DNA of 64,000 nucleotides, taken from positions 20,689,050 to 20,753,049 of the forward strand of contig NC_092700.1 in NCBI RefSeq assembly GCF_964275005.1. The letters run 5' to 3'. Positions 1 through 64,000 of the stretch are shown piece by piece. Position 1 is the stretch's first letter. Every line of letters begins with the position of its first letter. A model generated the notes under the pieces. It ran no database searches, was not told where the DNA came from, and worked only from the letters and a program-made list of their open reading frames with translations. The position numbers and the translations under genes are program-made. The stretch is from Diadema setosum (lineage: Eukaryota > Echinodermata > Echinoidea > Diadematoida > Diadematidae).

Positions 1-780
1 ATCTTGTCATTGATAATAATTAGTTTTGTCATCATCAAGATGACGTTGTATTTAACTCGGTGTGCCCTCTAAAAGGCGCACAGTAGGAATGAGAGAGTGT
101 TGAGTGTCAAAAAGCACTAAAGTAGATCATCAGGAAAACAAAAACATCAAACGAAAATGTCGCGCGCCGTTTCTCGGATTATTTTTTCAACTTTGTATTC
201 TTTGTAATGGGTTTCTCTTTGTGTCACACACAAAAAAGGGCAGCACCGGCTCTTCATCCTGGATAAAATATTGGTCAGGCGTTTTTCAGCAGCATCGAGC
301 TCTTGGGAGAAAAGATTGGATCTCATGAAAGGCTTACGTCCACAAGACCTGGCTGTCTCATGCCAGACGTTATTTGTCGTTGGTCTCGGTGAAAAGAGCT
401 TGAAGGTGGAGGTTTTTACCAAACCAATGACTCACAAGCCGGGTGAACTTTTGACCTTAACAACTGGCGTCACCTCCGACACCGCTCGCATAGTCGTCTT
501 GTGTGAATGATAAAATGTTCTTTCTCTGAGATTTGGGCAATCTTTCCATGAGCCCCACATACACATGTTTATAGTTCCAGAATATATCGCTTTTAAAATA
601 GCTGAAGCAATGTGAAAAGATGTATTGGAGTGCATACGATTTTAAAGGTAATCCGATCATCTCGCAGTCTCGTATCGAGTAAATCTAGGACCCTCATCTA
701 CGTTGATGAAGATACATTTATGTCTTTAGCCACTTGTGAGACTACTTTATAAACAAAAAAGACTGCCTCGTCAGCAAATA
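1..780. other. No recognised gene
   Basis: Only short overlapping open frames are seen on both strands. A 79-codon frame at 271-510 (+) and a 91-codon frame at 147-422 (-) overlap, and neither has a recognisable domain or clear splice sites. Left as unassigned sequence. Confidence 0.4.
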
Positions 781-1469
781 TGACCCTGCACCTCAAAACA
801 AACAAAAAGTCGCCAGACATGAATTTTTGGTTAAGACCATATTCTGAAAGAGCAGACTTTAAGCTTTAAAATGATGTATAACTCAAATCAAATGGACTCT
901 CCTAACCTATCTAAATATTGGAAAGAAGGCACAAACTCAGGAAAAGTGTGAACTGAGAAAAGAGGCTCTGAAGTACAGTGTCTATTCAAGCGTTTAATCT
1001 GTACCGAACCATGCTGGCTGTGCGATGAATGGGACAAAAAACAGGAGGTAAACCACAAGAGTATAACGACAATGAAGGGATTATTAGATTACACTGAAAT
1101 TAAGCAGGCCTCATTAACACATTCTGTCCATAATCAATGCCAACTTTCAAAGCAGTAACACTATTCTTTCAATTGTTATTAGAGTTGAAAGTGAAGAGTG
1201 TGGACAAGGTTTTTCAGAAATGAAAAAGGGATTTTAAAGACACACCTAATCACACTATTCTACCAAAAATTTTCGAGATAAACTGCTAAAAAATGCACTT
1301 TCCTGCCCGTTTTATGATAACAAATTTTAGCATAATGCAAAAGAAGACCCGCTCTTTCAGAAAATATTAAAAAGTCACGTTCGGCTAGGTTGACCCATTT
1401 CACTTATTGTCAGTCCTCACGCAAAATCAGTGTGTGCGACTTTATGTTCGTTTTGAGGTGCACGGTCAC
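781..1469 (+). mobile_element. MITE family A, copy 1 (TGTGACC ends)
   Basis: A 689-bp non-coding element whose ends are inverted repeats beginning GTGACCCTGCACCTC and ending GAGGTGCACGGTCAC. It is flanked by AAATA on both sides, a likely 4-5 bp target duplication. Three further copies lie in this window at 22452, 23976 and 27638. No transposase is present, so it must be mobilised by another element of unknown superfamily. Confidence 0.8.
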
Positions 1470-1537
1470 AAATAATACACAGTGAATTGTCAATGCCGAT
1501 CGTAGGGAAATAATATTGCATTTGTATGTTTATCAAC

Positions 1538-1722
1538 GGGTCTAGGGCAATTACCCCCTGGGCAATTACCCCGGACCCTTCCCTAGGCCCTAATCCTAAT
1601 CAGGGAAACCCAAACTCCTAACCCTAAACCTATACCCATAACCCTAATCTTTACTCTAACCTCACCACGAACCAGTATTTAGCAGGGGGTAAATGCCCTT
1701 TGGGGGTAATTGCCCGGATACG
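1538..1722 (+). mobile_element. MITE family B copy 1, with (CCCTAA)-like core
   Basis: A 185-bp element with inverted ends around GGGCAATTACCCC and GGGGTAATTGCCC, and the 8-bp direct repeat TTATCAAC immediately outside each end (1530-1537 and 1723-1730). The interior is a degenerate telomere-like CCCTAA array. An 8-bp duplication fits hAT-type transposition. Related copies lie near 29132, 36354 and 56512. Confidence 0.75.
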
Positions 1723-1745
1723 TTATCAACATATTACACAATGGA

Positions 1746-1802
1746 GGCGCCGTGGCGTAGTGGATAACACTGCCACTTCCAATTGGAGGACCGGAGCTAA
1801 GG
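1746..1802 (+). other. tRNA-derived fragment (A-box half)
   Basis: The stretch carries a Pol III A-box-like segment TGGCGTAGTGG and a partial anticodon arm, but the T-arm and B box are missing where LINE sequence begins. It is probably the head of a tRNA-derived SINE or a truncated tRNA pseudogene. Confidence 0.35.
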
Positions 1803-2217
1803 TTTTTCCTTTATCTAAAAAAGGAGGTGAATCATTATCTAAAATTTTTGAAAAATCGGTATTTGTAAGAACAATTAATTTTCTCAATTTTCATAATGTT
1901 TTTACAAAATGTAATGCGTTAGAAACACAGTACCAATCATGCCTTTTGAAGTTTATTGACCATGCCGCGCATACTTTTGATAATCATTCTCATCATATTG
2001 GTATCTTCCTTGACATCTCCAAGGCCTTCGATACGATAAATCATGGAATTCTATTTTATATTGTCTCATTATGTAATACGGGGGAAGGCCTTGGAGTGGT
2101 TCAGGAGTTACCTACAAAATTGAAAGCAGTATTTATCTCTGAACGTGAATGACACAAATCTAGAATTCATTAAATGTGACGTCCCACAGGGTAACTTTTA
2201 GGACCTTTACTTTTTTA
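1795..2217 (+). mobile_element. LINE fragment, 5' half (reverse transcriptase)
   Basis: The translation at about 1990-2060 reads the non-LTR reverse transcriptase motif FLDISKAFDTINH, preceded by a typical helical segment. After one frame change the sequence continues as a palm segment ending CDVPQG then GPLLF. The reading stops at 2217 because a Helitron-like element is inserted, and it resumes at 7843. The clade resembles CR1/L2/Jockey-type LINEs but cannot be fixed by eye. The copy is 5'-truncated and frameshifted. Confidence 0.8.
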
Positions 2218-2264
2218 TGCCTCCGCCACGAAGTGGTGCCGGAGGCATTATGTTTTCGGGTTGT

Positions 2265-2353
2265 CCGTGCGTCCGTCCGTCCGTCCGTCCGTCCGTCCGT
2301 CCTTCCGTCCGTCCGTCCTTCCGTCCGTCCGTCCGTCCTTCCGTCCGTCCGTA
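2265..2353 (+). repeat. (GTCC)n microsatellite
   Basis: A run of GTCC with occasional TTCC units near the 5' end of the Helitron-like element. Confidence 0.9.
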
Positions 2354-2399
2354 ATGAATTTTGTGGACAAGGTAACTATCAAAACCCGTTGAGGTATCC

Positions 2400-3300
2400 T
2401 CATGAAACTTGGCATGTATGTGTATTAGGGGGTGAAGTTGTGCCTATCAACTTTTGGGTGCACATGCTTGAGGTCAAAGGTCAAAAGGTCAAGGTCAAAT
2501 ACATACAATTTCACTATTTCCACCATATCTATTGAATGCATGAAGATATTTTCTTGAAACTTAGTGTATACATGTATTACCCAATTAAGATTGTCTGGTG
2601 AAAATTTGGGTCATGAGGTCAAAGGTCAAAGGTCAAAAGGTCATGGTCAAATACATAAAATTTCTTTATTTCCACCATATCTATTGAATGCCTGAAGATA
2701 TTTTCTTGAAACTTAGTTTATACATGTATAACCCAATTAAGATTCTCTGGTGAAAGTTTGGGTCATGAGGTCAAAGGTCAAAGATCAAAAGGTCAAGTAA
2801 AATATTAAAACTTTTTTTTTCTCCATACCTTGGAAAATTGTTCAAGGTATCTTCATGGAACATAGTATATACATATACTGACTGGAAGTGATTATCTAGA
2901 GAATGTAGGGTTCATGGGGTCAAAGGTCAGGGGTCAAAGGTCAAGTGCAACACTTCAAAATTTTACTATTTCCCTCCTATCATGCAATGCCGGCAGGGTT
3001 ATTTTTTTTTTACACTTGGTGTATGCATACATGTGTAACCTAATAGAAATTCTCTGGAAAGTTTTTTTTTTTCTTCTTTTTTTGCCTCAAAGGTCAAAAG
3101 GTCAAAGATCAAGTGAAAGTGCTGAACTAACTTTTTCCTCCATATCTCGGAAGTGGCTCAAGTTTTCTTGAAACTTAGAACATATTATGCATGTTCTACT
3201 TGAAAGTGATTATCTTATGAATTTTAGGGTCAAGGGCCAGATGAAAATGGTAACAATTTACTATTCAATTCAGAAATTGCACTTTTTCTCCACACCTGTA
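2400..3300 (+). repeat. ~150-bp tandem units with AGGTCA arrays
   Basis: Six degenerate units start with a segment like GAAACTTAGTGTATACATG at about 2404, 2555, 2708, 2857, 3010 and 3170, a spacing of 149-160 bp. Each contains a run of AGGTCA half-sites, often spaced as AGGTCAAAGGTCA (DR1). They form the core of the Helitron-like element. Confidence 0.8.
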
Positions 3301-4640
3301 CCTTGAAAATTACTCAATGCCTAAATCTGCCCCCCCACGGAAAAAAGCAGTAACTGACATTTTTATGAATGTTTACTTTTTTGCAAAAATGAATAGTTTA
3401 CCCAATGCTCTCCAATGTTAATAGGTCAGTTTTGCAAAAAGAAAAATGAAAGTGACCAAAAATACAATTTTTCACTTTTGCAAAAAGCAGTAACTGCATC
3501 CAGTTGATTCAACTTTGCAAGTTTCCCCACGGAAAAAAGCAGTAACTAACAAAGCCCACGGAAGAAAGCAGTAACTAACAATTTAGTCTTTATCATTCAG
3601 ACTCTGTATAGTCCTTCCTGTATATTTTTTTCCCTAATACCATTTATTTTTCTACTAATTTTTTTTTAAAGACACCCAGTCGCGAGGATACATGGACATA
3701 TTTCAGCCGCGGGCGGCAGCACGTAAACTCGCTTCCGAAGTTGCTACGAAGCGAAATGTGTGTGTGCGCAAGACATCCCTAAAAGCAATGTATCGCGCTA
3801 TAGTATCTCGTTTGCTCGCTTGATTGATCTGAGCGCGGGGAGTACGTTTTGTGTAATGTGAATTGAATGTATGGTATACTGTATGTACTGTGTGATGCAA
3901 TGTTTGCATGAGCTATAGTAGCTAGCTGCCTATACTTCGTACGACTGCAGTGTACGCCTTCTCTTCATCGCACCGTCGATCGTCGTCACTCGTTAACTAC
4001 ACTGTAATCGTCAGATCAGATTATATATAGGTAGGGTGGCCATCATGGACGATGACACATCGTCATGGGTAGCGGATATTACCGCCGAGTTGTCCATTCT
4101 GAACACGGACGATTGGGTCGGAGACCCTGTGTCTTGTATGGTAGCCCTACTACATATCGACCACCCTTATTGAAACCGACCGCGTATAATTCGCGGACTG
4201 AACACTTAGTACGCACTTCTCTGCGCGCAAAGCACATAAAAATGGATTGGCTTTGAATGTAGATGAGGATGGTGTGGGAAAACGCGATAATTCATTGTTC
4301 ATTAATGGTTTTAATCAAGGACAACATTTCGAATGAATATTTTCACCGAATCGTAATGACAGCACAATTTAATGTCTATGGAAGTTTCTAAAAGGCTTCT
4401 AAAAAGCTTCGTACAACACGGTGTTCAATACAACTCGGTTTGCGTGCATTGTCAATGCAAAAACAGCGGTCGATCCTAATAACGCGATTTACCGCGGGGA
4501 GCTGAAACGAGGCCACGCAAGTTCGTCGGCGATATTTTTGCACTGAAACTTCGAATCGAAAACGGAACAACGGCATTTGATAGAGCTGGATTTTCTCAGT
4601 CACGTAGGTCAAGTTTTTTTTTTTTTTACGTGAATTTCAG

Positions 4641-4846
4641 CGTTAAATATTCTTATCAAGCAGATAAACATTAGGCGGTCGATTAGTAGTAGGTCCAACC
4701 ATACTTGCCCTGGCGTGTGTAAATTCAGGACGGGGAAGCGACTGTGCCCGTGCAGGGCCAACGGCCGCAGTTGCACTGCACAGTGTAACTGTGGCCGTGG
4801 TAGAAGGGGGCCGTGCACCAACCGACATACCTTCAAGTCGAAGTAG
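4641..4846 (+). CDS. Terminal exon with CXC-like cysteine cluster (transposon-borne)
   Basis: A plus-strand reading preceded by a good acceptor (T-rich tract then TTTCAG at 4635-4640) and closed by TAG at 4844-4846. It encodes about 68 residues. The second half has regularly spaced cysteines: CPC, then C after six residues, then CNC, then a CTN triplet. This resembles the cysteine clusters (CXC/tesmin-like) at the C-termini of some transposon-encoded proteins. It lies inside the 4.27-kb TIR element, so it is probably part of that element's own protein. Upstream exons were not identified; a frame starting at ATG 4045 is a weak candidate. Function is unknown. Confidence 0.45.
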
Positions 4847-5281
4847 GGCCTAAACTAGAATCTCTTATTGTTAGATCTATCATCTTTGAACCTATAGTTC
4901 CCCTGTTTAATTAGAGTTGTACCAGATCTATTGGGTTAGACTACCTGTATGATGGAGCTTGCGATAGATCTATTCATATTTTTAAAATTTATTTGCAAAT
5001 CCTAAATCATATTCTTGGGGAATTTGCATAACATGATTGATATGAAAAACTTCTCATTTAATCGGACTAATGACATTAAACTGACCCAGCAAATGTCATT
5101 TCAATTACGGCATTATCATAATTTGACATAAATGAGAACTTAGAGAAGTTTTTGCGCGGAATTATACATAGAAAAATAGGCCTACTTGTCGATCAAACGC
5201 AAATGCCCTAAGGTTACAGATACTAGATTAGAAAAAGTCATTCCATTTCAATCATTGATTCATGTGTAGACTGCTACTTAC

Positions 5282-5604
5282 ACATCATCTGGATCTGGAT
5301 TCCTTGAAGTTGTTGACTTGGCCAGCTGGGGTTGCTTGATTGGCGTAAGCCGTGGCAACACAATTCCACCGTGCATGTCGTAACACGAATTTGCACATTC
5401 TAAATAAAAATTCCTGCAAAACTGTTCATGCAACTCCAGCAAGTGGAAAGCAAATTTTTCATCGGCACGCTGACGCTGAAGCCTCCCCCTCTGGTCTCTT
5501 ACTTGTCCTCCAGCTAAGAACACGTCTCTCTGCGTTCTCCACTCGTCGATAGCGTCAAACAAGTAGATACGTTGCCTCGAGTTGGACGGCTGTTTGATCT
5601 CCAT
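5282..5604 (-). CDS. Candidate first coding exon, unknown protein (transposon-borne)
   Basis: A minus-strand frame starts at an ATG at 5602-5604 and runs 107 codons to a perfect donor (GTAAGT, complement at 5276-5281), leaving phase 2. The residues are well mixed and soluble: the segment LFDAIDEWRTQRDVFLAGG is followed by an Arg/Gln-rich stretch and a helix LLELHEQFCRNFYLECANSC. No family was recognised. It lies within the 4.27-kb TIR transposon, which suggests an element-encoded protein. The downstream exon was not found. Confidence 0.4.
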
Positions 5605-7842
5605 TGTGAAGGTTCATTACTAAACCAAAGCCAAGGCCAAGCCGAAACAGTACAGCACTTTTTATTGCAAACAGTACACGCATACCACACACATTATTGA
5701 TATTGACATACCGGTACCGACGACTTTCTATCAACTTTGTTATGTTACGATCCGGCCCAACGTACTGTAAGCTGTACGTATAACACATGCAGCTGACGCA
5801 GCAGACAACATTGCACGATGAGATCATAACAACCTGCCATATGGCCATATGCATTGCAACTTGCTATACATGAAGCTTAGAGTTTTAATATTTCTTCATC
5901 AAAGCATATTTATAAATACCAAATATTAAACAACGTAATATATGAATAATTTATGATATTGTTATATAATATTTTCAGACATTTTGAAATATTATTGCTT
6001 AGATTGCTGAAATTGGCACCATAGTGCATATAAACAGAGACTGGAGCCAGATACGTACGTACGTACATCCGACAGCTCTCACTACTTGTGTCGCGGACCG
6101 CGAGAGATTTTCACGCTCATGGCTGTTGTGCGGTTTTGTGCATGCACCCATTCGGCCCCATTCGGTAGGTATTCGGGCGTCCATGTTGAAATTACAGTGG
6201 ACAGCTCGCACGGCGTTCGTGCCCCATCTGGTTTTCGCTGGTGCGCTGCGTAGCGTCGTGTTCGGCATTCGGTACGTGCGGGGGTACAATAACGGGAGGA
6301 GCAGCTTGCCGTGCTTTTCTCCTGAGCTGCTAATCGCCTGCGACGACCGGCTGCCTTTAAAACAATGTAAACAGCAGTTTCTCCCATAATTTAGGAGAGT
6401 AGATGTAAAAAGATTGTTTCACCAGTAACTTGACTCTGCCCGCAGGGAATCATATGACAAGTTGTAGAAAAAGCTTCTGTCTGGAGACTAGCAAACCTGG
6501 CAGACTCAGCGCGCTCAGAGTGCAGAATACGCGTGCAGCAGCTGCATGCGCATAAATTCTGCAGCATGCATACAGTAACTAGCTAAACATTGCATCACAT
6601 CACAGTCATCACTTGCATGCACAGTATTGCAGGTCTGGTACAGTCTGAGTGATCATGCCAGTGCTAACCATGCTGTCACACAGTTTCTGCGGTCCAGGCA
6701 TGCCTGTAAATCTATCATGAATTGCAGAGGAAAAGTCATGGTAGCCATGGCTTTGGCCAGAACCAGAAAATCTAGGTGAGCTGAAAATATATTGAAGGGA
6801 GATGAGCACTAGTATTAATGCACTAACGTTAGTCTAAGGTTAGATGTAGGCCCTAAAGTTTAAAATAGGTCTACCAGATCTAACGTTACAGAGTAGATCT
6901 AGATTCTAATCTATTGTTAACTGTTTGTCTAGTGTTAGACAAAATGTCAGTAGGCCTAATCTAACGTAATAGATCTAGGTCTAGCACTGACATTGGGCAT
7001 AGATCTGTAGTCTAGCTTAAGTGTAACGTCAGAGTTCGACTAGGATCTAAGACGAAGAGACTTGACTTTATTGTCTAGTCCAGGGTCATGTGTCAGGGGC
7101 CAGGCCGGGCACTCCAAAGTTCAATTAGGGTACATAGGTGTCTACCTTATTTTTACACAGAATGCCATTCAATCGACAAGACCTAGTCTAGGTCTAGCGA
7201 TAGGTCCTAGATCTTATAGATCTAGACTAACCAGAAAGTAGAAGAACTTTATAACCTGGTGGTGGTAACATGTGACATGTGCAGTTACTGCTTTTTTCCA
7301 TGGGGAAAACAGCAGACTCCTGGCCGTCTGCAGTTACTGCTTTTTTCCGTGGGGAAACTACCCAGAATCAAGGGTGAGCCACCGCAGTAACTGCATTTTC
7401 CTAAATAACATTTAAAAAATAACGGAAACATAATTTTTTCCTAGGTATTGTTAGACAACTAGGTATGGTGCATAATCATACCACAAAATTATTTCTACAT
7501 GTTTCTGTGTTTTTAAAGAATCTGCAAAAAACACAAAATCGCATTTATCTCAGCTCAGCAGCTATGCAGTTACTGCTTTCTTCCGTGGGGGCAGAAATGT
7601 ATGAATGGGTCAAAGTCGAGTTAAAGTCCTTAAATCCCTAGATACATGCTCTCCTATTCATCCAATTAAACCCAGGTCAAGGAAGGTGAACATTCAACAC
7701 ATTTGTGACAAACTTGTCATTTCAATATTTTGCCAATTTTGTGAAAATGTAATCACACATTGTCCACATGTACTATCTAGACCTATTGGGAAAATCATGC
7801 ATTATGGCGGAGGCATACCAGTCGCCAAAGCGACATTTCTAG

Positions 7843-8582
7843 TTATTATCTTTATTAATGACTTTTGTAGATAATCTAATATAATCTCATTTATACTTTT
7901 GGCTGATTATTGCAATGTTTTTCATTTCTCACCAAAATCCAGATACTCTCGTACGCATTGTTTATTCCGAATTGAAAAAAAAAGTTACTCAGTGGATAAG
8001 AGGTAATAAATTATCAATTAATCTCCAGAAAACTAAGTATATGCTTTTCATCAGCTCCATAGAAGCTTTGCGCTCAAATATCATTTTATGACACTCTGCT
8101 AGAACGTGTATCTCATATAAAACTCCTTGCTATCACAATGGACGAAAAACTTTCATGGAGACTGGGGTACTGCCCATCAAACTTTATGAGATAAATTACT
8201 GTTAGTTCAAAAAAAAAAAGGCACTTCGTATTATTTGCGGGGTCCCAGCACGTTCCCATTCAAAACCGTTGTTTACCATCAAAATTAAGATTTGAATCTT
8301 TTTCAACGTGGTCAGTTTATGTTTAAATACAAATGCAAATGCACTTCCCAGTATTTTCAATTCAATGTTTCCACGGAACCATTTTTTTTTTTCATAATCA
8401 TCCCACCAGGCAATCTAATGAGTTTCATTTGCCCCTCCTGAGAACTTTATTAGCCCAGAGTACATTTATATACACCGGTCCTAGATTTTGGAATTCATTA
8501 AGCTGTGAAATAAAAAAATTCCCCTTCTTTGCATTCTTTTAAGCGCAAGTTGAAATTATTTCTGTTAAATTAAAAAAAAAAA
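7843..8582 (+). mobile_element. LINE fragment, 3' half
   Basis: The LINE reading resumes after the Helitron-like insertion: a FINDF segment, then ILFADD-like and NKLSINLQKTKYMLF motifs, which are the thumb-side blocks of non-LTR reverse transcriptase. A C-terminal part near 8400-8560 contains STFIYTGPRFWNSLS, typical of the end of such LINE proteins. The copy ends in an A-rich tail. Several frame changes mark it as dead. Confidence 0.8.
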
Positions 8583-8610
8583 TTCTGTTAAACTGTTAAA
8601 GTCACTATAC

Positions 8611-8716
8611 GTTGATTAGAATTGTAAGATTTGGTAAGCAAAAAAATGACAAGAATTCCATGTTTTGTAAGCTGAAATACAAAATTTTTCGGCTCGCTCG
8701 CTGCGCTCGCTCGCCA
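8611..8716 (+). repeat. Dispersed ~105-bp repeat, copy 1
   Basis: Ends in the CG-rich self-complementary stretch CGGCTCGCTCGCTGCGCTCG. A near-identical second copy starts at about 8871. Confidence 0.8.
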
Positions 8717-8870
8717 GAATTTATAAAAAAAAAAGTGAAGAACAATACGTGATGATGACGAGGACATATACAAATTTCAGCTCACTCGCGCGCACTATTT
8801 TATTTAGAGTATTTTTTAAAGTCCTCAGTTTTTTGGTATAAATCGTTATCTATAAGGCCGTCACAATGAT

Positions 8871-8977
8871 GTTGATTAGAATTGTAAGATTTGGTAAGCA
8901 AAAAATGACAAGAATTCTATGTTTTATAAGCTGAAATACAAAAATTTTCGGCTCGCTCGCTGCGCTCGCTCGCCAAA
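8871..8977 (+). repeat. Dispersed ~105-bp repeat, copy 2
   Basis: Second copy of the repeat at 8611, in the same orientation. Confidence 0.8.
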
Positions 8978-11534
8978 ATCTATCAAAATTCATTACATTT
9001 AAATCACCCTCAAAAGATCCCTTTTAAGTGCTTGAAAAAGCATCATGTGGACTTTGTTTAAAGTCCCTACCGGGATGGGGTTGGGGTTGAACACTTTTTC
9101 AGAAATTAGGGGCGCAATTTTCGTGCTTGCCCCGGGCGCCGTTTTCCCTAGATACGCCACTGATCTCTCTCTCTCTCTATCTCTATCCCTTATTCTATCC
9201 AGAGTAGCTAAGCATAGGGTCTCCATACTGTCAAGCCTCGGCTTATTTCGGAGACTCTTCTGTTTAAGTTCCCTGAGCTGTTTGTATTTTGTTTTGTTTT
9301 GGACTAAAAACTTATGTCGATATACTGTTTGTCATAAATGACCTGTACACATTCATATCTGATGTAACGGAATTAAGCAGAGATAAATCAAATAAATCCG
9401 ATAAATAAATCAAATAAATCTACGAAGAATTTACATTAACAGAATTGAAGAAAATGGATAGGCAAGTGGTCTTGATAAGAGGTGTATACTTTACCATCTT
9501 AGAGTTGTTGAGGAAAGTCCGGGAAGTCATTGGCATTTGCATTCAATTCCTGCACATATTTTCCATATTTCATGTCACATTGTTGTGATGCAAGCATAAA
9601 GACAAGCAAGCAAGATAAAGATATAATAATAATAGAGTGGACCGTGAGTAAAAAGTGTGTTGGTCTACGGTATCTCAATTTAAAGTGAAATACCAAAGAA
9701 CCGCAAAGCAAAGCTTGTAACCGCAGGTTCCAGTAACAAATACCAATGTTAATATATCTCACATTGGCACAGGACGAAAAAGAAAAAAAAAAAACATACT
9801 GATGATTAGAGAGCTATCATTTTAAGATAGAAAGGGCAGATGAAGTAAGAGGAAAGTAGAAAAAAGGAAAAAAAAAAACCAAAGGAAAGAACGAGAACTA
9901 AGTAAAAAACAAACAAACAAACAAACCCACAAACAATCTACCACTAGTAAACGAGCTTATGTACATCATTTTTGTAACTAATATAAAGTATGATAACTGG
10001 TGTAATGATAATATTGAACACAAACGCTGAAACAAGAGCTAAAGAAAGTGTACACTTCAGATTGATCCGCCATGGATCAAGAGAGGATAATGTAATATGA
10101 CCAAATGAAAGGATTCTAGTCAGGCATAATCATTAAGTAGCATTAATTTTATTTTTTTTTTAATAAACAGAGGAGTATATCTATTGATTAAATCTCTATG
10201 AAAATCATTATAGAATTCGGGTCATTTGATTTTTTTTTTTTCTGAGATAAGACTGTAGTTTGTACGTGGAAGGGAAATTAATATTTCTGTCTTGTGGAGT
10301 AAGAATGAAGTGCTTGCTTTTTTTTTTTTCTGAAACAAGTGCATAAATACGTCAGGCTTGTCAAGCAAGACGTTGGCAGATAATTGATACATACATGTTC
10401 CCAAGTTGTATAAACACAAATAAGCAATCTTATGGACTCTATTTGCAAAGACGAAATAATCAGCGTGCGTAAAAATTAGTTAGTTTGACTAAACGGACAG
10501 TCCTCTTTATTTTTGATGTTTTTTTTTTTATCTTCTCGATATGGGATTTTGCACAATTCCCTCAGGCAAGTATTCTGTGATTGGGGAACGGTCAAAAATG
10601 TGGAAGACATTTTTTTTTTCAAAATATATTTTGGGAAAAAATACAGTTTAATTAAAATTCAGTTGTTCCCTGAAAAAAAAAGTGTACACCAATAACATCT
10701 CAGAAAAAGGCCAGAAAATAATTACAGTCTACAAAAGTGGTGATAAAATACAACCAATCATTTCTAAATCAGCAGTCACTCTGCCCGTGTGAGTAAGCAA
10801 GAATTGAGATAAAGGAATCCACGAACAATTATATAGATGAATAAAATGTACATTCATTACTTGCTGGTAATTAATCTGGTTTCGACCATTACACTCTACA
10901 CACTATTGGCGTATTTTTAGATCCTTGGAAAGCTTTTTTTTTTTTTTTGTAATAGTATATCTCATGACTTATTGTAAAACAAATTGAGGTTATACGGTGT
11001 AATATGGTATATAATATCAATTGTTTGAATCTCATGTCACAGGCAAAACGAAATGTATCAATATGCATGCATTTTGAGTGACCCGTTGGTCGTGAAAGCA
11101 GGAATCGCTCACGGTTTGATCCTTCTGGGTATTTTTTAATCTGTATATATCAATGATATTTGTTAAGTAAATCATATCATGGCATCGACTAACCTTTCAG
11201 ATATCCAGGAAGAATTACAAACCGCACGACAATCTCGATTTGATACGACAATGGATTGGATTTCGTACGTTACTTGTTCAATTGCTATTGTTATTCCAAA
11301 CAATACGCTATTCAATTATACATTCAGTTGTATATTTTCCCACTTTCTTTAGCTATTTTTGATCAACTTTTGCATTGTACTGTTATGCATATGTAAAGAT
11401 GTAGAGAGTTTCATTTTTGGAAATAAAAACAAGCGAATATTCAACATAAAATAAATATCCTATGTATATCAGTATCTCATCTGCGATGTTTTGTTTTATA
11501 ACGCTCAAATTATAATGATATTTGAAAGTAGAAC

Positions 11535-11536
<2 letters not shown>
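8978..11536. other. Intergenic, no gene seen
   Basis: AT-rich sequence with a short (TC)n at about 9163-9180 and scattered A and T homopolymers. No reading frame with a recognisable domain or splice signals was found on either strand. Confidence 0.5.

Positions 11537-11537
<1 letters not shown>

Positions 11538-11577
<40 letters not shown>
11538..11577. repeat. (TA)n microsatellite
   Basis: Uninterrupted AT dinucleotides. Confidence 0.95.
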
Positions 11578-11579
<2 letters not shown>

Positions 11580-11599
11580 ATAATGAAAATAATAATATA

Positions 11600-11809
11600 C
11601 AGGGCTCGACATTAGTGGTAATGAGGTGGTCCAAGGCCATTAAAACTGACTTCGGGCAACCAACGTACTCTTTTGATGGCCTGATCAGTCAGGTGAAATC
11701 TAAAGTGAATGTTTATATTTCCTATCACAACGGGTCATCCGAACTTCAAATTCTAAGATTTAAGTGGCTCGAAAGGGCCACCACGGAAAAGAGTTGATAT
11801 CGAGGCCTG
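11600..11809 (+). mobile_element. Short hAT-like MITE
   Basis: A 210-bp element with inverted ends CAGGGCTCGACAT and, on the complement of the right end, CAGGCCTCGATAT. The CAGGGCTCGA-type terminus is common in hAT-derived MITEs. An exact 8-bp duplication is not visible next to the AT-rich flank. Confidence 0.5.
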
Positions 11810-11836
11810 TTATAATGTATATGTATGTTAATATGT

Positions 11837-12011
11837 AGATATGAGAAGAATTTGAATACAAAACGACATTTAACGTACCACACATCGGCAGATATATTCA
11901 AAGATATATATTAATCTTATTTGGATCTTTTTCTTTTGCAAGTCTTAAATATCTCAAGTTGATAAAAAATGATAGATTATTTTTGCATTTGGAATCTTTA
12001 TACGCACATTC

Positions 12012-12059
<48 letters not shown>

Positions 12060-12470
12060 TTCCCAAGCGCCTTTGTTCTTGTGGATTTTCGTTGTTTCCT
12101 TTATTCACTATCACTGCCAGAGTTATGAGAAGGCCTCTTATAAGAGTGAAATGTAAACACATTGTATGAGAAGAATTTGAATACAAAAGACATTTCACGC
12201 ACTACACATCAGTAGATATATTCAAAGATAATTATTGTCAATATCATCGCCTACAATAAAATCATTTTATTTCTGTTTTTTCGCATGTCTGAAATATCTT
12301 AAGTTGATTTAAAAACATGAGAGATTATTTTTTTTTTTTTTGCATTTGAACTCCTTGTAAGCTTATGCATATTGCCTCAAGGCAATATGCTCTTGTAAAT
12401 CTTCGTTATTTTCTTTATTGTCTATCACTGCTAGATTTATGAAAAAGTCCTTAAAGTAGAGAGTGAAATG
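11837..12470 (+). repeat. Tandem duplication, ~320-bp unit
   Basis: Two diverged copies, about 11837-12155 and 12166-12470, share the start GAGAAGAATTTGAATACAAA and the end AGAGTGAAATG. Copy 1 contains a (TA)n run at 12014-12058. Copy 2 instead has a near-perfect 24-bp palindrome (GCATATTGCCT, CA, AGGCAATATGC) at 12366-12389. Confidence 0.75.
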
Positions 12471-12529
12471 TTGTACAGAATGTGTGACCTACCTTAGAAA
12501 AATATGCTTGTCATGCGTGCTTTTTTTTA

Positions 12530-12625
12530 ATTTTCTGCTCCTCCTTCGATGGCAAAGTAATTTCGGTTTACATCTTATTTGTGCAATACATAACATTTTC
12601 ACACACACACACACACACACACACT
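12530..12625 (+). repeat. Duplicated block, partner at 15110-15195
   Basis: The segment ending in TTATTTGTGCAATACATAA and a (CA)n tract recurs at about 15110-15195 in the same orientation, so the 3' flank of gene 1 contains an older local duplication. Confidence 0.6.
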
Positions 12626-13176
12626 TCCACAAACTCATACACACATACCTATACACATGGTCCATCTGGATGATAGAAATATGAAAATATTTATTTCGAA
12701 GCTTCTTAACAATTTCAAGGAGAGACAGGAAAGACTTTCTAAGTTATTACTGTTGAAACTTCAACCTGTTAAAAAAGAATCAATGTACAATGTATAATGT
12801 GTGTATACACTATATATATATATAATATATATATATAGTATGATGATGCTGATATTCCTACCGTACGCCTCTGTCATCTTAAATGAAATTATAGTTGAGA
12901 CAATGTAGATAACAGAAGATGTCGCATGAAACCGGCAGAGTTGTGAAGCTTTCGACCGTGGTCTTCCTCAGCTTTAATATCTGTTTGTGAAACGAATTAT
13001 ATGTTTTTGAGAATAGCAATTCTGGAGTCATAAACACAATATATCAAATATAAGTTGAGCATGAGTTAATAGTTACATGGCATACTTGGCAATATTTTTT
13101 GGCACTTTGCAACACATTCAACAATGTGTAACTGTAAATAAGTATATAGTGAGTATATATATATATATATATATAT

Positions 13177-13419
13177 ATGAAGGGTTTGTTTGCAAAAACA
13201 GATAAGTCCATTTTTGAAGATTTTGAAATACGATATCTGTCATAAAGTACAAAATAATACCTTTTAAATGATATATTGGTCACTACATATAAAGGTATAT
13301 TTTTGAGGTTATGGTCAAAAGAAGCAAAAATTTTCTTATTCTCTTTATTTTTCTTGACCTTTAATCGCAAATATCTCCATTTGGCAAATATGGACTTATC
13401 GGTTTTTGCAAACAAACTC

Positions 13420-13424
<5 letters not shown>
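13177..13424. mobile_element. MITE with ~37-bp TIRs in a (TA)n tract
   Basis: The inverted ends begin GAAGGGTTTGTTTGCAAAAA and, on the complement, GAAGAGTTTGTTTGCAAAAA. TA repeats lie on both sides, which fits insertion at TA as for Tc1/mariner-type MITEs. It is about 248 bp and non-coding. Confidence 0.75.

Positions 13425-13495
<71 letters not shown>
13424..13495. repeat. (TA)n microsatellite
   Basis: Long AT dinucleotide run. It produces long artificial Tyr/Ile frames on both strands. Confidence 0.95.
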
Positions 13496-13499
13496 TTTC

Positions 13500-15650
13500 A
13501 GCTGAATCACTCTGTTTTGTAGTGCTCGGTTCTTTGATATATATGATATCTGTCTCTTTTTCAAGACAACATATCAGAGAGTAAATCACAAGTAATTAAG
13601 AAATAACACATAATCTTGAACTGAAATTGCTTTTCGTGTTTTGCAGTGTTTGACGAATTAATAAATCCTTGTATAGAGTAGTGCAAAGTGGTGTATCCAT
13701 ATTCTTACCTTTGATGATTTTAACTCCCAGCATTTTATCGCGACACAGAGTTACACAACCTCAATAGAATATTCAGAAATTAGAATATTATATCGTGTTA
13801 TTACTGTGATGACTTTCTTCTGCTTGATACATTTTAAAGTCAACATTACCTCTTTTTATTGTAATGATTCAGGTACTGCCAGATTTGGCTTCTTTTTTCA
13901 TAACCTTGAACAATTTCCTTGTTAAAATTACTCGATGTGTCGATGTCTTCTAAAAATGTCCTCTGAGTAACAATAGAATCCATTTGACCGTTTAGGTCAC
14001 ATAATATGGGTGAAACCACTTTCCTTGGCTGCTACTCTTTATACATGTACACTGCACAAATACACTGAATCGACAAAGTGCCAAACGTAATTACTCTGAA
14101 TGTAATTGCATATAATAACAACCAATATTCTTTTGCCATCTCATACAACTACATAGATCATAAGAAATGATTATGATTGTGAAGACAGAGGGAAGAAACG
14201 TAATTCATGGTGGAGTATTCATATTGTGTGTTATAAATTGCCAAATGAGCTTTCCTCAAACATTGTCAAAAGCTTCATGTTTTAATAACTCCCAGATGAG
14301 TCTCAAACCGTACTTATCAGAACACAGAAATAACGTAATTATAGCTATGTTGACAGGAATACATGGTGTCTGTAAAAAGTTAATGTACAGAATAGTGTGA
14401 CTGACAAAGTATTCATGATTTTATGATCTCAGGCTTTGTGATGATTGCTATGATGACACGGTCTGTATACCTATTCCCAAATATTGATGCTTTTTTCTCC
14501 GCAACGGTATACAAACAAAATGTTTTGTAGTGACTCCTTCACTTTTTTTTTTCGCATATCATCTTATAAACAAGCTTCCTTTAAAAATATATTTAAATTG
14601 TTGAATTCGTTTAATCACATCTAATTTTCATCTTGCATTCAAACAATGCGTATTCAAGATCTTTACGAAGATTACTCATATATCTTAAGTGGAGAAAACA
14701 AATTAACATGGCGGAATATTGCGATTTTCGCCAAGGACTTTTCAGTTTTGAATCGCAATGACCTCACTCTGCTTTCCTCATAGGAGAAAAATAACTATTT
14801 CACCGGTCAACTACTAAGTTATAGTGTAAAATTATATGCCAGAACAACGTTCAGTTTTGATTTCCCCTATGGGGTCTTTTCGGTGTACCATATACATGTA
14901 TGTACATAATGTAACTATTTATATAGGCTTGATTATTACTGGAATATCGCGTATTAAGTTTGATATTGTTATCATTTCACAACCATCAAAACCCCTCCTA
15001 TATCGCCAAGTCCTTGATCTCTCTTCCACATGCCACGAGTGACTAAAATTCCATGTGGACTTTGTACATTTGTAGGTAGGCCTACAACTGTACAAGACGC
15101 GTGTTATTTATTTTCTGCTCCCGCTCTGATGGTATAGCAATATCGATATTCATCTTATTTGTGCAATACATAATGATATTTTCACACACACTTACACACA
15201 CTTACACACACGCACATATACCTACAAGTCTCACTCACCATGGCAAGTCTTCTCGTCCCTGCAAGCCACTTGGAGACCCAAATAAATAAGATTATAATTA
15301 TTGTTGGTTTTTTTTACATTGCTTAGTAAAACAAAATGGCAATAAATAAGAGATATGCATAATGTTCATCTAGTGTCTGATGAGTGATATATTATTGCAT
15401 ACAATGTCGCCTCACTACATATTCCAGCCATGGAGCTCCAAGAAAATACAAACTTGAACGAGCAGTGAGTTTTATCAATCTCAATGCCAGATAAGTTCAT
15501 AGACGCTGCCTTGAGCTGGAAGGGTCAAAATGGATATTGTTCAATGTAGACCAAACTTGTAAAGATGAAATTGCACAATAAAGATCTACTCCCAATTACT
15601 TGATACCCATCATAGTACACTCATTTCTATGATAGTCTAGAAATCACTTA
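13500..15650. other. 3' flank of gene 1
   Basis: No other gene seen. On the minus strand an AATAAA-type signal is possible at about 15105-15115, which would give a 3' UTR of roughly 0.5 kb. Part of the flank (about 15500-15560) resembles 24990-25040 next to the tail relic, so the 3' flank was copied together with the gene. Confidence 0.4.
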
Positions 15651-16764
15651 CTAGTCTGTAACATTCATGTACATTTCCTCATGGAAAGCTGGTTTTGTGT
15701 CAGCAATGCATGAGTCACGTGTTTTATCCACATTTGCATAAATTCCTTCGTACACCTCAGGGTTTGCTGAGAGAGAGTTTCCACTTGTTTCAATGAACGG
15801 TGCATACAATTGCTCAGGCAATGAAGTTTTTACGTCAACTTTGCGTGTTTTTCGAGTTCTGTCTACATTTACGTACAAGTCTCCACACTTGACTGGTTTC
15901 TCTGCCGAAGATGTCCCCATTGTTTTAGTCACCCGTGCGTAGAGTTCGTCGCTCATCGGGCTTTTTGGGTCGTGCCGGTCATTGATAACATTGAATTCTC
16001 TCACATCTTGAAGAAGAATGTCGATGGAATCTTTCCCAGGATCCAGCAAACTATTTTCACTCGAGTCGAAAACATCAGGGTGATATGGCTCGTTACTGGT
16101 TTCAATATCCTGGGGTACCCCCGGTTCTAGCTGATAGTAAAAAACGTCTTCAGAAGGCACATTTGTTGGGAAACTTATATTGGAAGAGAGGATATCTTCT
16201 CTGCTTTCAGAGTGACAATTTGACAGCGATGTCGGAAAGATAGATAGGGAAGCTAGGTTTTGAACATGTGTTCTGTCTTCATTGAATGAATGATTGATGC
16301 TATCGCGGTCATTGTTATCAAGAATAATTCTGGACTTTGCCCCACCAGGGGATCTAGAGGCAGTTTCTTCCACTCCATTGTTTCTATCGATGTCGACATC
16401 TTGGTAGGTACGGTCCTCATAGCCGTTTTCTGTTTGATCCTGAAACATTACCTCTAAGCCAGTGTATGAGATGTTTAATGACGCGCTGATAGTGGTATCG
16501 ATGTTATTCAGTGAAGAAAATGTGCTCGAGGGCTGGGAAATCCCCGTGGCTATCCCCGCCGCTTCCTGGTGGACGTTATACGAGTTCTCCTCACGAGCCG
16601 TGACGTTTCTTAATGTGTTGCCAGGATGATTTGGGAGATGAAGACCATCTGCATCAGGGTCTGTAACGGAAGTGTTCGATGCAATATGATCGGCTGAGCT
16701 CGGATCTCGATTAGAAGTCTCAACAGGATACATTTGCAACAGCTCGTTCGAAGCTTGTGAGGGT
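15651..16764 (-). CDS. Gene 1 exon 3, tyrosine-rich cytoplasmic tail
   Basis: A single 1114-nt exon that ends with TAG. The acceptor is CATAG, six bases downstream of the position equivalent to the CAG used in genes 2 and 3, where gene 1 reads CAT; the shift keeps the frame. The C-terminal third is a tandem repeat of a 22-23 residue unit. The N-terminal part is rich in Ser, Asn and Asp and looks disordered. A GTAAGT overlaps the stop codon region, but the paralogues also end here, so it is taken as the last exon. Confidence 0.85.
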
Positions 16765-17648
16765 CTATGCATGATATTCAAAGAACGAGAATGGAAGAAT
16801 TTCGATCCATGGTAATCATAATGTTATAACTCTAATGTACATTCTGTAGGTCTGGTAAAAAGAAAACAAAGTTACGTTTACACACAATTATATATTTTGA
16901 TAATATGTATCCTTTTTTTAGACATAACATGCGACATAGGCTTAAAAGTACCATATAAATCGAAGTCATTCGATATAACACTCATCCACGTAGCAATTAA
17001 TGCACTGAAACATCTGCCAACGTATTCATACATTTCAAATTCATTGATTGTATACTGGAAAATACCACGAGAATAACATCGTTAGTGGATGTCGATAAGA
17101 GCTTACTTCTTCAACGCGATTTGTTATCCCCCCACCACCTTTCCCCTCCCTTTTCTTTCCAGACACACACAGAAACATTCAATGTACTGGACCACGTCGA
17201 AACTCACCGTTTTTTGTAATGGTTGCACCAAGCCACGGTGACGATGGCAAGCAATACGAGAAGGACGTACAGAGAGATTTTCAGGTTGTCCACGGTCATC
17301 TTTATGTCTAGATCTCCAGAAACTGAAATATAAATGCAAGGAATTAGAACCTTATTATATAAGGAAGAACAATATGCCATGAAAAATTTGAAGAGGTTTC
17401 CCAAATTTGTGCTGTTGTTGTTATGATTATTTTTTGATGATTTTGCATGTTTTAATCATGACAGCTAGAGGTGATGGAATGAACCAAGATGTCATCAAGA
17501 ACATAATACAGTGAAAAACATTCCTTTTATGCCTCACTGTTTCAGGACCGCTCTATTGTATAATGGAAGAAACGTTAAATCAACAGTCAAAAATGTATAT
17601 ATATCTATGTACATTACAGTATATCTATATAATGTGTATATATATATG

Positions 17649-17688
<40 letters not shown>

Positions 17689-18665
17689 TTAATCTCTGTC
17701 ACACAATCCGTCAAACCAGAAGTGAAAGAAAATGTTTAGATGCCGTTGTTATCCCGAAACAACAGGAATTGTACTTTCCTCATCATGGAACACTTGAATG
17801 CGATCAGCTATGTGTTCCTGATTAACCTCTGCTGCCCCTTATAAGCAAATCAAGGTAGGGAAAACACCCGGTTGTAACTTATTTAGATATATATCAGCAA
17901 CTGCGTATGGGACTTACAAAGTGAACTATAGAAGTGAGAGATAGACTAGGCGCATTTATTTCGCAGTAAAAAAGCACAAAGCTCAATGGACGAATTCTTG
18001 ATAACTGTGGTTTGGAATATATTCAGTTCTTTAACGAGGTACCGATCGCCTATGAAAGACACAGCAGTTTGCCGGGACGTACTCTCACTATGGGCATGTG
18101 AATTAGAACCATTTTTTTTTTAGAACTTCTTTTAAGTCATTAATCCATACTTCTCCGTAACCACTGATACAAAGAAAGAAATCAATATGTCTTTCTATTT
18201 TATAGCTGTCGTATCAATAGAATCTGCACTAGGTGATCAACAGATAAATCGTTAAAGTCCTTCAGGTTTTTGACAATAGTAAGCGGCAAACTTGAGTAAG
18301 GACTGCTCTTTTAATCGTTTACAAACTATGAAGACAAGTGATTTCACACAGTAATGTTTTGTCTCTTCTTAAGAAAGTTATACATACACAAATACAAGTA
18401 GTTCATAATATAGTTACAAAAAGTTCCGTCTGTTATTTCAATTCATTTCAATTCAATCATCTTCGGAGCTGAATACCTGAATTGGGATGATTTTGTACAC
18501 AGGAAAATGACTAGGCTTAATCAGTCAATTGCATCACAAAATTTAAAATTAGCATTATTAAATGAGAAATAAAAGATACGTACATGTCGTATTGCTTTCC
18601 GGAGTTGAGCAAATGAGCAACGGCTGGTAGAGCAAGCAAGAAATAAATAGAACCACTGGAGCCAT
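15651..18665 (-). CDS. Gene 1: membrane protein with short ectodomain and multi-tyrosine tail
   Basis: Coding exons 18584-18665, 17208-17322 and 15651-16764 join in frame (82+115+1114 nt) to 436 residues plus stop. Residues 1-20 or so are a signal peptide, about 20 residues lie outside, 42-60 form one membrane helix, then a basic HYKKR stop-transfer and a ~370-residue cytosolic tail. The tail holds two ITIM-type motifs, ISYTGL (Tyr166) and VFYYQL (Tyr275), then a ladder LYARV, LYVNV, LYAPF, IYANV, MYMNV at Tyr341, 363, 386, 408 and 431. YxN motifs are the known GRB2 SH2 preference. Unlike gene 2, no ectodomain exon was found between the signal and membrane exons. The layout recalls transmembrane adaptors (LAT, PAG), but no homology to them is claimed. 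It is the only intact tail in the cluster. Confidence 0.75.
16765..17207 (-). other. Gene 1 intron 2
   Basis: Bounded by GTGAGT (17202-17207) and the CATAG acceptor after a pyrimidine-rich stretch. No other feature seen. Confidence 0.7.
17208..17322 (-). CDS. Gene 1 exon 2, transmembrane
   Basis: Acceptor TTTCAG and donor GTGAGT bound a 115-nt exon, phase 1 in and phase 2 out. It encodes a short juxtamembrane segment, a helix of about 19 residues (ISLYVLLVLLAIVTVAW) and NHYKKR. It is clearly homologous to the exons at 28558 and 55363. Confidence 0.85.
17323..18583 (-). other. Gene 1 intron 1, no ectodomain exons
   Basis: The part near 17950-18080 is similar to the gene 2 intron near 29600-29680 (shared GAAGAACTGA-type stretch), so this intron is the relic of the gene 2-like stalk-to-membrane intron. 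It holds a (GT)n at 17657-17688. No CUB, SRCR, WSC, Sushi or stalk exon was found. Confidence 0.6.
18584..18665 (-). CDS. Gene 1 exon 1, signal peptide
   Basis: ATG at 18663-18665 opens a 27-residue leader with the hydrophobic core VVLFISCLLYQPLLI, followed by a GTACGT donor in phase 1. The start was chosen because this frame matches the gene 2 leader (shared LLYQPLL). An upstream ATG in another frame is ignored. Confidence 0.75.
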
Positions 18666-18689
18666 TTTTCAGAAATTCTTGTTTCATGA

Positions 18690-19080
18690 CACGCACACTA
18701 AAAGCAAAACTGTATCAGTCTCTCATAAGGCTTAGAATCAGAGGGTAACTCCAACTCGATGAGAAATGCCTCTAGCAGATTGATACACTTCGTTTAACCT
18801 CCAGGTTTGAAAAATAAATGAGATAATAATTATACGTCCAGTTTTAAATGTGGTGTGACTGAAGTTCAGAGTCACTGTGAAATTCTCAAATGCGCAGCGA
18901 AAAAAAAAAAGTTGATATACGCTGGCCTGCTGGTGCAAACTGGAGAAAAAGCGTCAGGACCTGCGTGCGGATCTTCTTCTAAACTCTTTAGCTGCTTGTC
19001 GCTGTGTGAAACTAAGAGTTGGTGTAAGATGTAACGCCTGTCGAATTTCCTACGGCTTCAAGAAACAAGTACGACAGGAC
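18690..19080 (-). promoter_or_regulatory. Gene 1 proximal 5' flank, shared with gene 2
   Basis: Patchy but clear similarity to 41830-42420 upstream of gene 2, including an AACTCGATGAG-like block and a GTGTGAAACTAAGA block. Conservation of non-coding sequence next to both leaders suggests a duplicated promoter or 5' UTR. No convincing TATA box was found. Confidence 0.45.
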
Positions 19081-19816
19081 CAATAGAGAGTATGCAGGAA
19101 TGTAATTAATTCGTTCGGTCTAAAGTTAGACGTCCTCCCAGTCTCTATTTTGATCGATTGCTTCATTGTCATCTTTCCTGCCATCATGATTGTTCATTTT
19201 TCGTGTTCATGCCACAATCTTCATTAGAGATTCACATTAACGCTTCGTTGGTCCCCTCATTACTCTACACTGTTTCAGTTTTGAACAGGACAATCTTTTT
19301 CCTTACAGACAATATGCAAACATGAAATCAAAAGAAGTTTTTAAGCTGACAAAGCTATCTGTTAACAAAGGAATAAATAAATTACCTCATTTTCCTAGTG
19401 ATGTAAATAAAACGTATAGTCATTTGCAAATAGAAGTGATATTGCATTCCACCAGTACGTGCGTGTCTGTGTGTGTGTGTGTGTGTCTGTCTGTCTGTCC
19501 TTGAGCGTCTTTGTGTCCGTCCCTTTAGGTCTCATGAAGCCTTCTCGTCTATGCATGTACGAGTATTACTATCATTGAGCTATAAAAGGACCCATTCTTG
19601 TAATTCTTTAACATGTGACTATCCATCATGTTATCATTTTAATTGATACTCATGATATGAGACCTAATTGAGTACTATAATGTTTATGTACATACTTTAA
19701 CGGCATTGATAATTTCATATAATATAGGTTAAAGTCGCACTCCATCTGCCCACTCTAAACATCAACTTGTTTGCCCTTTTTTAGATGGTTGCGTTACACA
19801 CCAGTGTTTTCTTAAT

Positions 19817-19851
<35 letters not shown>

Positions 19852-22451
19852 TCATCTAACAAGATGGCTGGACAACCCAAAGTCAGCCAAAACATAGCTG
19901 CATGCAATGGTCATCCATGGGGTCCAGCAGTAGCCTACTTGTAGGTATCGTCAGTGATCGTAGACCGCCTCACCATGCAGCGCTATGCTCCCTAGTCTTT
20001 GCGATGAATGTGAGTGAAGCGGGATCTTTTACGTGGGTGGGTTGTGATCCGAATCTCAGAGGATTTTATGAATAGTGGACTCAGTTGACTTTTAAAAATC
20101 GTGTTGCTTTCTGTTGCATGCACATATCTTTGAACTAGTTTAAAGCTTGGCTTCGGATACCGTCTTCTTTTCAACTTGCACAACAAAATATCATGATCTA
20201 TGGTAATGATTCACTTACTAAAAAAAATAGAAGAATAAAAATAATACAACAGATACCAATAGCTTCAGTTTTATAATGATTCAACAATTATATCATATAA
20301 CTTGATTATAGCATGAGCAGACCAGTGTTATTTCCTCATATCAAATGGTTTAGGGACTACTAATTCATTATCTAAAAAAGAAAGAAATTGTACATTTTTT
20401 CAGTTCTATTCGCTTTTATACTTCTTAGATCATTTTAAATGATGATGTGAACCTGAAGTGATGCTTCGCTTTATAACGCTCCGAGAACTATGTGACACGA
20501 CACATTCCTCTGCTTCTATTCTTGTGGGGGGGGGGGGGGGAGGGTTCGGTGTCATGACGATTGTTTTTCATTTTAATGTGATACCCTTTACTTCGATAGA
20601 ATATTGAAAACAATATCAATTACGACACTTTATCTATTCCTGGGATTAGATAATTTTCAGAAACATCGTCAAATGCAATGGCTTCTATCACACACTGCAT
20701 GTGTATGCATACATAGTTTAAATCTATTGAGTTTACATTGGTTGGGGAATTTTTAATTGGTTCATCTCACAACAATCTTTATGACTGATGGATAGTGCAA
20801 CTGTGTTGGTTTCAGTTTTGAAATGCAATCTAGAGTTAACTGTCAAGAGGCTTTCAGGAGACAGCGGTATTGTGGAGGGATGCCTCCAGCCCCTTGAACA
20901 GGTTTTCGAAATGTCCAAACGATGGACTTCATTCTTTGAAGATGGATGAAGACATGTGCTAGATAAGCAAGTATGATTCATATATTACTACTAATGGTAC
21001 AAGAACTATTTTATACGCAAAACCTGCAAAAATATAGTATAGTTCACATCGTTATGACAGTATGGAGGGCAAGGAAAGATTACACTTAATGCTTCCTTAC
21101 TACGTAGTAACTTGTGACCGAAGAAAAAGAAGTATTTCGTCTAATCCAAATTAGTCTATTGCTATCTATTGTTTATAATATAATCGCATTATACAAGTTA
21201 TACAAATGATGATAATAAGAGGATCTATATGGGTTTCGTTCTGTCGTCATGTCAACACCAAGGGACCCCTTTGGCCTGAAGGTCGCCTAATACATCTCAT
21301 TGTCTTCTGTCTAATACGAGGTTCAAATCAACTGCACCGTCATTGGCTCCTCAAAGATGGAAGATGGTGGGGAAACCCCAGCTTGCATTTTTTTTTGTCG
21401 TTGTTGTTGTTGTTTTGATTGTTTTTCTAACGAGTCAGAGTATCTGAGCTACACCATCACATACTAGTCGACAGTCTGCACATGACAGGACCTCATTTGG
21501 CAAGAAGAGACTGGTACTAATCGTGAAAGTATAGGAGAAGGACTACAAGCCACGCACGACAGGAAATATTGAATGCAATGAAAAAAGAACGTTAAAGAAA
21601 TAAACTCCAAAAGAAAAAGACATATTTCTCTACAGAACGCTCCGATAATGACAAAATCGGGTTAGTAATTAGGAAGACATGATATTTCTAAATTTCACAT
21701 TTTTTTTTCTGAAAACATTAATTTTCTTCACCAGTCGTTGTTAATATTCAAATGAGCGAGTTGACGAGGTCATGCCTTTTTTTTTGTTTGTTTAATGATA
21801 GGGTATGATTCTGTATGATGTTTGTTTGGTCATTTGTCATATTTTATGCCATCTTAATCCGTTTTCCCCCTTTCATCAACCGTGGGAAACATATTCTTAC
21901 GTTTCGAATGGTATTGAAATTTGTATATGTCAACCGGCAATAAGTTTTAGGTTTCCCCCTTAATTTTATATCAAAATTCCGTCTCCTTTTTTCCACTATT
22001 TGAATATATTTCCCTTTTCTATTCTTTTTTTTAATATATAATTGACGGATATGGCATGATAACTAATATGTATTTCCGTTTTATGTTGTGTTGATATCAC
22101 ATTTTCTATTTTTAGCTCTCATGGTTATGTGCATTGATATTATTTACCAACTTTAACATTAAACATTTTTTACTTTCTTGCCCGCTCATCTCGATCTTGC
22201 CATAATTGTTATTCTCTATACACGTACATATACTATCTCCTTATACCTGTTGGGCAATACTCTCACCTATCAGATTTTTTTATTCCCAGGTCTGATGTGT
22301 ATTATGTATTCTTTTATTTTCACGCATGCTAATCCCATCAATGGGTTTGTAATTTCTTTTCTATGATTCTCATGTAAAACAACCTTATCAGCCTTCGAGC
22401 TGCTAGATTGTTATTTTATTTTTTTTTTTATATTTGCCCAATAAACCATAT
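19081..22451. other. Distal 5' flank of gene 1
   Basis: Blocks near 20440-20530, 20830-20960 and 21420-21580 match 43880-43970, 44340-44425 and 51010-51190 upstream of gene 2 in the same order. (GT)n runs lie at 19466-19500 and 19819-19848, and a G14 run at about 20527. No gene seen. Confidence 0.5.
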
Positions 22452-23125
22452 GTGACCCTGCACCTCAAAACAAACAAAAAGTCGCCAGACATGAATTTTT
22501 AGTTAAGACCATAATCTGAAAGAACAGACTTTAAACTTTAAAATGAGGTATAATTCAAATCAAATGGACTCTCCTAACCTATCTAGATATTGGAAAGAAA
22601 GCACAAACTCAGGAAAGGTGTGAACTGAGAAAAGAGGCTCTGAAGTACAGTGTCTATTCAAGAGCTTAAACCTTACCAAACCGTGCTGGCTGTGCGATGA
22701 ATGGGACAGTAAACCACCAGAGTAACAACAATGAAGAGATTATTAGATTAAATTGAAATTAAGCATGCCTCATTAACACATTCTGTCCATAATTAATGCC
22801 AACTTTCAAAGCAGTAGCACTATCCTTTCAAAAGTTATTAGAGTTGAAAGTGAAGAGTGTGGACAAGGTTTTTCAGAAATGAAAAAGGGATTCTAAAGGC
22901 ACACCTAATCACACTATTCTACCAATAATGTTAAAAAAACAAAACCACACTTTCCTGCCCGTTTTATACCAAATTTTAGCATACTGTAAAAGAAGATCCG
23001 CTCTTTCAGAAAATATGAAAAAGTCAAGATTGGATAATGGTTGACCCATTTCACTTTTCAGTCCTCACGCAAAATCAGTGTGTGCGACTTTATGTTTGTT
23101 TTGAGGTGCACGAGGTGACGGTCAC
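22452..23125 (+). mobile_element. MITE family A, copy 2
   Basis: A 674-bp copy with both inverted ends intact and ATAT on each side. High identity to copy 1 over its whole length. Confidence 0.85.
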
Positions 23126-23360
23126 ATATTGAATGAATGAATGAATGCTTACACAATTTTTCTTGTACTAGTATGTTGTGTGTTATATACCAGACGTCAG
23201 ATTCATTTCAAAACTCTGACCATAATACACAAAATGAGCCTCAATTTATTAGCAATGTTGATCATTTATGCAATAAGAAAATGGAGTGACAAATACGATA
23301 AATGTATGGTGTGTGCAGGTAAACATCTCGCGCTGTACTTGTAGATTTGAATTAAAGATG

Positions 23361-23540
23361 CATGTGGTTTAGCATGTGGTATACACTGATGTCTCATATG
23401 CTTGTTAAAATTTGAATGATCAATTGCGCCCCTTCCAGTAAGTAATGAAGTGAACGATATGAAATACAAACAGTACAAATAATGGAGCATAAAAAGAAAA
23501 AAAAAAAGAGTCGCACGATTTCTACACACACAAACACACA

Positions 23541-23612
<72 letters not shown>

Positions 23613-23933
23613 AGTATATACAATAAATATATATTATAATACATATATATGAATATGCAAGTACACACACACACACACACACACACAAAAATGGGGCCAG
23701 AGTCCACACATCCTTATTTCACGTCTATAGTATATGACCTCCTCATTCTTCTGCTCCTTCCTATGTGGTTTAGCATGTGGTATACCTTTATTGTTTCATA
23801 TTATGCTTGTTAAAATTTGAATGATCAATTGCGCCCCTTCCAGTTGGTAATTAAATGAACGATATGAAATACAAACAGTACAAATAATGGAGCATAAAAA
23901 GAAAAAAAAAAAGAGTTGCACGATTTCTACACA

Positions 23934-23968
<35 letters not shown>

Positions 23969-23970
23969 TA
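23361..23970 (+). repeat. ~400-bp tandem duplication with CA/TA microsatellites
   Basis: A block starting TGTGGTTTAGCATGTGGTAT at about 23364 recurs at about 23765. Both copies run through the same ~170 bp into an A-rich stretch and a (CA)n tract. The first also carries (TA)n at 23576-23608. Confidence 0.8.
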
Positions 23971-23975
23971 TATAT

Positions 23976-24546
23976 GTGACCCTGCACTTCAAAATAAACA
24001 AAAGTCGCCAGACATGAGTTTTTAGTTAAGACCATATTCTGAAAGAGCAGACGTTAACCTTTAAAATGATGTATAACTCAAATCAAATGGACTAAACTAA
24101 TCTAAATATTGGAAAGAAAGCACAAACTCAGGAAAAGTGTGAACTGAGAAAAGATTCTCTGAAGTACAGTGTCTATTCAAGCGCTTAATCTTTTACCAAA
24201 CCGTGCTTGCTGTGCGATGAATGGGACAAAAAACAGGAAGTAAACCAGCAGAGTAACAACAATGAAGGGATTATCAGGTTAAACTGAAATTAAGCACGAC
24301 CCATTAACACATCCTGTCCATAATTAATGCCAACTTTCGAAGCAGTAGCACTATCTTTTCAAAAGTTATTAGAGTTGAAATTGAAAAGTGTGTACGAAAA
24401 GGGACTCTAAAGACACACCTAATCACACTATTCTACCAAAAATGTTCGAGATAAACTGCTAAAATACACACTTTCTTGCCCGTTTTATGATACCAAATTT
24501 TAGCATAATTGGTAGCTAGTTGACCCATTTCACTTATTTTAAGTCC
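23976..24546 (+). mobile_element. MITE family A, copy 3 (3'-truncated)
   Basis: The left inverted end is intact, but the copy stops near 24546 before the right terminal repeat and has an internal deletion near 24390. Confidence 0.8.
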
Positions 24547-25119
24547 AGATATCTTGTAATCGCTGCATGAAATTCAATAATTAACACCGTTAGAGTCTAG
24601 TGCAAACATTGGTTTATTCAAAAACGATTTAATCTGTCTTTCACTTTACATTGGTGACTAGAATTCATTGTAGACTTTCTACAGCTCACTTAATAAAGTC
24701 TAACCTTTTACTCGTACAACCTGATGAGTCTACCCATTCATGAAAGCATGTAAAACAAGGTTCAACTTTTGAAATATCACATGGTGAAGTCAAAGTGCAA
24801 TGATTGCGAGGCACGAATGCTTACTTTGGTTAAGTTCGATGGGTGATGGGATATGTTACATATTTAGTACCGCCTGCCTAGACATTCCAAAATACTCGGC
24901 AACAAGTAGCGTTTAAACTGAAGGAGGAACATAAGATGTAATTTCATTGCTTAAAATTCCCGAAGTCTGTTCAAGATCCTAAAGGGTTCCAAATTGATGT
25001 TTACAATAATTGACCAAACTTTTAAAGTTATAATGATACACATAATGATTGCTTCCGTATAAGATCGCTATCCACAGCATTTTTCTTTCTTTCTTTTTTT
25101 TTTTTTTTTAGATAATCGT

Positions 25120-25440
25120 TCATATGCCTGCGACATTCACGTACATTTCTTTATTCAATGCTGTGAGAAATCTTGTCAGGCATGGACGATTTCCTCGTTT
25201 TGTCCACGCTTGCATACAGCCCATCGCACATTATTGTTTGGCTGGCTAGCAAAGCTGTTCCCAATGTTTTATTTACCCAGGGGTACAGTCCCTCGCTAAT
25301 GGTGATTTTGGTGCCGTGGAGGTCACTGATGTTATCAAGGTCTCCCTCATCATTGCAATCTTTTTCAGGGTTCAGAGAACGACATTCGGTAGTGTTTGAA
25401 AGTGCAATGATTGTAAGGTATAGTGCTAACGTCGGTTAAG
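25120..25440 (-). pseudogene. Relic of a receptor tail exon
   Basis: The minus-strand translation shows a diverged version of the tail ladder: EGLYPWVNKT, then DGLYASVDKTRK, then, after a frame change, EMYVNV. Upstream is a stretch similar to the region before the first ladder tyrosine of gene 1. Membrane and extracellular exons are missing, and a stop precedes the last motif. It is a decayed fourth paralogue, or a detached piece of gene 2. Confidence 0.7.
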
Positions 25441-26107
25441 TGTTTGGTGAGTGATACGATGTTATGTTCAGACCTACATCTACGGCAATATCACATACCT
25501 TACGACCTTTAGGTAAAACTTCCTGGGTCAAATCGCAATGTTGACATTTTGCGACTACACATGCGCGTGTGATGCAATTCTAACCTAGTCGATTGCGACG
25601 AAGAAGCTAGCGCTCATGCAGAAATTTCCATCAATAAGAATGGAGAAGACAAATGCAACTGGTAAAAAACAATCGCATGATCGACGTGCGCGGCGCTACC
25701 ACTTCCGGAAGTTACACCGACCCTCGCACATAAATTGGTCGGAGTTTCTTCCCACGACCGTCGTGTGGACACAAGGGTCGTGGTATGATATGCATACATT
25801 TGAATTCTAATTGCCGTGCCATGAATTTTTACTCCGACTAGAAATACGTCTGAACATGGCTTATGAGTGGTACTTGCCAGCATATCCACCTGACAGCAAA
25901 AGTGGTATTTGACATTATTAATAGAAAAAGATTGTTAATAAATGCAACGCAAAATTAAATGGATGCTTTCAAAGTGCTAATTGATGGATCATTCTGGTCA
26001 CCTGGTCTACGCAAGTTCATTCTTTGTTTGAACATGACTGATGAATTCCATAATTGTTAATCGGGTAAGCTGAAATACCTTCTCTCGCTTGAAAACTCGT
26101 GAAGTGT
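25441..26107. other. Sequence between tail relic and MITE
   Basis: No gene recognised. GTTCAGAC-type sequence near 25468 and its complement near 25848 hint at a small inverted-repeat element of about 390 bp, but the match is weak. Confidence 0.3.
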
Positions 26108-26579
26108 TTAAAGGAACACTCCAGACGATTTTCCTAATTTCACATCGTGATAATATATAAATCGACAACTCCATGTATAGATTTGTGGAATTTATTGTGT
26201 TTCTTCAACAGAAAAAGAATACTTTAAAAAACCTTAAACAAATTACACTGAACAAGGATGATGAAATAGGAGGTTCACATATTTCAGAAATGCAGCAGTA
26301 TAATTCCATTAAAATACCGCTTGCTTGCGAGTTCACCTGTGTATTATATGCATGCTTTCTTCTTTTGTTCTGCTTCCTTGAGCCCCAGCTCACGCATTCT
26401 TATGGTGACTCTGCCATGTTATCGTCCTTGTTCATTGCAATTTGTTCTAAGTTTTGAAAATATTCGTATTCTTCATCCCAATTATCACAAATTCTGAAAC
26501 TCTGTCCTCAGTATAAATAAATTATAGTTGTTCAAATGAAAAAAAAAATATCTGAAAATCAACCGGAGGTCTCCTTTAA
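26108..26579. mobile_element. MITE with TTAAAGGA ends
   Basis: The left end TTAAAGGAACACTCC and the complement of the right end TTAAAGGAGACCTCC form short TIRs about 470 bp apart. TTAA at both extremities fits a TTAA-targeting family (piggyBac or Kolobok type). It lies 66 bp beyond the stop of the gene 2 tail. Confidence 0.6.
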
Positions 26580-26645
26580 AATCAACTGAGAAAGTCATAG
26601 GAGTCACTTGTACCGATGTACCCAAAAGCTAAACCCAGAACTGGC

Positions 26646-27452
26646 TTATTCTGCGCACAAGCCATCGGGTAATGCTGTTTTAGCGTCAACACTGCGTGCT
26701 TTTCGACTTTTGTCCACTTTTGCATACAATTCTTCGCAAATAGCTGGTTTCGGTGGCAAAGCTGTTCCCCTTGTTTTATTTACACGTGCGTACAGTTCCT
26801 CTCCAATCGGGGTCTTGGTGTCATGGCTCTCAGAGAAGTGATCAAATTCTCTCACATCAGGGAGAAGGCTACTTATGGAATCCTTTCCAGGATTCAGAAA
26901 ACTATATTCACTCGAGTTGAAAACGTCAGGTTGATATGGCCTGTTAGTGGATTCAATTTCCTCAGGTACAAGTCATGCGGATCCAGCGTAAAGTAATACA
27001 CGTCTTCAGAAGGCGCGGCTGTTCGGGAACCTGTATTGGAACAGGAATTACTCTCTTTTCTATTCGAGCAAAGATCAGGCTGGGAAGTCGAAGAAATAGC
27101 TGGGTGAGCTGGGTGGTGAACGTGTGCTCTGCCGTAGTGGAAGGCATGATTGATGTGATCGTAGTCATTGTCTCTTAAGATATTTCTAGACTTGGCAAAA
27201 TCATCAGCTTTGCATGACTCTGCACATTCGTTTTCCGATTCCCCTTTCCCTTGAATAGACACAGATGCATTGCTGGGATCTTGCCTTTGAGTACAAACAC
27301 CGTCAAATGTTTTAGCGACGTTTAGTGAATTGTAACCATTTTCGGTATCTGTAGTGTTCGACGCAACACGGTCGGTCGAGCTCGGATTTTGGTTGGACGT
27401 GTCTACAGGATACATCAGCAATGATTGGTTCAAAGCTTGTGAAGACCTACGT
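26646..27452 (-). pseudogene. Gene 2 tail exon, frameshifted
   Basis: After the acceptor (AATAACAG) the frame begins RRRSSQALNQ and runs to a VYYFTL ITIM-like motif near 27000. A net five-base gain relative to gene 1 near 26965-26975 shifts the frame, and that frame stops near 26894. The old frame still reads well downstream (EELYARVNKT, EELYAKVDKS) and ends at TAA 26646-26648, where the third ladder tyrosine is replaced by Cys. The ladder would thus be two motifs long even without the shift. Confidence 0.75.
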
Positions 27453-27637
27453 CTGTTATTCAGGGAATGATATAAACAGATAGTGATTATTAATCTAATT
27501 ATTACAATAATTATAAACATCTGGTGGATAAAAAAACAAATTGTTTTCGTAATCAGTTCTTTGACCTTACATGCACCAACAGAATCTATGATTTAATATT
27601 ATAATCTATATCATATCACACACAGTCATTTACATTT

Positions 27638-28325
27638 GTGACCGTGCACCTCAAAACGAACATAAAGTCGCACACACTGATTTTGCGTGAGGACTGAAAA
27701 TAAGTGAAATAGGTCAACCTAGCCGAACTTGACTTTTTCATATTTTCTAAAAGAGCGGGTCTTCCTTTACATTATGCTAAAATTCGGTATCATAAAACGG
27801 GCAGGAAAATGTGTTTTTTAGCAGTTTATCTCAAACATTTTTGGTACAATAGTGTGATTAGGTGTGTCTTTAGAATCCCTTTTTCATTTCTGAAAAAACC
27901 TTGTCCACACCCTTCACTTTCAACTCTAATAACTTTTGAAACGATGGTGCTACTGCTTTGAAAGTTGGCATTAATTATGGACAGAATGTGTTAATAAGGC
28001 ATGCTTAATTTCACTTTAATCTAATAATGACTTCATTGTTGTTACTCTGGTGGTTTACTTCCTGTTTTTGTCCCATTCATCGCACAGCCAGCACGGTTTG
28101 GTAAAGATTAAGCGCTTGAATAGACACTGTACTTCAGAGCCTCTTTTCTCAGTTCACACTTTTCCTGAGTTTGTGCTTTCTTTCCAATATTAAGATAGGT
28201 TAGGAGAGTCCATTTGATTTGAGTTATACTTCATTTTAAAGCTTAAAGTCTGCTCTTTCAGAATATGGTCTTAACTAAAAATTCATGTCTGGCGACTTTT
28301 TGTTTGTTTTGAGGTGCAGGGTCAC
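27638..28325 (-). mobile_element. MITE family A, copy 4 (inverted)
   Basis: A full-length copy in reverse orientation inside the gene 2 tail-proximal intron, flanked by ATTT on both sides. Confidence 0.85.
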
Positions 28326-28557
28326 ATTTATACATTACCTCACAGTACACTGAAGCATGAAAGAAAATAAAATATACATTATTTGAACATTGTGTAGACA
28401 CATTTTAGATCTGTAAGTTTATTGTGCATTCTTCGATGAAAATATCACGAAAAAATGTGAATACCAACATGAACTTATACCTCCTAAAATTTTAGTTCCT
28501 TTCCCCTCTACTCGTTACACACAGAAATAAACGATACTGGGTTGCGCCAAATCTCAC

Positions 28558-28675
28558 CTCTTTTTATAATGGTTGCACCAAGTCACGGAAAGAATGGCAA
28601 GCAAAACGAGAACGACGAACAGAAAGGCTCCAAGGATGTAGCTCACAGTAATGTTCTTGTCCAGATCTCCAGAAA
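28558..28675 (-). CDS. Gene 2 transmembrane exon
   Basis: A 118-nt exon (acceptor TTTCAG, donor GTGAGA), phase 1 in, phase 2 out. It encodes SGDLDKN, a helix of about 20 residues rich in Leu, Val and Phe, and CNHYKKR. Identity to gene 1 is strongest at both ends. Confidence 0.85.
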
Positions 28676-30162
28676 CTGAAATATAACGAAACAAATTAGA
28701 CCCCTGTAAAAAATGTGTAGAGATTTTACAGCAGTATGATATGTTATTTTTCTATTCATAATTTTGCATTTTATGATCATGGCACAAGTGACGATATGAG
28801 ACATAGGATCATATGTGCACAACTGAAGTTCAAGACAGGATGAGAAACGCTTTTTGGTCTTACAGGCAGTCGACTTGTGTATGGAAAAACAAACAAACAA
28901 ACCGAGAAATCAATAATCTACACACACGTACATACTTTAATGTATATGTAACACATACAACAATATACGATACATAGACTAAACCTCTATCACAACATCC
29001 GTCACTTAAGAAAATGTGTTATATGTGAATGTTGTTGTCATCTCATAGCATTAAGTATTCTGCTGTCTTCATCATGGAATATATGGAACACACACTATCC
29101 TCGGTTAATCAATATCAACGTAATAAATATCGTGTCTATTTTCCAGGGGGCAATTTAACCCCCCTGGGAAATCACCCCGGACCCTTGAATCTCTGACCCT
29201 AACTCTATTCCTATTATAGCCCTGGACTTAACCCTTACCCTAACCAAAACTCTAACCATAAACCTATTCCTAACCCTAATCTTTACTCTAATATTATCAC
29301 TAACCAGTGATTAACCCGGGGATCATTGCGGGGGGGGGGGGGGTAATTACCCTGATACGCTAAACATCAACTGTACTATCATAGCATGAATAGATACATG
29401 TACGTGTTCGTGATTGAACTCGGCTGACATGCAGCTAAAGTAGGGAGGGGAAAACATATATGTCACGATCAGTGCTTAATGTCTTCAATAACCATTGAAT
29501 TTAGAGAAAATAATCAAAGAGGGAAAATGGAGAAATGGACTGGACTCATTGGTTTTATCGTACAGACACAATAAGCTCACCAGAAGGAGTAGTAACAACA
29601 GCTGGTTTATGAAACGTAGTCAGTTCTTCAATGGGCCGCTGATTGCCTTTGGAAAACACAACAGATATAAGTTGGTGGGTCTTACACACACTATACAAAT
29701 TGCTTAAGACATGATAATTGCTGTAGCCATAGAACCGAAACGAGATAGAAGATCCTTAGTTTAAATCATTTTTCACAGCTACTTCTCAGCCCGAACTTCT
29801 CAATACCTATTTAGGCTAAGTATACATTAATAATTGCGCACTTTGTTCTATACCTGACTGCTTTATTGCTGTCGTGTATACAGTCACAGTCTGTACTTCC
29901 TGATCAGTGTTTAAGGCTGATGATGTTGTGATCGTAATGGACTACTTGATTTGGGGCTACCCTTTTCAATGATTTACTGATGAATTCATATAGAGACAAA
30001 CGATATCAATAAGCTTATGGAACTGATGAATTCATATAGAGACAAACGATATCAATAAGCTTATGGAACGTTCTATTTCTTAAAAAAAATACAAAAAGAA
30101 AACTACATCCTGAATACGTTAATTCACATATAATTACAAACTGTTAACGTTTTAATACTCAC
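28676..30162 (-). other. Gene 2 intron between stalk and TM
   Basis: Contains MITE B copy 2 and a segment near 29600-29690 similar to the gene 1 intron. No coding exon seen. Confidence 0.5.
29132..29360 (+). mobile_element. MITE family B copy 2
   Basis: The same inverted GGGCAATT / AATTACCC ends and degenerate CCCTAA core as copy 1. The flanks TAAATATC and TAAACATC match at 7 of 8 positions, a slightly diverged 8-bp target duplication. Confidence 0.65.
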
Positions 30163-32093
30163 TTGCGGTCCTGTCTGTAATTTGTGATGGTGTCGTACTT
30201 ATTTCGCTATCGTGCACCACATTCTCTGTAACCAAAAGTGACCAAAAAAAAATGCAGTTGTCCAATTTAGGGCTCACTTCTTAGAGGAGGATCCGGGAAT
30301 TCCGCATAGGGGAGTCGCCTTCACACTCACAAAATTAAGGGGGGGGGGGCGCACGCACCCTCACCATTTTTTTTATTTCTTTTGTTTTAAACAAAAATAA
30401 AGAAGGGCGTGCGCCCCTTTTGATCCGCCACTGCTTTTGCAATGGCTTATTACAGTTTAGATTTCATAAAGACAAATGATTTCCATATAGAATTATGGAC
30501 TTGTTTTCTTGAAAAACAACAACTACACATTACAACCTAAATACGCTAGTTCAAAGTATGAACTTTGTAGTACTTACATGAGGTCCTGTCTATAACTGGT
30601 AATGGTGTCGTACTGATTTCGGTATCCTGCTTCTCATCATCATTACCCAAAATCAAAAATGCAATTGTGTAATTGAGGACTACATTTTTCAGTGACTTAG
30701 ACATAAATCCATAAAGACAAATGATTTCCACATAGGAATATGGACTGTTTTTTTTTTATGTAAAAAAGACACAATGAATCATACAACCTGAATACGTAAG
30801 CTCAAATAATATACCAAGTGTGAACTTTGTAATACTCACTTGCGGTTCTGTCTGTAACTTGTGATGGTGTTGTATTGATTTCGGTATCATGCCTCTCATT
30901 CTCTGTACTTAACCCAAAACCGAAAATGTAATTGTGTAATTTGGGACTCCCTTTTGCAATGACATACAGATTAATATTCATACAGACAAACGATATCCCC
31001 ATGGAACAAAACTACAAATGCAAGCTAAATACGTTAGTTCAAAGTGTAAACGTTCTAGTACTTACCTGAGGTCCTGTTTGTAACTTTTGATGGTACTGTA
31101 CTGATTTCGGTATCATGCTTATCATGTGTAACCGGAAACAAACAAATTGTGCAATGTAGGACTACGTTTTTCATTCACTTACAAATTGAATTCATAAAGA
31201 CAAACGATTTCTGCATAAGATTATGGACTTTTTTTCTTTGAAAAATACACATAAAACCTGAATACATTAACTCCAATAATATATCAGGTGTAAACTTTGT
31301 AATACTCACTTGCGGTCCTGTCTATAACTTGTGATGATGCAGTATTCATTTCGGTATAGTGCCTCTCATTATCTGTGAAAAAAAAAACAACAACAACAAC
31401 GACTGAAGGCAATTGTGCAATTCAGGACTCCCTTTTCAGGGGCTGATACTGGAATTCCGTACAGGGTAGGCGCCTTTACTTTCACAAAATTAAAGAGGAC
31501 CGGCACGCACCCTCCCCATTTCTCTTTATTTATTTTGTTTTAAACAAAACTGAAGCCACTGCTTTTGCAATTACCTACAGTTCAATATTCGTAAAGACAA
31601 AAGATTACCACATAGGGTTATGGACTTCTTCTAAAACACACACACACACACACACTTCACATACAGTACAACCTTAATACGTTAGTTCAAGCGTGAACTT
31701 TGTAGTACCCAGTTGCGGTCCTGTCTATAACTTGTGATGGTGTCGTACTGATGTTCGTATTGTGCCTCTCATTATCTGTAACCCCCCCCCCCCCCCCAAA
31801 AAAAAAAAAAAAAATGCAAGTGTTCAATTTAGGACTACCGTTCTCAATGACTAACAATTTAATATATTATGAAGACAAACAATATCCACAAAGAATTGTG
31901 GACTTTTTTCTTCGATGAAATTACACGTTCAACCTGAATACGTTTGTCAAAATAACATACCAAGTTTATTTATTTTAGTTTTAGGTTATACCAAGTTTAG
32001 TTTACCAAATTTGCAATTTATAATATTCACTAAAGGTCCTGTAAATGATATGTAATGGTGTCGTACTGATTTCGGAATCGTACCTCCCATTTT
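30163..32093 (-). CDS. Gene 2 stalk: array of seven 63-bp mini-exons
   Basis: Seven related exon copies occur at 30163-30225, about 30578-30646, 30840-30902, about 31066-31128, 31310-31372, about 31713-31775 and 32031-32093. Each would encode 21 residues rich in Ser/Thr (core like EISTTPSQITDRTA), phase 1-1, consistent with an O-glycosylated stalk. Copies 1, 3, 5 and 7 have both splice sites. Copies 2 and 4 lack the AG acceptor at the expected place. Copy 6 has lost the GT donor (CT). So functional and damaged exons alternate. One related exon exists in gene 3 at 56212. Confidence 0.75.
30284..30435. mobile_element. MITE family C copy 1 (GGATCC ends)
   Basis: About 150 bp. It shares the GGATCC-GGAATTCC start, a GGGCGCACGCACCC block and a GATCCGCCACTGC end with the full copy at 41996. 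It lies between stalk exons 1 and 2. Confidence 0.75.
31434..31563. mobile_element. MITE family C copy 2 (diverged)
   Basis: Shares GGAATTCCGTACAGG, the CACGCACCCTCCCC block and the GCCACTGCTTTTGCAAT right edge with copy 1. It lies between stalk exons 5 and 6. Confidence 0.6.
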
Positions 32094-32720
32094 CTGTAAC
32101 AAAACAATGCCTTTTTTAAACATCGGAACCAATGCCACAATAACCAGGTCTAATTATGTCTTTAACAAATAAGTGAAATTACGGAACACTGTTTTCATAC
32201 CTGTTATTGGGATTCATTATCTATTATGTGTCTTTAGGTATTCAGGTTTGAACGTTTATAAGCTGAACGTGTTACATTCAGTTTTGTGTCAGCATTTGTG
32301 ATGAAGGAAACATGTCATTCTACTGATTAAAAAACAAAATTAATTACCCGCAACATACATCAGCTTATAAAAGGCGTATACTTATTTCATCATACACACC
32401 AAAATCATGGCCATGATTTTACAAGCGTAATAACACCCCCCCCCCCCCCCTTATGACAGTTACTAGGCCTAGTGATAACCTTAATATGTCTGAAATTATG
32501 GAAATGAAAATTACTTAATTCAAATCGTAATGATTAAAGTAACGATTGAAGGAAAACTGAGCAAGTGAAATCATGCCTTGAATCAGATGAAAGTCTTCAA
32601 TGTTGCCTTACATTAATTTTTCTTGCACTTTACCAAGGTTTGAAGTGGAATCATCCATTTGATTTTCGTCGTTTATGTCGGGGAATAAGGCAAGGGCTAT
32701 TCACTGTAATTGTTTCTCCC

Positions 32721-32752
<32 letters not shown>

Positions 32753-33453
32753 TGCCGCGGCATTGCAGCTGGCTGGTATAACACATATAGGAATTGTTGG
32801 CAGATGTCTTTTTCCCCTTCATGTTTCGACACTCCACGTGTATTGCTGAATGGAAGTCGAAATCTTAAAGCATGTCGCATTTCCATTACCACACCTCTAT
32901 TAATACTGCTATCAAAGCAACCGCTAATTTGTGTGTAGCATGTGGTTACCTGTTCTCCTTTTATAGTATTTGAGAAGAATCTTCTGTTCCCCGAATATTA
33001 ATGGTCGTTTGTTTATGTGGTTTTGTGTGTGTGTTTTTAATTTGGTCTTTAGTTGTACCCGTGCTCCTCTCATCCTGATCTTCACAATGGGCTTTTGTTG
33101 TGACCTACACTCAACAAGCTTGCTATTAAGCAGGTTACATCCTATTACTCTAGAGTATTCTTTTACTTTGATTGAAACTAACACATCGACCTCCATGTAC
33201 TATGTTAGTATTTTTCTTCTTGTATATCTATTTGATAAAGCTAAAGGTTATGTATTATCATAAGTTGTTATACTTAATTCATTTTAAATCAAAATGTTAG
33301 AAATAAGATTGGAATTGATATTCAGCACAATATTTGATCTTCTCATATCTCAACATGAACAACTGCCTGATTTCTGTACTTTCACTTAGAATCTTACAAA
33401 GATTTGGTTCTGGCTACATTGTGTCAGAGTGAAAGGTGTATTGTGCGACAGAC
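32094..33453 (-). other. Gene 2 intron between Sushi and stalk
   Basis: Contains a C13 run near 32438 and a T-rich run near 32728-32753. No coding exon recognised on the minus strand. Confidence 0.5.
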
Positions 33454-33675
33454 CATTCATTTCATCGTTGACTGCCTGGCAAGTCGGGACTAACGCGTTC
33501 CAAACCGGGAAGTAAGTCGACCGTCCATGTATTCCCACACACTGCAGTGTCTCGCTACCATTTCACATGAACCCTTCGCCACAAGTAAGAGTCATCTTAG
33601 ATCCAAAGCGCGTGACATTCGAGTCCCAGTGGCCATCAGACACAGGGTCGAGATGTTTGCAAATCCCAACTGAAA
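33454..33675 (-). pseudogene. Gene 2 Sushi/CCP exon with in-frame stop
   Basis: A 222-nt exon, phase 1-1, homologous to the intact gene 3 exon at 57554. It keeps the Sushi spacing (GSKMTLTC, GEGF, TLQC, PTC). However, the second cysteine of the CKHPCP motif is Asp, the Trp before the last Cys block is Arg, and a TGA interrupts the frame right after GEGFM. It is either silently skipped or a null lesion. Confidence 0.75.
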
Positions 33676-34210
33676 CTTTCGATAAGAGAGAAAAGGCTTG
33701 ATTTATAGAATCATATATTTTTGTTATTTTCAACGCCATTTCCGACGTAACCATTGACGCCAACTTACTTTTTAATTAGATCATATTATTTTCTTTTTTC
33801 CTAATGACAAAAAGTAAACAAACAAACAGAATGCTATTAATAAAGTGGTGAGGAATGCCTGTGAATAATACATGAAAACGCAAATTGCTCAAATGTAAAA
33901 AAAAAAAAAAAATGTTAGAATTCAAAGTAGTGCATGACCGTACTTGGTGTTTTTTCTACCAGATTCAAGTTTCGTATCACTGCTTTTAGCAATAACAGTT
34001 GACAGTTTTACTGTACATGTAGACAGCAAGTATAATGATGTATCCACGAAGCATTTGTAGTAAATAATGTTGTCGTACAAAGTCTGAAATCAGTACCAAT
34101 ATCAGTTAAACGTTATAAAAATATTCAAACATGATTCTGTTTATAGAGAATAATGGGAATTGGGAAATGATTCGTACTTTGTAGTAGCTCACACTCTTTT
34201 AGGTACTCAC

Positions 34211-34471
34211 GGTTAAACAAACAATGGTGTTGCCTTCCGGTTTCAGGTCTCCATTTATGAGTATAGTTCACGCTAGAAATGAAGTTGGCATAATTTTCTG
34301 ATTGATAGCACATGCAGATCCTTTTATGAACAATAGCAATGTCATGGTTTCCGGGTTTTTCTCTGCAGGTGGACACACACTCTCCGTCAGAATTAACGTT
34401 AAATCCAGAAACAAATGCAGCCTGAAAGAAGTGAAGATAGGTGCTCTGGAAGCATCCAAGAAATCCAGGTT
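34211..34471 (-). CDS. Gene 2 WSC-domain exon
   Basis: An 87-codon exon, acceptor ATGCAG and donor GTGAGT, phase 1-1. Cysteine landmarks follow the WSC (carbohydrate-binding) pattern: FLGCF at the start, ECVSTC, ICMCY in the middle and HHCLF at the end. It is the partner of the gene 3 exon at 59050. WSC domains occur in polycystin-1, kremen and fungal sensors, and are thought to bind carbohydrate. Confidence 0.8.
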
Positions 34472-35590
34472 CTGCATGTATACAGATGATTGATATAGCT
34501 AAATTCTGCATGACATTTCGTTGTTGTTTTTTTGCCACAAACAATTATACACTCAGTAAAATGAAAAGTGAACACTCTTTCCAGGTCATGTTTTTCATGG
34601 ACGATTTTGATACAAATGTCAATGTATTATTTCCTTATTGTAGACAATTGAAGTGGGTGTCGACTCAGTAGTCAATACAAAGGTCAAATTTACACATGAC
34701 TATACACATTCATTTTTGTCCTCCAAGGCACAAAAGCAATAATTGCATAAATTGACGTATCATTCATTTGCAAATGCCCTAAGATTATTTCATTGTTTTG
34801 ATTTAGGAAATCAAGAGTTCATGAAACAGATTAAAGAACCGAAGTAAATATTGGTTTTAATCGTCCTAATTTGAATTAATGATTCAATTTCTACCATATT
34901 GGTCAGTATTGCTTCTCTCCAATATCATTCCAATTTAGATTTATTATTATTATCATTATTACTATTACTATCATTATTATTATTCATCCAGCATTTCAAA
35001 CACAAAGCAAATGTGATTTAGCATGACAAAGAATAAAATGAATTATAACACAGCAAGAAAGAAAAAAAATGTAAAACAGGCATAGACCGTGACATACCAA
35101 ACATGGCTGCCAGTGGCAAGAAAAGGAAAACTTAATAATGCCATAACCTGCAGGTCTTCTATTCATATCCCGTCAACCGTGGAAAAAAAAAAAATCTCTA
35201 CCAGTCACAATACATTTAACATGCAGTCGTACAGGACAAATGGGGGGGGGGGGAGGTAGTGAGGAAGGCAAATAACACTGTATGAATATACATAGCCATC
35301 ATTTTCTGCATTTTCTAGTGATATCGAAACTAAAATTTAAACCCTCTCCAAAAATTGCCCTTCTAAGAACCTGTAGAGTCTGTGAAATATCTTCAAATAC
35401 AATCATTATCTATTCTTCAATCTGATGAGAGGCCTTCTCGGATTACGGAAAACTTATGGATTGCTGTTTGTCGCAACCATTCGGTTCTGGCTTGAGGAAA
35501 AGAAATCTGACATTATACTCTACATACTGCTCACGGAGTAATATAAGAGATTTAAGAGAAATGAGAAATTACACAAATTCATAGTGAATT
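34472..35590 (-). other. Gene 2 intron between SRCR and WSC, proximal part
   Basis: ATT-rich stretch near 34940-34990 and a G10 run near 35243. No exon seen. Confidence 0.5.
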
Positions 35591-35946
35591 AAATTATGCA
35601 GCGTTTGTACACAACACGACATCATTACCGATTAGCTAAGTCCTCCTCGATTCAAGAGCTAGTGATGCATTTTATAGCACTTGCAATCTCTCCTCAATTG
35701 ACATTTCTTGCCACCTTTGGCGCAAGATCTTTCGTGTTACCCTCCTCTGAACTTTCTCCAAAGCATCAATGTGTTTCCTGGCATAAACAAAACCAAGCTG
35801 GAACCCGATACTCAAGGATATAGGCAATACAAGTGACTTGTAAAGACAAAGCAGTGCACAAGAGGAGACTCCAGCTGGCAGGCGAGACAGCAGACCAAAA
35901 CATGCGATTAGCTTTTGGAATCACATATTGCACGTGATCATCTCAA

Positions 35947-36351
35947 TTAAAGGTGCATAGTCCCGGTAGTGTAGATGGCGCTGTTGATGATACAGTCGAC
36001 AACCGTAAGCATTGATACGAAGATTACCGAAGTTGAGCTGTCATCAAGATGCCTTCGTTGTCTTCTCTGCGCATCGCGCAGTCTGTTGTAATGCCTGGGT
36101 GCGTGCATATGTGCTTGTTATTATGACATCACAAAAGAAGTTTGCTAAAGCGGTCATCCCCCTCAGCCGAATCATGAGCCGAACTATGATCGGACCACTG
36201 AGTATACAGTGAATCGGACTTCTTCGGACTCGGGGAAGTGGGCCACAGCGTAAGCGCTAAAGAGGAGTCGATAGCGTAGGTCTCTATAGGAAACTTGCGC
36301 CGTGCCCCTGCGTACGCATTTGACTAAAACACCGGGACCATGCACCTTTAA
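35947..36351. mobile_element. MITE with TTAAAGGTGCAT ends
   Basis: A 405-bp element with ~21-bp TIRs (TTAAAGGTGCATAGTCCCGG and, on the complement, TTAAAGGTGCATGGTCCCGG). TTAA at both extremities suggests a TTAA-targeting transposon family. It splits the LINE remnant. Confidence 0.75.
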
Positions 36352-36353
36352 GA

Positions 36354-36573
36354 GGGCTCAAGGGCAATTACTCCCTGGGCAATTACTCCGGACCCTTCAA
36401 CTGGCCCTAATCCTAATCTTGATCCTGAAACTAATCCTAACCCTACCCAAAACTCCTAACCCTAACCCTAAACCTAACCCTAACCCTAATCTATACCCTA
36501 ACCTTACCACTAACCAGTATTTAGTCGGGGGGGGGGGGGGGGATTGCCCTGTGGGGGTAATTACCCGGATACG
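36354..36573 (+). mobile_element. MITE family B copy 3
   Basis: Inverted GGGCAATTACTCC / GGGGTAATTACCC ends around a CCCTAA-rich core and a G14 run. It is directly adjacent to the MITE at 35947-36351 within the LINE remnant. Confidence 0.7.
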
Positions 36574-37400
36574 ATTAAGCGTGCTATTCAGCACAATTCA
36601 GGTGCAATTTGCAAAACTTTTAGTCTTCAAGGAGTTAAGTTGCATTTTGTTGTTTGAAGACCACGTTATCATTTTGGTCAGGTCTATTTGCAAAATCTGA
36701 GTATATCTTGCATTTGCAATCACACGATACAAAGGTGTGTCATCAGGGAATAGTACACACGGAGACTGAACTGCATGAATAATATGATTGATGACCACAT
36801 AAAGAGACTGGGACCTAACACACTCCCTGTCGGTATATCCCTGGTAAATTATGATCCCAGCCCATTCGGAACTACAGCCACGGTGCTTTACAAGTTGTTG
36901 TCTGTTACACATGAATAACCTAATCTCGTTCTATATACATTTCTCTTTGAATATTGTAATTCACAGAAAGTTTATGAAGAAAAAATGTGACACATGACAT
37001 ACGGTCAAAATCCTTACATAAATTAAAAAAAAAACCAATCCATGGGCAGCAAACTAGTACATGAGTAACACAAGATCGCTTCTACTGGAGCCATGTTGCG
37101 TATGAGACAGTAAGTTTTATTTTTTTTCCCCAAATACATTGCATGTGTGCAGCTCTGGTTCACAATCGTTTACTCTCACAGGCAATAGAGGTGAGCGCCA
37201 CTGGCTGATAATTGCGGAAATCTGTAACATTTCCAAATTGATGAAAAGGGGTTACTACAGATTTCGTCCATTGTATAGGCAATGGATTAAAAAAAGGAGG
37301 GGGGAGATTGGACTACGCGTTGCAAAACCACGACTATTGTGTTTTGACTGGTTTCAGCACGCCAGCTGTAATGCCGTCAAGACCTGAAGATTTCCCCCTA

Positions 37401-38642
37401 TGAGTCTCTCCATCTCGTATAACGGGAATTCTATAAAAGTTAATGAGGTTGACAGGTTTAGATCTAAATCACAAACACTAGGTAATTCTGGTATATATGG
37501 AGCGTCAGTAGAATTCAATACAGACTAAAGATATCCAGAAAAAACTTAAAGATGATTACACTTCTGTTGAAAGTCCCATTTGTTGAAAAATTGATTTAAC
37601 ACCTTTTGGAAAGGATCTCTTCTTTAGAACATGTTATAGTACATGGTGCAGTCTCATTAATGATGACCAAAATGTAATTCACAAACCGTAAAAAGCTGGC
37701 AATCAGGTAACAATCTGATTAGAGACATTTGGCTTTGAAGTTTAGATGACGTCAAAGTGTCCAAAAGGTCAGACATTAACTTTTGTATGTGCCATAGTGG
37801 ATACACCCTACGTGCCACATTATTTTGAAATACCAACGTAGTCATGCTTTGAGAAAACATTCTGTTTTTCAAGTCTATGTATGCTTTATAGATTTCTGCT
37901 GAAGTGTAAACGAAGTGAACAAAATGTTAGAGATAATGCCAGGCTTTGCATTGATGTATAGAACTGTATGACAAATCTGTGACTGATTCCTTTCAAATGC
38001 CCAGTGGCTGTAAATGGCTGTAAATGTGGCTATAAATGTAAAAGTATGACATTTGCACAGAAAACAATGACAAGAACTTAGAATTTACACGCAAATGCAG
38101 TAGGGAACATCGCTTGATAATCAATCACCACATATAATGCAAGCTATATGCGAGAGAAACGGAAGTTCGAGAAACGCTGTCATTGTACTGTTGCATTTGG
38201 CGATTTATCGATCGGTTTGGGAGGTATTTGTGCGTTTGAGCGGAATATGGGAAGTTTGTACCCCGTCGACTGAGTCGGGCGTGCGAATGTGGCACGTAGA
38301 GAGTTAAAACACGCAGTTTGTCACATCAAACAGCATACTGATATGCTACACAGAGCCGACAAAGGTCTTTGTATTTATGAAAGGGAGTATTCGAAGATCT
38401 CCAACTTTCTACTTTTTACAAGCGTCAATGCCTTATTTTTCACTTTTTCTCATTATTTGATATATCCGAACTTACCGGAATAATGCAGTAATACGTGGTA
38501 TTTGACACTTCAAATATATTAATTATATTAACAAAACTGTATATCCCCTAAAACAACAAAAACAAAAACAAAAGCCGTTTGTTCCTGTGATATGCATTCA
38601 TAACAGATCGCTAGTATTTTTTTTTTTCATGTTCAATCTTAC
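37401..38642 (-). other. Gene 2 intron, nothing recognised
   Basis: Only short frames without domains or paired splice sites. Confidence 0.4.
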
Positions 38643-38726
38643 CTCTGCATTTAAGTCTCACAGCCTTGTTCGAGGGACACTCAGTTCCTTGAGATAGACA
38701 ATCCTTAACTCTTGAACGCTGGCAAT
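38643..38726 (-). CDS. Gene 2 SRCR exon, second half
   Basis: An 84-nt exon (acceptor AACAG, donor GTAAGA), phase 1-1. It encodes DCQRSRVKDCLSQGTECPSN followed by KAVRLKCR, matching the C-terminal half of a scavenger receptor Cys-rich domain (C..V..C pattern and a final hydrophobic-x-C). Confidence 0.7.
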
Positions 38727-39056
38727 CTGTTCATGGATAGTTTTAAAATCTGTTTTAATATTTGATGTTAACCATTATACGCGGTAAGACTAAATGTTCC
38801 GTCATATCTCTATAAATTCGGTACGTTACTTTGGAAATCGAAATTGTTCCGATAAGAGTCGTAGCAATGACATTGTAATGATCTATATAAAAAAATCTCT
38901 ATATTTCTAACTCAAGAATTTCTACATTTCCTAAGTGTGCAAATTTACTTTTAGATTGTCTCGTGTGTCTTTGTATTCGGATTCTCGAGTTGCAGAGGAA
39001 ATCTTACAGTCATATCCATATTCTCACAATCTATATACATACAAGATTGTAGTTAC

Positions 39057-39269
39057 CTGTATTGTATGGAAACCACGTTCTGTCCGATGCTGCTACGCTT
39101 GAAATAGGTTGAGTTGAATTATCTTTTACTGCTGGGAAGCCGAGCTCTCTGCAGATTAAATCACCAGCTCTAGGAGTAAAGCCATCATAACATAAATATC
39201 TTCCTGGCTCCAGGACCACTAAGCCATCCAGGGGAGAGGATCTGCTGACCAGCTTTACCGATGGCATTT
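39057..39269 (-). CDS. Gene 2 SRCR exon, first half
   Basis: A 71-codon exon, acceptor TATCAAG and donor GTAACT, phase 1-1. It begins PSVKLVSRSSPLDGLVVL and contains CYDGFTPRAGDLICRELGFP, the signature of the N-terminal half of the SRCR fold. SRCR domains bind microbial and host polyanions and are heavily expanded in echinoderm immune genes. Confidence 0.85.
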
Positions 39270-40219
39270 CTTGATATAGAATGAATATGGACATTTGTCA
39301 CTGCATGTGCGAGTTCATGAGCTTTTGATATAAGAAATAAAAGATGATATAGACAGTAGAGTATACCGAATTGATAATGATCTCTTTCTGTTACAGACAG
39401 CACGTAGCACGAGATCTGATGGCCCAACGTAGAGATAGATATAACCTAGGAGGTACTAGGCGAGCACCTCCTTGCTATAACTATGATAGATTATCTATCG
39501 CTGTGTGTCCACAATATAATTTCGATCATAGTGGGAAATTCTCACTTTTCACATCACAAAGTTCAGTTTTGCATGCGTATTAGACAAGGACTATAGCGTC
39601 GTCGATTGTTGTTGTCCTTCTCACTCTTTATGACAATTAATCTGTACTTTTGTACACTTTAACCGTTCTCTCTTCTGCCATTTTTTTTCTCGATAAATGT
39701 TCAAGTTTTCTTCTGCCTCTCCCATTCGGTATTGAGGAAAGCAGTATCTTCCAGTTATTGCAGTTTCCACGGTAGGAAAGTGCCATATTATATTTCGGCC
39801 CAGGACTTAATTTGCCTATTTCTGTAATTTTCAAGAAACATGTCCAAGTTTGTAATTTTTTTTTTTGAACTTTCTTTCTGGATGTGTAGATCATCCTTAT
39901 AAAATTATCTTACAATGAATGCTTATGATGTATCTGAGATCCTTTGAGAAACATTACAAAGGCTAATCGTACTTTTTCTTTGATGGAACAAAGCTTTACA
40001 GATACAGCTGAATTTTGATTTTTTTTTTTTTTGTGGAAGATACACAAGGGAAATCCACTATTGAAGCTTTCTGACGGATTTTAATTTACAATCTCCCCAA
40101 AACTACGGTTATACAAATAGTAATACGTCAAAAACAGAAACATGAACAGTTAAATGACAGAGAGGCATTGAGAAAATAAAAAGATATTGCACTACTGACA
40201 AAGAGGCACTATAATATTT
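39270..40219 (-). other. Gene 2 intron between CUB-like and SRCR, distal part
   Basis: A small hairpin-forming stretch near 39450-39475 (GGAGGTACTAGGCGAGCACCTCC region). No exon seen. Confidence 0.4.
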
Positions 40220-40730
40220 GAGTATATGAATATAAGAACGACCCAAGTCCAATTTTTAGCCAAATTCAGTTTGACATTGGAAATTGTAGCTTATGCATGG
40301 ACTCATCTTGTGTGTAAATGATAAGTCCTAATTACCCCCGGAAGTGCCTGAAATAAATGAGTTAAATCTTATATGAATGTAAGAATGAATGACTTGGGTC
40401 ATTCTTACATTCATATTATAGCGCCCTCTCTCATCCTTCTCTCATCTCTATAGCAGAATATCATGTATATGAATCAAAGAACGACCCGAGTCCATATGAA
40501 TCAAAGAACGACCCAAGTCCATCACACAAAATGGCGTCTCCACAATTAATGTTAATGCTAATTGTCATAATAATACATGTTCTAATTTGTATATACAATG
40601 TTGCCTTCCCATCACAGTTAAATAGAATATTATTGGACAAACAAAAAAGATATGAAGTTTTTTTTTTTTTTTTTTAGTTTACTCGAAATGGTCTTCCATG
40701 GACTTGGGACGTTCTTATATTCATATACTC
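40220..40730. mobile_element. MITE with GAGTATATGAATATAAGAAC ends
   Basis: ~32-bp inverted ends (right end on complement GAGTATATGAATATAAGAAC) about 510 bp apart, with several extra internal copies of the GAACGACCCAAGTCC motif near 40385-40520. The flanks share GGCACTATAATATTTG on both sides. Confidence 0.75.
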
Positions 40731-40954
40731 ATTTGCCAGACTAAGGCACTATAATATTTGCCAGATTTCCAAAGTACGTGATAGGAAGGACACAACTTTG
40801 ATCACATATTTGCTCATATTCCCACACTCTTGGCACATGCATACAACTCTGTGTTGAGGAAAGAAGAATGTTATCATGAAAGTACGTGAACACTAATATG
40901 CATTGTTTACAAGGCCAAAAAAAAAAAAAAAAAAAGAAGAAGAAATATACTTAC

Positions 40955-41266
40955 CCTTGTAACATTTCACAATCATCTTGAAATTCGCTGGATATCTATA
41001 TTCCCCTATTTTGGTTACACGCAAGTTAATCTGGTGTGCCAGTGATAAAACAGAGAATAACTGATTCAGAATCAAATTCTCAAATGATCTGTTAGATATT
41101 ACATCCCGTGTACGAAATCTCATCCATTCATTGTTGATAGATTGAATGCCAAGGAGAACTCGCCACCCTATAGGAACCTCTATATCCCAACTGCTGTCGG
41201 CGATGTTTTCTCTATCACACCATATGTTGAGGTCTAGTGGCTTCCCGGAGCAATTGAGAGTGAAAT
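40955..41266 (-). CDS. Gene 2 CUB-like exon
   Basis: A 104-codon exon (acceptor CCTGCAG, donor GTAAGT), phase 1-1. It starts FTLNCSGKPLDLN and contains SSWDIEVPIGWRVLLGIQSI, which matches the W.I..P.G..V.L.F strand pattern of CUB domains, and ends with INLRVTK and FKMIVKC. Fewer cysteines than canonical CUB (three plus one in the leader exon). Assignment to CUB rests on strand pattern only. Confidence 0.6.
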
Positions 41267-41722
41267 CTGCAGGCGCATGGGAAGAACCAAACGAGAGAAT
41301 TGCAAGTAAATTGCTTGCATCAGGAGAAAAGGGAAAAAATGATTGAAATTGTTGATCTTTCATGACTGGATAGTGTTTTGCCATTCACAGTCATTGTGTA
41401 ATAAGAAACAAATGATCCTTTTACCTATATTTGTTATTACTAGTTTCATTGAAATTGTTGCCAAATTCTAAAGTTTAAAGGGGGTACTACAGTACATCAA
41501 ACAAGTCAGAGATCTTGCTCAGTTTAATAAAACGTCAATTACCCATATAGTTGTACTCAGTGATAATTAATTCAAATATGTTAACAAAATAAGAAAAGGA
41601 CATAAAAATCAAACTCTCAAGCTGTTAGTTTTTTTTTTTTTTTTTTATGTAAATACAGGTAAAGCCTCCCCCCCCCAAAAAAAAAAAAAAAAAATGGGGG
41701 GGGGCGAATGAATGATACGTAC

Positions 41723-41807
41723 ACGTCGTGTTGCAATGCGAGGATGAGGAAGTGAGCAACGGCTGGTAGAGCAAGAAACAGGCAATCAACAGGAACACGG
41801 GAGACAT
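41723..41807 (-). CDS. Gene 2 exon 1, signal peptide
   Basis: ATG at 41805-41807 opens a 28-residue leader (core VFLLIACFLLYQPLL), with a GTACGT donor in phase 1. An in-frame ATG six codons upstream could also start it. Homologous to the gene 1 leader. Confidence 0.75.
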
Positions 41808-41829
41808 TCTTGATCTTTGTTTCACGACG

Positions 41830-42420
41830 AAAAATTAATTCTATAACACTTCTTCTTCAGCTGTACAATTAAACAGTGACTTCAATTCGATGAGGAATAC
41901 TGGTACCAAAATGTGAAAACTTGTCTTCACCTCCAAGTGGGAAAACATGAAAAAATGCGTCCAGACTTGAATATGGTGTTGAGTAAGGACCACAGCAGGG
42001 GCGGATCCAGGAATTCCGTAAAGAGGGGGCGTGTTTACAATATTAAAGGGGGCGCACGCACCCCTCCCCCATTTTTTTCTTTTTATTTCTATTGTTTCAA
42101 CAAAAAATAAAGGGGGGGCGTGCGCCGGTTGCGGTCCTCCCTGGATCCGCCCCTGCACAGGTAAGTCTTCCAATGCCCTTTCATAAACGTAAGAACTACC
42201 AATTCCGATAAGACTGGGTTGTTCGTGTCATTTAGAGGAAAGGCCCCTGTGCGCAACTGCTTGTCAACTCCCTAGCTGCGTGCGCATCTCCTTGTCAACT
42301 CCCTAGCTGTGTGTAGGTGTGTGAAACTAAGACTTACATGTACGTGTACTAGTATTATAAGGTCTTTCGCAGTACGTCCCTCTCCGGATTCAGGAAAGAG
42401 CTTTACGGAAACTATGCAAG
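41830..42420 (-). promoter_or_regulatory. Gene 2 proximal 5' flank
   Basis: Counterpart of the gene 1 flank at 18690-19080. It is interrupted by MITE family C at 41996-42156, which places a transposon within about 350 bp of the start codon. Confidence 0.4.
41996..42156. mobile_element. MITE family C copy 3 (complete)
   Basis: A 161-bp element with TIRs CAGGGGCGGATCCAGG and, on the complement, CAGGGGCGGATCCAGG. The interior has the GGGCGCACGCACCCC block. Confidence 0.85.
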
Positions 42421-42580
42421 AATGCCCTTAATTCAGTTCTAACGGTAAGAAAAGATGTCAACGCCGTCTCTCAACTATTTTGAATAATAATTGTTGAATT
42501 TCCCTTTTGGCTACGATCAGGAGAAGTCATTTAGACTTTGGTTATTTTCAAGATTTTTTTTTTTCTCACAATAATCCGCT

Positions 42581-42971
42581 TTAAAGGGACTGTACAGTAC
42601 TGGTTGAGGTGGGGATTCATGTTTTGAACATTCCTATGTTAAATAATGAGAAACCTCTCATGAAATGTGAACGAACGTGTAATCTTAAAAGGATTCAACG
42701 TATATTTGATGAAAATTGGTTTTCAAATGGCCGAGATATCAAAAGAAGCGATAATAACAAAAGGCGACAGGCCACGCCTTTTATTAGGATCTCTTTGTTT
42801 CACCTTGTTTTTGGATATCTCAGCCATTTCAAAACCGATTTTCATCAAACAAACTTTTGATACCCCTTAGAATTGCATGCTCTTTGACATCTCATAAAGT
42901 GGTTTCTGAATATCTCGCAAAACTTTAAAAGCTAAATCCTCACCTCAACCAGAACTGTACACACCCTTTAA
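42581..42971. mobile_element. MITE with TTAAAGGG ends
   Basis: A 391-bp element. The left end TTAAAGGGACTGTACAGTAC and the complement of the right end TTAAAGGGTGTGTACAGTTC continue into GGTTGAGGTG. TTAA at both extremities. Confidence 0.8.
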
Positions 42972-44427
42972 TAAGTCACATCAGCACCTCATTTTCCCCC
43001 TAGTTAATGTACAATTTTTCAGGATTGAATACCATACACCGGAAATGATATAATTTCCCAAAAACTTTACACTTGCCTCTTAAAAGCAATATGCAAGGAT
43101 ATGAGAAAAAAAAAACGCATTTGGCAGGCTGACAGAGCAGTCCATGGACCACGGAATGAACGTACTGCCCTTTTCCTATATATGTCTGACTGGAAATGAT
43201 ACACATACTTTTAATCACACTTGCGTGTCTGTGAGATGTGGGCGAGCAAGAGGTACATGTATTGTGGGGGTTCCATCTTATGTTTCGCTTTATTTAGTTA
43301 GGTACTGTGGGTTTAAAATGACATTGTGAGAGTATGTCTATGGGAGAAAACAACGGGGTACTCCTACAATGTCCCTATAGTGCTTGTGTGTGTGTGTCTG
43401 TGTGTGTGCCTATATTTTCGTGTCTGTCTTTCATGTAGGACCACTCTATGCATGTTCTCCTATCATTGAGATTTTGAAGAGATCCTTCTCACGGCTCTTA
43501 CAATTATCTGGTGTGAGAAAAGCGAAAGTAATTTCATTCCCAGCTGTTTCGCTTCCTAATTGAGAGTATTGTTCTAAACAATACTTACAAAACGTATGGA
43601 CTCTGCAATAAAATGGCGATCCTCAACTTGATGAGTAGGCCTAGCTATGCAGTGATCCACGCTCGTCAATCTCCGACATAAACGGAGGGAGGAAAATAAG
43701 AACAAGATAAAGTTTGGCTGCTTCAGGTTTTAGGGTCTGTTTTCCGAGATAATCATTTCATGTCGTCCTGAGTAAGTAGTAAATTCTGTGACAGGGCTGC
43801 CTCATTATTTAAGTTTGTTTCAAATCGAATCTGAATTAAACTTTGGCCTTTCATATTAGTTTAATCATTCATCAAGCTGTGCACGTGGAGTATTACTTCC
43901 TTTTACAACTTTCCGAGAACTGTGTGAGACGATTCAATCCTCTACTTTTATATTCTTGTACTGTTGTTCACCTCTTTTTTGTCACCTTTTCCATTTCATT
44001 CTTCCTGTGATAACCTTTCATAATACATATCTGTATAAATCGAATGATTGCTATGTTTCTTTTCTTTCGTGTGCCCATACAATAACGGAAACGTTGTCAA
44101 GCTCAACACACGCACCTCTTAAACACTTCTCTATTATCGTACGTATACTGACATGAATAACAGTAGTTTCGATAATAGATTTCAATTGCAATCTTATCTG
44201 TGATCATCAGTGGTCGAGAACATCTGAGTAAGACTGTCCTACGATAATTCCCACGCTGAGAGATAATGCTACTTCATTTGTTTCAGTTTTACGTTTTAAA
44301 TAAAATCTGAAATGTTGTGATTGGTTAAACCATGAAAAGATATTAAGGAGGCTGGGGTGTTATGATGACTGATTCCCGAACGAGCCTTTCAAAAGACTTT
44401 CGTCTATCCAAACAATGGATTCTGTAA
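42972..44427. other. Duplicated distal 5' flank of gene 2
   Basis: Contains blocks near 43880-43970 and 44340-44425 that match the gene 1 flank (20440-20530 and 20830-20960). No gene seen. Confidence 0.5.
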
Positions 44428-45149
44428 TAGAGCGGTTAGCCCTCAAAATCACGAGAATTGTGCAAAAATTTGACTACAGCATGAGACTTTCACCAGTGTT
44501 AGTACATACCATAAGATTCATTTTAAGATCGGGAGGTAAGTCTGATTTGACCTCTGATGACCTCCAGAGGTCAATGAACTTTAGATATCAGAATATTGAT
44601 GTTTGGAGACATCGTGAAGGATAGATGTGGTTATGTTGCACTAAACCTGCATTTAAAATACTAAGAAATCATTTTCTGATTCCACAGAGCATTGACAGTT
44701 TTTTTCCTTTGACCTCTGATGACCTTTAAAGGTCAATGACCTCAAAATATCATAACATTGATCTATGACATCACTGGTTGGTGATAAACATGGTAAAGGT
44801 GTACAAAACAAGCATATCTGTTTTACAATGACATTATCTTCATATTCCAAGGCGCACAGACGAGTTTCTACCTTTAACCTCTTATGATCTCGAGAGGTTA
44901 GTGACCTCAAAGTATCAGAATAGTTTGGCGTCATTTATTAATGGTAAACATGACGATCTTCTAGAGAGCATTCATAGGCCCTGCTTATTAACGAGCCATT
45001 ACCTTTCACCTATGAAACACACACAAGGTCAAAGACCTCTAATGAAATATGAGGATATTACTATTGATATTGCGATAGTTCAGAGTTAATATTTAATTTT
45101 TATAGTGTAGGACTTACAAACCATATGGATTTCTGTTAACCAAAAAAGT

Positions 45150-46600
45150 GGCTACTTATTCCGCAGAAATTTGGAAATTATCTACATCGGATATGTGCAC
45201 AGACCAAGGGGTGTCGATCTGTTCTCACGTGGGGGGGGGGGGGGAATTGGAAAAAATATCTGTAAACATAAGTCCATTGTGCAAAGGAGTGGAGCGGAGG
45301 GGGAGGGTGTGTGTGGTGATTGGATTTTGAAAATATTTAGACCTGAAATCAGTGATATAGTGCAGCTCTTGTTTAACGTGTGCATCATCACTTATATGGA
45401 AGTCGTTGGGGTGTAGGCGCATCTCATTCCCCCCCCCCCTCCTCCCGAAGACAATTTTTTTTTTTTTCAATTTTTAGAATTTGATGCATACATTTCAGGG
45501 AATATTTGGAATTTTGTGGATCGCCAAAGTGTACCAAGTCTATATGGATGGAACCAAGGAAAGGCAGCGTCGGAGAGGGTAGGGTATTCTACTCCCATTC
45601 GAGAGATCTCTTGCATTTTTAGAAATGAGATTCAACGATGTGGCACACATGCACTTTTGACGGAATATCTCGAAATTTGTATCAGAGAGGTGTAGTAAGT
45701 CAGCCATTTATGGAGGGAGACCGATCGAGGGAAGGATGTGGGTGGAGGTATCCCCCTCCCACATTAGTGGAGCTTTTGCATTCTTTTGTTTGCAATTCAA
45801 TGACCTCGTGCCACTCTTGGTTGAATTAACATTTGGAAAAAAAAAATGTCCTACCCCAAATGTGTAGCCATAATCAATGCATGGAGGGCAGGCTGATATA
45901 GCAAGAGGAGGGTATGAATGGGGCTGTCCCCCAACCCTTCCCATGCAAGGGAGCCTTTGCATTAAGAATAGAAATAAACAAATCTTGTATACGCATTATG
46001 ATGGAATATTTGGGAAATTATCAGTAAAAGGAGTGTACTGAATCTATGGGTAGAAACCGAGAAGGGAAGGGGTAATTGAAAGAGGATACCCTACCCCCTG
46101 CAACAAGAGGGATTTTCTTTACTCTGTTGGAACTGAAATGAGAGATCTAGTGCATACTTTTTGATGATATAGTAACAAAAATATTTGATCTCAAAAGTGT
46201 ACATGGAAGGGAATCTAACGAAAAAAGGTGATGGGGAGGGGATATGCAAAGGAAATTTTGCCTTTTAATCTGGTGCATACTATAGGTGAAATGTTCAGAC
46301 AACTTATTTTCTATCAAAAAAAAAGTAAAAAAAAAAAACACAAAAAACAGCATGTCAGGAAATACTTGGAGGCAAAGTACCACTACCCCCTCCATATTTT
46401 CTCGGGCCTTTTCATCTTTAGAATTATGGAAATGATCTATCCCCAAAGCATGCTATCTGTGGAAGGAACCAAGGAGGGGGAAGGAGTCTATTGGAAGGAG
46501 GTATCCCCTCTCACAAAAGGGATATTTTGCATTTCAGAATTAAAGTTCAACAATACGATGCACACTTAAAGTAAAAAACTTGGGGAGTTTTCTGTCTAAA
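45150..46600 (+). repeat. Degenerate ~150-200 bp GA-rich tandem units
   Basis: Recurrent pattern GGAACCAAGGA / GGGAAGG / TATCCCCTCCC / TTTTGCATT at about 45550, 45715, 45880, 46050, 46210 and 46465. Strand-asymmetric, purine-rich. Confidence 0.6.
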
Positions 46601-46619
46601 AAGCAAAAAACAAAAACAA

Positions 46620-47720
46620 AAACAAAAACAAATTTCAAATTCAAGTTTATTCCGTTTTCGACAATAAAAAATAACATAACATATACATCACTCTTTCTTC
46701 AGTAATAGAAATCGTAACAAGAAAACAAAGTGAGTTTAACAGAGTAAAACAGTACTTGTATACTTACGGTAAAGATACATTATAAAGCCTGAAGTAAATT
46801 GAAATAAGGTGAAATAGCAACGTACACAAGGCGAAAAAACGGAGGGACCCACTGAAAAGACAAAGCTTGTAGAGTGTGGGCCCCTCGGGAAAGAAAGAAT
46901 CAATGAAAATATTGGTAACGATCGGCATCAGAACAGTAACAAAAATATCTAAAGCAACAACAGCGAAAATAATTTCGAAACGGAAGCCAACAAAGAGTCA
47001 GACAGAAAAGATAAAAAAAAAAACACATAATGACAGCACTAACATTTAACTGACATAAAGCGACACTGGGACATCGACGGGGATAGTTAAGCGCAAAAGA
47101 CAGGCTACGACAGGAAGCAAGACTAGCACAACGAAGATAAAGATACACGGGGGTTGGACGATGGAAAACAAAAACAAGACAAAAACAAGACGGAGAGAAC
47201 TTCCTCATTATCTAAAGCATAATTATAGAGTCCAGATCTCGAAGAAAAACTCATCAACTGCGTGACTAACTTATACGAAAACTTTACTCACGAACTTGGC
47301 GGTGGTCAGCCAGTACCAGCGACAATGTGTAAGCAAACTATGCGAATTTTACAAAAGGGGTATCGAAATGAATAACTTATAAAACTAATCCCATTCATGT
47401 CAAATGTTATTGTAAAATTTCAAAGAAAAAAATAGTTTCCGTTTAAATAAATACAAAGAAGGAACTGTTTTTATGTCGTGGTTCAGAATAAATATGTACA
47501 TAAATTCACCTTAATTGAATAAAAACAACTCATTTATTTTTAGTAACTTATTAAAGGCAAACAGTAAATTTATGTGAACGTGTAGGAGAATGACAAATAA
47601 TACGGAGGGCCTTTTTCTGCAAAAATAACACTCTATTCAAAAGGGTCTGATGAGTATTGCCCCAAGCTAAAATTCCATAATTCATGTAATAAAAAATTCC
47701 TTTAAAAAATTTCCTGAAAA
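46620..47720 (-). mobile_element. LINE remnant inside the foldback element
   Basis: On the minus strand, 47560-47720 reads NYGILAWGNTHQTLLNRVL then LQKKALRIICHS, the block after the RT domain of CR1/L2-type LINEs. Downstream, at 46850-46900, is a CCCGAGGGGCCCACACTC segment, then an AAACTTGAATTTGAAATTTG 3' end near 46630. Coding part mostly lost. Confidence 0.65.
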
Positions 47721-49639
47721 AAATTCATTAATTGTCCAAAGCTAAAATTCCATAATTCAAAACAAAACGAAGCAAAAACAAACAAAGTCCACATCCGAGG
47801 AATTATTGAGGTGGGGGTCAACTACTCCTGCCACCACCCCACCCCTCCTCCAAATCGATGTCCCGGTATGTGCATGTGTTTTATTCCACTCGTTGAAATG
47901 AAGAGAGAATTTTAAGAAACAATAATGTTCAGTGCTCGCTATCCCAGTCAAGTAAATTGTTCATCAATAAGGTGATTTCCTTCACCTGTATACCTTAAGA
48001 TGATGATGTAGGCCTGATATTTGCTTTGCATGTTATTACATTTGTTTCTTTTATAGTATTCTTGTTTATATTTTGATGTGAAAATTGTTCACTTTGCCAT
48101 GATTTAATTTGTACGTGTAGAAAAAATAATCCAATACTGAAAATGAAATTGATACATCACTTAACTTGACAGGATGCACATATTGTGTATTTCTATAGCA
48201 TTAGCAATAAAAGCGAGCAACTCAAAAAGCATGTACTCATTTCACTTGAACATTAGTGATTTTCCTCTGACCTCTGGAGGATATTGAAAGATAAATGCCT
48301 CGAAATGTAAGAATATTGATGTATGATCTCATTGGTTGGTAGTGACCAGCTTTTTATTAAATAATATACAAAATACAAATGCATTTTGTGTATGTGTGCG
48401 TCCAAAAATGTATGTACAGTACTCCACACGCTATTTAATTTTGACTTCCATGTAGGACAATAAGAGATTATTTTTTCTCAACTACAATGCAATATCAAAA
48501 TCTATACATTGAAAACACACTTTGGTGGCTAGGTCTAACACATTATTACTCTGTTGTGTTGGAGATCCATGCCCGATGATCAAAACAAATATAACAAAAC
48601 AGATATCTCAGACCTAATTGTTATGACAAAGCATCATATCCTCATATAGACCCAACCCAACCCTCTACGCCCAGACAATGTACACCAGTCCAAGAACTTA
48701 CTTGGAGATTTAGAATATCCTTTGTCAACAGAGACACTCGAACCTTTGCAGTGCCGACTAAGATCTACCATGGAACTGATTTGTATTGGCAGATGTCTTT
48801 TCCTCTTTTCTTTCTTTCTTCTTCTTCTTCTTCTTCTTTTTCTTCTTCTTCACTATACTGTGTACTCTTGTAATACTTTGGTTAAGAAGGTCTCCAAAGA
48901 GCTATATGCAGCAAAAAACAACAACAAACAAACAAAAACAAAAAAGACAGATATCTGTATCTTTAATAGCAGAGCTAAATATTGAGTATCCCTCTCTTGA
49001 AGTGTTTCAAAGAGAAACAAGTGGCCTAGGGTACATGTCTCGTGGGCCTTGTTTTCCTCGAGTGTCGAGATAATGGCCATATTTGTCTATAGTGTCGAGC
49101 TGGGTGACCATACAGCTTGTGGCCTATTATATTTGCTGTTGAGCTCATTGAGCCTTGTTCACCTAGTGTTTAGCTCATGGGATGTATGACTCGTGGACTG
49201 TGTAACTCATGGGCTGTACGATTCGTGGGATGACCTGTTGTTTTCTAGTTTGCATTATTCACCCTTTCATCCAGTTCAAGGGATTTTACCATATGCCTGT
49301 TCACACACTATTCATAAGTATCAAACCAAAACATGGTAGGCCTACTCCTCTCTCCACCTTCCACATTTAAGCGTACAAACTTTGTCCAGTGCAAATTGGA
49401 CAATGTTGCATATAATTTCATGCAAGTTAGTCTGCATAACTAACCAAAACAAAATATTTCACATTTTTTGAGGTCACTGCCATCACTGAAGACACTAAAG
49501 CTCATTTTTTTGAAGTAATTGACCTCTCACATTCCAGAGACCTGTTACTATTAACCAATGCTCTGTGGAATATGTATACATACTTTGATGAAAACGTCAA
49601 GGTGTGATCTGTACATGATTAAGCATTTACGATTAAACC

Positions 49640-50600
49640 AATAAAGCCAAACATCAATACAGAAAAGCCTACACAAATTCTGATATTCTAAAAGGTCAGT
49701 GACCTCTCATTGTCCTGAAAGGTCGAAGTTGGCTATACACAGGGCAATGACCAATGTTCCATGGAATGTCAAGATACTTCTATTTTAGCATAAATGCTAA
49801 TAGCAAACTGCATTATTGTACATCGAGTATAAGTTGACCATTGACTATACATAAAATATCTTATATCTTGATGCCATTGACCTGTCACAGTTCTCAGAGG
49901 TCAAAGGTAGAGACATGTAATTTTTCTTGCTCTGTGGAATAGGAAATCAATTCATTTGTAATAGAAATGCATATTACACCTTTATCATGTTTATCATCAG
50001 CCAATTGCACCAAATATCAGTGTTCTGATATTTTTTGTCATTGACCTCATCATAGGTCATCAGAGGTCATTAGAGGTCAAAGATAGAAACCTGTCTTGAA
50101 AGGCTCTGTGGAACATTGAGGTAATTCCAGGAACAAAAATTAGTTTTTAGTGCATGATTACCGTGTTTAACAGCAACCACGAGTGATGCAAAATAATCAT
50201 CTTTCTGACATTTTGAGGCCATTGACCTCTGGAGGTCACCAGAAGTCAATGGTAGAAACCTTTCTAGGCTCTATGGAATATGAAGACAATTCCACTGTAA
50301 CAAAAAAAAAATCGTTTTAGTACACCATTACCGTGTTAATTGTTATCCAGTGGGGCAAAATATCAATTTCCTAACATTTTGAGGTCATTGACCTCTGGGG
50401 GTCATCAGAGGTCAAAGGTAAAAATTTGTCAAGGCTTTGTTGAACATGAAGACAATTTCACTGTGACAAAAATTAGTTTTTAGTACATCATTACTGTGTT
50501 TATCATTAACCAATGGCACAAAATATAAAATTTCTGACATTTTGAGGTCATTGACCTCTGGAGGTCATCAGAGGTCAATTCAGACTTACCTCCCGATCTT
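49640..50600. repeat. ~165-bp subterminal tandem units with nuclear-receptor-type half-sites
   Basis: At least four units contain TTGAGGTCATTGACCTC and GGAGGTCATCAGAGGTCA. The half-sites are arranged as AGGTCA-1-TGACCT, TGACCT-4-AGGTCA and AGGTCA-4-AGGTCA. Mirrored in part by the left arm at 44540-44920. Confidence 0.7.
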
Positions 50601-50686
50601 AAAATTAATCTTATAGCATGTACTAACAATGGTGAAAGTTTCCTGCTTTAGTCAATTTTCGCACAATTTTCGGCTTATCTGCTCTA

Positions 50687-51998
50687 CTATTGTGGGTTAT
50701 GGGAAACTTACATTTTGGTGAACCGATGCAGTACCGCCTAAGATTCTTTCCATTATTATTCATCAAATGAGCGAACGATGTAAAAGTTTGCTTTTTTTTT
50801 TTCAAATTTCAACAGTATTACGAGGGCCAAGGAAAAAAACAAACAAACACTAACTTCCTTGAGATGTGGCTATTGGTGACAGAAAATAGATCTGTTTATC
50901 TTATCGAAATTGATTTCTTTCAAAATGATTTAAGCAACAAATCGCAACAAACTAATAAGTGGAGCTTTAGCAACCCTTTTCCATATGTAATGTTATCATA
51001 GCAACATGGTGTTCTTGGAAACGAGTCAGAGTGTAGCAGCGTGCTACTCTATAGCCAGATAGCAGACTGCCTATTTATCGTAGAATCTCATCTGACAAGA
51101 ACAGACTAGTATTTTGACGTCGTCATTAATTAGCAGAAGAACTCCAAGCCAAGTTCAACAGGGAACATTCAATGCAATGGACTCACAGATGACAGCTAGT
51201 TTATAAACAGGACAACGAGCTTCTGGAGGAATATCAAGGCACAAGAGAGTACGAACATAATCTCCTCTCCTCCGTTGGAAAGGAAACCGTCCTCGAAGTC
51301 CATTGACTTCTTTGCATTGGGAATACAAGCCAGTTTAGCGTTAGCTCATGTGCACGTGGGTGCAAATTATCTGTCTTTTTCCATCATTTGGTTAGGCACT
51401 TCATTTGTTTTAAAGACGACATAATAAACCTTCCCGACGTAACAATTTATGAAATTCACCAATCATATTGTAAAAAAAAGGGGGGGGGGATGTACGCGCG
51501 TAGCCTAAGTGACAAGAATGTTCAGCAAGTGATCCCTGGGAAAACACTTATTCCATTATTATGCATTAATGTCTTACAGTAATAGTGTCCTTCTATCGAC
51601 ATCGCCAAATAATACTTTTGCTGTCGGGTGGTTGTGCTGACAAGCAGCATTTATATGGATTACATTCCAGACGCTTTTCTCAGTGAATTTAAAAAAACAA
51701 CATGCTCTGTTGGTACAAATGACCTTTTTTTCTGTTCATGCGCAAAGACTTATTGTTGATGATCTTTGGGAAAGAAAGCGCGCATATTTAATTTAATCTG
51801 CTGATGAGACAGAGATCTGTGCCATTGATTGGAACCAAAGACGTAGACTTCTACTCTGGAAGCTGTCATCACAAAGCCTAAAGGAGGCCTCCGAATGATT
51901 TTCAGTCATTTGCATTTGATTTGATTTTATTGGTTCCTGCATTATATCATTGCTCATGCAGATACATACACATAATATTATTTTATATAGATTGATAG

Positions 51999-52044
<46 letters not shown>
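50687..52044. other. Continuation of gene 2 distal flank
   Basis: The block 51010-51190 matches 21420-21580 of the gene 1 flank (shared ACGAGTCAGAGT and ATTGAATGCAATG stretches), so the duplicated flank resumes after the foldback element. A (TA)n run lies at 52004-52040. No gene seen. Confidence 0.5.
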
Positions 52045-52045
<1 letters not shown>

Positions 52046-52138
52046 TAAGAAAGGAAGGAGAAATCGGTGCGTGGCTTTGACATCATGATTCCTCTTACTG
52101 TTCCTCCTTTTCGGAAAAGCGCAAGAGTTGAAAAATTG

Positions 52139-52209
52139 GTCTCCGCCGGGACTCGAACCCGGGCCTTTGGCATGGAACGCCAACGCCTTAACCGCTCGGC
52201 CACGGAGAC
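52139..52209 (-). tRNA. tRNA-like gene, anticodon UCC (Gly), copy 1
   Basis: The 71-nt minus-strand sequence folds into a full cloverleaf: 7-bp acceptor GTCTCCG/CGGAGAC, 3-bp D stem GCC/GGC, 5-bp anticodon stem TTGGC/GCCAA with loop GTTCCAT (anticodon TCC), short variable loop, T arm CCGGG/CCCGG with loop TTCGAGT. A and B boxes are intact, and a T5 Pol III terminator follows within five bases. The D arm (GCCGAGCGGTTAAGGC) resembles Ser/Leu tRNAs rather than metazoan tRNA-Gly. It may be a recruited or SINE-related tRNA. Confidence 0.75.
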
Positions 52210-52543
52210 GTCATAGCGGCTCAGGCAGACCCAAGCTCGAATACCTGATGGACCAACCTTTCAACTCTTTGACTTTATGCACACGTTCCTTCTTGGGGCA
52301 GAGAGTTATGAATAACAACCAGCCGCGTGCTTCAGCTGGATCTTCTAATGAGATTCACGTAGCGGTGAATTGGGATAATGTTTTTGTGAAAGAAGTCACC
52401 ACTACAACATCTTTTTGGCTTCTCCTGGATAATTTTGCATATGTGAAAAATAAGAAAGGAAGGAGAAATCGGTGCGTAGCTTTGACATCATTATTCCTCT
52501 TACTGTTCCTCCTTTTCGGAAAAGCGCAAGAGTTGAAAAATTG

Positions 52544-52614
52544 GTCTCCGCCGGGACTCGAACCCGGGCCTTTGGCATGGAACGCCAACGCCTTAACCGC
52601 TCGGCCACGGAGAC
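52544..52614 (-). tRNA. tRNA-like gene, anticodon UCC (Gly), copy 2
   Basis: Identical in the 71-nt body to copy 1, 405 bp away, in the second tandem unit, also followed by a T run. On the plus strand it gives rise to an artificial PPGLEPGPLAWNAN frame. Confidence 0.75.
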
Positions 52615-52880
52615 GTCATAGCTGCTCAGGCAGACCCAAGCTCGAATACCCGACGGACCAACCTTTCAACTTTTTGACTTTATGCACACGTTCCTTCAAT
52701 CTTGGGGCAGAGAGTTATGAAAAACAACCAGCCGCGTGCCTCAGCTGGATCTTCTAAAGAGATTCACGTAGCGGTGAATTGGATAATGTTTTTGTGAAAG
52801 AAGTCACCACTACAACAGCTTTTTGGCTTCTCCTGGATAATTTTGCATATGTGAAATATAAGAAAGGAAGGCGAAATCGG

Positions 52881-52914
52881 TGGTGACTTCTTTCACACAC
52901 ACACACACAAAAAA

Positions 52915-52967
<53 letters not shown>

Positions 52968-53446
52968 TATTTACATAACCATTGATTAATTATAACTAAG
53001 ATTTTGATTACAATCAGAACATACAGCAATACAGTTTCTTCGTTGCCCTTAAAATGTACAACAAAACATATCAGCAATGCAGTGAATGACGCAGAAGGGC
53101 CTTGCTAGATTTGCATGCAGCCCTCGTACATAATACATAATTTAGACCTAAACATCTATGATTTGGTATTCTGGCTACAGAGTTAATACAGAGTGAAGAA
53201 TGATTGGGACAAGCAATAAGAATTTTTTTACATTCATAGCAAGGATGATGGCATAGCTACTTCACATAGGAATACACGATTGAGTTTTTATGGAAGGAGA
53301 ACAAAAGAAGAAAGAGTTCTAAAATTCAACAGAGATGACCTTGTTAAGAAGGCCTTTAAATAGTGGTGATGAAATGGAATTACGGTGCGACATTACCGGG
53401 ATATGTGAGCCTCCCATGTCATCATCCTTGTTTGGTATAATATAAT
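52881..53446. other. Between tRNA repeat and gene 3 tail
   Basis: (TA)n at about 52915-52962. No gene seen. This would be the 3' flank of gene 3. Confidence 0.5.
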
Positions 53447-54988
53447 TTACATGTTTGTGATATTCATGTACATTCCCTTATTGAACACTGGTTTTGTGTC
53501 AGCAGTGCAATTAAGAGTCACTGGTTTTGTCCACTTTTGTACAAAGCTTTTCACACATCAATCGGTCGGCTGACAAAGATGGTCCTTTCGTTTCATACAC
53601 CCGTGCGCACAATCCCTGGTCGGTGCTTTCATTGCTTCAATATTGCATGCTTTTCGGGTTTTATCCACCTTAACATACAACCCTTCGCACTTTTTTGGTT
53701 TCACTGGCAAAGTTTCTCCCCTTGTTTTATCAAGGAGGTTTTATAAATGGAGTTCCAACTGGCTGTAATTATTCAAACAGTTGTCAGATTTCTATTGATG
53801 TACGAAAGAATTCCACAGGTGCACTTGTGCCTTTGATGATCGATGTTCGACGCCGCCGTCTTGCTGAGCAATTTGATTCATTTTGAACATTATCATAATA
53901 TTGGCCATATTTTGCTCATTTATTTATTAAATGAAATGAAATTTCAATAAATGGAAAAAGCATATAAAACAAAAGTCAATTCCGTCCAGAAATTTGCGCA
54001 AAAGTGTAAATCAGAGCTGTATCATGTGAAAATGTTTAAAACTGCACCATCCTGGAAAGCTGGTTTTATCACTTTTCAGCTTAATTTCCACAAATGAGTT
54101 AATATGGAATCATCTTGAAGTATAATTCTTTATCAATAGATATATCAGATTAGTGCCCGGGTATGCCCAGTCGAGTGATTTTCATCTTCATTTCAGCATT
54201 TTTTGCTCTATTTTTATTCGCGCATCCTCGTGTCTGTACCACCTACCTTTTATAAGAAGGGATAGCGAAAAGTGTACCATCACAAAGACATTTCTTCCTT
54301 TCAAGGTGGCTGGTAATTATGCAGTGAGACACAAGCCAATTGTCTTCGTATCTGCGCGGCAGATCCTGTTTGGCACATGCTTCAAATATTTATGAGCGGC
54401 GGCTTCGAACATCTAGCAAAGGAAATAAGACGGTTGTGACTCTATGATTTTATTCACATGTGCGTACAGTTCTTCGCTCACTGACGTCTTCAAATTCTGT
54501 CACACCAGGGAGAAGGCTATCGATTCAATCTCTTTCAGTATTAACTTAGTAAACTATATTCACTCTAGTCGAAAAACGTCAGGGCAATTTAGCCTGTTCA
54601 GGTCTATTAAGCCGTGAGGTACCCCCGGATCTAGCTGATGGTAAAAACGATTTAAAAGGGGCATCTGTAGAGAAATCGAGGACTGAGATGGATGAGATGG
54701 CTTGTGAACGTGTGCTCTGCTGTCATGGAAGGCATGATTGATGTGATCGTGGTCATCGTCCCTTATGATATTTCTACACTTGAAAAAATCGCAAAACTGG
54801 CATGATTTTGTGAATTCCTTTTCCAGCTCCCCTTCCGCATAGACACAGAGACGATTCTGGCTTCCTGCCTTTAACTACAAACACCGTCAGATTCACCGGC
54901 CGATCTCGGATTTCGGTTGTAAGTGTCTACAGAATACATATCATGTTGGCTGTCGTTTGGCTGGTTTGAAGCGTGTGAAGGACTTCGT
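53447..54988 (-). pseudogene. Gene 3 tail exon, decayed and interrupted
   Basis: It starts after GTAACAG with RRSPSHASNQ and resembles the gene 2 tail, but meets a TAA about 50 codons in. Further motifs survive as fossils: EELYAHVNK before the insertion, EGLYVKVDKTRK after it, and a final MYMNIT with stop TAA at 53447-53449. Confidence 0.75.
53731..54453. mobile_element. 723-bp insertion in gene 3 tail
   Basis: It is defined by comparison with gene 2: the tail reading breaks inside VNKT and resumes intact on the other side, with TTTTAT duplicated at the borders (53725-53730 and 54448-54453). The inserted sequence has no recognised domain or TIRs. Confidence 0.6.
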
Positions 54989-55291
54989 CTGTTACCCGAA
55001 GAAAACAATTGAGATTAAAACAACTGTAATTTAGTAATTGTGGCTAAAATTCTCATGAACTGTAAGAGTCGATTTTCGTAAACAAGTTCATTAGATCCAA
55101 CATATACGTACACCGTACACCGTAGCGGTCTAATGGTTAAAAAAAAAAATACCACTCAAAAGCATTTACGTTTTCATGCATTGCAACACAAGAAATCATA
55201 TTAAGTTAACATAGTAGATACATTTTATGATTGGAAGTATGGCAACGTCACAAAAATTGCGGATGCCTGCAAGAACTTATGGATGCGCAGC

Positions 55292-55334
55292 AACTACACA
55301 CACGCAAACACACACACACACACACACACACACC
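55292..55334. repeat. (CA)n microsatellite
   Basis: CA dinucleotides just downstream of the gene 3 TM exon donor. Confidence 0.9.
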
Positions 55335-55362
55335 CAAGATAATTGATTGTGCAAAATCGCAC

Positions 55363-55477
55363 CTTTTCTTGTGATGCCTGTACCAAGCCACAGAAAGGAC
55401 GACAAGTGATATGACATACAGAAAGGTTCCCAGGGTGTAAAGGCCTACAGTCATATCTATTTCAACATGATCAGACC
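55363..55477 (-). CDS. Gene 3 transmembrane exon
   Basis: A 115-nt exon (acceptor TTTCAG, donor GTGCGA), phase 1 in, phase 2 out. It encodes a helix GLYTLGTFLYVISLVVLSVA and WYRHHKKR. Same architecture as in genes 1 and 2. Confidence 0.85.
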
Positions 55478-55725
55478 CTGAAATAAAGCAAGCAATCAAA
55501 TTTCATCACATCGAGAGAGAATAAAACTTTTTTTTGCTTGTTTTTTAAAAGCAGGGATCAAAAAGCAAATTTTAATCTACCCTCTGATTTTGCATTGAAT
55601 GATGATGATATATACAAAGTATGATGAGGCAGAATGTCATTGAAGTCAATACCAGGACAAACATTCTTTCTTTATCGCGGCATACTAAAATAAAACAAAA
55701 TATAAGAGTATTAAACAAATCGAAG

Positions 55726-55733
<8 letters not shown>

Positions 55734-55787
<54 letters not shown>

Positions 55788-55790
55788 AAT
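55734..55790. repeat. (TA)n microsatellite
   Basis: Dinucleotide run in the gene 3 stalk-TM intron. Confidence 0.9.
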
Positions 55791-56211
55791 GTATACATAT
55801 TTATATATAACCCGCAGCATTGAAATGCAAAAAAAAAAAAAAAAAGAAGAAGAAGAAGAAGAGGAAGTGGTAGAGGGAAGTACGCTAGACTTATACTGCA
55901 CTTACTTATATATTCAACAGAAAATCCTATACTAATTGATTCACAGAAAAAAAAAATGGATACTTTACTTAATTTATAGGTGTTATGTTGTACGAATATG
56001 CACCTTTAAATAGCCAGATGAATTATTTCGTGTTTCAGGTTTAGTAACAAAAGACTTATACGGTTTTTTTTTTTTTTTTTTCAATCATCTATAGAGGCAA
56101 CGATTTCGCACGGATCTACTTTTCCCGAAATAACATACACATACACACATAAAATATAAAGACTTTACTACGTAATGCATACTATTAAAATGTGCACCTT
56201 GTTCTACTCAC

Positions 56212-56280
56212 TTGATATTCTTGAAGTGCTGTCTCTTTGTGATGGTGTCGTGCTGATTTCTGCATTGTGCTTCTCCTTAC
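56212..56280 (-). CDS. Gene 3 stalk mini-exon
   Basis: A 69-nt exon (acceptor CTAAAAG, donor GTGAGT), phase 1-1. It encodes a Ser/Thr-rich segment with EISTTPSQRDSTSRIS, homologous to the 63-bp exons of gene 2. Only one copy was found. Confidence 0.7.
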
Positions 56281-56511
56281 CTTTTAGCAAACGCACACAA
56301 AATGAATACATAAACGAGATTCAATGGAATAAGAAGCAAACAGACGGCTCTGGTGTTGCAAACTGTAATATACCTTCTTTTTTTGCTTCTAAAAAAATAG
56401 AAAGCGTCCCGGAGAGAGGGATTTTCTCAGGTACATTATCAAAGCAACATATTGTATCTTCAATAGTTTTTGCACTTCATAGCCAAAGGTCGTATATCCT
56501 TATGGTAGGCG

Positions 56512-56697
56512 TAGGTCTAGGACCCTTCCCCTTCCCCGGCTGACCCTGACCCCTGATATGATCCCGAACCTAATCTTAACCGTAACCTAAACTCTATAAA
56601 CCTAAACCTAACACTAACCCAAATATTTACTCTAACCGCTAACCAGTGTTTAGCCGGAGGATAATGGGGCGGGGTGGGGGGTAATTGGCCTGATACG
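56512..56697 (+). mobile_element. MITE family B copy 4 (diverged)
   Basis: CCTAACC-rich core and a GGGGGGTAATTGGCCTGATACG right end. The left inverted end is poorly preserved. Confidence 0.55.
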
Positions 56698-57553
56698 GGT
56701 AAACGTCACGAAAGTTTACATGGTCTAAGAAAAATGTATCTTAGCATCGTGTATAAAATATTCCGGTAAGACACCTCAGAATTAAAAACAAACAAACAAA
56801 CAAACAAACTAACAAAAAAATAAGAGACACTGATCCCACTTTATAGTTTAATAACATGATGCTATTTTGTACCGAGAAGAACATCCGGAATTTCTTCGGA
56901 GTCTAAAATCAATTCGACGGATATTTCTAATAATTGGTCCCCACTTCATCATATAATAGGTGTTCAGTCATATCATTCTGAGGAGAAGTCTGAAAAGCCT
57001 ATACCTCACATTATTATGCCAGGTTATGGGAGGATTGAGATTTTCAGGGTAACAAAAGGGACATATGAACTATAAGGGAAATGTTACAGAGAAGACGTCA
57101 CTTAGATGGACAGCAAAATGCAGTTCTTCTCACGGAATCACCGCGTTATAAAAGAATCACCACTTGCCACATGTACTTTGCAAAATGATACCGGCTCTTT
57201 TAAGGAGCACATTTCACATGAGATAGTGAAACCTTAGCCATGATTCACAAGCCCATTTGGCCATCCCATTGAAAATTTTTCAGCTTCTAAATATGCCACA
57301 CAATATATTCATCAAAAACAATTTAATCAGATAGCAATGAAGTACTTAATTAAGCAAGGAATTCGTCAGTCAGTCGCCAAATTGTTAAGTGACACAATGT
57401 CATAAAACAGGCGAAAGTCCTAATATATATTTTTTTGTGTGGATCTGTTGTCAGATATCATAGTCGAGTCACAAGCTCACTCATATAAGCTTATTAATTG
57501 TTTGCTTGGGGTTACATTAATGGCATATTGTAATATGGATTTGTACTACAAAC

Positions 57554-57772
57554 CGTTTGTTACATTTCCGGCTGCCAAGCAAGACGGGACTGACGCGTTC
57601 CAAACCGGGAAGTATGTCGACCATCCAGGTCGTCCACACTGCAGTGTCGCTCTGTCATTTAGCGTGAAACCTTCGTCACAAGTAAGAGTCACCTTGGATC
57701 CAAAGCTCGTGTTATTAGAATCCCAATAACCATCAGACACAGGGCAAGGATGCTTACAAAATCCGACAGAAA
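57554..57772 (-). CDS. Gene 3 Sushi/CCP exon
   Basis: A 73-codon exon, phase 1-1, donor GTTTGT. It has four Sushi cysteines plus the extra pair in FCKHPCP, the GSKVTLTC and DEGFTL blocks, LQCGRPGW and the closing PSC. CCP modules mediate protein binding in complement and lectin receptors. Confidence 0.8.
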
Positions 57773-58154
57773 CTTTAGATAGAACAGAAAAGTTGCGATT
57801 TCGAATGACTATAAATCTCAAATAACGAAAGAATGCAAAAAAAAAAAAAGAATAAAGGAGCAAACGAAATTCCAAAGTCGTAGATATATATAACGGCAGT
57901 TGAAATTAACTTTTTCGCCCAAATCATTTGATGATATCGCTCCTGTGAACATTTTGCCCCATGACCTATGTGATCACCAAAAAAAAAAAAAAAAAAACGA
58001 CCTACATTATTAATGAAGAAAGAAAGAAAGGAGATGGTGTGAACTATATTAAAAATAGTTCCGTGACTATTGTTCCTCAAACTATTGCAGTAAATGAAAA
58101 CCACATCTATTTCCCCCGTCTCTGAGTACGGGAAGAAAGTGTAAGGATTCGGGG

Positions 58155-58494
58155 TTAAAAGACAAGTTCACCTTCATTATACTCTTATTATGCATTGAGA
58201 GAAAACAGCAATATTGACAGAAAACATCAGTAAAAATTTTTAAGAAAATTGGACAATCAGTTCAAAAGTTATGAATGGATAAGAAGACTACTACAGCCTG
58301 TGATGTCACATGCGTAGAACAGTAGGACTTATATAGAGAAAATGTAAAGAAAAAATAAAATATTTTAACTTTTCTAGCATAGTTAAAGAGCACTTGACTT
58401 GCTTCTTTCAGAAGGCAGGGGGATAATGTTATCCTTAATAAACGTCATTAACAAATCGAGGGAATGCGTACATTTCTTTAAAAAAAAAAATGTG

Positions 58495-58539
<45 letters not shown>

Positions 58540-58764
58540 TGTAAGTGTACATTGTGACATTCTCTTTATAATTTCCTTATATCGTTCTACGCGTCATCAT
58601 AAATGATAATCTGTAGTAGTTTTATCATGCAGTAGAGACTGCGCAGAAACTTCAAACCTTTTGATCGGATTGTCTGTTTTTCCTCAAACATTCAGTGATG
58701 CATCCCGCTAATATTGCTGCACTCACTCAATCCCCATGTATATGAAGGTGAGCTTGCCCTTTAA
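58155..58764. mobile_element. MITE with TTAAAGGGCAAG ends
   Basis: The left end TTAAAAGACAAGTTCACCTT and the complement of the right end TTAAAGGGCAAGCTCACCTT are TIRs about 610 bp apart, with terminal TTAA. It contains (TA)n at 58498-58538. Confidence 0.8.
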
Positions 58765-59049
58765 GCAATATTGTAATTTGTCGTTTACTTCCATACTCAA
58801 TTTTTGTTTCAGTGTTTAAGCAATAGCAGTATCAAAACTTATATAACAGTGATGATAATGCCTGTCGAGGTACTTTATCCTATAAGCAGTAAAAGTACTA
58901 GGTGTTGTCCAAAGACGAAAGATCAGTTTCAATACTGCTGACATGTTTTCAACACAATCGAACATAAAGCTATTTGCAACGATTATGAGAGAATAATGAG
59001 AACAGAAGCAGAGTCTTCCCGTCATACGTCAAATGCTCTTGATACTCAC

Positions 59050-59319
59050 GGTTAAACAAACAGTGGGCCTTGCTGCCGGATTCTAGGCTGGTTTGAGGTA
59101 TCCAAGAGTGAGCACAAGTCACGCCAGAAATGAAGTTGGTATATTCTTCTGATCGAAAACATCTGCACCTCATTTCATCAGTCATAACAATATCAGGATT
59201 TTCGGGTTTCCCTCTACACGTCGACACACACTCTTCGTCAGAATAAACGTTAAAGCCAAGGACACTTGAAGCCAGAGAGATGTAACGATGGTCCGGGTAG
59301 CACCCACGGAATCCAGGTT
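59050..59319 (-). CDS. Gene 3 WSC-domain exon
   Basis: A 90-codon exon (acceptor ACGCAG, donor GTGAGT), phase 1-1. FRGCY, EECVSTC, RCRCF, VTC and AHCLF mark the WSC cysteines. Closely similar to the gene 2 exon, with one more cysteine (VTC), closer to the canonical eight. Confidence 0.85.
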
Positions 59320-62300
59320 CTGCGTGCACATAAAGTGAGATCGTTCAAATCTGAAAACAGTTTTCGTATGCTGGAAAGAAATGATCAACCGTTTTGTGAT
59401 ATTTTGCTTGTTACGTGATTTTTAATCAATCCCTTTTCAGATTCAGATCGCTGGAATAAGGTTCAGTTCAATTCCATCCAATTATTTTATTTCCACATAG
59501 TTAAAAAAGATACAGGTAACATCATTGGCAGAGTTCATAATTAAGATACATGTATGTTTTCAAAGCGGATGAGTCAACAATAGGCCTATTGAAATGACTT
59601 TCAAATACAGATTTCTGTCATATAATTTCAAATCGATTGTAAAACAAAAGATATTATTACCGAATACGGTGGATTATCTAGATAATAATACATACAATTA
59701 ACAAGTGAATAGATCAACAAGCTTTAAGTCATTTGTGTATATGTTAAACGAAGTCATTGATTCAAACGATCTTTTTTCTTCATTTTGTTACGAAATGTTC
59801 AAACGACGAAAGATTAACAGTACATTCAACATTAAGGTAAGACATTCCATAAGAGGGCCATGCAGCATATATGTTATAAATAGTGCGTCTAGAAACATTG
59901 CACATGATTATGAAACGGACAGACGGAATATTATAATTGCTTACTTTGTCGAATAAGAATAAGATTCTAGTTTTGTTTCAATAAAACAATTATCAAAAAA
60001 TGGTAAGATGTCATCAATGTATGAATATGTAAAACTACAGGTAATAAATTTCTTGATATCTTACACTTTGAACCATTTTATTTTTATCGTTTTTGATAAG
60101 GCCTCAGTGTGGGTTTGGGCTGTGAGTGGGCTCTGATTCTTATTGCATGATTTTTCTTTTTAAAATACCGTTTCAAAGAACATTTGTCACAGCTCCACAA
60201 AACGACATTCCAATACATAAAATGTGGCAATATCGTAGTGAAGTATAAACTTAAGAGTATATTTCAATGAACTACTGCACTTTGATACTTTAGAACATAC
60301 TTTCATTTTTTCCGTTACAGGCATGTCAGATGGTCTTATTCATAACAATTTTTTTTTAATATGTCTGATGAACTGATTAAAAAGATGATACCTGCAAGAC
60401 ATGTGCTATTAGTTGAACTATACAACGCAAAAAAAAAAAAGAAAGAATGCAGCTATCCGATGGGTCGATTGCCTAATCAAATGATATACAGTTAAATGTA
60501 CCATCTCACGCTGTGGCTGTCAACCGCGCGATTTTGTTTGTGCAAAATGGATAGCTGACGTCACCAATTTCCATTCCTCAATAATAAAAAAAAAGTGCTT
60601 ACAAGCGCGTACATGTACTTTTTTTTCACTCATTCTTGTAAGCAACTTCAGCCGATCGATTTCACGTGCGCACCTACACGGCCGACTAACTGAGACTGCA
60701 ACGTGAGGCTACTTGTTCGCCTTTCACGGAAAATGTTTGCCATTTATGTAATAAATTCAAGAATATGTGTGCATCACCTCCGTTGACGTCAGAGATAGTG
60801 TATAACTAAATAATAGTGAATGATCTATGATCTTTACTCGTGTAATGGATCAAGATTTCGCACTTGCTGAAAGATGAGGTGCACTATTCAACTGGACCTC
60901 TTGTACCATCGCATTCATGACCATTCACTATTTGTATAGTATTGCTGGCATCTATTACTTTTAGTATTTGAAGAGCTTGCAACCAAAAGGCGCTAAATCC
61001 ATTCCGGCTACTTTCGAGTAAATTGATGTTTTTTAATTACACATATTACAGCTTGTTTATTCATTAGCTCTATGCTCCTAGTGGAAGAGCCATCACAGTA
61101 GGTAATAAAAATGCACATTAAAAAAATCCTGCACACACCATTTATTTTTTATGAATTTTTATATTTTAGATTTTTTCGGATTTAGCGCCTTTTGGAAGAA
61201 ATCATGGATTTAGCGCCTTTTGGAAGAAATACTTTTGAGTTGTTCAATAACATTGGTATTAGGGAATGTCATTAATGTACAATCCAGGTAAATACTAGAG
61301 AACTGCATAAATTTACATCACAGTAGCCACACATACCCACACACACACACACCCACACACACCCACCCAAACACACACCCACATACACATACACACACAA
61401 ATGCACCAAAACACACACATATCAAAATGTGAAATCTTTCCCAGCATGCTGCTTTTAATTTTACTCATAATAGCAGCATACTGTACACCTATTCATTATA
61501 CATTCCACACATGCAAAATACAACTGCAGCAGCAACAACAACAAATAAAATACTTTGATCTCCTAACAACACTTTGCACTGAATATCATGAAGTCTATAC
61601 AGAAGGTACAGTGACTCAAGGAAAGTGAGGACTTGCAGAGATTGTGAAATCATGTTGACTGATAGTATTTACTTCAGGTGAAAATAAAATACAGGTTGTC
61701 ATGCAGAAATCTGACTGCAACAGACATGAAAACAAATCACTATGATAAGCCCTCACATTGTATGCTTTACCTATTAATACTAAGAAAGCATTGCAAGGCT
61801 TTGCTGGAGGCTTTTTGATTTGGACTACCCAAACATCTGTTTTAAAAAAATGTCAATTTGCTATAACTGTAGTACTTATTAAGAAGGCAACAGACGCACA
61901 TGAAAGCACATCTGTGGACAAAACTCTTTGTTTATACGTAAGTCAACAGCAATAAGGCCTACATCTAGGCATCTGTACTGTGAATCACATTGTCTTTTTT
62001 TGTCTTCTTACCATGTTCATTTCTAAAAAGTAAAAATTGAGTCATTTACAGCCAAAACAGGAGGTTTACCGCATGAAATGCATACCATCAAGTCCATGGC
62101 AGAATATCTCAACTAGTTAAAGTGCCTGCCCTAGGAATCATAATGTCTTGCCATGAGCTCGAGTCAGAGTTCCGTTCATCATTGGTGGCCACTGTTGCTT
62201 CATCCTCATTGCCAGAGATGTCCACTGTATTCAATATCAAGGAAGTCATTCAAAGCACTGGCCACTTGGTTAGTCCCTCGCCGAATTCCTGTCCACCGCC

Positions 62301-62665
62301 TAAATGCAAGCAATATCACCTTGATGTTGTTTTCCAGGGATGTTTTCTCCTCCTCTCAGCTTGAGTTTAATGATGTCAAAAACACACAGCCACTCGAAGT
62401 ACGTTGCACCTACCGGCGTACTCAAGAAAGCTTGATTCAGCATTCAATGAGATTAAGACCACTGTGATGGTTCCGTTGTCTGGTTCAGTACGCATGAGCT
62501 CAGAAATGAACGATAAGCTCTGTGATTTCTCGCAATCCTCTGATTCACGAAATCTTGGCCTTTCATGTACTGCTATGAATGCATCCTGTCACCCTCCTGG
62601 TATAAGGCATGGTAAATGTCATCAATGTGCGCTTCTTCTTCTTCTTGCGTATGAGGCAGCGGCAG
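59320..62665. other. Upstream of gene 3 WSC exon, no exon recognised
   Basis: No leader, CUB-like or SRCR exon found. It holds two TGACGTCA-type CRE sites (60557 and 60783), a short inverted pair AAAAGGCGCTAAATCC (60984) and GGATTTAGCGCCTTTT (61180 and 61203), and a CA-rich microsatellite at 61325-61410. Confidence 0.45.
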
Positions 62666-63040
62666 CTAAATAACGTCCCTCAGTTGTTGTAGCCAAGTTA
62701 CAGTCTCAGGAGTAGGGTGTGTCAGGTCCATGTTGTCAGGAGGGCGGAGATCAGGGCACTCACTCAAGATGTGTTGAGCAGTCTGTTCTGGTGCACCACA
62801 CTGGCAGGCTGCTGACGGGCGTAGCCCCCACCGATGCATGGCTGCGTTGAAACGCCCAACTCGGGTTCGAATCCGATTTAATGACACCCACTCCCTCCTT
62901 GGGAGGTTTGCTCCTGGGGGGACAGATGTATTGGGCGTGACAACGAGTTGGGCAGGTCGTTGGGTGTCTTGCCAGCTCAGTGACACTTGCTGCTTGCAGA
63001 TATGCTGTAGGTTGTATGACTTCCAAGGATGATTTGCCAT
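62666..63040 (-). mobile_element. LINE C-terminal fragment
   Basis: A 124-codon minus-strand frame ends with REWVSLNRIRTRVGRFNAAM, HRWGL and the Cys/His knuckle CQCGAPEQTAQHILSECP. This is the usual C-terminal tail following RT and RNase H in Jockey/I-like LINE proteins. It is truncated at the 5' side. Confidence 0.75.
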
Positions 63041-63560
63041 TAACCTGAATTGGGAGAAGAATAAGAGAATTCAATCAAAAGTAATTAATACCGTTGGCTT
63101 AGAATATCTGTCCACGAGTAGCAAACACAACCTTAAACTTCCAATTTTGATACATTTCTCAATAGCTTCTAGACAGCCATATTTGGAGCAACACTTACTC
63201 TACTAAAAGACCAAAAAGAAAGGGACTAGTTTGATTTACAGATTTTTTAACATAATTTTTTGATGTTTAATATAACCATAAAAAAACCACTAATGCAATC
63301 ATATCAGGATTATAAGATCCATCAGTGAATATTAGACAGGCTCTAATTCTATCATTACCAGGGCAATGCACCCGTGCTGCATAGACCAACTCGAACAGTT
63401 TAGGTAACCAGGTCATTACCATTGCAACACAGCATAAGCAGTACTGTATAGACTGACTTGAATAGTTACACGCTGTAGATCTACAGAAAACTTAACTGAG
63501 AAAATGAGTCAAGGTAACTTCATTTATTGATTACAGTTCCTTCAACAGATAATTAGTGAC
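63041..63560. other. No gene seen
   Basis: Two similar ~60-bp stretches near 63360 and 63415 (CAGGGCAATGCACC, CAGGTCATTACCATTGCAAC) suggest a small local repeat. Confidence 0.35.
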
Positions 63561-64000
63561 ATACTTGTGAAATGGACCCCACCACTGTCTCTCTATCATC
63601 AGTACTAAATAATACGGCAGCTTACCTGTTACATCCCCACCATGTGGTGTTCAATATGGTGCTTTCTTGCACAATACAGGGCTAATACTGAGGAATGTGG
63701 CCCCACCAAACGACACTTTTAATATGCATGATTGATACAGCAACAGGACCAGTTTCCACTGCATACAATGTAGCAATACACTTCATTTGGCATACTCGTG
63801 AAGTAGGCCCCACCACTGCGTGTCAGTACTAATACTACAGCGGCTCGCCTGTTTATACTCGTGAATTCAGCCCCACCGTGTGGCGTTCATCGGTACATAA
63901 GCACGGCGTTGGGGCTTTCTTCCATAGTATAATACTTGTGAATGCGGCCCCACCAAACGGTGTTTACGAGCAATTGATACAGAGGCGGGGCCGATTTCCA
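63560..64000 (+). repeat. ~215-bp tandem repeat, two units, continuing past the window
   Basis: Units at about 63563-63760 and 63786-64000 share CCCCACCACTG, CCCCACC-TGTGG-GTTCA, GTGAATG-GGCCCCACCAAACG and GATTGATACAG blocks. The second unit ends at the window edge, so the array may be longer. Confidence 0.75.

Follow-up and report, generated by a model that had tools for sequence, protein, structure and literature searches.

A probably decaying branch of a Diadema receptor family with two exchangeable tyrosine-rich tails

The 64,000-nucleotide stretch of the Diadema setosum genome analysed here (the window) probably carries a local branch, now decaying, of a Diadema receptor family that uses two exchangeable tails. 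We put the probability of this reading at about 0.6. Three copies of one gene lie on the minus strand: A (59.3-53.4 kb), B (41.8-25.2 kb), and C (18.7-15.65 kb). As read here, these are not three working receptors; they are three incomplete copies placed side by side, two of them broken. Copies A and B are disabled, and C keeps an open frame but seems to have lost its ectodomain.

Three incomplete copies on one strand

Exon limits were placed by hand using GT/AG sites and the reading frame (Table 1). On this basis the ectodomain exons have phase 1-1 and the leader exons finish in phase 1; a phase 1-2 membrane exon is followed by a tyrosine-rich tail, which occupies one exon in the window. There are three membrane exons, three tails, and one tail relic. 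The tail frame stays free of stops for 390 codons; in 60 windows simulated with a Markov-1 model the longest such run was 182 codons, which places the observed frame beyond chance. A second tail type, found among the homologs described below, was not detected in the window at E<=1e-3 (tblastn with 34 homolog proteins).

Table 1. Features of the three copies and the tail relic, in positions of the window (P numbers are homologous proteins)
Copy	Feature	Position	Strand	Match or remark
A	WSC-like exon, phase 1-1, open	59050..59319	-	best family match P0009 54%; fold leans to Kremen WSC
A	Sushi exon, phase 1-1, open	57554..57772	-	Pfam Sushi 36.3 bits (cut-off 20.7); P0003 78%
A	Stalk mini-exon	56212..56280	-	short blastp match only
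A	Transmembrane exon, phase 1-2	55363..55477	-	P0003 69%
A	Tail, disabled	53450..54992	-	in-frame TAA and frameshifts
B	Upstream block common to C, TATA-like, putative promoter	43878..43959	-	76% over 82 columns
B	Upstream block common to C, putative 5' UTR	42276..42335	-	82% over 60 nt
B	Leader exon (signal peptide by reading), ends phase 1	41723..41807	-	P0004 68%
B	CUB-like exon, phase 1-1	40955..41266	-	no Pfam match; model pLDDT 67
B	SRCR exon 1, phase 1-1	39057..39269	-	Pfam and family match
B	SRCR exon 2, phase 1-1	38643..38726	-	Pfam and family match
B	WSC-like exon, open	34211..34471	-	P0008 64%; no Pfam match
B	Sushi exon	33454..33675	-	in-frame TGA (nonsense codon)
B	Seven tandem stalk mini-exons, mostly 63 nt	30163..32093	-	both splice sites in 4/7
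B	Second stalk exon, phase 1-1	29581..29646	-	weak match to P0001; limits read from sequence
B	Transmembrane exon, phase 1-2	28558..28675	-	family match
B	Tail	26649..27475	-	frameshift near 26974
	Tail relic	25154..25396	-	family match E 7e-10
C	Upstream block common to B	20446..20525	-
C	Upstream block common to B	18961..19020	-
C	Leader exon, ends phase 1	18584..18665	-	P0004 71%
C	Transmembrane exon, phase 1-2	17208..17322	-	family match
C	Tail exon including stop, no disablement	15651..16764	-	P0003 47%

Residues created at the exon joins by split codons recur among the homologs: C[RQ]EP[GA]F at the SRCR/WSC join in 23 of 34, and [FY][NDS]LS at the WSC/Sushi join in 19 of 34. Together with the splice sites and frame, they bear out the minus-strand exons, their order, and the phase 1-1 ectodomain modules proposed in an earlier sequence-only reading of this DNA. 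That reading also described three genes and a relic with common leader, membrane, and tail exons. Three copies are indeed present, and membrane exons, tails, and relic agree, but leaders were found in B and C only and the reading was silent on two of the three being broken. The mini-exon stalk it described is likewise present, but in three of the seven B mini-exons at least one splice site is missing.

In copy A, the tail carries two frameshifts within its last ~95 codons in addition to the stop codon, and the Sushi exon has a weak donor (GTTTGT). No A leader was found within the window; it could sit past the window end.

Copy C differs in that its product would be headless. When its leader, membrane, and tail exons are joined, with GT/AG kept, the frame continues without a stop and predicts a protein of 436 amino acids with three YxN motifs and the tail ladder YARV, YVNV, YAPF, YANV, YMNV. 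Only 1.26 kb separates leader from membrane exon. No ectodomain was recognised in this gap by tblastn at E<=10 with the 34 proteins, which gave short pieces only (best E 0.033 for a tail stretch, ~0.5 for the best ectodomain stretch), or by a listing of phase 1-1 exons, which held no candidate with GTRAG-, GTACG-, or GTGAG-type donors. If expressed, the product would amount to a small type-1 tail anchored in the membrane and would formally resemble a transmembrane adaptor. The tails nearest to that of C, in D. setosum and in D. antillarum alike, are 47% identical to it, a lower figure than the 69-84% of close tail pairs between those species. Agreement of C with the family is 0.57 at tyrosine columns (13) versus 0.38 at other columns (337), and several tyrosines conserved in the family are missing.

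These missing tyrosines, the lack of a recognised ectodomain exon, and the disablements of A and B would all suit a window of pseudogenes only, in which C is also a relic, its open frame having survived by chance and yielding no product. We give this alternative somewhat less than an even chance: the in-frame splicing of 436 stop-free codons, the GT/AG kept at the exon boundaries, and a C tail free of disablements next to two broken copies all argue against it. It is also conceivable, and in our view quite improbable, that, through long-range splicing, the B ectodomain or that of another upstream gene takes the C membrane and tail exons as an alternative 3' end, one locus thereby giving several receptor forms. 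The exons are on the same strand and phase-compatible, the B tail is frameshifted where the C tail is intact, and isoform names are given to some D. antillarum models. However, C owns a leader and the two upstream blocks common to B, as expected of a separate gene, and a B-C fusion must skip the Sushi exon of B because of its nonsense codon.

Domain architecture of the Diadema family

The window copies belong to a wider family. Searches over a limited candidate list returned 34 'uncharacterized' homologs, all from D. setosum or D. antillarum, and most carry SRCR and Sushi domains; within that list the family is so far confined to Diadema. These proteins support the earlier suggestion of a receptor family that is clustered, divergent, and built by exon shuffling. 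Pieced together from B and the homologs, full members read as type I membrane proteins with, in order, a signal peptide, a CUB-like domain, a two-exon SRCR domain, a WSC-like domain, at least one Sushi domain, a Thr-rich mini-exon stalk, a single membrane span, and finally a long cytoplasmic tail.

Not all of the domain names given by the sequence-only reading withstood profile searches. In a Pfam scan run on the stop-free exons of the window, SRCR and Sushi did: the joined two-exon SRCR of B reaches 37.3 bits for SRCR_2 (cut-off 27) and falls short for SRCR itself (24.1; cut-off 26.1), and the Sushi exon of A passes its cut-off. Across members, an SRCR domain matches in 29 of 31 at E<=1, although P0004 scores 25.0, under the cut-off; Sushi matches in 30 of 31 at E<=1. 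The SRCR of B has six cysteines across its two exons, a form which we take to be group A. WSC stayed below its cut-off in the A exon (15.4 against 27.8 bits), did not match the B exon, and gave weak matches in 6 of 31 members (best E 0.029); in fold and profile comparisons the WSC-like exon has Kremen as its best match, and its modelled fold leans to the Kremen WSC domain. No Pfam family matched the CUB-like exon of B at E<=1. CUB domains head the fold matches of its model, and other jelly rolls follow closely. An NCBIfam search of 5 of the 34 members gave one match, at chance level.

In light of the window, public gene models may need correcting. Sixteen of the 34 start at a Met aligned with the end of the CUB-like exon, so the leader and CUB-like exons seen in B are probably absent from those models. 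Two models, P0026 and P0034, have no clear membrane span. We infer an immune role for the family. Diadema mass mortalities have been linked to a ciliate, which makes the receptor repertoire of practical interest.

Two tails and their exchange

Two unrelated tyrosine-rich tails divide the 34 homologs 24 to 10. Type 1 has a YxxV ladder, YxN sites, and upstream ITIM-like sites; type 2 has YMDM, YLVL, and YESI. Yxx[VIL] and ITIM motifs occur at about three times their frequency in shuffles. For [ILVS]xYxx[LVI], 58 motifs were counted versus 19.3 expected, in 30 of 35 tails (with P0026 and P0034 tails corrected to exclude ectodomain). The tail had been called ITIM-like, which holds for upstream tyrosines (V[FY]Y[FY]QL in 15/19, YSLL in 9/15, YNSL in 10/24) but not for the ladder, where none of the well-conserved tyrosines fits [ILVS]xYxx[LVI]. 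ITAMs number 3 in the 35 tails, against 1.2 expected.

Ectodomains and tails appear to have been exchanged repeatedly, as the trees support. Tail types require 8 changes on the ectodomain tree versus 8.7-8.8 in shuffles, so tails are spread across it as if at random. Within one species, opposite-tailed protein models have ectodomains 94.3% (P0017/P0028) and 96.6% (P0019/P0029) identical, with tails that cannot be aligned end to end; in D. setosum, opposite-tail sister pairs range from 94% down to 69%. Constraining same-tail clades gave p-AU values of 0.028 and 0.033, for groups picked after the first tree, and one sister fork had support of 88/70 in one tree and was not resolved in the other. 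Support for gene conversion of ectodomains within a species is modest.

Could single genes instead carry both tail types as alternative 3' exons, with the 94-97% pairs being haplotypes of one gene rather than paired genes? A 3-6% ectodomain difference may fit sea-urchin heterozygosity, and the label isoform X2 is attached to both P0019 and P0029. We consider this unlikely: members of a pair share their longest-contig figure (48.8 Mb for P0017/P0028; 5.65 Mb for P0019/P0029), a pattern that fits two loci on a single contig, and the D. setosum sister pairs are too distant at their low end to be haplotypes.

Under the decaying-branch reading, the ectodomain would bind a surface ligand. The type-1 tail may recruit GRB2-like and SHP-like SH2 proteins, and the type-2 tail PI3K-like and other SH2 proteins. 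A shared ectodomain on two tails with differing SH2 partners would then link one recognition specificity to two pathways, as paired receptors do.

Comparison with known systems

Kremen, a kringle-WSC-CUB membrane protein, provides the best fold and profile match of the WSC-like exon, near which the family also has a CUB-like domain; the Diadema family differs in showing no kringle, having SRCR and Sushi instead, and bearing a long tyrosine-rich tail. Predicted C has the form of the adaptors LAT, SIT, and DAP10, with a very short ectodomain, one membrane span, and YVNV, YANV, and YMNV. Unlike them, C would derive from a receptor gene by ectodomain loss and has a leader; we claim no homology, and the Pfam SIT matches in 4 of 31 members (best E 0.09) do not rise above chance.

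A study of Strongylocentrotus purpuratus describes hundreds of SRCR genes, many in tandem clusters, and counts Sushi (38), WSC (36), and CUB (35) among them (PMC10855680). The association of SRCR with these three domains in urchins has already been published, and the earlier label 'undescribed' holds only in part; a limited literature search found no published work on the tail or on the Diadema members. Both groups comprise tandem-clustered echinoid SRCR genes. The Diadema family is set apart by its recurrent module order, an SRCR domain divided between two phase 1-1 exons, and two tyrosine tails that can be exchanged. These parallels would also fit an ordinary expansion, specific to this lineage, of scavenger receptors in the SRCR superfamily whose tails have no signalling consequence, which we find doubtful given the motif excess over shuffles and the closer family match of the C tyrosine columns.

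Vertebrate paired receptors (SIRP, PILR, KIR, Ly49, and Siglec), best known from immune cells, likewise place near-identical ectodomains on differing tails, are clustered, and show signs of gene conversion, a process with modest support in Diadema. The Diadema domains are other ones, and both Diadema tails are long and tyrosine-rich. As a tentative idea, one we would not yet favour, the family could be an invertebrate paired-receptor system, in which modular ectodomains are continually recombined with two tails, gene conversion keeps opposite-tailed partners alike, and headless C acts as an adaptor or SH2 sink. If so, this echinoderm family would represent an independent origin of the paired-receptor design and a test of why that design evolves.

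Exon anatomy and state of the three copies

One modular gene is present three times on the minus strand of the window, as seen from reading frames, splice sites and self-comparison. The fullest copy, B, has a leader, a CUB-like exon, a two-exon SRCR, a WSC-like exon, Sushi, a stalk of seven mini-exons and one second stalk exon, a membrane exon and a tail. WSC-like, Sushi, stalk, membrane and tail exons are seen in copy A, whose further upstream exons could lie past the window end. Copy C shows a leader, membrane exon and tail, and shares two short blocks 5' of the leader with B. With exon limits hand-picked to suit GT/AG sites and frame, extracellular exons read as phase 1-1, and each of the three membrane exons finishes in phase 2. 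Weak donors (GTTTGT, GTCTGT) follow the Sushi exons. Residues of split codons at exon joins are found again among 34 homologous Diadema proteins (C[RQ]EP[GA]F in 23/34; [FY][NDS]LS in 19/34).

Sushi (copy A) and SRCR_2 (copy B, exons joined) pass Pfam cut-offs; WSC stays under its cut-off in window exons, and the CUB-like exon has no Pfam match. In 31 of the 34 homologs (P0001, P0002 and P0012 excluded), matches at E<=1 number 30 for Sushi, 29 for SRCR_2 and six for WSC. Kremen1 accounts for four of the five PDB matches to a ten-segment WSC-like profile (E 0.08-0.12, not significant alone). Kremen is also best for the predicted WSC-like fold (pLDDT 78), with scores tied with HGF N-domains. The CUB-like exon model has nine strands at low confidence; CUB domains match it best, with other jelly rolls close. 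We therefore write “WSC-like” and “CUB-like”.

The tail of copy C lies in a 390-codon stop-free frame, against a longest minus-strand frame of 182 in 60 Markov-1 simulated windows. Frameshift-aware alignment to the homolog P0003 gives no breaks in this tail, one frameshift near 26974 in that of B (aligned part 27334-26649), and two in that of A (within aligned part 53734-53450). There is also an in-frame TAA in the early tail of A and an in-frame TGA in the Sushi exon of B, and three of the seven stalk mini-exons of B have lost a splice site. The sequence-only reading, a cluster of undescribed exon-shuffled receptors with shared tyrosine-ladder tails, was largely right in anatomy; the working genes it implied are contradicted by the stops and frameshifts in A and B.

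No ectodomain exon is recognisable in the 1.26 kb between leader and membrane exon of copy C, and direct leader-to-membrane splicing keeps frame, giving a predicted 436 residues. Tail dN/dS for C versus B is 0.48 [0.29-0.71] and 0.44 [0.26-0.81] in two pieces, and 0.36-0.79, with wide intervals, for the remaining copy pairs. These ratios show constraint in the past, not necessarily today.

Both tRNA-Gly genes lie on a tandem duplication (spacing 405 bases, 96% identity). Two of the three dispersed repeat copies sit between B and C.

Other features in the window
Feature	Position	Strand	Remark
tRNA-Gly (tcc)	52138-52209	-	first of two
tRNA-Gly (tcc)	52543-52614	-	second of two
Dispersed repeat, three copies	775-1464, 22447-23112, 23974-24509		84-89% alike
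Weak reverse transcriptase match	1631-2149	+	19.3 bits vs cut-off 29.6
Stretch whose end resembles a non-LTR retrotransposon C-terminus	62669-63070	-	by reading; no Pfam match; upstream of copy A

Relatives in Diadema

The family is real. Of 1,535 candidates for a tail query, two proteins matched, both from D. antillarum; a composite query, scored against the 7,996 candidates with most words in common, added 32. All of these homologs (27 D. setosum, seven D. antillarum) carry the name “uncharacterized protein”, preceded in two cases by LOW QUALITY PROTEIN. Of the 27 D. setosum proteins, 14 are listed with a longest contig of 48.8 Mb and 7 with one of 37.9 Mb. Searched against the window (tblastn, E<=1e-3), the homologs recover leaders, CUB-like, SRCR, WSC-like, Sushi, membrane and tail exons and two stalk mini-exons, with no match elsewhere; the remaining stalk exons have just short, weaker matches.

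Sixteen of the 34 models are probably short of two exons, because their start Met aligns with the CUB-like exon end. In P0012, retroelement domains (PF00665, PF17919 and PF17921) precede a receptor with a type-2 tail; this D. setosum gene model is a fusion or an annotation artefact. The WSC-like segment was not found in P0013 and P0030-P0034, where SRCR joins Sushi directly, as phase 1-1 exons would allow. P0016 and P0024, one per species with 80% ectodomain identity, form a subfamily whose ladder tail is divergent. Both contain Sushi in multiple repeats, four by reading.

Two tail types on one ectodomain tree

Of greater interest are the family's exchangeable tails. Ten of the 34 members have a different (type-2) tail, assigned by the patterns YMDM, YMEM or GYLVLE; the remaining 24 are type 1, and the two types give weak, partial alignments only. 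The tail label requires eight changes on the ectodomain tree (32 rows, as P0001 and P0002 lack an ectodomain; P0012 was shortened by 500 residues for tree and tail analyses), against a mean of 8.7-8.8 for shuffled labels. A single type-2 clade is rejected (p-AU 3e-56).

Six sister pairs have opposite tails, including one cross-species pair (P0010/P0027). Ectodomains of opposite-tail partners are 94.3% identical in P0017/P0028 (D. setosum) and 96.6% in P0019/P0029 (D. antillarum). The same-tail pairs between species have ectodomains 93.6% and 91.4% identical and tails 82% alike. Trees grouping same-tail ectodomains are disfavoured (p 0.028 and 0.033, for groups defined once the first tree was known). 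The fork joining P0017 and P0028, with support 88/70 in the large tree, does not resolve in the smaller tree. The simplest account of these sequences is within-species ectodomain gene conversion between paired genes; haplotypes or alternative splicing are a less probable source of the near-identical pairs.

Both tail types hold many tyrosine motifs. In counts that come from related sequences, the 25 type-1 tails (24 homologs and copy C) have 190 Yxx[VIL], 46 ITIM, 51 YxN and 5 YxxM (shuffle expectation 55, 14, 26 and 6). The ten type-2 tails have 44, 12, 24 and 16 (expectation 20, 5, 8 and 2), YMDM having been among the patterns by which type 2 was selected. ITIM occurs at none of the well-conserved tyrosines of the type-1 ladder and, at five upstream columns, in 15/19, 9/15, 10/24, 4/16 and 1/14. 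Copy C has kept the ladder and the best upstream ITIM site and lost some other upstream sites. The proposed receptor function rests on motif and pattern.

On the two protein searches above, the family is so far known from Diadema alone. The main text of PMC10855680 contains no mention of Diadema, ITIM, tyrosine or coelomocyte, and that of PMC13419447, which treats echinoid SRCR copy numbers, none of WSC or Sushi. Sea urchin SRCR genes are described in tandem clusters (PMC10855680, section 2.5), with 38 Sushi, 36 WSC and 35 CUB among them (PMC10855680).
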